From Thermoplasmata archaeon (GTDB taxonomy: Archaea > Thermoplasmatota > E2 > DHVEG-1): DNA of 48,068 nt. The DNA lies in assembly GCA_030640585.1 (NCBI GenBank), contig DAOWIZ010000018.1:1-48068 (forward strand). The letters run 5' to 3'. The position numbers and the translations under genes are program-made. A model generated the notes under the pieces. It saw only the letters and a program-made list of their open reading frames with translations, did no database searches and was not told the DNA's origin. Positions 1 through 48,068 of this stretch are shown here, in pieces (position 1 is the stretch's first letter; each line of letters begins with the position of its first letter).

Positions 1-1
1 C

Positions 2-1333
2 TCAGGAATTAATACCAAAGAAGATGTATTGAATACGGCAAAAAAAGAAAATATTGTTTTTGTTAGACTGCAATTTGTTGACATACTTGGTTTTCCAAAA
101 AATATTGTAATACCTGCTAGCAGACTTGAAGAAGCGCTTGATGAGGGTATGCCATTTGATGCATCATCAATAGCTGGATACGCAACAATAGAAGAATCAG
201 ATAAAATTGCAAAACCTGATCCTGAAAGTTTTGTAATTTTACCTGAAAGCATTGAAAAAAGAAAAACAGCAAAGATAAACTGCGATATTTATGAACCGGA
301 TGGACAACGGTTCATCGGTGACTCTAAATATATCCTAGAAAGAGTTGTAAATAAGGCCAAGAAACTAGGGTATATTTATAATACAGGGCCAGAATGCGAA
401 TTTTTCTTATTTAAAAAAGATGGCGATGATTTAACATTAACTCCTAATGATCATGCAGGTTACTTTGATCTGTCTCACCGTGATCTGGCAGAAGGAGTTC
501 GTGCTGATATCTCTATTGCGCTTGATGCTTTTGGGATAAAAACCTATACGGCACATCATGAAGTAGCAGGCGGCCAACATGAAATAAATTTTAGATATGC
601 AGATGCCCTTACAACTGCAGATAACGTTATTACATTAAAATATGTTACAAAAGTAATTGCCAGGAAACATAATTTGCATGCATCATTTATGCCAAAACCT
701 TTGTATGGTGTTGCGGGTTCAGGGATGCATACGCATATGTCTCTTTTTACAAAAGATGGAGAAAATGCTTTTTATAGCCAAGAGGATGAAAATCAACTGA
801 GTTCTTTGGCAAAAAATTTTATCGCTGGTTTGCTAATGTATATAAAGGAAATTACAGCAATTCTTAACCCAACAGTAAACTCTTATAAAAGACTTGTTCC
901 AGGGTACGAGGCTCCAACATACATTTCATGGGCAAATAGGAATCGTAGTGCATTAATAAGAATTCCAACTAGTAGGCAAAAAGGCACCCGGTGCGAGTTG
1001 AGAAGCCCTGATCTATCGGGTAATCCTTATCTACAGTTTGCTGTCCTACTTGCCGCTGGGCTAAAAGGCATCGAAGAATGTCTTGAACCACCGGAATCTA
1101 TTGAAAAAAACATATATAAATTATCAGATGAGGAAAGGAAAAAACATTGTATAACACAATTACCCGAGAGTCTTGGGCACGCAATCGCTTTAATGGAAGA
1201 TAGTAAACTGTCGAAAGAAGCATTAGGAAAACATGTTTTCAACAACTTCGTACATGTAAAGCGTAAACAATGGAATGAATACCGTACCCAGGTTACCAAA
1301 TGGGAAATTGATAAATATTTACCTGTTCTGTGA
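2..1333 (+). CDS. glnA: Glutamine synthetase, 5' end truncated by window edge
   Basis: GS motifs (RLQFVDILGFPKN, GPECEFFLF, MHTHMSLF, NRSALIRIP). Frame is open to base 2 (SGINTKEDVLNTAKKENIVF...), so the TTG at 29 is probably not the true start. Confidence 0.95.
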   Translation, partial: SGINTKEDVLNTAKKENIVFVRLQFVDILGFPKNIVIPASRLEEALDEGMPFDASSIAGYATIEESDKIAKPDPESFVILPESIEKRKTAKINCDIYEPDGQRFIGDSKYILERVVNKAKKLGYIYNTGPECEFFLFKKDGDDLTLTPNDHAGYFDLSHRDLAEGVRADISIALDAFGIKTYTAHHEVAGGQHEINFRYADALTTADNVITLKYVTKVIARKHNLHASFMPKPLYGVAGSGMHTHMSLFTKDGENAFYSQEDENQLSSLAKNFIAGLLMYIKEITAILNPTVNSYKRLVPGYEAPTYISWANRNRSALIRIPTSRQKGTRCELRSPDLSGNPYLQFAVLLAAGLKGIEECLEPPESIEKNIYKLSDEERKKHCITQLPESLGHAIALMEDSKLSKEALGKHVFNNFVHVKRKQWNEYRTQVTKWEIDKYLPVL

Positions 1334-1432
1334 TTTTAAGGCAGTTTGTATACAAAAACACCTTCTAAACTTTTCATAGTTAAGTAAATGTTATAAATCG
1401 GTTTTTGTATTCTGCTTTTGAGGTTTTAAACT

Positions 1433-1879
1433 ATGGGTTTTGAAATGCAGATTGTAAGCAACACGCCGTTAATCGGTGAGGGCGATGCTGATGTCGTAGC
1501 AAAAATATTTTTTGAACAAATAGGTTATCTATCTAAAGGGGCAAATCCAGATATCCCTTACAAAATCTTTGCGGATTTTTTTATTAAACACCCAGATAAA
1601 GCATGGTATGTTGATGAAATTTCAGCAGAACTTAAAATATCAAAGCCTACAGTTTACAGACATCTTAACAAACTAAAAGGCTTTGACATTCTTGAAGAGG
1701 TTCAAGTTCTTGACGAAAACACTCAGCAGAATAAAAAAGCATATCGTCTGCGTTATGGAAACATTCAAAAAGCTTGGAACTTTGTAGAAGCACATCTTAA
1801 AGTTGCAATAGAAAATTATGGTAAAACGGTAGAGCACCTACAGAGCCTTATTGACAAACAAAGGAAGGGTATCGAATGA
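1433..1879 (+). CDS. Winged-helix (HTH) transcriptional regulator
   Basis: ORF with WYVDEISAELKISKPTVYRHLNKLKGFDIL helix-turn-helix pattern. Confidence 0.75.
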   Translation: MGFEMQIVSNTPLIGEGDADVVAKIFFEQIGYLSKGANPDIPYKIFADFFIKHPDKAWYVDEISAELKISKPTVYRHLNKLKGFDILEEVQVLDENTQQNKKAYRLRYGNIQKAWNFVEAHLKVAIENYGKTVEHLQSLIDKQRKGIE

Positions 1880-2163
1880 GTAAAGATAAGGACAAGGTGG
1901 AATTAACAGAAGGATCTGAATATAAGATATATTCAATTGGTGGGAAAGATCAGTTTCTTGAAACGGAAGGGATCTTCAAAGGTTACATGTCAATAGGTAT
2001 TGACGAAACAGGCCTCTTAATAGAACTTAACCATAACCACAGCGAAATGGCAGGTAAAATAAGAATTGTTCCACTGCATGCAATTCTTGCAATTGATGTT
2101 TTAAATGCTATTGAAAATGAGAAAAAAGATGATGATGGGGAAATATCACATTATGTTGGATAA
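1876..2163 (+). CDS. Small conserved hypothetical protein
   Basis: ORF overlapping the upstream regulator stop by 4 bp (ATGA), suggesting an operon. Confidence 0.6.
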   Translation: MSKDKDKVELTEGSEYKIYSIGGKDQFLETEGIFKGYMSIGIDETGLLIELNHNHSEMAGKIRIVPLHAILAIDVLNAIENEKKDDDGEISHYVG

Positions 2164-2269
2164 TTTAACTATCCTCTCTCTTTTTTTAACAAGCCTTTAT
2201 AAATAAATTAAAAAATATATTAAGCAGCAATTATTTATAGTAGTTTATTGTTTTTTAACTAGAACCAGT

Positions 2270-3052
2270 ATGCCTGTAAAAAAACAACCCATAATACGAT
2301 TAGAAAGAGTCTGTAAAAATTATAAAGAATATGGGGTAGAGGTAAAGGCAGTAAACAACATATCTTTGAAAATATTTCCTGGAGAACTGGTATCTATAAT
2401 CGGCCCTTCAGGATGTGGAAAATCAACACTCCTTCATTGCATGGGACTTCTTGACCGTCCAACATCTGGAACGATATATATTGATGGAAAAGACACGTCA
2501 AAAATAAGTGGAAAAGAAATAGCCCTTTTCAGAGGGGAAAAACTAGGATTCGTATTTCAAAACTATAACCTAATACCAAGACTTACAGTGCTTGAAAATG
2601 TACTCCTTCCAGGACAAATAATGGAAAAAGATGAAAAAGATTTGAAAAAAAGATCTGAATCTTTGCTAAAGGATGTTGGTATCTCACATCGTGCTAAACA
2701 CAAAGGCATCCATCTATCAGGTGGAGAGGCGCAAAGAGTCGCAATTGCCCGTGCCTTAATTAATGAGCCTGTATTAATCCTAGCAGATGAGCCAACAGGA
2801 GCATTGGACTCTGAAAGCAGCGCGGAAATAATGCATTTACTTGTAGATATGAACAAGATGAGAAATGTAACCACTGTTTTTGTAAGCCATGATATGGAAA
2901 TAGCAAGATATGGAAAAAGAACACTTACTCTCAAAGATGGTAAAATCATCGGAGATACAAGTGGAAACTCTAAAGATTTTGATAATACTGCAAAAAAACT
3001 TGAAGAAAAAGGTAAAAAGAAGGGCAGGAGAAAAAAGGTTAATGGGCGTTAG
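2270..3052 (+). CDS. ABC transporter ATP-binding protein (MacB/LolD-like)
   Basis: Walker A GPSGCGKST, signature LSGGEAQRVAIARAL, Walker B LILADEPTGALD. Confidence 0.93.
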   Translation: MPVKKQPIIRLERVCKNYKEYGVEVKAVNNISLKIFPGELVSIIGPSGCGKSTLLHCMGLLDRPTSGTIYIDGKDTSKISGKEIALFRGEKLGFVFQNYNLIPRLTVLENVLLPGQIMEKDEKDLKKRSESLLKDVGISHRAKHKGIHLSGGEAQRVAIARALINEPVLILADEPTGALDSESSAEIMHLLVDMNKMRNVTTVFVSHDMEIARYGKRTLTLKDGKIIGDTSGNSKDFDNTAKKLEEKGKKKGRRKKVNGR

Positions 3053-4481
3053 CAGCAGATTTGCATTCGGCGAGTTGAAAGAGCATAAACGAATTTATGT
3101 AATAATAATTGTAGTAATCGCCCTAACAATGACCTCTTTTATGCTTGAAAATGCTTATATTAATTATATGATGCAAGTAGTAGATGATACCACTAAGCTG
3201 ACGACGGCTGATGCAGTTATTACAGACCCAAGTTGCAACATACGTGATGTTTATGGTACTGAAACAGAATTGAAAAATGCTGGTAAAATCGCAAGAGAAA
3301 TAGAAAAAAGACTGCCTGGGTACAAAACAAGTGTTCGGGTGACAGCACAAGGAACTTATGGGCTGGATATAGAAGGAGAAGCCGTTGACGCATGCACAAT
3401 ACAAGGCATTGACCCTGAGAAAGATGACATCCTTGTAGGAATAAAAGAAAAAATAGTTAAAGGCAGGTATTTCAAAGACAGTGATCCAATTACTAGGGGG
3501 CATACCCCTCTTTATATCAAATTTGAAGGCCCTGGCAACCTACCCGATTTTGCATATGGTTCTGGTGAAAAACTATTGGTAGACGAAGAGCCGTATCCCA
3601 TAATCATTGGTGCAACAGTTACAAAAATTCACCCCTCCATAAATATCGGAAAAACAATAATGCTTACCATGAGTACGTCCGGTAGAGAAACTAGTTATGC
3701 AAGTGTTAATGTTAAAGTCATAGGGTTGTATGAAAGCGGTACACCAACTCTTGATACTATGATATGGTTCATGCACGCAGACTCTTTAAGGGAAATAAAG
3801 GGATATGGAGAAATAACAGGACATGACTGGCATATACCGGGTATAGGCACAATCAGAGGTTACAAACCAATAGAGGTTGACAAAAACCGTGGAGATGTCG
3901 TAGTTGTAAAAGCACCGGAACCGTTTCATCAATTAAATCCTATTGGTCATTCTGAGAATATAAAAAAGGATCTTGTTTCACTTCTGCCAAACCACAATGT
4001 TTACACCTGGCATGATTTCCTAGTTTATATCGCCGGTAGTATGCAAGATGTTGTTACTATCATGCTCTGGGGGAGTATTGCAGTAACTCTTCTCTTATGT
4101 GGTGCTGCAATAAAATACGTTATGGATTCTATAGTGATGCGTAAAACAAGAGAAATAGGTGCTCTAAAAGCATTTGGTGCACGTGACAGGACTATTTTTA
4201 AAATATTTTTATATCAAGGGTTGATAATAGGTTTCATTGCTGGGCTGCTTGGAATTGCTTTATCAATAGTCGTTATGAATTTTGTAAACTGGTATGGTAT
4301 AAATCTACAATTTGTAGCAGGTACACAGATAAAACTTGGTTTTATTATAAACTGGCTTACGCTTTTAATAGCATTACTTTTACCGATCGTGCTTGCGGCA
4401 TTGGCTGCTGCAGTGCCTGCTAAAAAAGCAGCGATGCTTTCACCTGTTGAAGCATTAAGAAAGGGAGAGTTGTCTCTCTAG
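3042..4481 (+). CDS. ABC transporter permease (FtsX/MacB-like)
   Basis: N-terminal TM, large extracytoplasmic domain, C-terminal TMs with TREIGALKAFGARDRTIFKIFLYQG. Start revised from 2910 to ATG 3042 just inside the ATPase end. Confidence 0.88.
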   Translation: MGVSSRFAFGELKEHKRIYVIIIVVIALTMTSFMLENAYINYMMQVVDDTTKLTTADAVITDPSCNIRDVYGTETELKNAGKIAREIEKRLPGYKTSVRVTAQGTYGLDIEGEAVDACTIQGIDPEKDDILVGIKEKIVKGRYFKDSDPITRGHTPLYIKFEGPGNLPDFAYGSGEKLLVDEEPYPIIIGATVTKIHPSINIGKTIMLTMSTSGRETSYASVNVKVIGLYESGTPTLDTMIWFMHADSLREIKGYGEITGHDWHIPGIGTIRGYKPIEVDKNRGDVVVVKAPEPFHQLNPIGHSENIKKDLVSLLPNHNVYTWHDFLVYIAGSMQDVVTIMLWGSIAVTLLLCGAAIKYVMDSIVMRKTREIGALKAFGARDRTIFKIFLYQGLIIGFIAGLLGIALSIVVMNFVNWYGINLQFVAGTQIKLGFIINWLTLLIALLLPIVLAALAAAVPAKKAAMLSPVEALRKGELSL

Positions 4482-4620
4482 AGGGCACTAGGGGTTTTGT
4501 ATTTTTTTTTGTTTTGACATTTTGACGGCATAGTTTTAAATAATATTATTGTCAAGAGTTAACAAGAAACACATTAACAAGACATAAGAAGAGGTTGAAA
4601 TAATTAGAAAAGGTGATTAA

Positions 4621-5394
4621 ATGGATCTACATACAATCCCTAAAATGATGATACATAAACCCACATTAAATAGATTCGTCGAAATCGATTTTCTAAGAGG
4701 ATTTGCAATAATGTATATGATATTTGTACATGTACTGTGGGACCTTGACTATTTTAAAATATATCCGCTAAACAGTACGGTGCAACAAACCAATGTTATT
4801 ATACAAGTTGTGTTTTTTTTACTTGTAGGAATATGTTTATCTGTAAACTATAACAAAAACCAAGGGCGTTCAAAGAAAAAACTATATTTTCATATGGTAC
4901 GTCGGGGTTCAGGGATATTTGCCTTAGGGATGGTTATAACCTTAGTAACATTGCTGTTTATGCCGGATAGGCCTATTTTATTTGGTGTGCTGCATTGTAT
5001 AGGTCTTTGCATTATTCTTAGCCCCCTATTTCTAAGATTTAAACATTGGAATTTTGTAATTGCGACAGTAATGATTTCTGCAGGTATAATACTAGGCCTC
5101 TTCCATGTTGAAAACCCTACAGTGCTCCATCTACTCATTGGTTTGCACCCTGCTGATTTTTGGATACACACCATTGACTATTTTCCGTTGCTCCTATGGC
5201 TTGGCGTATGCCTGCTAGGTACTGCCATCGGAAATGTATTATACCAAGGTAACAAAAGAAGGTTCAAATTTCCCGACATCTCAAGATATGCACCAATCAA
5301 AGCCATCTCATGGGTTGGAAAACATTCACTAGGTATTTATCTAGTTCATCAACCAATAATTGCAGGTGCAATAACACTTTACTTGCTCGTATGA
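4621..5394 (+). CDS. DUF1624 / heparan-alpha-glucosaminide N-acetyltransferase-like membrane protein
   Basis: Multi-TM ORF beginning RFVEIDFLRGFAIMYMIFVHVLWDLDYF. Confidence 0.75.
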   Translation: MDLHTIPKMMIHKPTLNRFVEIDFLRGFAIMYMIFVHVLWDLDYFKIYPLNSTVQQTNVIIQVVFFLLVGICLSVNYNKNQGRSKKKLYFHMVRRGSGIFALGMVITLVTLLFMPDRPILFGVLHCIGLCIILSPLFLRFKHWNFVIATVMISAGIILGLFHVENPTVLHLLIGLHPADFWIHTIDYFPLLLWLGVCLLGTAIGNVLYQGNKRRFKFPDISRYAPIKAISWVGKHSLGIYLVHQPIIAGAITLYLLV

Positions 5395-5464
5395 AAGAAA
5401 ACGCTGATAAAAACTATGTTTGTCAAAAAGAGTATGTGAAAATTATTTTTGAAAAATTGTAAAG

Positions 5465-5474
5465 CTTTATGTAT
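5465..5474 (+). promoter_or_regulatory. Candidate archaeal TATA box for ncRNA
   Basis: AAAGCTTTATGTATG; centre ~26 nt upstream of GGGGG at 5496, the usual archaeal TATA-TSS spacing. Confidence 0.55.
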
Positions 5475-5495
5475 GCAAATTTACATACCACTTTT

Positions 5496-5651
5496 GGGGG
5501 AATTTGGTAGACCAGTAGAGTTAGGGTAAAGGATGGGTCTTCCATTAAACCGATTCCTCAAAATAGTGTTTGAGTTTGAGGGGAACCAAATACAAGTTAT
5601 ACAGGCATGCACAGACATGCAAAAGAAACTAAAATGCTGCCTGATTCCCCC
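5496..5651 (+). ncRNA. Candidate structured non-coding RNA, family unknown
   Basis: Ends pair: GGGGGAAU(5496-5503)/AUUCCCCC(5644-5651), plus GGUAG(5506-5510)/CUGCC(5637-5641). Internal hairpins CCTCAAA/TTTGAGG and GCATG/CATGC. TATA box upstream and T-rich tract downstream. Confidence 0.6.
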
Positions 5652-5709
5652 ACCAACATTTTAATTTTTATAATTTTCAAAAAAACACAAGTTTGTATAA
5701 AAACAATGT

Positions 5710-6888
5710 TTATATCAGACGGGTTTGCCCACGGATTTTGTAGCTGGCAAGTTCCTTAAACACATCATCTTCTTGTAAAATATTAATAATGTCACCTGTA
5801 GAAGATGATACCCTAATATCCCTGGTCCTGCCATACCGGCCTTTTGAAATAACACGAGCAGTAATAATACCAAGCATATCTAACTCAGAAATCAAATCAG
5901 CAACACGACGCTGAGTTAACGAGTCCATACGAATTTTTTTGCAAAGCCCTTTATATATTTCGTATACCTCACCAGTTGTTATAGCACCAGTTGTCGCTGT
6001 TTTTTTGTTGTGTTCATCCTGTAGAATAACGGAAAGGAGAATAAGTTTAGATTGTGTGGGGAGTGTACGGACTACTTCAACTACACGGTCTATCTCTATT
6101 TTATTTTGAGCGAGACGAACATATTTTTTTGTAATACGAGGAGATTTTGCCCTCTCAGCTATCTCTGCGGACATGCGTAACAAGTCAAGTGCACGACGGG
6201 CATCACCGTGTTCCTGGGCAGCAAGAGCAGAACAAAGAGGCACTACATCATTATCGATCACCCCTGATTTCAAAGCAATACCAACACGCTGCTTCAAAAT
6301 ATCCTGGAGTTCGCCTGCGTCATAAGGTGGAAAAATCATGTTTTCCTCACCAAGACTTGACTTTACACGAGGGTCAAGAAACTCCGTAAATTTAAGATCG
6401 TTTGAAATACCAACAATACTAAGTTTAGCGTTCTTAAGATCTGTATTGATCCTTGATAAGTTGTATAATGCCTCATCGCCTTTTAATTTGTCAACCTCAT
6501 CGAGGACAATAATAGCGACCCCGCCTGTTTTATCTATTAATTTAATAAGTTTGGAATATACTTCATCAGTAGGCCACCCAGTAAAGGGTATACGTTCAGC
6601 CCATTCGCTTATAAAATGATTTGTTATGTTTTGGAGGAGGCGGTATTGTGTATCTACAACTTCACAGTTTATATAGATAAAATTGACTTTTTTTCCTGTT
6701 TCTTCGCCTTTTTTTACAATCTCCCTTCCAACAAACTTTGTAACAGCAGTTTTGCCAGTACCTGTTTTGCCATAAATAAAAACATTGGAAGGTGTTTCCT
6801 GACGTAATGCAGGCACCATAATGGACGCGAGGTTATTGATCTCGGAATCTCTATGCAGAAGTATTTCTGGCATATATGTCGGCCTCAT
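5710..6888 (-). CDS. cdc6: Orc1/Cdc6 replication initiator
   Basis: GKTGTGKT Walker A, VAIIVLDEVDKL Walker B, GDARRALDLLR sensor II, C-terminal WH domain. N-terminus probably extends upstream (see findings). Confidence 0.93.
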   Translation of the reverse strand: MRPTYMPEILLHRDSEINNLASIMVPALRQETPSNVFIYGKTGTGKTAVTKFVGREIVKKGEETGKKVNFIYINCEVVDTQYRLLQNITNHFISEWAERIPFTGWPTDEVYSKLIKLIDKTGGVAIIVLDEVDKLKGDEALYNLSRINTDLKNAKLSIVGISNDLKFTEFLDPRVKSSLGEENMIFPPYDAGELQDILKQRVGIALKSGVIDNDVVPLCSALAAQEHGDARRALDLLRMSAEIAERAKSPRITKKYVRLAQNKIEIDRVVEVVRTLPTQSKLILLSVILQDEHNKKTATTGAITTGEVYEIYKGLCKKIRMDSLTQRRVADLISELDMLGIITARVISKGRYGRTRDIRVSSSTGDIINILQEDDVFKELASYKIRGQTRLI

Positions 6889-6975
6889 TGCCTCTCTATT
6901 AATGAATAGGCCTTTTGAATTTAATAAGCGGCCGAATATGTCACTATTTATTGTGTTCTTTTTACTCGTAAAATT

Positions 6976-7263
6976 ACTCCCCCTTACTTCCTGTAATTAG
7001 TTATGCTATATTAAAATTTATGTATAATTTTTCCCTTTACTTATATCTGTTGGAACAAATGAAGGGGAAGGCCTTTGCTTCCAGTGGAAAAGGAAAGTGA
7101 ATGTGTTTTAATCTTTAAATTTTTTTATTTCTATATTTTTAAAAATGGAACTATTAAAATACTAAAAATTACATAACATATTGGATATACTCACGTCTCT
7201 CTATTTTTAACAAAAATCTTACTCACGCTTTAATAAGTTCCAAACGAAACAAAGGGGTCTCCC
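6976..7263. promoter_or_regulatory. Candidate replication origin with ORB-like repeats
   Basis: ORB-like sequences at 7050-7070, 7079-7100, 7237-7263 (GTTCCAAACGAAACAAAGGGGTCT), and inverted at 6976-6995 (rc CAGGAAGTAAGGGGGAGT), in an AT-rich intergenic region upstream of cdc6. Confidence 0.6.
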
Positions 7264-7372
7264 TCATTATATAGTATAACTAAAATTAATCTTTGATCTT
7301 TCGACTTCTTTAACAAGAATTTGCCTGTAAGAACTATTAAAGGAAAAAAACAAAAAAATTTTACGGGGTTGT

Positions 7373-7609
7373 TTATCCCCCAATAACAATTACATCTTTG
7401 ACTGATTTTATTGAGTTAAACGGAAATATCAAATGTCCTTGATTATCAAGATGATAGAGACGTGGGTCAACATCTTCTGAAGGCTCTACAAGAATAGTTA
7501 GCAAAGTACCTGTTTTGCTGTTGACAGTCGAATTTCGCATAACACCGAGATATAATCCTTCCTCGCTCATTACTGTTTTCCCTCTCAGTTCATTTTCAGT
7601 TATCTTCAA
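7373..7609 (-). CDS. PRC-barrel domain protein
   Basis: ENELRGKTVMSEEGLYLGVMRNSTVNSKTGTLLTILVEP. Confidence 0.85.
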   Translation of the reverse strand: MKITENELRGKTVMSEEGLYLGVMRNSTVNSKTGTLLTILVEPSEDVDPRLYHLDNQGHLIFPFNSIKSVKDVIVIGG

Positions 7610-7640
7610 TTTTTTTTCCTCCTTTTTAATTTTTATTTGA

Positions 7641-10043
7641 TTACGTATATTGAATATCTTTGTCGCTTTTATCCTTTTTGGCTACACCGCTGCCAAGAGT
7701 TTCAGATATTTTGTCATAAAATTTAATAACATCTGGTGTGATTGACGCACGAACAAAACCCATTGCCTTATCAAAATGCCCCTTCGCAACAATCTTAGCT
7801 TTTTCGTTTTCCCTTAATGCGATCATCGCTGCCTCTCGACAGAGCGCTTCGATATCTGCACCTGAATAATTATCAGTACTGTTCGCCAACCAGTGATATA
7901 ATTTATCTTTATCAGGCAGAGAATTAAAATTCTTTATATTAAATGAAGTTTTCCGGTCTAATTTATCCACATCAGATTGAGACAAAATTTCACCTTTTAC
8001 TCCTCTTTTTAAAACATCTTCTTTTTCACGAATTATGTGATAATTTTTATTTTGAAAATCCTGTTTCATCTCTTCGACATCTTCTTTTGTTATTGACAAT
8101 GGCATGTTTTTTGTGTGTATCTTAAAAATTTCAAGGCGTGCTTCTTTATCAGGGGAACTAATTAAAACCAAACGGTCAAAACGCCCTGGCCTAAGCAAAC
8201 CCTGATCAAGAATATCGGGGCGGTTTGTGGCACCAATAACTACCACGCCATCCATGCTTTCCATACCATCAATACTTGTTAAAAGCTGATTTACAACGCT
8301 ATCTGTAACATGGGATCCTGTGTGTGTTCCTCTCATTGGAGCAATCGAATCAAGTTCGTCAAGAAATACGATAGTCGGTGCGACCTGCCTGGCTTTTTTG
8401 AATAGTTCCCTTACTGCTTTTTCACTTTCGCCTACCCATTTACTCATTACTTCAGGCCCCTTAATGGAAATAAAGTTAGCTTTTGACTCATGAGCAACAG
8501 CCTTTGCAAGCAAAGTCTTGCCTGTGCCAGGAGGACCATATAATAGAACACCGCGAGGCGCATGAATCCCCATTCTCTTGAAAACCTCTGGTTTTGTAAG
8601 CGGCCATTCAACAGCCTCTTGCAATTGTTGCTTAGCCTCTTCAAGCCCCCCTATGTCCTCCCATGAAACTTTTGGGACCTCAACAAAAAACTCCCGCATA
8701 GCAGAAGGCTCTATGCCACGATGCGCATTCACAAAATCATCCATTGTCACTTCCATTTTTTCAAGCACATCGACAGGGATCGGTTTTTCAAGATCAATAT
8801 CTGGTAGATGCCTTCGCAGCGCGTTCATTGCTGCCTCTCTTGCAAGAGCTGCAAGATCAGCGCCAACATATCCATATGTTATATCAGCCAGATCATCTAG
8901 GCACGTATCAACAGCATCCTTACTTATCGGCATACCGCGCGTATGAATTTGTAAAATTTCTTTACGCCCATTTCGGTCAGGAGCATCTATCCTGATCTCC
9001 CTATCAAAACGCCCTGGTCGTCGAAGTGCCGGATCCAACGAGTCTGGGATGTTTGTTGCACCAATAACAATGAGCTTTCCACGTCCTTTCAAACCATCCA
9101 TCAAAGTAAGCATCTGAGAAACAACGCGTTTTTCAACTTCACCATGTGTTTCGCTTCTTTTACCAGCAATTGCATCTATTTCATCAATGAAAATAATCGA
9201 AGGAGCATTTTTTTCCCCATCTTCAAATATTTTCCTAAGATTTTCTTCTGATTGCCCATAAAATTTCGACATGATTTCTGGACCATTGATCGTATAAAAA
9301 TTTGCGCCCGACTCGTTTGCCACTGCTTTTGCAATAAGTGTTTTACCAGTGCCGGGTGGCCCGTGCAGCAAAACTCCTTTTGGCGGGTCTATTCCAAGAC
9401 GGTCAAAAAGTTCAGGATGTTTCAGCGGTAGTTCTATCATTTCACGGACTTTCAAGATTTCTTCATGGAGCCCTCCGATATCTTCATAGGAAATTCGCGG
9501 TCCTTCTGCCTCTTCAATTTTTGCCGCTTCTTCCTTAACTTGTATAGTTGTAAATTCATTTATTGAGACAATTCCATTGGGGGTAGTATTGATTATAATA
9601 AAAGGTAGCGCACTTCCAAATAATGCTATACCTGGTATAATTACGTGATCTCCAGTTGTAAGCGGTCTTTTTAACAAGCCTTTTTTTATGAGAACCTCAA
9701 TTCCACCTCCAAATTGTATTTGTTGTCCTTTTGATATGAGTGGTGCGAGTACTACATTTTTTGCTTCTTTTACCTCTACTCGTCTTATTTTTACTCGGTC
9801 TCCAAGACCTGCCCCTGAATTTTTTCTAGTTAAATTATCAATACGAATTATTCGTTTCCCTTCGTCTGTTGGATGGGCTCTCCATACTACGGCTGCTGTT
9901 GTTTTAGTTCCCTCGATTTCTATAACGTCGCCTATAGACAAATCCAGTTCAATTCGTGATTGATGATCAATTCTTGCTCGTCCGTATCCTACGTCTTGTT
10001 GAAAAGCTTCTGATATTTTTAATATGACTTCTTTCATCTTCAT
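7641..10043 (-). CDS. Cdc48/VAT family AAA+ ATPase
   Basis: N-domain plus two AAA modules ([64 protein letters not shown]). Confidence 0.96.
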
Positions 10044-10159
10044 TTAGCTCCCACCAAATAATGCCTGTCTTTTTATGGCTAATGAGGAAGGATGTTATTA
10101 TAATTTATTCCCACTGGTTTTTATTTAGAAGCAATATTTAAATAACAATTTTATATTTA

Positions 10160-10819
10160 GTGCCTTATAAAATGAATTTGAAACTTAAACATTATTCCCT
10201 TCTACTGGCCATAACAGGAATCGTAGTTCTATATTTTATATCGCTTCTATCTCAACCAGTTTTAATAGAATTATCTGAACTGCCAGATTATGAAGATAAA
10301 CAGGTAATAGTTGAGGGAACCGTAACAGAATATCATGTTACAACCTATGGAAGCCAACTAATAACAATAAAAGACAAAAACAAATCAGCAACCATCTTTA
10401 TTGAGACAGAAATAGATGTTGAATACGGCGACCGAATAAGAGCAACAGGAAAAGTACAAAAATACAATGACGGCTGGGAAATAATTGTAAGCAACAAAAA
10501 ATTTATAGAAAATATTCATAAATGGCAAAACATTTCAATTCCTCTATGGCAACTTGCACAAAAACCTTCAAACTATCAGGGTTTAAACGTTAATGTTACA
10601 GGTGTTGTAGATTCACTATATGACAACTATCTTTATCTCACAGATCTGGATGGAACATATTCACTTATTGTATTTTACAACCCATACATGTACAATTCTT
10701 TATACCCTGGTCAAACGGTAATCGTTGAAGGTAAATTTGATTTTAATCAAGAAACATTCAGATACGCACTAACACTTTCTGAACAAAACCATAAAATCTC
10801 ACAAACATCCGGTGGATAG
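10160..10819 (+). CDS. Membrane-anchored OB-fold protein
   Basis: N-terminal TM followed by OB-like repeats (VIVEGTVTEYH...GDRIRATGKVQKY; LNVNVTGVVDSLYDNYLYLTD). Start may be ATG 10172. Confidence 0.65.
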   Translation: MPYKMNLKLKHYSLLLAITGIVVLYFISLLSQPVLIELSELPDYEDKQVIVEGTVTEYHVTTYGSQLITIKDKNKSATIFIETEIDVEYGDRIRATGKVQKYNDGWEIIVSNKKFIENIHKWQNISIPLWQLAQKPSNYQGLNVNVTGVVDSLYDNYLYLTDLDGTYSLIVFYNPYMYNSLYPGQTVIVEGKFDFNQETFRYALTLSEQNHKISQTSGG

Positions 10820-10825
10820 AATGCC

Positions 10826-11083
10826 ATGTTAGACCTAATTCTTGTCATCTTTTTCTGTATTATGGGTGTTATAACAGGTATTGCAACAGGCTTATTACCC
10901 GGCCTTCATGTAAATAACATAGCACTCATTCTACTATCTTTATCTGGTGCGATAATTGGGGTGTTTAGTTTTCTTTTTGAATATGGGATCTCTGAACAAT
11001 TCATTCTGTTATTGATTTGTGTTTATATCATATCCGTGTCAATCTCTCACACATTCCATGATGTAATCCCAACTACTTTCCTC
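10826..11083 (+). pseudogene. 5' part of TctA/COG1784-type membrane protein gene, disrupted by the element
   Basis: GIATGLLPGLHVNNIALILL...SHTFHDVIPTTFL, then truncated by element end (CAG TAG). C-terminal part resumes in frame at 30101. Confidence 0.88.
11079..11083. repeat. Left copy of 5-bp target site duplication (TCCTC)
   Basis: TCCTC directly before the left TIR; identical TCCTC directly after the right TIR. Confidence 0.88.
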
Positions 11084-11096
11084 CAGTAGTTCCGAA
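11084..11096 (+). repeat. Left terminal inverted repeat CAGTAGTTCCGAA
   Basis: Perfect reverse complement of TTCGGAACTACTG at 30083-30095. Confidence 0.9.
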
Positions 11097-11293
11097 TGTA
11101 TATTTTAAAGTTATGTTTTTTGATAATTTTGACAAACTTGATAAAAACAGAACTGTATTTTTTAATTAAAATCAATAAAAAATTGTTGGTTAGAGTGCTT
11201 TTGACTGGCATTTTTGTCTTATGCACCAACAATAAATATGATGCAGACTAAGGGATTTAAGAATTTCTATTAAGAACTGAATCGCAGGTCATG

Positions 11294-12907
11294 TTAACCA
11301 CCTGGATCAATCACAATCAACAACGTGCCAAAATACTTGGCAGTAATAATATGTCCATCGCCTACTTTACCATGAAGATGCAACCATATCAAAACATCAG
11401 CGAGTATCCATAAGTTATATAATAACACTGAGAATAAGAAATAGAACAAACGGATATGATAATTCTTAGAAGTGGTTTTAGCACGAAAACTATGCTTTTT
11501 AACACGATAACTGGTTTCAATACCCCAGCGTTTGCTATACAATAAAAATAACCGTTCAAGCAGGTCAACATCATTATTCTCAAAATGCATATTGGTCGAA
11601 AACACTCGTTTTTCACCTGTTTTGTCCTTAGCAACGATTAGATTAAAACTACAGGTTTTCATCCTGAAGCCAGTAATGACAGACGGCGCAGGAGAAAGTT
11701 CCATAGCACGCCTTATCGCATAGTTTCTCTGACCAGGCATCAGCCATTTCAACCCGAAACCATTCAACACACCAATAGACTTCGAGTCAAAGAACCCTCG
11801 GTCAAGATAAACATGGTTGATCTTAATCCGTTTTTTAGCATAATAAACAAGCCTTGTAAACAGGTCTTCCTTGGTGCTTAGAGCATTAACGGGCAAAGCA
11901 AGAAGTGTAAACCGTTTACCATTATCTACAATATTCAATGTGATAAACTTATAGCATCTATCAGTGCCCCGCTCAGGCATTTTACCAACGACCATCAGTG
12001 TCTTTCTATTTCCATAGTAGAACCATTCTGTATAATCAATGGCAACATCGACACGTTTGCGAACATCAAACATATTAGCCTGGCGAGCCATCTCCCAGAC
12101 AATTTCAAACAAAGTCTCATACATGCGCTGCATATCTTTAATATTATCATATTTCTTCAAATGATACAACAGAGTATCTGCGTCAGGGCAACGTTTACGG
12201 TATTCCTTGTAAATCTTACTTCCGCTCTCTGCGAAATTCTGATTTAAGCCCAGATGTATCAAGAGGTCAATAAACATTTTCTTGTTGTAGATGCAGTTTT
12301 TACCAAGATTCAAATCTATAAAAGGAGTAAAACGCTTTTTAAACAAACGGCAAACATCTTTTGTCTGTATGTTTCTCTGAAGTCTCTGGTTGCGCTCTTT
12401 CGTGTCTTTCTTTGGTTTTTCAGGTTCTAAGGTTTTAATATCAAACAAAATCCCAAACTTCTCAGAAACCTCAATTATTTTATCAACTGTAAAATCAAGA
12501 AGTCTTTTTGTTTCTTCATCGAGAATATGATTAATAAAATAACTAACAGTTGTCTGGTCAGGAGTTACACTAAAGCCTAGTTTGTATTTATCGCCAGGGC
12601 GTCTTTTCAAATATCTGACAAGTTTTGTTTGAAACTTAATTCCTTTTAGTTTCTGGTATAAAACAAGATTAATCATAGATGTATAATCATATTTTATTTT
12701 ACGATATGTTTTTTCCTGAAAAATTGATGTATCAAAACTTTGGAGGTATTCGGCAACGGTCACTTTAGGTTGCTTTTTGAATAGCTCAAAGGTTTTATAA
12801 ATCTCCAGTTCTATGTTTCTTCTGGAGACACGCATTCTGCTTTGGCTCATGTGTTGTCTCCAGACCCCTTGAGAAGGACCAATTCTCTTGGGGTCATCCT
12901 TTTTCAA
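11294..12907 (-). CDS. IS4-like DDE transposase (ISH3/IS1634-type size and layout)
   Basis: Putative DDE motifs: VAIDYTEWFYYG, VYLDRGFFDSKSIGVL, RWGIETSYRVKK; full-length uninterrupted ORF near the left TIR. Confidence 0.88.
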   Translation of the reverse strand: MKKDDPKRIGPSQGVWRQHMSQSRMRVSRRNIELEIYKTFELFKKQPKVTVAEYLQSFDTSIFQEKTYRKIKYDYTSMINLVLYQKLKGIKFQTKLVRYLKRRPGDKYKLGFSVTPDQTTVSYFINHILDEETKRLLDFTVDKIIEVSEKFGILFDIKTLEPEKPKKDTKERNQRLQRNIQTKDVCRLFKKRFTPFIDLNLGKNCIYNKKMFIDLLIHLGLNQNFAESGSKIYKEYRKRCPDADTLLYHLKKYDNIKDMQRMYETLFEIVWEMARQANMFDVRKRVDVAIDYTEWFYYGNRKTLMVVGKMPERGTDRCYKFITLNIVDNGKRFTLLALPVNALSTKEDLFTRLVYYAKKRIKINHVYLDRGFFDSKSIGVLNGFGLKWLMPGQRNYAIRRAMELSPAPSVITGFRMKTCSFNLIVAKDKTGEKRVFSTNMHFENNDVDLLERLFLLYSKRWGIETSYRVKKHSFRAKTTSKNYHIRLFYFLFSVLLYNLWILADVLIWLHLHGKVGDGHIITAKYFGTLLIVIDPGG

Positions 12908-12980
12908 ACTTTGATTGTATTTTTCTAAAGTAGTTTGAAAATAAGGTTTAGATATGTTTCTGGAGTCATAGAGTTATACC

Positions 12981-12997
12981 ACCCCCAAAGTGGGGGT
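12981..12997 (+). terminator. Perfect GC hairpin followed by TTT
   Basis: ACCCCCA-AAG-TGGGGGT then TTTGG; between the divergent tnp and cargo genes. Confidence 0.5.
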
Positions 12998-13058
12998 TTT
13001 GGAATGAAAGTATCTTTTTTATTTCTTTCCCAAATCAACTGCATTTATCGCTACCTTA

Positions 13059-13139
13059 TTTCCTACCTATTTAACTACATCTACAATCTCATATATAAAC
13101 TTTTAGGTAGGAAAATTAAAAGTGTTAAGGGTAGTTAAA
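13059..13139 (+). promoter_or_regulatory. Candidate operator/promoter of AbrB-methyltransferase operon
   Basis: Inverted repeat TTTCCTACCTA(13059-13069)/TAGGTAGGAAA(13104-13114) and TTTAACTAC(13070-13078)/GTAGTTAAA(13131-13139) around TATA-like ATATATAAAC. Confidence 0.5.
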
Positions 13140-13188
13140 AAAGCAGTAAAAGTTATATAATTAAACTGCCATTTAACAATTGATATAT

Positions 13189-13368
13189 ATGGGATTTAAA
13201 ACCACAATTGCTAAAGCTTCTACCATCTCAAATTCCTTTAGAACAACAGTACCAGCTGCAATAATAAACCAGTTCAATTTAAACGATGGGGATAAACTAG
13301 ATTGGGAACTAAAAGCAGAAAATGGTAACTTAATTGTAATTATAAAACCTGAGAAGAAGGAGATGTAG
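13189..13368 (+). CDS. AbrB/SpoVT-like DNA-binding protein
   Basis: MGFKTTIAKASTISNSFRTTVPAAIINQFNLNDGDKLDWELKAENGNLIVII; start revised from 13180. Confidence 0.75.
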   Translation: MGFKTTIAKASTISNSFRTTVPAAIINQFNLNDGDKLDWELKAENGNLIVIIKPEKKEM

Positions 13369-13375
13369 TGAAAGC

Positions 13376-14995
13376 ATGCTATTGGTAGAACAAAAGAAGA
13401 GATTACAATTGAATAAGGTTACATTTAGACAATATCTTGCATTAGTATTTATAATTACTGAACTAAGGGAGGAATTTCGCTGTCCATCCCCTGACGAAAT
13501 TAAAAAAGAAATTCGGTTTTCAACAGATCGATTACTTAACACTACACTAAAAGCCTTGGAAAAAAAAGGATTTTTAATTTTTAATGGACTTGATAAAAAT
13601 CCGATAGTTGAATTAACCGAAGAAACTAAAAAGATAGAAGCAAATCTCATTGATAAATTATTTTTAATCGAAGAATACACACCCTATACTGAAATTAAAA
13701 AACAAATCAAAATCGTCGACACCCCAAAAAACTTTCTTAATCTATTAATAGAAACAAAAATCATTCCTGGGGGCAATATCATCTCACTTATTAATCAAAA
13801 AACCATCGTAAATAGATGGTATGGACTACTCGAAGAATTTCCACCAAGCCTTGTTTGGAACAAACTCAAAGAATACAATATAAAATCAGAACATACAGTT
13901 CTTGATCCTTGCCTTGGAAGTGGAACAACAATTACAACAGCAAGATTATACGGAACCAAAACAGTTGGTATCGATATAAATCCAACATCAACTTTTGTAT
14001 CCACAGTTAAAACAACATGGAATGTAGACCTAAAAGAGTTAAAAGAAGAGATAAATTCTATTTTAAATGAATACCAGACAGCATGTCCAATTCTCGATAA
14101 CATCAGAACAACAACCGAAGCATTAGAATGTATGACTTGGATGGAAAAACATCAATGGCTTAAACCAAGAAACCAAAATGATGTTGCATTTATCAAGGAA
14201 AGAATTAAAGAGATAAGAAATAATAAAATAAAGAATATCTTCCTGCTTGCCTTAATAGAAGCAGCAGTTGAAGCATCAAATGCCTCATTTTGTCCAGGGA
14301 CATCTTTTTACCCATTTAGGAAAAAACCAGAGTTTGGATATTGTTTCGAAAACAAACTTAGAATGATATATGAAGATCTTTTTTTAATTAAAAAAAGTGA
14401 TTTAAAGCCAAAGCCAACACAGATCTACAATAAAGATATGAGAGAAATGGCCGATTATATTGAACCAAACAGCATTGATTTTTTACTTACATCTCCACCA
14501 TATCCAAATGATTTGGAATATACAAGACAAACACGTCTTGATTTATTTCTGTTAGATTATGTTAAAAACATGGGGGATGTAAAAGAGATCAAGAAGCAAA
14601 TGATCAAAGGGAGTACTAAGCTGATTTTTAATGAAAGTAACAGCGCTCAATATATCCAAAAATTCCCGATAATAATGAACGTTGTCTATAGATTAGCAGA
14701 AAAGTTTAAAGATAAAAATTGGGGGTGGGACTATCCACGGATGATCCAGGAATACTTCGGAGACATATATTTGGCCTTAGAAGCTACTCAGAAGGTAATG
14801 AAAGACAATAGATATGCACTCTATGTTGTTGGAGACCAATCATACAAAGGGGTTCTAATACCTGTTGGCAGAGCGATGATTGATATTGCAAAAGATCTCA
14901 ACTATAAGAATGCAAAACTCGAAGAAGTAAGAATCAGAAGAAGCACACTTCATACTATGCCTTTAATAGAAGAAATTGTCATACTTCAAAAATAA
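13376..14995 (+). CDS. DNA methyltransferase (amino-MTase, DPCLGSGTT ... TSPPYPND)
   Basis: Motif I DPCLGSGTTITTARLYG...VGIDINP and motif IV LLTSPPYPNDLEY; N-terminal winged-helix-like region. Confidence 0.88.
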   Translation: MLLVEQKKRLQLNKVTFRQYLALVFIITELREEFRCPSPDEIKKEIRFSTDRLLNTTLKALEKKGFLIFNGLDKNPIVELTEETKKIEANLIDKLFLIEEYTPYTEIKKQIKIVDTPKNFLNLLIETKIIPGGNIISLINQKTIVNRWYGLLEEFPPSLVWNKLKEYNIKSEHTVLDPCLGSGTTITTARLYGTKTVGIDINPTSTFVSTVKTTWNVDLKELKEEINSILNEYQTACPILDNIRTTTEALECMTWMEKHQWLKPRNQNDVAFIKERIKEIRNNKIKNIFLLALIEAAVEASNASFCPGTSFYPFRKKPEFGYCFENKLRMIYEDLFLIKKSDLKPKPTQIYNKDMREMADYIEPNSIDFLLTSPPYPNDLEYTRQTRLDLFLLDYVKNMGDVKEIKKQMIKGSTKLIFNESNSAQYIQKFPIIMNVVYRLAEKFKDKNWGWDYPRMIQEYFGDIYLALEATQKVMKDNRYALYVVGDQSYKGVLIPVGRAMIDIAKDLNYKNAKLEEVRIRRSTLHTMPLIEEIVILQK

Positions 14996-14998
14996 AAA

Positions 14999-15922
14999 CT
15001 ACACTCTTATTGTAAATCGATTGTTGATACATTGTCGGATTTTATCACGTAATAAATCTAACGTAATGTCATGTTGTTTACCTGTTATAGACTTTTGAAT
15101 GTCCTCTGGTGTTGTGACATAATATTTATCAGTAGATAAATTGAATTTATCCTGATTTTGATTATATACTAATTTAACAGTTAAAAAATAAAAAAACTTA
15201 TCCTTGGGTAGAGGAAGATTTGTCACATCCTGTAATGGAAAAGCAAAAGTCCTTCTAAAAAAAGCAAATAAATAATCTTGTAAAATCCAAATTGATGGAA
15301 CACGAATCTCTTCGAATAGATACCCTTTATCAATCATCTGTAAAGAAGACCCTTTAACTGATGCTTTAGAGTTCAATCCATATCCATAATTTTTACTAGT
15401 GACATTAATTCCATGGTAGGAATCTCGAATACATTCGACAATGCCCCTTGTGCCTGTAGTACTATCAGATTGATACTCAATATGCGCTACTCTTCCTATC
15501 CTTTCAAAACCATCCTGATCAATTATTTCACCTATCAAACCATCGGCAGTTCCAAATGGACGAATGCCAACCTCTCCTGTAACAACTATATTATTACCAT
15601 CAAAAAATTGCTGTTTTATCGAATTGAAAATAGTATTATCTTCAAAGAACCTATAGGGGCAAATAATTACTGGATATGGAACATCACTCCAACTTGGATT
15701 ATGCCAAGCTGTACATGCGCCTGTTTGGTGTGTTAGTAGCCGATTCCCTTCATCATCAGTTAAATTCGAAATTTTGTTATCTGGATCGCAAGGGCGGTTA
15801 TCAGACATGAATGGACAGATGTGGGTTCTTCTGTAACTCTGGGGTTTTTCAGATGTGTTTGTTGGTGGATAGCCAAAAATTTCTGCAACATATTTATTAT
15901 GTTTATTATCTGATGAAGCCAT
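14999..15922 (-). CDS. NotI-family type II restriction endonuclease
   Basis: NotI-like layout: VAEIFGYPP, ICPFM...RPC, GAC, IICPYRF (candidate Cys4 metal site), VAHIEYQSDSTTGT catalytic-like segment, FRRTFAFPL. Convergent with the MTase. Confidence 0.75.
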   Translation of the reverse strand: MASSDNKHNKYVAEIFGYPPTNTSEKPQSYRRTHICPFMSDNRPCDPDNKISNLTDDEGNRLLTHQTGACTAWHNPSWSDVPYPVIICPYRFFEDNTIFNSIKQQFFDGNNIVVTGEVGIRPFGTADGLIGEIIDQDGFERIGRVAHIEYQSDSTTGTRGIVECIRDSYHGINVTSKNYGYGLNSKASVKGSSLQMIDKGYLFEEIRVPSIWILQDYLFAFFRRTFAFPLQDVTNLPLPKDKFFYFLTVKLVYNQNQDKFNLSTDKYYVTTPEDIQKSITGKQHDITLDLLRDKIRQCINNRFTIRV

Positions 15923-16015
15923 TTAAATAACAAATCAATAAGATGCATAAAAAACCTCCGTAAAAAAAAATTATATGAAGTGGGAGGACAATATAAAAAA
16001 TTGGTGTGTAAATTT

Positions 16016-16987
16016 TTACACATTTTTCGTATCATCATATTCGTCATCTAAATTTTCTTCTTTTGAGGAATTGTATGTGAAAAAATCAGTTAAACTTGAT
16101 TGTTTTTTATCTTTTTCTTGTTCTATTGCCTCAAAAAAGTTTGAGGTTAATGCTTTAGATCCAGAAATTGAAGAATGACTTAATTTTGTATACTTTATCG
16201 TAAATGCAAATTGTTCAAGTGATACATTTTCGAACCATCCAACATGTCTTCCAATATTAACTGCTTCAGTCCATTTTTTTTCATTAATTATTCCATATGG
16301 TCTTAATATTTCTCCAAGCTTTTCTTTATTTATCTCAATTCCGTTTTTGTCTTCTCCATAATATTTTTCAATAGCTCGTAAAACAATAAATTGTAATAAA
16401 TAAATTGGATGGCAACTATTTTTTAATATTCTAAATGCCCCGATACCTTTTGATAACAATGGAACATTAATTTTTGGAAAAGATTTACTAAATTTTCCCC
16501 CAGCGCAACTAAAGAATTTTTGAGATTTTGGATAATACCAAAGAGTGAGACCCAACTTTTTCCCTAGTTTAGAACTAATATCTTTTTTACAAACATTAAA
16601 AACTTCTAAAGCAGTAGAACGATGATTCTGAGGGGACACAAGAAAGACATCAACATAAGGTATAAAGTCAGTTCCAGTTAGTAATTTAAGACTTTGAGGA
16701 GATATATTAGCATAAGCTAACAATTGATCTTTCTTGTTCGTCGGGTCACTTGTTTCTTCAATTAAAAGTACTGCATCTTTATTTTTAGAAACATATACTA
16801 AATCTGCTTCGAAAATATCTTTTTTTAATTTTATATCTTTATTTGTATGAAGTTCTACTTCATTTCCATAATATTTATAGATATTTTTATAGTTTTCAAA
16901 AATAGCTGAATCTATTTTTTCAATAAGACGATGTCTTTCAAGGTAGCCAAAATAATTTCTTTTACTACGTTCATCAATTTTTACCAA
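16016..16987 (-). CDS. Hypothetical protein, possible PD-(D/E)XK-like nuclease with C-terminal PIP box
   Basis: EADLVYVSKNKDAVLLIEETSD resembles a PD-(D/E)XK core; C-terminus KKQSSLTDFFTYN fits QxxLxxFF. Confidence 0.6.
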   Translation of the reverse strand: MVKIDERSKRNYFGYLERHRLIEKIDSAIFENYKNIYKYYGNEVELHTNKDIKLKKDIFEADLVYVSKNKDAVLLIEETSDPTNKKDQLLAYANISPQSLKLLTGTDFIPYVDVFLVSPQNHRSTALEVFNVCKKDISSKLGKKLGLTLWYYPKSQKFFSCAGGKFSKSFPKINVPLLSKGIGAFRILKNSCHPIYLLQFIVLRAIEKYYGEDKNGIEINKEKLGEILRPYGIINEKKWTEAVNIGRHVGWFENVSLEQFAFTIKYTKLSHSSISGSKALTSNFFEAIEQEKDKKQSSLTDFFTYNSSKEENLDDEYDDTKNV

Positions 16988-16990
16988 CTA

Positions 16991-18010
16991 TTACTCACCA
17001 ATGGTAATTTTTTGGAAGTCAATATCAGGATCAATGTAGGAAGCCATTCGAGAAACTAATCTTCTAATTGCAGATCTAGCTTCTGATGGATTTTCAGAAT
17101 AAATAAATAATTCATCGTCATTAATAGTCAGTTGTAATGATTTCCTTTCTCTCAGATCTAAAATATTGGCTCTATCTGGCCCCAAAGGAATGCCTATGTA
17201 TCCATGTGCCCCTCCAGATGATGTGAACATATTAAGTATTGCTTCATTACGTTTTTCTATCGTTCCTTTAATTTTTTTTATTGAAGGCATTTTAATTTTT
17301 ACAATATCTTCAATTTGACGATAAGATACACCATCAATCACTGTTTTATGTGATTGTGAGAACCCATATGATTCATCCCATTTTCTTAAAAAACTAACAT
17401 ACTTACCTGTAATGAAAATAATTGATTTTGATAAACCACTACTAAATGAAATTCTCCCTTGATTTGTCATTTCAAATTTGATAAGATCTCCATCATTCCC
17501 CATTTCAATTCCGATTTTACGTGGATGGAGCGCATGCTGTTTTTCAAGCCGATTTATCACTTCTTTTGTTTTTCTTCCTCGTACTTGGACAGTAATTCCA
17601 TATCCTGAATATTCATTATGTGGTTGGAACTGGGTTCTTTCAATAACAATTTTCCCTCCGTCTTTAACAAAGATGCGTGTCAATTCATAAAATCGTTCTT
17701 TATTTAACCAAGGGATTCGAAGAGTAGGATGTTGTCGAAGGAATTGTTCAATTTTTCTTGTTCCATCTTCATCCTGTGTATGATAAACTACAACTCCCCA
17801 GTCCCATTCATCAAAATAAAATTCAAAATCCTTGGTTGAATAATAAAATTCTTTTTCTCCCTTAGTTTCAACTGGCTTTCGTTTTTCTTTCTCAAATATC
17901 GAATGATTTGGACTAAAAAAGGCAATATATACTTTGAGATTTTTCGCTCTTGCACCTTTTTCCCAATCAACTGATTTACTCAGTAATTCTTTTAGGTGCT
18001 CTGTTTTCAT
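16991..18010 (-). CDS. Hypothetical protein, partner of the PIP-box protein
   Basis: ORF in apparent operon with 16016-16987; likely start MKTEHLKELL (ORF track start 18094 has an unconvincing N-terminus). Confidence 0.6.
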   Translation of the reverse strand: MKTEHLKELLSKSVDWEKGARAKNLKVYIAFFSPNHSIFEKEKRKPVETKGEKEFYYSTKDFEFYFDEWDWGVVVYHTQDEDGTRKIEQFLRQHPTLRIPWLNKERFYELTRIFVKDGGKIVIERTQFQPHNEYSGYGITVQVRGRKTKEVINRLEKQHALHPRKIGIEMGNDGDLIKFEMTNQGRISFSSGLSKSIIFITGKYVSFLRKWDESYGFSQSHKTVIDGVSYRQIEDIVKIKMPSIKKIKGTIEKRNEAILNMFTSSGGAHGYIGIPLGPDRANILDLRERKSLQLTINDDELFIYSENPSEARSAIRRLVSRMASYIDPDIDFQKITIGE

Positions 18011-18089
18011 CAAAGAAACCTCTTTTTGAAATATGTAATCTGAGCGGCCAGTATAACTTTTTCTATGCATAAAATCAACTTCTTTATTA

Positions 18090-18178
18090 TACAAGTAATA
18101 CTACTTAAATTTTACTTGTATATTACTTGATATACAAAAAATTTAGCAATATACAAATAGCTTATATTTGATATACAA
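18090..18178. promoter_or_regulatory. Palindromic operator cluster in divergent promoter
   Basis: TTGTATAT-TACTTG-ATATACAA (18116-18137); TTGATATACAA at 18127-18137 and 18168-18178; ACAAGTAA/TTACTTGT pair. Confidence 0.5.
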
Positions 18179-18203
18179 TTGATGTGAGGAGAATAGCATA
18201 ACT

Positions 18204-18395
18204 ATGCCAAAAAAATCATCTAGTGTAAAAACAAAACCCGTACCAATAAGATTATCAGAACCCATGATTGAAGCAATTGACTTTGCAATAGAACTTGGCC
18301 AAGGCAATGATAGAAACGATGTCATCCGAACAGCTATTGCTAATTATTTAAGAGAGTTAAACGTGACAAATGAAATGAAAAAAAGAAAAGTTTAG
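18204..18395 (+). CDS. Ribbon-helix-helix (CopG-like) regulator
   Basis: VPIRLSEPMIEAIDFAIELGQGNDRNDVIRTAIANYLREL. Confidence 0.78.
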   Translation: MPKKSSSVKTKPVPIRLSEPMIEAIDFAIELGQGNDRNDVIRTAIANYLRELNVTNEMKKRKV

Positions 18396-19837
18396 TTTGC
18401 AATCGTATATAATTTTTCATGTAATTTTACCATTGCAATTGTATCTTGTTTACAATATTTTAATAGATTTTGTTTATGCTTTTCTATTTCTTTTTTATCA
18501 TACTTTTTTAACATCATATATGCAAAAATTGCACTTGCTGTTAACCCATCAGAAATATCAAATCCGTCATAAGAAAATTCTGGAATTAAAACGGGACAAG
18601 TTACTTTTACTGAAGTTTTACCATGAAATTCTGGATTGTAATAATTATTTCTAATTATTGCCTCTAAATCAACTAATCTTTCTAAAATCACGTCAAAATC
18701 TTTTTTTAGATCTAGATATAGACCTTTAAGATAGTTAATAATCCTTTTCTCAAAACTACTATAGACAATAATACTTCCTGCTTCTTCTAAATCCAATATT
18801 AACTTTTTTGCGAGGTCTTCCCTGTAATCTCCATCAGGATTTGATAAAAATTCAAAATGGTCAACTATATGCCCAGGTTTTGAACATTTATGAATTGAAT
18901 ATTGTGTTGGAATTTGTTCATAAGGCTTTGTGTCGGGTAGTAATGGCAAAGCTGTCTGATAAGTTTCAAAATCTAAATAAAAAGATGGCCATATTATTTT
19001 ATCTAAATCTTTTTTTAGATTTTTATCTATATGTTGTGTATTATTTTTTACGCAGTCCTTCACTAAATTCTGTTTTGCAGATAATGAAAAACCATCAGGA
19101 ATGTCTTCAATAAATGTAACTCCCGACTGTAATAAAGTATTAAATTTTGTTTTTCCTAACCGAGGAATGTCAAAAAGATGATTTTTATATTTTTTCCCTA
19201 TACAGTCATTGAATATTTTACAATATTTACATTCATATCTGAGAGATGAAGTAGGTTTTTCATCAGTACTGGTAATATTATCTATTTGATCCCATAACCG
19301 ATCAAATTCTTTTACTTTTTCAATAACATCATCTGTATGATCAATTTCTCTAAAAAGATCTTTATCATCCATGCCCAGACGATAATCAGGAGAAATTAAA
19401 AATAAAGATATTTTTGATATATCAAATCCTGATTTATTCATTACCATTGTTGTATATGCCATATCATCAATATATTCATCTTTATCATTCATACCAGATT
19501 TTACTTCGATCATTTTCCATTTGTTATCTATTAACTCTAATATATCTGCTTTAGCTGCATAATTATCAACTAAAAAGGCGCTTTCAAAAAGAGTTGGCAT
19601 TATTCTCTTGTTTAACATATCACTTGTTTTTTTTGCATTTTCTTCAAAATTAGGTGCATATATAATCGCTCCATTTGGATAAAGATTTTGAGCTTTTTTC
19701 CCAATAGTCCTACCTTGCTCCATTAGAAATCTATCAGAGATAGTTAATGGTTTGGTAAATCCCTTGTTTCTTATAATCCATCCCAATGTTGGACAATTTA
19801 TTGCATTTAGAAATACTGTTTTATTAACATTATTCAA
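18392..19837 (-). CDS. DUF2779 family protein (RecB/Cas4-like nuclease plus RNase H-like region)
   Basis: FLNAINCPTLGWI, MIEVKSG, CKYCKIFNDC, FYLDFETYQTALPLLPDTKPYEQIPTQYSIH, CKQDTIAMVKLHEKL. TTG start at 19837 is preceded by GGAGGG. Confidence 0.75.
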   Translation of the reverse strand: MNNVNKTVFLNAINCPTLGWIIRNKGFTKPLTISDRFLMEQGRTIGKKAQNLYPNGAIIYAPNFEENAKKTSDMLNKRIMPTLFESAFLVDNYAAKADILELIDNKWKMIEVKSGMNDKDEYIDDMAYTTMVMNKSGFDISKISLFLISPDYRLGMDDKDLFREIDHTDDVIEKVKEFDRLWDQIDNITSTDEKPTSSLRYECKYCKIFNDCIGKKYKNHLFDIPRLGKTKFNTLLQSGVTFIEDIPDGFSLSAKQNLVKDCVKNNTQHIDKNLKKDLDKIIWPSFYLDFETYQTALPLLPDTKPYEQIPTQYSIHKCSKPGHIVDHFEFLSNPDGDYREDLAKKLILDLEEAGSIIVYSSFEKRIINYLKGLYLDLKKDFDVILERLVDLEAIIRNNYYNPEFHGKTSVKVTCPVLIPEFSYDGFDISDGLTASAIFAYMMLKKYDKKEIEKHKQNLLKYCKQDTIAMVKLHEKLYTIAN

Positions 19838-19920
19838 TTTTTCTTCCCTCCATTCATATATGTAAATAAAAGATGCTTTTAAATAACATTTTAAGATATG
19901 AAACATGGAGTTTTTTAATT

Positions 19921-20493
19921 ATGGGTAAAAAAGTATTTTGGTTAGATGTAGAAACTACGGGTTTAGATCCTGAACAGCAAGATATTATCCAACTTGCTTT
20001 TTTAATAGAAATCGATGGCGAAATCGCTGAAAGCCAAAATATGTTAATGCAACCTTTTAATTATAATGAAGTGCAACAAGACGCTCTTGATGTTCATGGT
20101 AGAACCATTGAAGAAATAAAAACATATCCTGATCCTCGTAAAACATATACTGATTTAATTTCTGTCCTTGAAAAATATGTAGATAGATATAATCCTTCAG
20201 ATAAGTTTCATCCAGCTGGCTATAATGCCAGATTTGACATGGATTTTTTAAGACAGTTCTTTATTAAAAATGGAGACGTTTATTATGGATCTTGGTTTAA
20301 TTATAAAGCAATTGACCCGATGTCTTTATTACACATACTTGATGGAATTGGAAGTGTTTCAATAGAGAATTATAAACTAGAAACTGTATGTAAACACTTT
20401 GATATATGTCATGATGCTCATGATGCATTAAGTGATATAACTGCAACAAGAGAACTTACAAAACTTATTTGTTCAAAATATATTAAAGGTTGA
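19921..20493 (+). CDS. DEDDh 3'-5' exonuclease (DnaQ/RNase T-like)
   Basis: VFWLDVETTGLDPEQQDIIQLAFLI, HPAGYNARFDMDFL, CHDAHDALSDITATREL; start revised to ATG 19921. Confidence 0.88.
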   Translation: MGKKVFWLDVETTGLDPEQQDIIQLAFLIEIDGEIAESQNMLMQPFNYNEVQQDALDVHGRTIEEIKTYPDPRKTYTDLISVLEKYVDRYNPSDKFHPAGYNARFDMDFLRQFFIKNGDVYYGSWFNYKAIDPMSLLHILDGIGSVSIENYKLETVCKHFDICHDAHDALSDITATRELTKLICSKYIKG

Positions 20494-20514
20494 ATTTAGT
20501 ATTGTTTTGCATTA

Positions 20515-22350
20515 TTAAAAATCGTAGAGAGAGTCAACATAGAATTTATGATGAAACGAAGAAATATTTTTAGATAAAAAAGCTAAATAATTAGAATAAT
20601 ATTTTTCGATATACTCGCAATACATTTTTCCCTCAGGCGCAATCTCGAATTGATAGTAGGTATGATTTCTTTGATTAAAATAATCTAAAAGACTATGCCT
20701 CTTTTCAGGATCATAATCACGAATTGATCTTGATTTTTCTTCAATTGAAATTTTTAGCAATCCAATAGAACCGAGCTTCATTATGTCTTCAAATAATTCA
20801 GGAGAATATAGAAAGTCAAAATCCATATTAAATTTATAAGCAAAGGAGTTTTGATAATTTTTCTGAACCCACTCTATCATCTCATAAATCTTTGTAATAA
20901 ATATCATAGGCACCTGAAAGTCCCCATGTACTCTCAAATATTCATAAAAAAACAATAGCAGCAATTCGAGTTGATATGATTTTTTAATTCTTTCTTTATC
21001 TATTTTTTTTCCTATAATGTTTTTTATATCACACCAATTTTTCTTAATTAACTTATTGCATGATTTTATATTATTATCTTTTTGGCAGAAAAAATATAGA
21101 GAGCCGCTACCCAATATTTCCATAGTGAGACTAGCCGCTAGCTTAGATTCATCATATAAAAAACGATGTGTGTCGCATATTTTAACTCGTAGGGATTTCG
21201 GTATCCCCCGCAATGCCGTACTTCCTATGTAGATTCTTTGTTTTTGAATTATTTTATTTACTTCTTTCTCGACATCGCTAATTATTGAAGGATTTTGGTT
21301 TAACAATTCTATGTACAATTTAATGTCTGGAGTTATAGCATGGGCTTTCAAATCGCATGTGCAACAAAAAACTCCTCCCCCTCGCAATTCATCTATTAAT
21401 TTTTTAGCTTCGTTAGTACCTTTATTTTTGATAAAATTTAGCAAATCATTATCGTCATATTCCCAAAAGAATTTATCCAGTTCTTGTTCTACTTCCTTTT
21501 TACTACTTGTGTCTAAAAGTTTTTTAAGCGTATATTCTAAAGCTTTTATTAGCATTATATTAGCAGCTACATTTTTTGGATGATTTATTATATTTGAATA
21601 ATAATGATACCTAGATATTAGAAAAGCTTCTCCAAGATTTATAGAAACTATTTCATCAAAAGATCTGTTTTCACCTTTTTTACCAATAACTAATTTATCC
21701 TTATCTCTTGATACATTTTCCAATATATGTTCCAAATTAAAACCAATAAAATTAATTCCAGTATGTAAACCATCACGAATAAGATAATCTATTCTATCTG
21801 CATCAATTTCTCCAGATATTATGCTGGATAGAAATTTATCTTCTTCGCTTAAACTCTTTTTCTTACCTGTTGCAATATTACCAATATTCGTAAAAAAAGA
21901 ATTTGATTTTTCGGTTATCCCTGCCTCTTTCAAAGCTTCTTTCACAACTGATTTATTACCCAGATTTGCAATTATGTTTCTCGTATACGCTTCATGCTTC
22001 CTGTATCGAGGTTGCGCTATTTTCTCCATTCTTTTAAGCCCAAGCTCTATGGTATGAGAAAAGGCAGAATGTCCTATATCATGCAATAGGCCAGCTAAGC
22101 GAATCTTTTGTCGATGCGTTTCATTAAATTCATTTTTAAACCTTTCAAAAATCAAATCAGCTATATGCATAGTACCTAATGAATGCTCAAATCTTGTATG
22201 CAATGCTCCTGGAAAAACAACGCTGGCAACGCCCAACTGTTTTATTCTTTTTAATCTTTGAAACTGTGGTAAATCTATCAATGTTTTTTCTAGCTTTGTT
22301 AATCTGATATACTTGTGTACGGGGTCAGGTATAGATGAGTCTAATTCCAT
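20515..22350 (-). CDS. HD-domain phosphohydrolase (SAMHD1/dGTPase-like)
   Basis: QLGVASVVFPGALHTRFEHSLGTMHIA, RLAGLLHDIGHSAFSHTIE, ISGEIDADRIDYLIRDGLHTG. Confidence 0.9.
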   Translation of the reverse strand: MELDSSIPDPVHKYIRLTKLEKTLIDLPQFQRLKRIKQLGVASVVFPGALHTRFEHSLGTMHIADLIFERFKNEFNETHRQKIRLAGLLHDIGHSAFSHTIELGLKRMEKIAQPRYRKHEAYTRNIIANLGNKSVVKEALKEAGITEKSNSFFTNIGNIATGKKKSLSEEDKFLSSIISGEIDADRIDYLIRDGLHTGINFIGFNLEHILENVSRDKDKLVIGKKGENRSFDEIVSINLGEAFLISRYHYYSNIINHPKNVAANIMLIKALEYTLKKLLDTSSKKEVEQELDKFFWEYDDNDLLNFIKNKGTNEAKKLIDELRGGGVFCCTCDLKAHAITPDIKLYIELLNQNPSIISDVEKEVNKIIQKQRIYIGSTALRGIPKSLRVKICDTHRFLYDESKLAASLTMEILGSGSLYFFCQKDNNIKSCNKLIKKNWCDIKNIIGKKIDKERIKKSYQLELLLLFFYEYLRVHGDFQVPMIFITKIYEMIEWVQKNYQNSFAYKFNMDFDFLYSPELFEDIMKLGSIGLLKISIEEKSRSIRDYDPEKRHSLLDYFNQRNHTYYQFEIAPEGKMYCEYIEKYYSNYLAFLSKNISSFHHKFYVDSLYDF

Positions 22351-22421
22351 AAATAAACAAATCTAATAAATTGATATAACTATATCGATAGTTGTCTTTT
22401 TTACTCTCCCCACCAAAACCC

Positions 22422-22445
22422 AGGGTTGTTTTTTTAAAGAAACAA
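22422..22445 (+). repeat. 24-bp motif copy 1 (AGGGTTGTTTTTTTAAAGAAACAA)
   Basis: Shared with 23437-23460 and 24830-24853; upstream of 22514 gene. Confidence 0.75.
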
Positions 22446-22513
22446 AAGATTTATAAACTCTAATACTATTGCCCTCTACAATGTTAAGAAATAAAGAATA
22501 AAAGAGGAATAAG

Positions 22514-22942
22514 ATGACTAAAATAATAAGAATATCAGATGAAGTATGGAACGTATTGCGGGATATGGGGAAGACAGGAGACTCGTTTGATGATGTACTA
22601 AGAAAAATATTAAAGGTTGAATCTGAGAATCAAAAAGGCCAAGACCTTACATGTAGAGGTGGCAGAATCCCGCATGGAACAAAAGTAACAGCTACATATA
22701 ACAGAGAGAGATATGAAGCTGAAATTAAAAATGGTAAATTTCGATATAATGGTAAAGCATACAATGGACCATCTCCAGCAGCTATGAGCATTACAAATAG
22801 CTCAGTTAATGGATGGTCATTTTGGGGAATAGAAAAAGAAGGAAAATGGAAACCACTAGTACATTTCAGAAAACATGTTTTTAACCAAAAAAATAAAAGT
22901 AATTCATGGAAAAAATATAAGAGAGATAATGCCAAAATTTAA
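22514..22942 (+). CDS. RHH-like N-terminus plus RAMA/DUF4357-like domain protein
   Basis: IIRISDEVWNVLRDMGKTGDSFDDVLRKIL; RGGRIPHGTKVTATYNRERYEAEIKNGKFRYNGKAYNGPSPAAMSITNSSVNGWSFWGIEKEGKWKPLVHFR. Confidence 0.7.
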   Translation: MTKIIRISDEVWNVLRDMGKTGDSFDDVLRKILKVESENQKGQDLTCRGGRIPHGTKVTATYNRERYEAEIKNGKFRYNGKAYNGPSPAAMSITNSSVNGWSFWGIEKEGKWKPLVHFRKHVFNQKNKSNSWKKYKRDNAKI

Positions 22943-23006
22943 AGAATATCTTGAATTAAAATTAAAAAAATAATTACTGTTTAAAATCTTGTTTTTCATC
23001 ATCTTT

Positions 23007-23387
23007 TTATCCTATAGTTTTCAATTCTTTATTGGCTTGAAAATTCCTCCTATCTAAACAACTTGTGCAATGAAGTTTAGAACGTGAATAATCAATAGGG
23101 TTTTTACCGCATTGCCTACAAAGCCCTTTAGCCACCCTTCTCTTTTCGTATATTTTGTTCATTTTCTCTCTTTTTTTCAGGCAGGCAGGACAATAGCGAG
23201 TCCATCCCTCAGGTCTTGGTTTGCCACAGTCATAGCAAAGACCTGCCTTCAGCCGTCTCCTATGCCATTCTCTGTGGTATTTTCTTTCACAGTCTTTGCA
23301 GTAACTTGACAACTTGTCTTTTTTCGAGTTATCATTATAAAACTGCGGTGCAGGCAGAAATCGATGACATCTAAAGCATTCCTTCAT
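23007..23387 (-). CDS. Cysteine-rich zinc-binding protein
   Basis: CFRCHRFLPAPQFY...SYCKDC; CYDCGKP...YCPACLKK; CRQCGKN...HCTSC. Confidence 0.65.
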   Translation of the reverse strand: MKECFRCHRFLPAPQFYNDNSKKDKLSSYCKDCERKYHREWHRRRLKAGLCYDCGKPRPEGWTRYCPACLKKREKMNKIYEKRRVAKGLCRQCGKNPIDYSRSKLHCTSCLDRRNFQANKELKTIG

Positions 23388-23436
23388 TGAACAACACGCT
23401 TACTCTTATCTGTTGATATACTAATTAAAGTTTCTT

Positions 23437-23460
23437 AGGGTTGGTTTTTTAAAGGGACAA
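23437..23460 (+). repeat. 24-bp motif copy 2 (AGGGTTGGTTTTTTAAAGGGACAA)
   Basis: Upstream of 23475 gene. Confidence 0.75.
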
Positions 23461-23474
23461 CTATTGTTTATTAA

Positions 23475-23972
23475 ATGATTAAAATGTATAAAAAACAATC
23501 TTTTGAAGATATGATGACATCTGAAAAAGAGGTTGCAGATTACCTGTCTCATCTTGGTATCTTTTGGGAGTATGAACGACCTGTTTTTGTATATGATGAT
23601 AAAGGCAGGCCAAGAGTTTGGACTCCTGATTTTTATCTACCTCAATTAGGTATATATGTTGAGGTCTGCGGTTCTAAAAATTTCAATTATGAATATAGGG
23701 AAAAAGTGTACAAAAACAATGGTATTTTTACTGTATTTATCCACTGGTATAAAGATAAACACAAATGGAAGAAATTTCTTGGCAAAAGATTACAAGAAAT
23801 TGAAAAATATTGGAAAAATAAAGTAGATATGATTACTAATGCTATTTTAACAGAAAAAAAAGTAGAATATCAAAAAGTTGAAAAAGGCTCTTGCCCTTAT
23901 TGTGGTTGTGATGTTTATCTCGGAAGTGAAAATACTGCCAAAATGTGTGGTTTATGTGGGGAAATATGGTAA
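23475..23972 (+). CDS. PD-(D/E)XK-like nuclease with C-terminal zinc ribbon
   Basis: VWTPDFYLPQLGIYVEVCGSKN; CPYCGCDV...CGLCGE. Confidence 0.65.
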   Translation: MIKMYKKQSFEDMMTSEKEVADYLSHLGIFWEYERPVFVYDDKGRPRVWTPDFYLPQLGIYVEVCGSKNFNYEYREKVYKNNGIFTVFIHWYKDKHKWKKFLGKRLQEIEKYWKNKVDMITNAILTEKKVEYQKVEKGSCPYCGCDVYLGSENTAKMCGLCGEIW

Positions 23973-24271
23973 AGAATGATATTGAAGAATTTATTTCAAA
24001 GTTTATTGGACAGGTTAAATCAGGTATACCAAAAGGTTGTGTGTTAAGTAGTAACTTTGATTTTGATCTTTCTGTTGTGACAACGAAAAAAAACAAAGGT
24101 AAATTAGACATACTCTTAGCAACTATGGAGCACACTTCCGATACAAAGCAAGTTCACAGATTAAAATTTTCAATCGCCGACAAAAAATCTCGTGAGGAAA
24201 GCACTCAATATTTAAATAAAGTGATACAAAATTTCGCATCAGAACTATCTAAATTAGATCAATCAAAATAA
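23969..24271 (+). CDS. Small hypothetical protein (possible Trypco-like domain)
   Basis: ATG at 23969 overlaps the upstream stop (ATGGTAA). FDFDLSVVTTKKNKGKLDILLA...HRLKFSI; domain suggestion is weak. Confidence 0.5.
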   Translation, partial: VKNDIEEFISKFIGQVKSGIPKGCVLSSNFDFDLSVVTTKKNKGKLDILLATMEHTSDTKQVHRLKFSIADKKSREESTQYLNKVIQNFASELSKLDQSK

Positions 24272-24377
24272 CCTCATTTTCAACATCTTTTTATCCTCTT
24301 AATAAACCATTTCTACATGGGTAAAATATTTATCATAGGAGATATATAATAACATGTAGGTTTTAGACTCGATAAAT

Positions 24378-24815
24378 ATGACTAACGAATCAAAAATTGT
24401 AAACGGAATACAATACAAAAAATGCAGTAAATGTAAACAATTCAAACCACTACAACAGTTTTACAAAATAAAGCGTGGTACTTTTGGTGTAAAGAGTGAA
24501 TGCAAGAAATGTAGTATAATAAGATTTAATGACTGGATAGAAAATAACCGTTCTAAATATCTAAAAACAGGACGAATGTATGCTAGCAACAGATACAGAA
24601 ATGACCCCGTGCATAGGGAACGGGCAAAACAGATGAGTCGTGAATGGAGAAAAAACAACCCTGATTACCTAAGAAATTGGAAACTTAAAAACCCTGAACA
24701 GCAAAGAGAATGGGTAAAGGCCAATCCTGATTATCATAGAGAACGGCAGCGGATATTTAGAAAGGAAAACCCAGATTATTACAGAAATCTACGAGCAATG
24801 AAGCAGAAGGTGTGA
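24378..24815 (+). CDS. Zinc-binding, basic repeat protein (phage/HNH-associated type)
   Basis: KKCSKCKQFKPLQQFY...SECKKC followed by recurring NPDYxR units. Confidence 0.6.
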   Translation: MTNESKIVNGIQYKKCSKCKQFKPLQQFYKIKRGTFGVKSECKKCSIIRFNDWIENNRSKYLKTGRMYASNRYRNDPVHRERAKQMSREWRKNNPDYLRNWKLKNPEQQREWVKANPDYHRERQRIFRKENPDYYRNLRAMKQKV

Positions 24816-24829
24816 GTTTGCCAACAGAT

Positions 24830-24853
24830 AGGGTTGATTTTTTAAAGAAACAA
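24830..24853 (+). repeat. 24-bp motif copy 3 (AGGGTTGATTTTTTAAAGAAACAA)
   Basis: Upstream of small ORF 24887. Confidence 0.75.
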
Positions 24854-24886
24854 CTGTTATAAAATATTATTTTAAGGTAGTAAAAG

Positions 24887-25039
24887 ATGAAAGAAGAATA
24901 TGCGGATAGACCATGTCCTGCTTGTGGGAATATGATTCCTGCAAAAAAGAAAGTTTGCCCATCATGTGAGCTTAGGGTTGGAAGAGTTAATAAAAATTCT
25001 AAAGCACCAGGTTCTTATAGGGGTTATATAAAAAAGTGA
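24887..25039 (+). CDS. Small zinc-ribbon protein (50 aa, absent from ORF track)
   Basis: MKEEYADRPCPACGNMIPAKKKVCPSCELRVGRVNKNSKAPGSYRGYIKK*. Confidence 0.6.
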   Translation: MKEEYADRPCPACGNMIPAKKKVCPSCELRVGRVNKNSKAPGSYRGYIKK

Positions 25040-25041
25040 AA

Positions 25042-26127
25042 TTAAGTTATTAAATTTTTTATCGTTTCTAAACTGTTCTCAATATCGTCCTTAATTCTCT
25101 CAAGATTTGTCCTAATATACGAACTAGCGTTGTCAATCTGAGTTAACTTCGACTCAAAACTTTTAAACATAAAAAGCTTTGATTTCATATCCTCAATTTC
25201 TTTTTGAATCTCTCCAATTGGGATCTCTTTTTTATCATCTTTTATTGTAACAAAAAGTCTAGCAACTCTAAATGCAAAATATAGCCCATATTCATCAAAA
25301 GAAGTAACAATATATTTTTTTGTTATTTTCACAGGACGAAGAGCTGAAGGTATTTGTTGTTGGTTCTTAAACAAAAATATACCAAATTTAGATCCTCTGT
25401 TCTTTATCGCGTCATTAACTTCATCTATAGTTCTTTTATGAGAATATGCTGGACTATCTTTACATTCAACTATGATTCTTTTTTTATTATCGCTATCTAT
25501 ATCTATATTAATATCACCAATTTTATTGGTCTTTCCTAATCTATCGCCGACATATTCAACTTTATCTTCATAGGGTGAACAAATTTTCTCAATTTGTTCC
25601 AGGACAGTATCCTCAAATTTCCCTCCTTTCAAAGTAGTTTTTGAAACAATTTCTTCTTTTACTTCTTCTTTTAATAATTCATCTCTCAACTCTTTAATTT
25701 TCTCAAAAACCTCTTCCTTTAGTTTCTTGATAGGTGAACCTTCTTCATAAGGGCTTAATAAATCACCAATTTTTCCTTTTTTTAAATCAAAATATTGTTC
25801 AAACATAAGACGAAATTTACCCATACAGCTAGCATTATTCTCCATATCAAACGTTTTTTCTATCATATCCTGTATATTTTCGTTTTGGTATTCAAATTGT
25901 TTTAAAAGTTTGTTAAATTCTTTCTCGATATAATCAACGTTTTCAGTTAAAGATAGATTCCTCAAACCTATTGTACCCATAATAACTGCTTTTTTAATGA
26001 ACTCTTCTCTTCTATCTGGCTTTATATCTTTTAAAATTTTATATGCATTAATATCATCGACTTCTAAATTATGAATTATTATTTTTTCATCTCGTAGCTC
26101 GATGTTTTTATCCGATCCAGAACTCAT
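25042..26127 (-). CDS. PD-(D/E)XK nuclease-like protein with coiled-coil C-terminus
   Basis: GKFEDTVLEQIEKI...GDINIDIDSDNKKRIIVECKDSPAYSHKRTIDEVNDAI. Confidence 0.65.
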   Translation of the reverse strand: MSSGSDKNIELRDEKIIIHNLEVDDINAYKILKDIKPDRREEFIKKAVIMGTIGLRNLSLTENVDYIEKEFNKLLKQFEYQNENIQDMIEKTFDMENNASCMGKFRLMFEQYFDLKKGKIGDLLSPYEEGSPIKKLKEEVFEKIKELRDELLKEEVKEEIVSKTTLKGGKFEDTVLEQIEKICSPYEDKVEYVGDRLGKTNKIGDINIDIDSDNKKRIIVECKDSPAYSHKRTIDEVNDAIKNRGSKFGIFLFKNQQQIPSALRPVKITKKYIVTSFDEYGLYFAFRVARLFVTIKDDKKEIPIGEIQKEIEDMKSKLFMFKSFESKLTQIDNASSYIRTNLERIKDDIENSLETIKNLIT

Positions 26128-26819
26128 TTTCTTTCCCCCAATTCTTCTTTAATAATTTTCCTAAGTTTCTTTTCAAAAACTTCAGCGAAGATTTCAGCTT
26201 TTTTACGCGTTTCAAACTCTAATTCTTCTTCATATAATTGTTGATATTTCTCAGTATTTTCTGGCTCTGTTTCTTCTTTATCATAAATTTGTAAAGTCTC
26301 TGGAAGTTTTTCAATATCATTAAAAATTTTTTCTATATTTATTTTAGGGCAATAGTCTATCTCTAAAGAATATCTATCCTTGATATAATCAATAATCTTA
26401 TTTTTATCTAATCGAAATTTATTATCTTCTTTTTTTTCTAAAAACCCTGCCAATGAATTTATTGTAAACCTGCTTGTATACATGTTATTAATTTCCTTAT
26501 TTATATCAAATAATCGATCAAGAGGCTCTTTACCTAACCATATATGCCTACAGACACCATTGCAGATTAATTTATAATCACAAAAGAAAACATCTTTAAA
26601 ATCTCTAATCGGCACTTCTTTTTCATCAACAAGAGACTTGCTTGCTTTCCAACGGCCTACAATATCTACAAGTCGTTCTAAATCCTTATTTACATCTTTG
26701 AAGTGAACAAAGTAAAAGCTGTTATCTATATAATATTCATGATCTTCAGCAATCTTAATCGCATCAGATAAACTTGGACTACTTGTTTTAGATGAAAATC
26801 TAATAATGAATTTTGACAT
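26124..26819 (-). CDS. Hypothetical protein, translationally coupled partner of 25042-26127
   Basis: 4-bp overlap with downstream gene; likely start MSKFIIRFSS. Confidence 0.55.
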   Translation of the reverse strand: MSKFIIRFSSKTSSPSLSDAIKIAEDHEYYIDNSFYFVHFKDVNKDLERLVDIVGRWKASKSLVDEKEVPIRDFKDVFFCDYKLICNGVCRHIWLGKEPLDRLFDINKEINNMYTSRFTINSLAGFLEKKEDNKFRLDKNKIIDYIKDRYSLEIDYCPKINIEKIFNDIEKLPETLQIYDKEETEPENTEKYQQLYEEELEFETRKKAEIFAEVFEKKLRKIIKEELGERK

Positions 26820-26948
26820 AAAATAAATATAAATGTCTTTTCTAATAAAACTTAGTATCAAGTTAAAAATTATATTTTAATATTTTACAACCTCTTAAAA
26901 TCTTGAAATTGAATAGATTTTTATACTACCAATTTCGCTTTTTCATTA

Positions 26949-27680
26949 ATGACAAGAATAAAGATGGTCCAAGAGCAGGTTGACGAAGCGCTTAAACTTC
27001 TTAAGCAAGGTTACACACCTAAACAACTTGCAGAGAAATATGGAGTGCATAGGTCCGTTATTTATAGAAGGGTTAAACAACCCAATGTTGCGAAGGACAT
27101 TCCAGTTAAAATTAAAAACAAAGTTATCAAAGCAATCAAAGACGGGCATACAAAAGCAGAAGCAGCACAGATGTATGGATTGAATATAGGAACTGTATAT
27201 AACTTTACTAAAGGCATTGCAGAAGGGCATAGATCACAAGGTAACCACATCATTAGAAAGAACGGGATAAAACTCCTAAATAGACTGATGACAGATGGTT
27301 ACCTTATCTCAGATTTCAACGTACCTGTTGTTAGAAATCTTCAGAGCAAATTTCCAATAATAAGAACAGCTCGTTATAAGGAGAAAACTTTTTTTTATCT
27401 ACCTGGCCGTGAGGAGGAGACAATTGAGGCTTTTTTCCGTGAGAAACCAGATAGAATAATTAGCTATGTGTCAATAGAAGAATTATCTTATCTTTTAGGT
27501 GTGAAGTTTTCCAGGAAAACCACGATGACACTTGTAAGAAAATATAAAGGCAAACATAAGAGTTATTGGAGAAGCAGACGTCTTATACAGAGGAGTATTT
27601 TTGACTGGGTAGATGATAACCCATTTAAAAACAATATTGAAACAAGTTTTAGATTAATGCCAAAAAAAGGAGAATGGTGA
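26949..27680 (+). CDS. Protein with two N-terminal HTH motifs (Hin/resolvase-like HTH)
   Basis: ALKLLKQGYTPKQLAEKYGVHRSVIYRRV and AIKDGHTKAEAAQMYGLNIGTVYNF. Confidence 0.65.
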   Translation: MTRIKMVQEQVDEALKLLKQGYTPKQLAEKYGVHRSVIYRRVKQPNVAKDIPVKIKNKVIKAIKDGHTKAEAAQMYGLNIGTVYNFTKGIAEGHRSQGNHIIRKNGIKLLNRLMTDGYLISDFNVPVVRNLQSKFPIIRTARYKEKTFFYLPGREEETIEAFFREKPDRIISYVSIEELSYLLGVKFSRKTTMTLVRKYKGKHKSYWRSRRLIQRSIFDWVDDNPFKNNIETSFRLMPKKGEW

Positions 27681-27722
27681 TAAGTAGTGGTAGTAAAAAA
27701 TAATTTTACTTATCCCCTTTTA

Positions 27723-28385
27723 CTATCTTAATTTTATCCCCCTAAAAAATCGTGCATAAATAAACATACTAATAAAACCAATAATGAAGGGGGCAATCCC
27801 TCCTAATAAAACAAATAGCCATGAGGCGGGGAAATCACCAAAAAATATTGCAAATCTATCTAGATTAGATATTACAGCTCCAAATATTGAAAAGAATATG
27901 CCTGTCCCTAGCACAAAATACATACTATTTTTCTTAGATTTTTTTGACTGCTCACTTATTATAGCTAATTCTTTTAAATCTTTACTCTCAAGATTTCTAA
28001 TATCATCTAACTGGTTGTCTTTAACAGATATCGCATCCTTTGGTGTTATTTCATCTAACTTATTGGAAATTTCTAAATATTTCAATTTAAAATTTGAATC
28101 ATCTATAAATTTGAACCAAAAAATACTATGTGATTTTCTAAGTATTTCAAGTCTCTTTTCACAGATATACGTATACATATTTAAAATAATTATATCCATG
28201 TTTTGATCGAGTAAATACCAATCTCCATCATCTTTAATGATTTCATCTAAAAATTCGTTTTTAAATTCATTATATTGTCCTTCAAAGACATATTCTTCTC
28301 CAAATTCCCTTGTAATTCTTGAATTTAACGTTTTATACTCTTTTTCGAATTTTTTAAATTTTAAAGTGATTTCTTTTTTATTCAT
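27723..28385 (-). CDS. Membrane protein with two C-terminal TM segments
   Basis: MYFVLGTGIFFSIFGAVI and WLFVLLGGIAPFIIGFISMFIYARF; start MNKKEITLKF overlaps the upstream stop. Confidence 0.6.
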   Translation of the reverse strand: MNKKEITLKFKKFEKEYKTLNSRITREFGEEYVFEGQYNEFKNEFLDEIIKDDGDWYLLDQNMDIIILNMYTYICEKRLEILRKSHSIFWFKFIDDSNFKLKYLEISNKLDEITPKDAISVKDNQLDDIRNLESKDLKELAIISEQSKKSKKNSMYFVLGTGIFFSIFGAVISNLDRFAIFFGDFPASWLFVLLGGIAPFIIGFISMFIYARFFRGIKLR

Positions 28386-28386
28386 T

Positions 28387-28632
28387 TCAACCAAAAAGTT
28401 CCTCAAACCAACCTTTTTTCTTATTCTTTGGTTTTGGCTTATAAACACCTAGAATTTGCCCTTTTTTACCTTTTGAAGCATTTTTCTGTCTTAATCTATA
28501 ATACTTTCTTGTCGTAGGATTATAAATACGTTTTTTTGGCATTATTACATTTTTCAAATACCACATCCTATTATTTACTTTCCTATTTAATTTCTTGTTA
28601 ATTCTGGTTAACTGATAAAAAAATCTATTCAA
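28387..28632 (-). CDS. Small basic hypothetical protein
   Basis: Lys/Arg-rich ORF with apparent start/stop overlap to 27723-28385. Confidence 0.45.
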   Translation of the reverse strand: MNRFFYQLTRINKKLNRKVNNRMWYLKNVIMPKKRIYNPTTRKYYRLRQKNASKGKKGQILGVYKPKPKNKKKGWFEELFG

Positions 28633-28807
28633 AAACCACCTCTTGACTGCATTATTTCATCCCCCCTCAAATTTAGGATCTTAACTCACTAGGAAGAGGC
28701 ATACTACTTTTACCCATCTCCCCTCTGTTAGAGATTCGTTCTTTCTCATTTTTTTACCTTAGCATCTACTGATATAGTTTAATCTTGCTTTTCATTACGC
28801 CTTTTTT

Positions 28808-28963
28808 ATGACAAATAAGAAACAAATATCTTTCCGTTTGTCAAAAGAACTAGACGACTGGGTAACAGCCCAAATAGAGTCAGGACGATTTGAATCCTGG
28901 ACTGAGGCTGTTGAACAGGCAGTAGTTCTTTTGCAGGAAAGATTAGGCGAAAAAAAACAATAG
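28808..28963 (+). CDS. Small ribbon-helix-helix protein (51 aa, absent from ORF track)
   Basis: MTNKKQISFRLSKELDDWVTAQIESGRFESWTEAVEQAVVLLQERLGEKKQ*. Confidence 0.65.
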   Translation: MTNKKQISFRLSKELDDWVTAQIESGRFESWTEAVEQAVVLLQERLGEKKQ

Positions 28964-29018
28964 ATATTTTATTTGTAATATCTAAGCGAAAGACTGTTTT
29001 TTAAAAATTAATTGAAGG

Positions 29019-29047
29019 AAGCAAATTCATCAAACGAGAATTTGCTT
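29019..29047 (+). terminator. Stem-loop terminator candidate
   Basis: AAGCAAATTC...GAATTTGCTT, 10-bp perfect stem, then T-rich sequence; downstream of 28808 gene. Confidence 0.55.
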
Positions 29048-29085
29048 TCTCTCTGATTTTTTGCTTTTGTGAACTAGTGTTTTTC

Positions 29086-29421
29086 TTATTCAGAGGGCAA
29101 TCGATAAAAAATATCTTTACGTGACAAACCTTCTACCTCAATATCTACTCCACCGAACCCATTATCTATAACAATTTCTATTTCTGATCCGCATTTATCA
29201 CAAAGATAGATCTCCTCTGTATATACTATACTTTCTTCATGATTTTCTCCACCCATATTAGGTGGATTAACCATGATTTTGTCAGATTCAAAAGATTCCC
29301 CGCATTTTGGACATTTACATTTCACTTCTATTGGTTCTTGTTCAATAGTGGCGATTCCTCCAAGCCGAGAAAAACTCCCATCTGAGTTATCGTTTTTACT
29401 TAATGGAAACCATTCTTTCAT
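29086..29421 (-). CDS. Zinc-ribbon hypothetical protein
   Basis: CKCPKCGESFES...YLCDKCGSEIEI; GGAGG before ATG of MKEWFPLSK. Confidence 0.6.
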   Translation of the reverse strand: MKEWFPLSKNDNSDGSFSRLGGIATIEQEPIEVKCKCPKCGESFESDKIMVNPPNMGGENHEESIVYTEEIYLCDKCGSEIEIVIDNGFGGVDIEVEGLSRKDIFYRLPSE

Positions 29422-29521
29422 TAATTTTTCCTCCAATTATTATATCAAGCATGTCCATCTATATTAAATTACTTATTACATTGTTGTAAAAGGATAATTA
29501 AATGATACAAATGAGCATTAG

Positions 29522-29977
29522 TTAATCAAGTCTTATCTGATGATCTGAAAAAACATCCCCATCTTTATTGGTTAATCTAACAATAGCATATTTGCAATCT
29601 GTAGCATGGATGTACTTGGGTAACAATCTTTTCTTGTTGTTACAATAGCCATACAAATTTACATGAGGTTTCCCATTACGATGCGTCTTTTTTTCATTAG
29701 GATCAAATTCAACACCAATCCAAAAAACAACATCATCACCTTCATTTTGAGGGATTATTGCACTACCACTTCCATTACATTGATGGTTGCTACTAGGATG
29801 AACAAAATATCCCTCTTCATTAACTCCATCTCTATATTCTACATCATTAAGATCAAAATCTTCTCCTTTTAGATAGTAATCACTGATATATTTTTTATTT
29901 GCAGTAAAATTTATAGATTTTTTTTCATCCCATGTTTGGCCTGAACAAATATGAACTCCAATCACTGATTCACACAT
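29522..29977 (-). CDS. Hypothetical protein at right end of the element
   Basis: ORF; start MCESVIGVHI overlaps the stop of a 21-aa upstream ORF. Confidence 0.5.
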   Translation of the reverse strand: MCESVIGVHICSGQTWDEKKSINFTANKKYISDYYLKGEDFDLNDVEYRDGVNEEGYFVHPSSNHQCNGSGSAIIPQNEGDDVVFWIGVEFDPNEKKTHRNGKPHVNLYGYCNNKKRLLPKYIHATDCKYAIVRLTNKDGDVFSDHQIRLD

Positions 29978-30082
29978 AATACCACTCTTTCTCATTTTCT
30001 AAATCATTTTCATCAATATTATTGTTTGTGCTCATAATCTTTTCCCTCCATATAAAATTTCATTCCTTCGTAGATTTTTACC

Positions 30083-30095
30083 TTCGGAACTACTG
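30083..30095 (-). repeat. Right terminal inverted repeat TTCGGAACTACTG
   Basis: Reverse complement of 11084-11096. Confidence 0.9.
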
Positions 30096-30100
30096 TCCTC
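30096..30100. repeat. Right copy of 5-bp target site duplication (TCCTC)
   Basis: Matches 11079-11083. Confidence 0.88.
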
Positions 30101-31183
30101 GGTGCACCCAATGAAGACACTGCGCTATCTGTTCTCCCAGCACACACTCTCCTTATAGAGGGTAAAGGCTATGAGGCTGTTGCTTTGTCTGCAATGGGTA
30201 GTTATGGTGCTATTATATTTTGTTTTTTACTTCTTTTCCCAATTCGTTTTTTAATTGGTGAACCAATAATGTTCTATGAAACCTTACGAGAAATCATGCT
30301 TTTTGTTCTTATCGCAATTTCAATTCTTATGATAGGAACTGAGAAAGGAAAAATCGATGATTTCTGTAAAAAAGGAATAGCACCCTCTGTTGTTGGTATG
30401 CTTTTTGCTACTTTTGTCTTCTTTTTATCAGGTTTTTTCGGATTAATAATATTTGAAATATCTGTAGATTCTCCAATAGGGCTTTCGTCGCCTGTCTTGT
30501 TTCCTGCTCTTGCGGGATTGTTCGGAACACCAACGCTTCTTACTTCTCTTATGACAAAACCCAATATTCCAAAGCAAATAATTGAGGAACCCGTTCTTGA
30601 TAAAAAAACCAAGAAGTCATCAATCATATCTATTATTACGGGTAGTTTTGGTGGGATACTTGTTTCCATTATCCCAGGTATTACTTCTGCAACTGGTACT
30701 ATTCTTGCTATGAATGTACGTGGGGAGTCAAACAAAAGGCAAACAATTATCACGCTTTCTGCTGTGAATACTGCATGTGCATTTTTTGTCGTAGTTGTTA
30801 TGTTTATAATACTACGTTCTCGGAGTGGTGCAACACTTGCAGCAATGGAACTTATTGCGGTAGAGGAATGGACAACGTTACTAATGCCTGCAAATCTTGC
30901 TTATCTTCTAATAGCATTACTTCTTGGTGGAACTCTTTCTTATTTTTCAACATTAAAAGTAGGCAAAATATTTGCCAGCCATTTTTCAAATGTTCCATAT
31001 GCTTTAATCATTAAACTTACCATTTCACTAATAGTTATACTGGTATTTCTTTTCACAGGGATCATCGGCATATTGATTTTAATCGTTGCAACATTTATTG
31101 GCCTGTTGCCTGTTGAGTGGGGTGTACGAAGAAGCCATTGTATGGGAATTCTTTTAATCCCGATTATCCTCTATTTTATTTAA
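30101..31183 (+). pseudogene. 3' part of disrupted TctA/COG1784-type membrane protein gene
   Basis: GAPNEDTALSVLPAHTLLIEGKGYEAVALSAMGSYGAI... continues the 10826-11083 frame. Confidence 0.88.
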
Positions 31184-31637
31184 GAAACTCATTCAAATCA
31201 ATATCATATTCTTTACCAACAAGCAATGCTGCAACTTCTAATGTAATGTTTTTTTCTTTTTCTATTGATTTGATTTTTTCAAAAATTATTTGCCTGTCAA
31301 GATCTGTTTTTTCCATGATTTTGCTAACTATTATTTTTACTCCGTCTTGTTTTTCCTGTTTTTGAATTATAATTTCTTTTTTCTCAAAAGATTGTTTCGA
31401 TGGTTTAAAACCAGCAGGTATAACAACACTATTTATGTCGAAAGTTGGTTTTAACAAACCATATTTTTTTATCAGCAGTTCTTGATTTAATGCCATATAT
31501 ACAAAGGCCTTTGCTTCCTGTGGAGAAAACCAGTTTAAATCCATTGAAAGAGGAAGATAAAACTCAGATGGTTTTAGTTCTGTTTTTCCACTTCGTTTGA
31601 AGAGGAATGCAATGACGATTTCTGTTTCAGATCCCAT
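31176..31637 (-). CDS. DUF2240 family archaeal protein
   Basis: EIVIAFLFKRSGKTELKPSEFYLPLSMDLNWFSPQEAKAFVYMAL. Confidence 0.75.
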   Translation of the reverse strand: MGSETEIVIAFLFKRSGKTELKPSEFYLPLSMDLNWFSPQEAKAFVYMALNQELLIKKYGLLKPTFDINSVVIPAGFKPSKQSFEKKEIIIQKQEKQDGVKIIVSKIMEKTDLDRQIIFEKIKSIEKEKNITLEVAALLVGKEYDIDLNEFLK

Positions 31638-32185
31638 TTTTTCTTAAACACCTCTACTTTTTTCATATCAACAAGCAACCCTTTTACTCCTTGCTTCTTC
31701 CAGTAATTTATGTTGTCAGGGTTTGCTTCATAAACATATGTTTTATGCCGTGATGACAAATCTCTCAAGTGACCACCACATTTGTAATCTGATTCTACCT
31801 GGTCTTTATTGTTGAATATAACCAAACCGTCAACCTCATTGTAGATGGGTAATTCAATCCTTCCATTACTTTGATCTGTTAAATCAACTTCAGCATAAAT
31901 CCCATTCTCAGTAATTTCTCTGATGCGCCCAATATCTAATTTCTCCCAGAGATTTTTTCTTATTGTAATTGCATTTGCACCAGCCATAAAAGAGTCAACT
32001 ATGTCTCCGGGAGTCATGGGTCTTGAGTCAATCCATATTTCATAGTTTTCCGATAGTTTAGGAAATGAGCATAGATTTGGCTTATCTTTTTGTATGCCGT
32101 CAAGATCAAGTATGTAGATTTTTTGATCACCGTCAATTTTGTTAATGAAATCATCTAATGAGATGTTGTCTTCATTGTTTTTCAT
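31574..32185 (-). CDS. HisA-related TIM-barrel protein (COG1411-like)
   Basis: IYILDLDGIQKDKPN...IWIDSRPMTPGDIVDSFMAGANAITIRKNLW; start revised to MKNNEDN. Confidence 0.6.
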   Translation of the reverse strand: MKNNEDNISLDDFINKIDGDQKIYILDLDGIQKDKPNLCSFPKLSENYEIWIDSRPMTPGDIVDSFMAGANAITIRKNLWEKLDIGRIREITENGIYAEVDLTDQSNGRIELPIYNEVDGLVIFNNKDQVESDYKCGGHLRDLSSRHKTYVYEANPDNINYWKKQGVKGLLVDMKKVEVFKKKWDLKQKSSLHSSSNEVEKQN

Positions 32186-32318
32186 ATGTATTCTCTGATG
32201 CTTAAAATAAATCAATGGTATGATTTCCATATGGGTGATAAACACAACTTGTTCATAAAAACATTTTCTAATTATTTTGAGGCTCTATGGTGGAAGAGAT
32301 TTTGCTTCGTAGAGAACT

Positions 32319-34721
32319 TTATCTCCCCAGTCTTTGCTCCGCCTCAGCTATTTTAAGACGTGTTTTTATAACTGTATCTGGGTTAAGTGAGATACTGTCT
32401 ATTCCGCATTCTACTAGGAATTCTGCGAATTCTGGGAAATCAGATGGAGCTTGCCCACAGATTCCAACTTTTCTTCTTGGTTTATGACTGTGTGCTGTGT
32501 CTATTACTTGTTTGACAAGGCGTTTTACTGCATCGTTTCGCTCATCAAATATATGGGCGACAAGATCAGAATCTCGGTCAAGACCAAGCGTTAGTTGGGT
32601 GAGATCATTTGATCCGATACTGAAGCCATCGAAAATGTCTGCAAACTGATCAGCTAAAATCACATTGCTTGGTATCTCACACATAACATATACTTCAAGA
32701 CCATTTTCTCCTTGTTTCAACCCGAACTCGTTCATAACTTCAATGACTTTACGCCCCTCTTCAGGTGTTCTACAGAATGGTATCATTGGTTTTACGTTGG
32801 TAAGCCCCATTTCATCACGGACTTTTCTGAGTGCTTTGCATTCAAGTTCAAATGCTGGTTTGAATTTTTTATCATAGTAACGTGATGCGCCTCTCCATCC
32901 TATCATTGGGTTGGATTCTTCAGGTTCATACAAAAACCCACCTATAAGATTTGCATATTCATTGCTCTTAAAATCAGACATACGTACAATCACATCATTT
33001 GGATAGAACCCTGCTGCTATTTTTGAAATCCCTCTAGCAAGCGTGTCAACAAAAAAATCTACTTTATCTGCATATCCTGCGCTTCTTTCATCTATTTTTT
33101 TGACAACTTCTGCTATTTTTTGGTTTTCACCTGATATCTTTTTCAACCGGTCATATTCAAGAAGTGCTAGTGGATGTATTCCTATATGAGAATTTATTAT
33201 GAATTCTTCTCTTGCAAGTCCAACGCCCTGATTTGGTATTTGTCCTTGTTGGAATGCTTTTTCAGGTACACCCGTGTTCATCATAATTTTTGTTTTAGTA
33301 TCTGGTAAGTTGTCCAGCTTTAATTCATCAATTCTATATTTCAACATACCTTCGTAGATGTTGCCAACACCTTCCGAGCAATCAATTGTTATCTGAGAGC
33401 CGTTGGTAATATTTGAGGTGCCGTTGCCTGTTCCTATTACACATGGAATCCCTAGTTCGCGGCTAATTATTGCGGCATGACAAGTACGACCCCCCCTGTT
33501 TGTTACAATTCCTCCTGCTATTTTCATTATAGGCTCCCAGTCAGGATCTGTCATATCTGTGACCAGCACCTGTCCTTTTTGGAATTTACTGATATCTTTA
33601 GCATCTTCAATTATATTTACTTCTCCTTGCCCTATCCTACTCCCAACAGCTTCACCTTCAACAAGCAAGTTGCCTTTTTCTTCAAGTACATATGTTTGTA
33701 TTATCGCTGTATCTTTTTGGGAGTGAACTGTTTCAGGTCGTGCTTGAACAATAAAAAGTTCACCAGTTTCCCCGTCTTTTGCCCATTCAATATCCATTGG
33801 TTTTCCATAATGATCTTCGATAATACATGCCCATTTTGCAAGTTTAAGTATTTCATCATCTGAAATGACAAATTTCTTTTTATCTTTCTCACTGACCTGT
33901 TGTTGTTCAACTCCATGTTCTCCATATATCATACGTTTTTCTTTCGATCCAACTTTTTTCTCAAGGATGGGTTTAAAACCTTTTTTAAGAGTAGGCTTAA
34001 AAACATAAAACTGATCAGGGTTTACAGTGCCTTGTACAACGTTTTCACCAAGGCCATACGCCCCAGTTATATATACAGCATCTTTAAAACCGCTTTCAGT
34101 ATCAATACTGAACATCACACCAGCACTTGCAAGATCAGATCGTACCATTTTTTGAACACCAATGGAGAGGTATACGCTAAAATGGTCAAATCCCTTATCT
34201 GTCCTATATGATATTGCTCGATTAGTAAATAAAGAGGCAAAACATTCCCTACATTTTTCAATAAGATCATCTTCCCCTCTTACATTAAGATAAGTTTCTT
34301 GTTGACCTGCAAAACTCGCATCAGGAAGATCCTCAGCTGTCGCACTACTTCTAACTGCGACATCAACGTTTTCACCATAGCGTTTTTCCATTTCATGATA
34401 GTATTTACGGATGTCTTCTTCTAGTTCTGGAGGTATTGGTGTATTTTTGACGAGTTCTCTTATTTTTTGTCCACGTTCTGCAAGATTATTTACATCATGT
34501 GTATTAAGATCAGATAATATTTCTTTTATTTTAACATCTACACCTGCTTTTTCAATCATGTACTTATATGCATAAGCCGTGACTGCAAAACCAGATGGAA
34601 CGCTAACGCCCTTTTCCCCTAGGTTTTTAATCATCTCTCCAAGTGATGCATTTTTTCCACCAACACTCGGCACATCTTCGATTCGCAACTCCTCAAACCA
34701 TTTATTAAACTCTTCTATCAT
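32319..34721 (-). CDS. ppsA: Phosphoenolpyruvate synthase
   Basis: VGGKNASLGEM, GGRTCHAAIISRELGIPCVIG, FSIGSNDLTQLTLGLDRDS; start revised to 34721. Confidence 0.95.
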   Translation of the reverse strand: MIEEFNKWFEELRIEDVPSVGGKNASLGEMIKNLGEKGVSVPSGFAVTAYAYKYMIEKAGVDVKIKEILSDLNTHDVNNLAERGQKIRELVKNTPIPPELEEDIRKYYHEMEKRYGENVDVAVRSSATAEDLPDASFAGQQETYLNVRGEDDLIEKCRECFASLFTNRAISYRTDKGFDHFSVYLSIGVQKMVRSDLASAGVMFSIDTESGFKDAVYITGAYGLGENVVQGTVNPDQFYVFKPTLKKGFKPILEKKVGSKEKRMIYGEHGVEQQQVSEKDKKKFVISDDEILKLAKWACIIEDHYGKPMDIEWAKDGETGELFIVQARPETVHSQKDTAIIQTYVLEEKGNLLVEGEAVGSRIGQGEVNIIEDAKDISKFQKGQVLVTDMTDPDWEPIMKIAGGIVTNRGGRTCHAAIISRELGIPCVIGTGNGTSNITNGSQITIDCSEGVGNIYEGMLKYRIDELKLDNLPDTKTKIMMNTGVPEKAFQQGQIPNQGVGLAREEFIINSHIGIHPLALLEYDRLKKISGENQKIAEVVKKIDERSAGYADKVDFFVDTLARGISKIAAGFYPNDVIVRMSDFKSNEYANLIGGFLYEPEESNPMIGWRGASRYYDKKFKPAFELECKALRKVRDEMGLTNVKPMIPFCRTPEEGRKVIEVMNEFGLKQGENGLEVYVMCEIPSNVILADQFADIFDGFSIGSNDLTQLTLGLDRDSDLVAHIFDERNDAVKRLVKQVIDTAHSHKPRRKVGICGQAPSDFPEFAEFLVECGIDSISLNPDTVIKTRLKIAEAEQRLGR

Positions 34722-34840
34722 AAGATGTCTCTCCTTGGTTGAGAGTATGTTAACATGAATATACATATAAATCCTTTATTAAATATGATTTAATTAAAGG
34801 AACTAAGTAAGGACATATAGAGATAATTGAATAACGGTTT

Positions 34841-35398
34841 TTATCTCTCTAAGAATACTGCAACAGCAATAACAGTGGTCCATAGACCATTTTTATCTCC
34901 TTTTGCAGTCTGTGTTATACTGTGTGTCCTTACAAATTGCCCGCTCATTTTGTATTCCTGCTTTCTTTCATCCCATGCTTTATCTGGATTAAAATCAAGT
35001 CCAAGTGTTGTTGCAAGCATTGTTGCTGCAAGATCCTCGGCATGATCCCCTGCTTTTTGTGCTGTTTCACCATAACTATGGTGCTCTGAAATATAGCCAT
35101 ACGTGTTTTTTTCTTTTGGCGTAGCAACACCAACAGATGCACCTATTAACCTGTTTGGTTCATTTGTTTTATTTTTTGATATGACACAATATGTTATCTG
35201 ACCTGGTTTTAGTTCTTTGACGCCCTTTTCTTTTGATATTATTTTACAGCCTGGTGGTACAATACTTGAGACTTTTACAAGGTTACATTTTTCAATACTT
35301 GCATTTCTAAGTGCAAGCTCAAAAGATTGCAATTCATGTTTATGCCTTCCGACACCCTTTGTAAAAAAAATCTTTTTAGGAACCATAATTTCCACCAA
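34841..35398 (-). CDS. pdaD: Pyruvoyl-dependent arginine decarboxylase
   Basis: [13 protein letters not shown] processing site, [32 protein letters not shown]. Confidence 0.92.
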
Positions 35399-35433
35399 GA
35401 TTAAATTTTGTTTTATAAATATATCTATGCAAT

Positions 35434-36327
35434 CTACTTTTTTTCTTTACTTTCAGGCTCTTGTTCTTTATCTGATTCAGATTGCATTTTTAGAAGATCT
35501 CTCATTTGTTTTTGTATGTCAACTTGTTCTTTTTGAAATTCTACTTGCTCCTGTTGATATTGTGTTATTACACTTCCTTGTACCATTTTTTCAACTAGTT
35601 TCTTCACTTCTTTATATGGATAGACGCCGTGCAGCTCATAATAACTTCTCGCTCGTGGTGTTTGAACTTCTCTGCCACCTCCAAAAATCCCCATAAATTT
35701 GGCTTTTTTTTCACCAAGTTGTACACCACCTGCTGCAAAAGACGTATCAGATCCAAGACCAAAACCAGACAGGCTAATTGGTATAATTGTTCCAAAACCA
35801 AAAATCTGTCCGAGTACTCCTTGTTTTGAATTTACATCAGATATTTTATCATATCGTAGAGTTCTTTCTTCTTTGGTTATAATTCCTCCTTTGAAAATGA
35901 TACGTTGGTTTGATATTATATATTTGTGGGACAGTCGGTACCATTCTACTAATAGGAAGCCTACAATTGACATAGCAACTGAGTAAAACGGAATAAAAAT
36001 TTTCGCGTCAGTTAGCCAACCTCCTTGCCAGTACATAAGACCTATCCCACCAGCAACAATTCCAAGGTAAAGGAAAAAAATACGCCATCTAATCGTAGTT
36101 AATGATGCCATTATGCCAGCTATTAATAGCACTAAACTCCAAGCAAGTATAACACTCCAGTATCCGCTAAACAATTCTTTATATTCTGAAAAGTTAGCTA
36201 GCCACCCTATTAAAACACCCCAAATTATTAAGAATATACACAGTGATTGATAACGCATAAACGAAAGCGGATGAGGAGACAGCACCTTCTCTACTTTTTC
36301 ATTGCTCAATAATTCTTCTTGTTCCAT
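35434..36327 (-). CDS. Bacterial-PH (YdbT-like) domain membrane protein
   Basis: TM segments followed by [46 protein letters not shown]. Confidence 0.8.
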
Positions 36328-37372
36328 CTGGGTCCTCCTTGTTTTTCTTCCTCAAAGATTTCATACTTAGCTTGGTTTTAAATTTATTGGTTTTGTAACT
36401 TAACAAAAGAAAAGTTACTATTACTGTGGATAAAATCATAACGACCAGAGAGATAGTTAGGTAAAAATCTATTGGGTGAGCGTAGAAAAGTGCACGCATC
36501 AAAACATATGATGTTAGTAATGTAATATAAGGAAGTAGTTTCCAACGTCCTGGGATTTCATCTGTTGTTTTTATCAACATTGTTATCATCTGAGCAATAA
36601 ACAATGCAACAATGGCAACAACAGACAACCATCCAAGTATTGAAAACAAAAACACATACAAACTTGTCTTAGTAAGCACAGATAAATACGAAAGAAGATA
36701 TGGAAATAAAAACAAAAGCACTATGTATAATGGTTTACGAAAAACATGATTTTTGATGTTGGTTAGATCATAAAGCATGTCGACTTTTCTTCTTTTATCC
36801 TCTCCTATGTAACTGGGCCGTATTCCAAATCCAAGGAAAACAAGCAAAATAAAAAAGCCTAGTTGGACAGGATGTAACAGATCAATATTAACCATGAGAA
36901 CAAAAAACTTCTCCAAGAGAACATAGATATTTGTAAAAAAGTTAATTGAACATTCAGCAAAAGTATATTCCACTGACTGTACGGTTTCAATACCACCGGT
37001 TATCAATAAGAAGCAACCTAGAATCAACATCGCAGGAATAAAAAAAGGCCCAATGAATAGAAAAGAGTTCGAAATCCATTCAAACAATCCCTCTCTTTCC
37101 TTTTTTGGTTTTACTTTTCCATAGTGAACTGTTACTTTGAAATGGGCAATACCGCTTTTTGTAACAGTGTACCCCATTGCATGACATATTGTTTGAAATA
37201 GTATGCCTGTAAAATTTGTAAATCTACAAAGAGCAGGATGATTTCTCTTAATTTTTGACAGTAAAAGTTTTTGAAATTCGATGAAGAGTAGTTGTATAAA
37301 CCAGAGTAATAACACGCCAAAGATGGGTGCTAATGGTGCAAATATTACAATATCTACTGGTGAACTGGCCAT
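36299..37372 (-). CDS. Multi-TM hypothetical membrane protein
   Basis: Several hydrophobic segments; CHAMGYTVTKSGIAHFKVTVHYGK. Confidence 0.65.
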   Translation of the reverse strand: MASSPVDIVIFAPLAPIFGVLLLWFIQLLFIEFQKLLLSKIKRNHPALCRFTNFTGILFQTICHAMGYTVTKSGIAHFKVTVHYGKVKPKKEREGLFEWISNSFLFIGPFFIPAMLILGCFLLITGGIETVQSVEYTFAECSINFFTNIYVLLEKFFVLMVNIDLLHPVQLGFFILLVFLGFGIRPSYIGEDKRRKVDMLYDLTNIKNHVFRKPLYIVLLFLFPYLLSYLSVLTKTSLYVFLFSILGWLSVVAIVALFIAQMITMLIKTTDEIPGRWKLLPYITLLTSYVLMRALFYAHPIDFYLTISLVVMILSTVIVTFLLLSYKTNKFKTKLSMKSLRKKNKEDPDGTRRIIEQ

Positions 37373-37508
37373 ATCTCTTCAAAGAAGGATAGCAGTGTTT
37401 TGTATATAAAATTGTTCAGAGAGAAGTCCGGAAAAAGCGGAATCGAGATGAGAGATTACCTCCCTAACTTCTCCAGACTCCCCCAAAAGAATAATAACCC
37501 TTTTTGGT

Positions 37509-37925
37509 TTATAAAACCTTCATTTCTAACTCATTTCCATTATAGTCATAAGCCTTCCAGGACGTACTATTAAATGGATGTGCAACTATGATGTGCACCT
37601 TACCATGTTTTCTAAAAAGATGCAGATCCGCATCAGATGGGTTTGCAGATGGTGATGGATGGCTATGGACAGTTCCAACAACTGTAAAATCAATAGGAAG
37701 CATATGCATTCTAAATATAGCATGGGAGTCTCCTGAGACTGTTCCTGGTAGAATCATTATTTCATGGATGGCATCTTTTTGTTTTTTATCGATGCGAAGT
37801 AACCCTCCAAACTCGTTTGGATAATTTGACTTTGAACATTCCAGTATTAACTCAAGGCATTTTTTGGTAATTTTCCATTGTTTCCCCGGTCGTTCAACCT
37901 TGACCTTTTTCTTAAAAAACCTCAT
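37509..37925 (-). CDS. JAB/MPN (JAMM) metalloprotease-like protein
   Basis: GTVHSHPSPSANPSDADLHLF JAMM motif. Confidence 0.85.
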   Translation of the reverse strand: MRFFKKKVKVERPGKQWKITKKCLELILECSKSNYPNEFGGLLRIDKKQKDAIHEIMILPGTVSGDSHAIFRMHMLPIDFTVVGTVHSHPSPSANPSDADLHLFRKHGKVHIIVAHPFNSTSWKAYDYNGNELEMKVL

Positions 37926-37930
37926 AATGT

Positions 37931-38743
37931 TTATCGCACCAGTTTAAGACGCACCATTTGGTAAAAACTCTCTCCAAACCTGATAAATCTTGCTTTTTTT
38001 TCTGAGCCTGTAATTATTATTTCACTCTCTGCTGTAACAGATTGAGCAGATTCCCCATCGATTACAAGATTGGTTTCCTTGCTTTTAGGAAGTATTTTGA
38101 TTCCAACTTTTTTCCCTAGTGGTATAACCCATGGACGTGCAGATAGTTTAAAAGGAGCAAGTGGCGCAATTACCATAGCATTTACAGCCGGGTCAAGTAT
38201 AGGCCCACCAGCACTCAATGCATAGCTTGTTGACCCTGTAGGTGTTGCAACTATTACTCCATCTGCGCCAAGTGTTTCAATAAGTTCGTCTTCTACGAAA
38301 AGTTGTAGGTACATAATTTTTGCAATATGCGCCGTCTGAACTGTTACTTCGTTTGTTGCATCTGGCAATCGTTTTCCATCAAGGGTTACTTTCAACTTTG
38401 ATCGTTCTACTATGTTGTAATCCTCTGCGATTACTTGCTTCAGACCACCTATTGCATATTTCGATTCGACTTCTGATAAAAAACCCATTCCACCAGCGTT
38501 TACTGCAAATATTGGTTTTTCTACGGCTACAAGTGCTTTTAGAATTGTACCGTCGCCACCAACCGTTACCACTATATCTGCTTTTTTATCTATTTCTCCA
38601 AGGGAGTATCCTTTTATTTCGATACTTTTTGCAAGATTTGTTTCTACAAAAACCTCTCCGTTTTCTTTTAAAAAATCATAAATATCACTAGCAACTGATA
38701 TTGTTTTTTTTATATGCAGGTTACAAACAAGTCCCCATTTCAT
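37931..38743 (-). CDS. nadK: NAD kinase
   Basis: VTVGGDGTILKAL, GFLSEVE, TPTGSTSYALSAGGPI. Confidence 0.93.
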   Translation of the reverse strand: MKWGLVCNLHIKKTISVASDIYDFLKENGEVFVETNLAKSIEIKGYSLGEIDKKADIVVTVGGDGTILKALVAVEKPIFAVNAGGMGFLSEVESKYAIGGLKQVIAEDYNIVERSKLKVTLDGKRLPDATNEVTVQTAHIAKIMYLQLFVEDELIETLGADGVIVATPTGSTSYALSAGGPILDPAVNAMVIAPLAPFKLSARPWVIPLGKKVGIKILPKSKETNLVIDGESAQSVTAESEIIITGSEKKARFIRFGESFYQMVRLKLVR

Positions 38744-38758
38744 ACCTTTTACCCTCCT

Positions 38759-39970
38759 TCATTTATCTTTTCTCTCTTCTTTTGATACTTTCAAAAGTGG
38801 TTTAAGTTTCATCAGCAAAGTAGGATGTTTTGTTACAAGTGCTTTGATAAGACCAAGTGTGCTAAGTTCTTCAAAGTTATATTCTTTTAACGAGTCCGCC
38901 AGCATGTTAAACGTTTTATCTTCCATACCAAGCAGTATTTCTTTAACCATATAATTTCTTTTTATCTTCCTTCCCACTGTTTCTTTCCATCTTGTTTCAT
39001 ATTCCATTAAGAAATCCTGGCTGAAATTTTTTGTTTTTACTGCTTTTCCAATAACTTCTCCAGCAATTTTACCTGCTTCCAGGCAATGAGTAAGACCTCC
39101 ACCTGTTATAGGATCAACATGTCTTGCCGCATCACCAACAAGTATTAGATTATCTCTTACTGTTTCAATTGGCATTGCAACTGGTACTGCTCCTGCTAGG
39201 AAACGTACTGGTTCTGCGTTTTTAAACCGCAAGTCTTTTTTTATAAAATCATCAAGTAGTTTTCTTGCCATTCCTGCTTCACTGAGGCTTGCTAGTATTC
39301 CAATTCCTACATTTGCAGAGTCTTTACCTTTTGGAAACACCCATATATATCCACCTGGCGCTATTTTTCTCCCGAGATAAAAATCACAATATGCATCTTT
39401 ACAGTCAATCCCTGTAAGAGTATATTGGGCACATGTTTCCAGGTCCTTTGGTTTAAGAGTAGTGTCAATACCTCCCCAATAACCAATTTTTGATTCTACG
39501 CCGTCAGCACCAACAACAATGTCTGCTTTAACTTCTAGTTCTTCATCAAAATGGTTTACCGTTATTCCTTTAATTTTTCCCTTCTCTTTTAACAAACCTG
39601 TTGCTTGTGCATTCATCATTATCGTTACACCAGCTTTAACGGCACGACGTGCTAATTCCCGATCAAAAATATCACGGTATACCACATATCCTGTTTCATT
39701 TCCCGCTTGGTCTGCACTTAGTGTTACACAAGTCTGGTCAGGTGAGTAGATACGGGCACCATCCATGCGCCCTGCAATCCAGCGGTCCCCTTCGAGCATA
39801 TCCCAGTCATCTATTTTTCTACTGACGCCCTCTCCACAAAGAACCGGTGTACCGATTTCCTGCCGACGTTCTATCATTAACACCTTTGCGCCGTTTTCTG
39901 CTGCAAAACGGGCAGTAACACTCCCAGCAGGTCCACTTCCAACAACGACTACGTCATATTTCATAGTCAA
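38759..39970 (-). CDS. Geranylgeranyl reductase family flavoprotein
   Basis: VVVVGSGPAGSVTARFAAENGAKVLMIER, VGADGVESKIGYWGG, LVGDAARHVDPITGGG. Confidence 0.92.
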   Translation of the reverse strand: MTMKYDVVVVGSGPAGSVTARFAAENGAKVLMIERRQEIGTPVLCGEGVSRKIDDWDMLEGDRWIAGRMDGARIYSPDQTCVTLSADQAGNETGYVVYRDIFDRELARRAVKAGVTIMMNAQATGLLKEKGKIKGITVNHFDEELEVKADIVVGADGVESKIGYWGGIDTTLKPKDLETCAQYTLTGIDCKDAYCDFYLGRKIAPGGYIWVFPKGKDSANVGIGILASLSEAGMARKLLDDFIKKDLRFKNAEPVRFLAGAVPVAMPIETVRDNLILVGDAARHVDPITGGGLTHCLEAGKIAGEVIGKAVKTKNFSQDFLMEYETRWKETVGRKIKRNYMVKEILLGMEDKTFNMLADSLKEYNFEELSTLGLIKALVTKHPTLLMKLKPLLKVSKEERKDK

Positions 39971-40167
39971 AATCCTCCATCACCAGATATTGCCCCAACT
40001 GGGCATATCCTTATACAAATTGCACAACTAATACATTTTTCATCATCAACAAATGCTTTATTGCCAATCCATGAAATCGCGTCATGTGGACATACACTAA
40101 TACATCCTCCACACGCTAGGCATTTTTTTTTGTCAACTTTTGCTTTAGGCTTTCCCATAACTTTCAC
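39967..40167 (-). CDS. 2x[4Fe-4S] ferredoxin
   Basis: CLACGGCISVCPHDAI and CISCAICIRICPVGAI. Confidence 0.92.
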   Translation of the reverse strand: MKVMGKPKAKVDKKKCLACGGCISVCPHDAISWIGNKAFVDDEKCISCAICIRICPVGAISGDGGF

Positions 40168-40717
40168 CTCGAGTTATACCAGATGCTATCAGATGAGCCA
40201 CACGAATAGGCTCAGGAATTACACCTCGTATTGTAGATATCTTTATTATTTCTTTTGCCTCATCAAGAGTAATTCCAACATATTTAATAAATATAGGATT
40301 ATGAGGTGTTTTTATTTCATGGAGAGTACCTTTTTTAATAAGAAATAATCTTTCCCTCCAATCCTTAAAATTATTTTTTAAAGCACTTTCAATTTTTTCA
40401 AAATCAGGATTGTCTCTTGTAACAGTTATTACAGGAATGTTGGTAGAATTATACAGTTCTTCTATATCTACAACATTAAAACCACCAAGTGAGATTCCAT
40501 CGAGAAGTATTGCTTTTAGCTGTATCTTATGCCTTGTCTCATTTATTAGGTTAATACATGCTTTAGTTGCATCATCTCCATCAATTTCGACAGCACTTTT
40601 GAGAACACACTCGATATAGCCTCCGCCACGCATTACAACTCCTATAATATCTGAATATTTTTCACTAAAGTTGAAAGGCGAATCATCAATTCCAATTAAT
40701 CTTATTTCATCTTTCAT
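40145..40717 (-). CDS. DUF99 family protein
   Basis: IGIDDSPFNF...IIGVVMRGGGYIECVLKSAVEIDGDDAT...AILLDGISLGGFNVVDI. Confidence 0.85.
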   Translation of the reverse strand: MKDEIRLIGIDDSPFNFSEKYSDIIGVVMRGGGYIECVLKSAVEIDGDDATKACINLINETRHKIQLKAILLDGISLGGFNVVDIEELYNSTNIPVITVTRDNPDFEKIESALKNNFKDWRERLFLIKKGTLHEIKTPHNPIFIKYVGITLDEAKEIIKISTIRGVIPEPIRVAHLIASGITRGESYGKA

Positions 40718-40898
40718 TTTGTAAACAACCTAAAACATTTGTTTTCTAATAATGTTTCTAATGGTTTACATGTTTTTTTTGACAGTATTAAAGAATATCA
40801 GTCCATTTACACTGCTATTCGAAGATCCAGGTCTTCTCACAGAGTATACAAAAAGAAGAAAATAAAAACCTTCTTTTTTCTTTTTTATCTAGAAAACT

Positions 40899-41261
40899 TT
40901 AGAGTAGTGGCAAATCACCAGTTACTTGGTCAATAATATTATCTGGTGCCGGGCCAAGCCCTAGAACTGTTTTTGTACCTACAGGAATCTCAGTATGACC
41001 TGCATCAGAAATAATATGGGCTGCTATTTTAAGTTGTATAGCCTGCTCTTTAAGTAAAAAAAAATCTTTTTCACAGTTTACTTTTACAACTGCTTTTTTG
41101 GCACCCTCATTTTGCCATTTGTTAAACCATTTAGAATTATTTTTTTTAGTAGAAAAAGCACATTCAACAGCAGCATGAGCAACCTGGGCGGCGAGTTTAC
41201 CGGGTGAAAGTTTCAAATCTTTACGTGTAACAATCACCATTTTATATTCAAATTCTTTCAT
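40899..41261 (-). CDS. pth2: Peptidyl-tRNA hydrolase, Pth2 family
   Basis: MVIVTRKDLKLSPGKLAAQVAHAAVECA, DAGHTEIPVGTKTVLGLGPAP. Confidence 0.95.
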   Translation of the reverse strand: MKEFEYKMVIVTRKDLKLSPGKLAAQVAHAAVECAFSTKKNNSKWFNKWQNEGAKKAVVKVNCEKDFFLLKEQAIQLKIAAHIISDAGHTEIPVGTKTVLGLGPAPDNIIDQVTGDLPLL

Positions 41262-41643
41262 CTTTTTCGCCTTCTTCCATTTGATTTATTTCACGGAATG
41301 AGTTTTGACGCCATTCTTCACCCATTTCCTCTGCTTTATCATGGTCAATAAGGCCTTTTACTAAAAGAGTTTTTTCCTCTTCTTCAATATGTTTAAGTGG
41401 GACGCCCAGATATTTTGAATTTGCTTTTATAATTATAATATCTCCGTCTACTGCAACACTTTCACCGATTTTTTTGCCCGTTCCATCAAGAACAAAACGA
41501 CAAAGCAAACTATTTTTCATAGTTTCCTCCTTTTCAAACTCTTCATTTCTTTTACCGTTTTGTTTCTTAATATACAAAACTCCTGAAACAAGTTCAACTG
41601 CAATTATTAATGACAGAGTGCCAATGAAAATAATTAATTCCAC
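41248..41643 (-). CDS. Membrane-anchored hypothetical protein (DUF5749-like)
   Basis: N-terminal TM; FVLDGTGKKIGESVAVDGDIIIIKANSKYLGVPLKHIE. Confidence 0.6.
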   Translation of the reverse strand: MELIIFIGTLSLIIAVELVSGVLYIKKQNGKRNEEFEKEETMKNSLLCRFVLDGTGKKIGESVAVDGDIIIIKANSKYLGVPLKHIEEEEKTLLVKGLIDHDKAEEMGEEWRQNSFREINQMEEGEKDERI

Positions 41644-41704
41644 AGCCCCTGAATCACCGTTTTTTTTATAAATCTTATGCTATATACAACATCGGAAAAA
41701 TAAA

Positions 41705-42892
41705 ATGAAAATATATGATGTAGCGATTGTTGGCGGAGGCCCAATTGGGGGGTATACAGCAAAAAAGATAGCATCAAAAGGGTACAAAGTTGCAATACTG
41801 GAAACAAAAAAAGAAATAGGCATACCGCTAAAATGTGCTGGATTGGTAACTGAACGTGTTTTTGATTTCGTAAATATTCCAAAACAAAATATAGTGCAAA
41901 ACAAAATCAAAGGAGCACGCATCCATTCACCATCTGGTAAAATACTATCTATTGGTGGAGATAAAGTTCATGCTCTTGTAATTGACCGTGAAAATTTTGA
42001 TAAAGAAATCATAAAAAATGCTACCAATTGTGGTGCCAAACTCTATTTAGAAAACAAAGTAACGGCAGTACATAAAACAAAAAGCCATATCGAGATAAAA
42101 ACATCACAAAACATTGATATTAAATGTAAACTTTTAATCGGAGCAGACGGACCTTATTCAAAAATAAGAGGCCAGTTTTCTTTATCTCAACCAACAGAAA
42201 TTCTTAGAGGAATAGGGGAAGAAATAACCAATACTACTTTGGATCCTGATTTTGTAGAAATATTTGTTGGAAAAAATATAGCACCTGGTTTTTTTGCTTG
42301 GATTATACCAACAAATAAAGATGGAACAGAGGCAAGAATTGGTCTATGCACAAAACAGGATGCATCTCATCCACCAAACTATTATTTTTCAAAATTTTTA
42401 GAAAACAGTCAAACACAGCCATTTTTAAATAAATCTAAAATAACCAAGAACATAGGCGGAGTAGTACCACTTGGAACGCCTAAGGAGACATATGCTTCTA
42501 ATATACTGCTTGTAGGTGATGCTGCAGCACAGGTTAAACCAACATCAGGTGGCGGTATCTACACAGGATTGCTATGTGCCGGTCATTGTTCAACAGTTGC
42601 AGTAGATGCATTACAAAAAAACAATTTCACCGATGTCCTTCTTAAAAAATATCAAAAACTCTGGCAAAACGATATCGGTAGAGAACTATCGCGGGGTATG
42701 AAATTTAGACGTGTTTTTATAAACCTAACTGACAAACAAATGGATAAATACATTGAAAAATTCAATAACCCAAAAATCATAGAGACGATAAACAGATATG
42801 GTGACATCGATTACCCTTCAAAACTTGTAAAGCCACTTATTACAAAGAACCCTTCTTTAATCAAAATGCTACCAGGCCTAATTAAAAGATGA
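41705..42892 (+). CDS. Geranylgeranyl reductase family flavoprotein, second paralog
   Basis: DVAIVGGGPIGGYTAKKIASKGYKVAILET, IGADGPYSKIRGQF, LVGDAAAQVKPTSGGG. Confidence 0.9.
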   Translation: MKIYDVAIVGGGPIGGYTAKKIASKGYKVAILETKKEIGIPLKCAGLVTERVFDFVNIPKQNIVQNKIKGARIHSPSGKILSIGGDKVHALVIDRENFDKEIIKNATNCGAKLYLENKVTAVHKTKSHIEIKTSQNIDIKCKLLIGADGPYSKIRGQFSLSQPTEILRGIGEEITNTTLDPDFVEIFVGKNIAPGFFAWIIPTNKDGTEARIGLCTKQDASHPPNYYFSKFLENSQTQPFLNKSKITKNIGGVVPLGTPKETYASNILLVGDAAAQVKPTSGGGIYTGLLCAGHCSTVAVDALQKNNFTDVLLKKYQKLWQNDIGRELSRGMKFRRVFINLTDKQMDKYIEKFNNPKIIETINRYGDIDYPSKLVKPLITKNPSLIKMLPGLIKR

Positions 42893-42911
42893 GAAAACTT
42901 GTTTAAAATCA

Positions 42912-45104
42912 TTATCTGTTTGATGGCGGCGGTGGGATATAATAATCCTGATCTTCGTAACCCGTGACATCTTCTTCTACAGATGGCTTTATGGTTTTTC
43001 CACCTTTTCTCTTTTTTCTAATAATGTAGATTACAATCACTAGAATTATCGTTATAATCAGGCTTAGTATGCATGGCATGAAAATACTGACAATGAATAG
43101 AGGTGATGGTATTATTTTACATGTAACTTCATCTGTCAGGCTGTGTTCATCTGCATTGAATGTTATTTCAATGTACTGTCTGCCGTCGCCCATTTCTTTT
43201 ACATCTACCCGGTTCAATGTATCACTAACTTCTACTGTTGTGCCATGTGGAAAGATCATTCTGTATGTAACACTTTGTTTCTGCAAACCTCCAAAATTAT
43301 AGGTTTTTTCACCTATCTTAAAACTAGGAGGTATAACTGAGAGATCAAATGGTATGGTATACGAGCTATGGGCATACGACTTAACGTTAACTGGGCTTTC
43401 ATCATCCATGTCCATTATGTCGCCATCCCAATTTGTTATAGAGATGTCAAACAGGTCCCTGTCGATGAGACCATCAACTTCCAAATCGCCAAATATGTTT
43501 TTAAGTCTGGTTTCAAAATGATTCTTATTATCATTTAAAAACATGTCTACCGCATTCTTACTGAACACTTTTTCCTCTATGCACAATCTTATGGCGTCTG
43601 CATTCAAAAACTCAAGTATTACCTTGTCAGGTAGGTTTAAACCATCAGGTATTGTTGTCACGCTATAGTTCTTATTTTCCTGCAAAGATAACCCAAAATT
43701 CAGCTCAGTTTTACCTGTAAAAAAACTAAGTAAATTCAAATCAGTACTACTTATTTCAATTTCAACTACGGTATCAATTTTATCCTCCGTATAGTTTTCT
43801 GCAATATCTGATTCAAATATACCTATGATGGGCTTGCTTTGACCCCATATGTAAGTGTTATTTCCGTCTAAATAGAAATTTTCAGGTAGATACAAACTAC
43901 TACTATATTTGTAACCATAACCATTCGAAATCTCATCTAGACCTTCACCGAAATTAACATCCTCTGAAGTGATATTTACTTGTGCGCCTGTGTTAATCAA
44001 TCCAAACAATGCACGGCTAGAAATCCCGCATATCTCAAATGATATATCATTGTCTGTTAACATGGCTTTTACGGGGGTGCTGTTAGCCATATTTGTTATA
44101 ACATATGGTATAGAGATTTCTGTTGTTGTTTCAGGGTCCCAACTGAAAACCATGTCAAGTGTTTGATTAAAACTAGGGGTGTTTTCAACCATTGGTATGA
44201 TTTTATCTTCCACTTTTTCAATTGTTTTAGAGTAAAAATCATCCCAAGTGATAAGACCATTGTCAATAAACAATCTTATCCCGTCTGATGGTACAAAATC
44301 TAACTTATTTACAAAACTAGGTAAAATATCATACTCTCTAATATCTATATTCCTAGCAATAATGTTTGTTATTAAACTAGTTTGATCCATAGTTCTAGTA
44401 TCCAATTCAAATTCTAATTGTATGTCCTCTGATTTTAGTCTAAGTTGGTTATAGTTATCTAGTTTCATCTGCAGTTCAGCAAGGGCTGTAGGATGCATGC
44501 CGTTGCTATTATCCACTTGCCATTGTATCACATTTGCAGTTTCTTCACCATTTGTATAATGCCGTATCATAGGTGTGTTTAGTGAAAATGCATATGTATT
44601 AACCCAACCAGAATTTGCATGTAATGTGAATGTATAATTTGCTATTGCTCCCATATATAAAACGCCATTTGTAAAATTATAGGTGTTTATATTTTCATCC
44701 ATACCAAAAAACAAAGAAGTCAGGTTAACACTGAAATCATCATAAAATATAGCGCCTTCACGGGTAGGTTTTTCATTTAAAGCAGCAACGTTTGCATGTT
44801 CAAATGAATTTTTTAACTGTTCCTTTAGCGAATTTCGTAGAGTTAGCTTTATAGCTCCTATAATTTCTGAGTCATTCAAACTCTGTATTTCGCCACTGGT
44901 ATACGCATTGTCAAACACTGTTATCTGGTTAACGTCCATAGTAACACTGACTTTTAGATCAGATGCTGATGCAAACTCAATGTCAAGACGGGTGGATACT
45001 ATGTTTTCTGTCGGGTCTTCTGCAGATATTACATTACCAACAAAAAGCGAAGTTAACATCGATATGATTATTGTCAATTCTAGTAATTTATACGGTCTCG
45101 TCAT
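42912..45104 (-). CDS. Large secreted/surface protein with C-terminal TM anchor
   Basis: Signal-like N-terminus, long Asn-rich ectodomain, TM IIITIILVIVIYIIRKKRK and PPPP tail. Confidence 0.75.
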   Translation of the reverse strand: MTRPYKLLELTIIISMLTSLFVGNVISAEDPTENIVSTRLDIEFASASDLKVSVTMDVNQITVFDNAYTSGEIQSLNDSEIIGAIKLTLRNSLKEQLKNSFEHANVAALNEKPTREGAIFYDDFSVNLTSLFFGMDENINTYNFTNGVLYMGAIANYTFTLHANSGWVNTYAFSLNTPMIRHYTNGEETANVIQWQVDNSNGMHPTALAELQMKLDNYNQLRLKSEDIQLEFELDTRTMDQTSLITNIIARNIDIREYDILPSFVNKLDFVPSDGIRLFIDNGLITWDDFYSKTIEKVEDKIIPMVENTPSFNQTLDMVFSWDPETTTEISIPYVITNMANSTPVKAMLTDNDISFEICGISSRALFGLINTGAQVNITSEDVNFGEGLDEISNGYGYKYSSSLYLPENFYLDGNNTYIWGQSKPIIGIFESDIAENYTEDKIDTVVEIEISSTDLNLLSFFTGKTELNFGLSLQENKNYSVTTIPDGLNLPDKVILEFLNADAIRLCIEEKVFSKNAVDMFLNDNKNHFETRLKNIFGDLEVDGLIDRDLFDISITNWDGDIMDMDDESPVNVKSYAHSSYTIPFDLSVIPPSFKIGEKTYNFGGLQKQSVTYRMIFPHGTTVEVSDTLNRVDVKEMGDGRQYIEITFNADEHSLTDEVTCKIIPSPLFIVSIFMPCILSLIITIILVIVIYIIRKKRKGGKTIKPSVEEDVTGYEDQDYYIPPPPSNR

Positions 45105-45229
45105 TTTATTATTCCCACATCCAGCTTATAAAACTTAAATGTGTAGTATTATAAAAGATTTTGCTCACATTTTAAAATTTTTTACGAAAGCACTAAAAAC
45201 ACATTCGTAATTCCAACCTTTGTAAAGTT

Positions 45230-46093
45230 ATGTATATAATTGGTGGAACTGCATCAGAGTCAATTGCAAGAGATCTTTCAAAAAGACTTAAAGCACCAAT
45301 GGTAAAAACTATTTCTAAACGTTTTCCTGATGATGAGTTATATGTACGGGTTTTAGATGATGTCTCAAATGAACATGTAGCAATTATCCAGACTACTTAC
45401 CCTGATAAAAACATCATAGAATTGTTTTTGTTACAAAATGCTGTGAAAGAAGCAGGTGCAAAAGAAATCACAGTCATCATTCCATATTTTGGCTACGCCC
45501 GTCAGGATACTAAGTTTAAGGATGGTGAACCAATTAGTGCAAAAGCGATTGCGGATCTAATTGGTTTAAATGCTGACCGAGTAATTAATGTTGACCTTCA
45601 TAAGGAATACATCCTTGATTTTTTTTCTGTACCTGCTGAAAGTTGTTCTGCCATTCCTGAATTAGCAATTTTTTTAAAGGGAAAAAATGTTGATTTAGTT
45701 TTGGCACCAGACAAAGGAGCACTTAACAGAGCAAAAACAGCGTCTGAAATTATAGGTTGCGATTTTGATTATATGGAAAAAACCCGTATTGATGGTACGA
45801 CAATAGAGATAAAACCAAAAAACCTAGATGCGCAAAATAAAAACGTTGCAATAATTGATGATATTATTTCTACCGGTGGTACAATGGCTAAATCGATAAA
45901 GGAACTTAAGAAATACGGTGCGAACAAGGTTTTTATAGCATGCACCCACGGTCTTTTTGCTGGTGATGCAATAAAAAAACTTGTATCGGCAGGAGCAGAT
46001 GAAATCATAGCTACTGATACCATAAAAAGTGATTTTAGTAAGGTAAAAATTGCGCCAGCTCTTTATAGACTTTTATCTCCTAAACCAGAGTAA
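45230..46093 (+). CDS. prs: Ribose-phosphate pyrophosphokinase
   Basis: RFPDDELYVRV, IPYFGYARQD, VAIIDDIISTGGTM. Confidence 0.95.
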   Translation: MYIIGGTASESIARDLSKRLKAPMVKTISKRFPDDELYVRVLDDVSNEHVAIIQTTYPDKNIIELFLLQNAVKEAGAKEITVIIPYFGYARQDTKFKDGEPISAKAIADLIGLNADRVINVDLHKEYILDFFSVPAESCSAIPELAIFLKGKNVDLVLAPDKGALNRAKTASEIIGCDFDYMEKTRIDGTTIEIKPKNLDAQNKNVAIIDDIISTGGTMAKSIKELKKYGANKVFIACTHGLFAGDAIKKLVSAGADEIIATDTIKSDFSKVKIAPALYRLLSPKPE

Positions 46094-46159
46094 AAAATTT
46101 TAGATAACTTATTTATAAGGCTATAGTTTTACGGTTGTGTTTGTCCATAGGTGAAATTC

Positions 46160-48068
46160 ATGCGAAAAAGAGCACAGAGAAAGGCTAGATCTACTACTGA
46201 TGAGTTAAGGCCAAGGCACATTATGCAGAAAACAGAAATTCAGAGAAAACCAACAGACGGCATTAAAAAGAACTGGTGGGTAGCAGTAGCTCTCATTGGT
46301 ATTTTTTTGCTAGTGTTATTTTTCACATCATATTTCAATATCACAAGTGAAGTTGCTGTTAACCCAGATGGTACTGGACTTTCTAAATATTACCTTTCTG
46401 GTCCTGACCCGTATTACAATATGAGGCTTGTAGATCAAACACTTTATGGTGAAAATAAAGGTTGTTACCCTTTCTATAGTGATGTTGATCCATTGCTTAA
46501 TTATCCATTTGGGAGAAGTGGTGATCGTGCTCCGTTGTTTAACATGATGGCTATAAGTTTCAGTAGGTTTCTAGCACCATTCATGCCTGAGATTGATGCA
46601 GTTGGTTACGCTATGCAGTTTGTGCCGGCGCTTTTTGGAGCTCTTCTTGTATTCCCAGTTTATTTCATCGGTAAAACGATTTATAGTACGAAGGCAGGTT
46701 TGTTAGCTGCATTATTTATTGCAATTATTCCCATTCATTTAGGATCTGGCCACGGTTCATCTTATTCTCTTTTTGACCACGACTCTTTCAACTTATTTTT
46801 ATTTGCCTTGACATTTTTATTCCTTATAAAGAGCATCAAAGAAAAAAATCAGACAAGGTCTGTGTTGTATGCAATTCTTGGTGGTATTCCTCTTGCTGCC
46901 CTGTCTATGACATGGGTAGAAGCTCGGTTTCTGTATGTTGTTATAGCAGTTTATGCAATTGTACAAATGTTCGTTGATATTTTTACTGGTAAGATAAATA
47001 CTAGAGCATTCCTCACTCCAACGATATTGCTTTTTACGGGTTACATTATTTCCCTTCCAGTTATTATGTCAAAAGCTGGTGGTTATTCGGCAGATATCCC
47101 ACTATATTTATGTCTGGCTGTCGGATTGTTTGGATTAATATATATATCCTTCGGTAAAAAACGAATACCGTGGACATTGTCTTTACCTGCTGTTTTTGGT
47201 GTCGCAGGTATAGGCTTTCTCTTCTTATATTTCATTGACGAAGTTTCCAGGGTGGTACCAGCTTTTTCAAGCCTTTACAGATTGTCAGATATTGTATTTG
47301 GATCTGGTATTTATGGTCAGAAAGTATCACTTACAATTGCAGAGGCAAACACATATGCCATAAGCCGTACTGTTATGAGTTTTGGCCCAGCTCTTTATTG
47401 GATGGGATGGATTGGTTTCTTGTGTATCGTATATTACTATTTGAAAGACAAGGAACGTAAAGACTATCTGTTCCTTGCAACAGTATTTGTCATAGACATT
47501 TGGCTTGCTAGTATCGCTGGGCGTTTTATTAACGACTTAGTGCCATTGATTGCTATTTTTGCAAGTATATCTTTATGTGTCCTTTTGGACAAGGTTGATT
47601 ATAAGCAGATGTTGAAAAGCATTAAAGGTGCTGGTGGCGGACTACATGGTTTAAGGAGAGGTATAAACACTCTTCATATTTTTGGCATTCTTTTTATCAC
47701 GGTTATGATTATATTTCCAGGTGTTTATCTTGCCTTTGACGCCTCAGTTCCAGTCATAAAAAAAGGAGAGATAATGGTAAATCCTTTTGATGAAAGTCAG
47801 ACACTTGCTTCTGCTGGCTTTGGTCTTTATTTATACACTGAGCAGTACTGGGTTGATCCTCTACTTTGGCTTAGCACCCAAGATACAGATATAGAAGATC
47901 CAGCCAAGCGTCCTGCTGTAATGTCCTGGTGGGATTACGGGTTTTATGAATCAGCAATAGGCGGTCATCCTACTGTTGCTGATAATTTCCAGGATGGAAT
48001 TCCACCTGCATCTAATTTTCATACATCTGGTAGTGAGCAAGAGGCAGTAGCAATATGGATTATCCGTC
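46160..48068 (+). CDS. aglB: Oligosaccharyltransferase STT3/AglB, 3' truncated by window edge (absent from ORF track)
   Basis: GPDPYYNMRLVDQTL, LFDHDSFNLFLF, VMSWWDYGFY (WWDYG); open to window end. Confidence 0.93.
   Translation, partial: MRKRAQRKARSTTDELRPRHIMQKTEIQRKPTDGIKKNWWVAVALIGIFLLVLFFTSYFNITSEVAVNPDGTGLSKYYLSGPDPYYNMRLVDQTLYGENKGCYPFYSDVDPLLNYPFGRSGDRAPLFNMMAISFSRFLAPFMPEIDAVGYAMQFVPALFGALLVFPVYFIGKTIYSTKAGLLAALFIAIIPIHLGSGHGSSYSLFDHDSFNLFLFALTFLFLIKSIKEKNQTRSVLYAILGGIPLAALSMTWVEARFLYVVIAVYAIVQMFVDIFTGKINTRAFLTPTILLFTGYIISLPVIMSKAGGYSADIPLYLCLAVGLFGLIYISFGKKRIPWTLSLPAVFGVAGIGFLFLYFIDEVSRVVPAFSSLYRLSDIVFGSGIYGQKVSLTIAEANTYAISRTVMSFGPALYWMGWIGFLCIVYYYLKDKERKDYLFLATVFVIDIWLASIAGRFINDLVPLIAIFASISLCVLLDKVDYKQMLKSIKGAGGGLHGLRRGINTLHIFGILFITVMIIFPGVYLAFDASVPVIKKGEIMVNPFDESQTLASAGFGLYLYTEQYWVDPLLWLSTQDTDIEDPAKRPAVMSWWDYGFYESAIGGHPTVADNFQDGIPPASNFHTSGSEQEAVAIWIIR

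Follow-up and report, generated by a model that had tools for sequence, protein, structure and literature searches.

The interval from 11,084 to 30,095 of the 48,068-nt stretch of Thermoplasmata archaeon DNA analysed here (the window; contig DAOWIZ010000018.1) is, judged from its sequence, a DDE transposon of 19,012 bp and one member of a wider transposon family. This family is apparently undescribed, as the open-access literature yielded no description of it and none of TATA-directed archaeal transposition. We consider it probable that an ISH3-like transposase works on two unlike ends, that an HTH protein picks the target, that the clade of this protein decides between a fixed point in a gene (class A) and promoters (class B), and that stacks of elements give rise to mosaics. 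This account draws on the ends, target-site duplications, empty sites, two target classes, stacked elements and the fit between HTH phylogeny and target described below.

A transposon within a COG1784 gene

The inverted ends of the element, whose extent agrees to the base with that given by an earlier sequence-only reading, match at 13 of 13 positions and at 16 of 17 when GTA is included (the right end, with its terminus at 30,095, is CAGTAGTTCCGAAGGTA in reverse complement), and both are bordered by the 5-bp duplication TCCTC that the same reading had named (Table 1). The end 13-mer CAGTAGTTCCGAA is present at both termini. Scanning the whole window for this first-type terminal inverted repeat (TIR) with up to two mismatches returned two matches, both exact, with no third copy between the ends, and these two are the only exact copies of the end in the element's own genome (1.29 Mb). 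Mean GC content is ~0.31 inside the element vs. ~0.36 outside. Joining the flanks gives HTFHDVIPTTFLGAPNEDTALSVLP and a single open frame of 446 aa, bearing out the predicted exact in-frame repair of a TctA/COG1784-like gene of about this length. The earlier proposal of a DDE transposon that interrupts this gene, with its boundaries and duplication, holds up: the host gene is unbroken at the insertion point in 11 relatives (IP.TF[LI]GAP continuous), and copies with the same ends and different 5-bp duplications exist in relatives.

Table 1. Coordinates of the window element, its cargo and the flanking host gene
Feature	Position	Strand	Remarks
Host gene, 5′ part	10826–11083	+	Residues 1–86 of COG1784/TctA-like protein
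Left target-site duplication	11079–11083		TCCTC; identical 5-bp duplications at element pairs in relatives
Transposase-side TIR	11084–11100	+	CAGTAGTTCCGAATGTA; family consensus CAGTAGTTCCGAAAGTA
DDE transposase, ISH3-like	11294–12907	−	537 aa, reads towards left end; DDE_Tnp_1
MazE/AbrB-type small DNA-binding protein	13180–13368	+	Adjoins transposase; homologues beside transposase in G038, G020 and G019 elements
Cargo: type II-like DNA methyltransferase	13376–14995	+	N6_N4_Mtase; PADLOC MTase_II 6.1e-38
Cargo: NotI-like restriction endonuclease candidate	14999–15922	−	Weak NotI match (0.00082), below Pfam cutoff
Cargo: two proteins (323 and 367 aa)	16016–18094	−	No family match
Cargo: Cas4/RecB-like nuclease with DUF2779	18392–19906	−	Family matches
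Cargo: DEDDh exonuclease	19873–20493	+	Family matches
Cargo: HD-domain phosphohydrolase, dGTPase-like	20515–22350	−	Family matches
Cargo: VapB/RAMA protein, two zinc-ribbon HNH-like proteins, Holliday-junction-resolvase-like nuclease	22514–24815
Cargo: Mrr-like restriction endonuclease candidate and adjoining unknown protein	25042–26861	−	Mrr_cat 0.0032, below cutoff
Conserved HTH protein, proposed target selector	26949–27680	+	Class A clade
Internal second-type cargo end	28736–28771	−	CAGTAGATGCTAAGGTAAAAAAATGAGAAAGAACGA; 36 bp identical to element end at COG1784 site of G033
Two small ORFs between internal and outer cargo end	29086–29995	−
Outer cargo end	30060–30095	−	CAGTAGTTCCGAAGGTAAAAATCTACGAAGGAATGA; 33 match points to extended cargo-end consensus
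Right target-site duplication	30096–30100		TCCTC, second copy
Host gene, 3′ part	30101–31183	+	Residues 87–446 of COG1784/TctA-like protein

The best NCBIfam model for the window transposase is ISH3 (149.8 bits, the curated cutoff of 225 not being reached), a model matched by all 22 aligned relatives, and its family matches are limited to DDE_Tnp_1/DUF772, ISH3, IS4 and IS1182. Sequence alignment of the transposases revealed D291, D369, E464, Y457, R460 and K471 to be invariant and the ISH3 motif Y-(2)-R-(3)-E-(3)-(R) to be present, with Y457, R460, E464 and R468 conserved throughout. A 5-bp duplication belongs to the definition of the ISH3 family and one of ~10 bp to IS4 sensu stricto (PMC2266710). 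Membership of the latter, for which ~10-bp duplications are expected, was rejected, as 5 bp were found throughout; the transposase previously called IS4-like is ISH3-like by NCBIfam match and duplication length. A guide RNA encoded in the transposase 3′ region was unsupported, with RNAalifold returning no consensus structure for 28 sequences of this region and Rfam no match inside the element.

The cargo suggests a role in defence, although apart from the putative restriction–modification pair it does not amount to any complete system that is recognised, and other elements carry M28 peptidases, beta-helix proteins, an Eco57I-type methylase, a helicase with DUF559, a HerA-like ATPase, and C25 and C14 peptidases. 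The transposase ahead of this cargo had been noted in the sequence-only reading; it is probably not the lone mobility gene, since a conserved HTH gene near the other end tracks the target.

Unlike ends, a shared gene target and stacked elements

Relatives of the transposase are up to 67% identical to it across the greater part of the protein, with some match in 56 of 100 related genomes and none in the viral contigs scanned. By contig titles, hosts are mainly Thermoplasmatota, but also DPANN lineages and Methanomicrobia; these members were found with the transposase alignment, the single window transposase as query giving none. In nearly all full-length cases the end CAGTAGTTCCGAAAGTA lies ~190 bp past the transposase stop codon, and CAGTAGTTCCGAA had 105 exact matches in the related genomes searched (own genome included) vs. 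nine for a backwards control. Regions of 3–4.6 kb first taken around the relatives' transposases held no second end. The two ends of the family are unlike: the far (cargo) end has a 35-bp consensus of its own, CAGTASNTCCGAATGYAAAAATCTACGAAGGAATNA, and the right end of the window element conforms to it. Outside the window, unlike ends converge on each other in 14 pairs whose 5-bp duplications are identical, ~11 of them distinct, as some represent one element counted at two loci. Complete pairs with identical 5-bp duplications span 1199, 1374, 2936, 3079, 3954, 6029, 7030, 7766, 9955 and 17,940 bp, and a Nanoarchaeota contig holds a further such element of 7573 bp. Some complete elements (e.g. 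1199 bp in G017, 6029 bp in G025) contain no transposase gene and therefore look non-autonomous.

A search with the joined host protein revealed the COG1784 gene, which is conserved and codes for a membrane protein, to be interrupted at residue 86/87 in numerous genomes and intact in others. Element ends lie at this class A point, the L/I codon of the motif HDxIPTTF[LI]GAP, in 12 genomes of 10 genera (G000, G007, G009, G010, G016, G020, G028, G032, G033, G037, G038 and G049), and the gene also breaks there in G012, G021 and G030, at contig ends. Duplications agree on both sides of the site in G016, G020, G037, G038 and G049 and differ slightly between sides in G009 and G028; the G020 element runs the other way round. 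That ends should invariably abut one sequence had been named beforehand as an observation that would count against a transposon, and many relatives are indeed inserted at one identical sequence. Yet lengths, cargo, duplications and end subtypes vary, as does orientation once, which argues for targeted insertion rather than a false boundary.

Elements are also stacked: we found 18 distinct tandem junctions of the form end–5 bp–end, mostly head-to-tail and, wherever the outer sides could be read, bordered there by the identical 5 bp, as expected if insertion recurs at one fixed point. A second end type, CAGTAGATGCTAAGGTA, is the class A end of G033 and also occurs at the COG1784 site in G016. 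With its internal end of this type, the window element looks mosaic; it probably joins a class A HTH gene and a second-type end to a first-type transposase and outer ends.

The complete second-type cargo end inside the element could alternatively reflect two successive insertions at the same point and a subsequent deletion across their junction, leaving the same outer duplication around 19 kb that never moved as a unit. Since stacks sharing one duplication are common, matching outer duplications alone are no proof of joint movement. Such a history nevertheless appears somewhat unlikely, given that the outer ends are of one TIR type (16 of 17 bp alike), that a 17.9-kb single element exists elsewhere, and that the junction at 28,771 showed no remnant of a second transposase end. 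A genomic island or an assembly join merely resembling a transposon is hardly credible. Admittedly, the genome is an 81%-complete MAG of 102 contigs and relatives' contigs often stop at these sites, but boundaries are base-exact in many independent assemblies, the two sides of the gene lie in separate contigs with matching duplications, and neither a tRNA was found in the window nor an integrase among the proteins scanned.

Promoter targets and the HTH protein

Class B insertions lie upstream of promoters, which the transposase end faces. A TTTATATA-like TATA box begins 8–11 bp past the duplication (mode 9) in 35 of 56 distinct transposase-end flanks, vs. a mean of 4.4 and a maximum of 13 in 2000 shuffles; at cargo ends, three of 31 flanks have a TATA-like box at the same spacing. 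Adenine occupies +5 in 43 of the 56 class B flanks and +6 in the same number, matching the expectation for a BRE. The window duplication itself is bordered by T and G; the class B flank is A in 29 of 56 cases. The genes downstream of class B sites are housekeeping genes; judged from their sequences, they presumably encode the thermosome (seven loci) and PurH (five), and, in single or paired cases, S19e, EF-1 beta, CDC48, S2, S3Ae, S15, L3 and a PEP synthase/PPDK-like protein. In two Nanoarchaeota members (L116 and L120) the abutting sequence resembles the 3′ half of a tRNA, and neither ARAGORN nor Rfam called a tRNA next to these elements.

An HTH gene recurs at or near most cargo ends; in several class A elements it is located 0.3–3 kb from the cargo end, not at it, and the G049 class A element has none linked. 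On a tree of 48 HTH proteins, two changes suffice for classes A (eight proteins), B (15) and C (two, from Nanoarchaeota), which is the minimum; shuffled labels needed 8.8 on average and never as few as two in 200 shuffles. The labels were taken from flanking DNA rather than from the protein, and several of those for class B depend on an equal duplication found elsewhere in the genome concerned, in a different contig. Clade A has a support of 100/100, with class B on one side and class C on another. On the transposase tree, class A needs three changes, and a single class A clade was rejected (p-AU 0.0089). As the HTH tree sorts A from B perfectly and the transposase tree does not, the HTH protein is the likely target selector. 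Its AlphaFold model comprises helical HTH-like domains and a C-terminal domain (pLDDT 76, pTM 0.44); a fold search against solved structures (PDB) gave no match at E ≤ 0.001 and thus no fold-level tie to a known selector.

If instead the transposase alone set the target, as proposed for TnGBS-type transposases, the HTH gene would serve in regulation or stability and would have diverged along with the transposase through linkage. Among Mutator-like elements that target promoters, specificity follows a motif in the transposase itself (PMC3942029). Class A transposases cluster in two groups, one clade holding six of the eight, and the transposase could contribute to target choice. Its sole control is unlikely, however, in view of the rejected class A clade, the grouping of the window transposase with that of G019, which is inserted at a promoter, and the perfect sorting by target of HTH proteins encoded at or near most cargo ends. 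Less probable still is an origin of class B in a preference for AT-rich or bent DNA together with selection against gene-damaging insertions, without promoter recognition. TATA regions are indeed rich in A and T, and the gene is spared when an element lands upstream of BRE/TATA, but survival would not by itself produce a constant distance, and the spacing is fixed, the orientation constant, the BRE-like adenines recurrent and the signal absent at cargo ends.

In the selector reading that we favour, the ISH3-like DDE transposase would act on the transposase end and the 35-bp cargo end, with a 5-bp staggered cut of the target, and the HTH gene near the cargo end would be a second mobility gene, whose product picks the target by binding it, or a target-bound factor, and recruiting the transposase. 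The HTH clade of the window would direct insertion to one fixed point in the COG1784 gene, at the L/I codon, and other clades to a position ~9 bp ahead of TATA boxes, the transposase end being turned towards the promoter, a process that may use TBP/TFB. Reinsertion at the same point would yield head-to-tail stacks in which a single duplication is shared, and larger mosaics like the window element could arise as such stacks decay or recombine. A more general proposal, to which we assign somewhat less than even credence, is that an exchangeable HTH selector module sets the target of archaeal DDE cargo transposons, with one clade reading a fixed gene point and others an assembled promoter (TBP/TFB on BRE/TATA).

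Relation to known elements and implications

The ISH3 family resembles the window family in best NCBIfam match, 5-bp duplications, archaeal hosts and the Y-2-R-3-E-(3)-R motif. The window transposase scores below the cutoff, however, and is ~200 aa longer N-terminally than the matched stretch; unlike ends, an HTH partner, targeted insertion and cargo reaching 19 kb set the window family apart from ISH3 as portrayed in the descriptions consulted. Tn7 with TnsD combines a 5-bp duplication, unlike ends, cargo, a conserved attachment gene and a separate target-choosing protein, and is similar to the window family in the outline of its working. In contrast to Tn7, the window family interrupts its att gene, the proposed HTH selector has no recognised relation to TnsD, and the window proteins scanned included no TnsA/B/C-like genes, no TnsB-type (rve) transposase and no TnsC ATPase. 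Casposons and other large archaeal integrated elements are likewise large, with TIRs and nucleases; no match to the casposon mark, a Cas1-like integrase, was found among the scanned window proteins.

In bacteria, TnGBS and its relatives are large elements with unlike ends, which DDE transposition places at a set distance ahead of promoters (PMC3942029). The class B relatives share with TnGBS, ISLre2 and ISKra4 this fixed-distance, fixed-orientation promoter insertion, the window element not being of class B. These systems differ in having a Mutator-like transposase, absent from the family matches here, in using bacterial sigma-A promoters rather than archaeal TATA/BRE, in having their specificity assigned to a transposase motif rather than a separate protein, and in having no gene-internal target class. 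Accordingly, promoter-directed DDE transposition is already known from bacteria; its archaeal, selector-linked and cargo-carrying form appears to be new.

According to a 2019 survey, composite DNA transposons with passenger genes had gone undetected in archaea (PMC6563490), and the present family supplies large passenger-carrying DDE transposons in this domain, which are targeted precisely and in two different ways. Promoter-proximal insertion ahead of BRE/TATA would give Ty3 and TnGBS an archaeal counterpart. Natural contrasts, in which one transposase group is combined with different HTH clades and targets, open the question of what sets the target to direct testing. A compact inserter of two proteins, targeted and with a capacity of 19 kb, could have practical interest. 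If the selector reading is true, the target of these transposons follows one small gene.

Internal cargo end, MazE/AbrB-type gene and repeated end 13-mers

A cargo end of the second type lies inside the window element, separated from the outer cargo end by 1.3 kb of intervening DNA and identical (36/36) to a genuine element end in the related genome G033. The MazE/AbrB-type gene adjoining the transposase, with homologues in the elements of G038, G020 and G019, is possibly a third module gene. In genome G046, the end 13-mer occurs twice on the same strand, 23 bp apart, in each of two contigs (C48, locus L034, and C87; both at 89-124).

Elements in related genomes

Elements at loci L181, L160 and L161, within which no transposase gene was seen, probably moved in trans. 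Methanomicrobia members of the same family (L125, L124 and L128) have CAGTA[GC]-type ends, L125 being an IS-sized end pair (2.3 kb); the HTH gene was not found for these three relatives, which may represent ancestor-like forms. Sequence adjoining two Nanoarchaeota elements (L116, L120) resembles a tRNA 3′ half (T-arm plus acceptor strand), for which ARAGORN and Rfam gave no tRNA call.

Coordinates of the features discussed
Feature	Position	Sequence
Internal second-type cargo end	window 28736-28771	CAGTAGATGCTAAGGTA
MazE/AbrB-type gene	window 13180-13368	
No transposase gene seen, both ends and duplications present	L181:6598-7972	
No transposase gene seen, both ends and duplications present	L160:7828-9027	
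No transposase gene seen, both ends and duplications present	L161:1678-7707	
Methanomicrobia end pair	L125:12483-14830	
Nanoarchaeota element	L116:3328	
Nanoarchaeota element	L120:5646-13219	

Contig ends at the COG1784 insertion point

At four loci, L249 (G030:C46), L252 (G012:C1), L251 (G021:C26) and L242 (G032:C145), the COG1784 insertion point coincides exactly with a contig end, which suggests that, within populations, occupied and empty sites are mixed or stacks differ.
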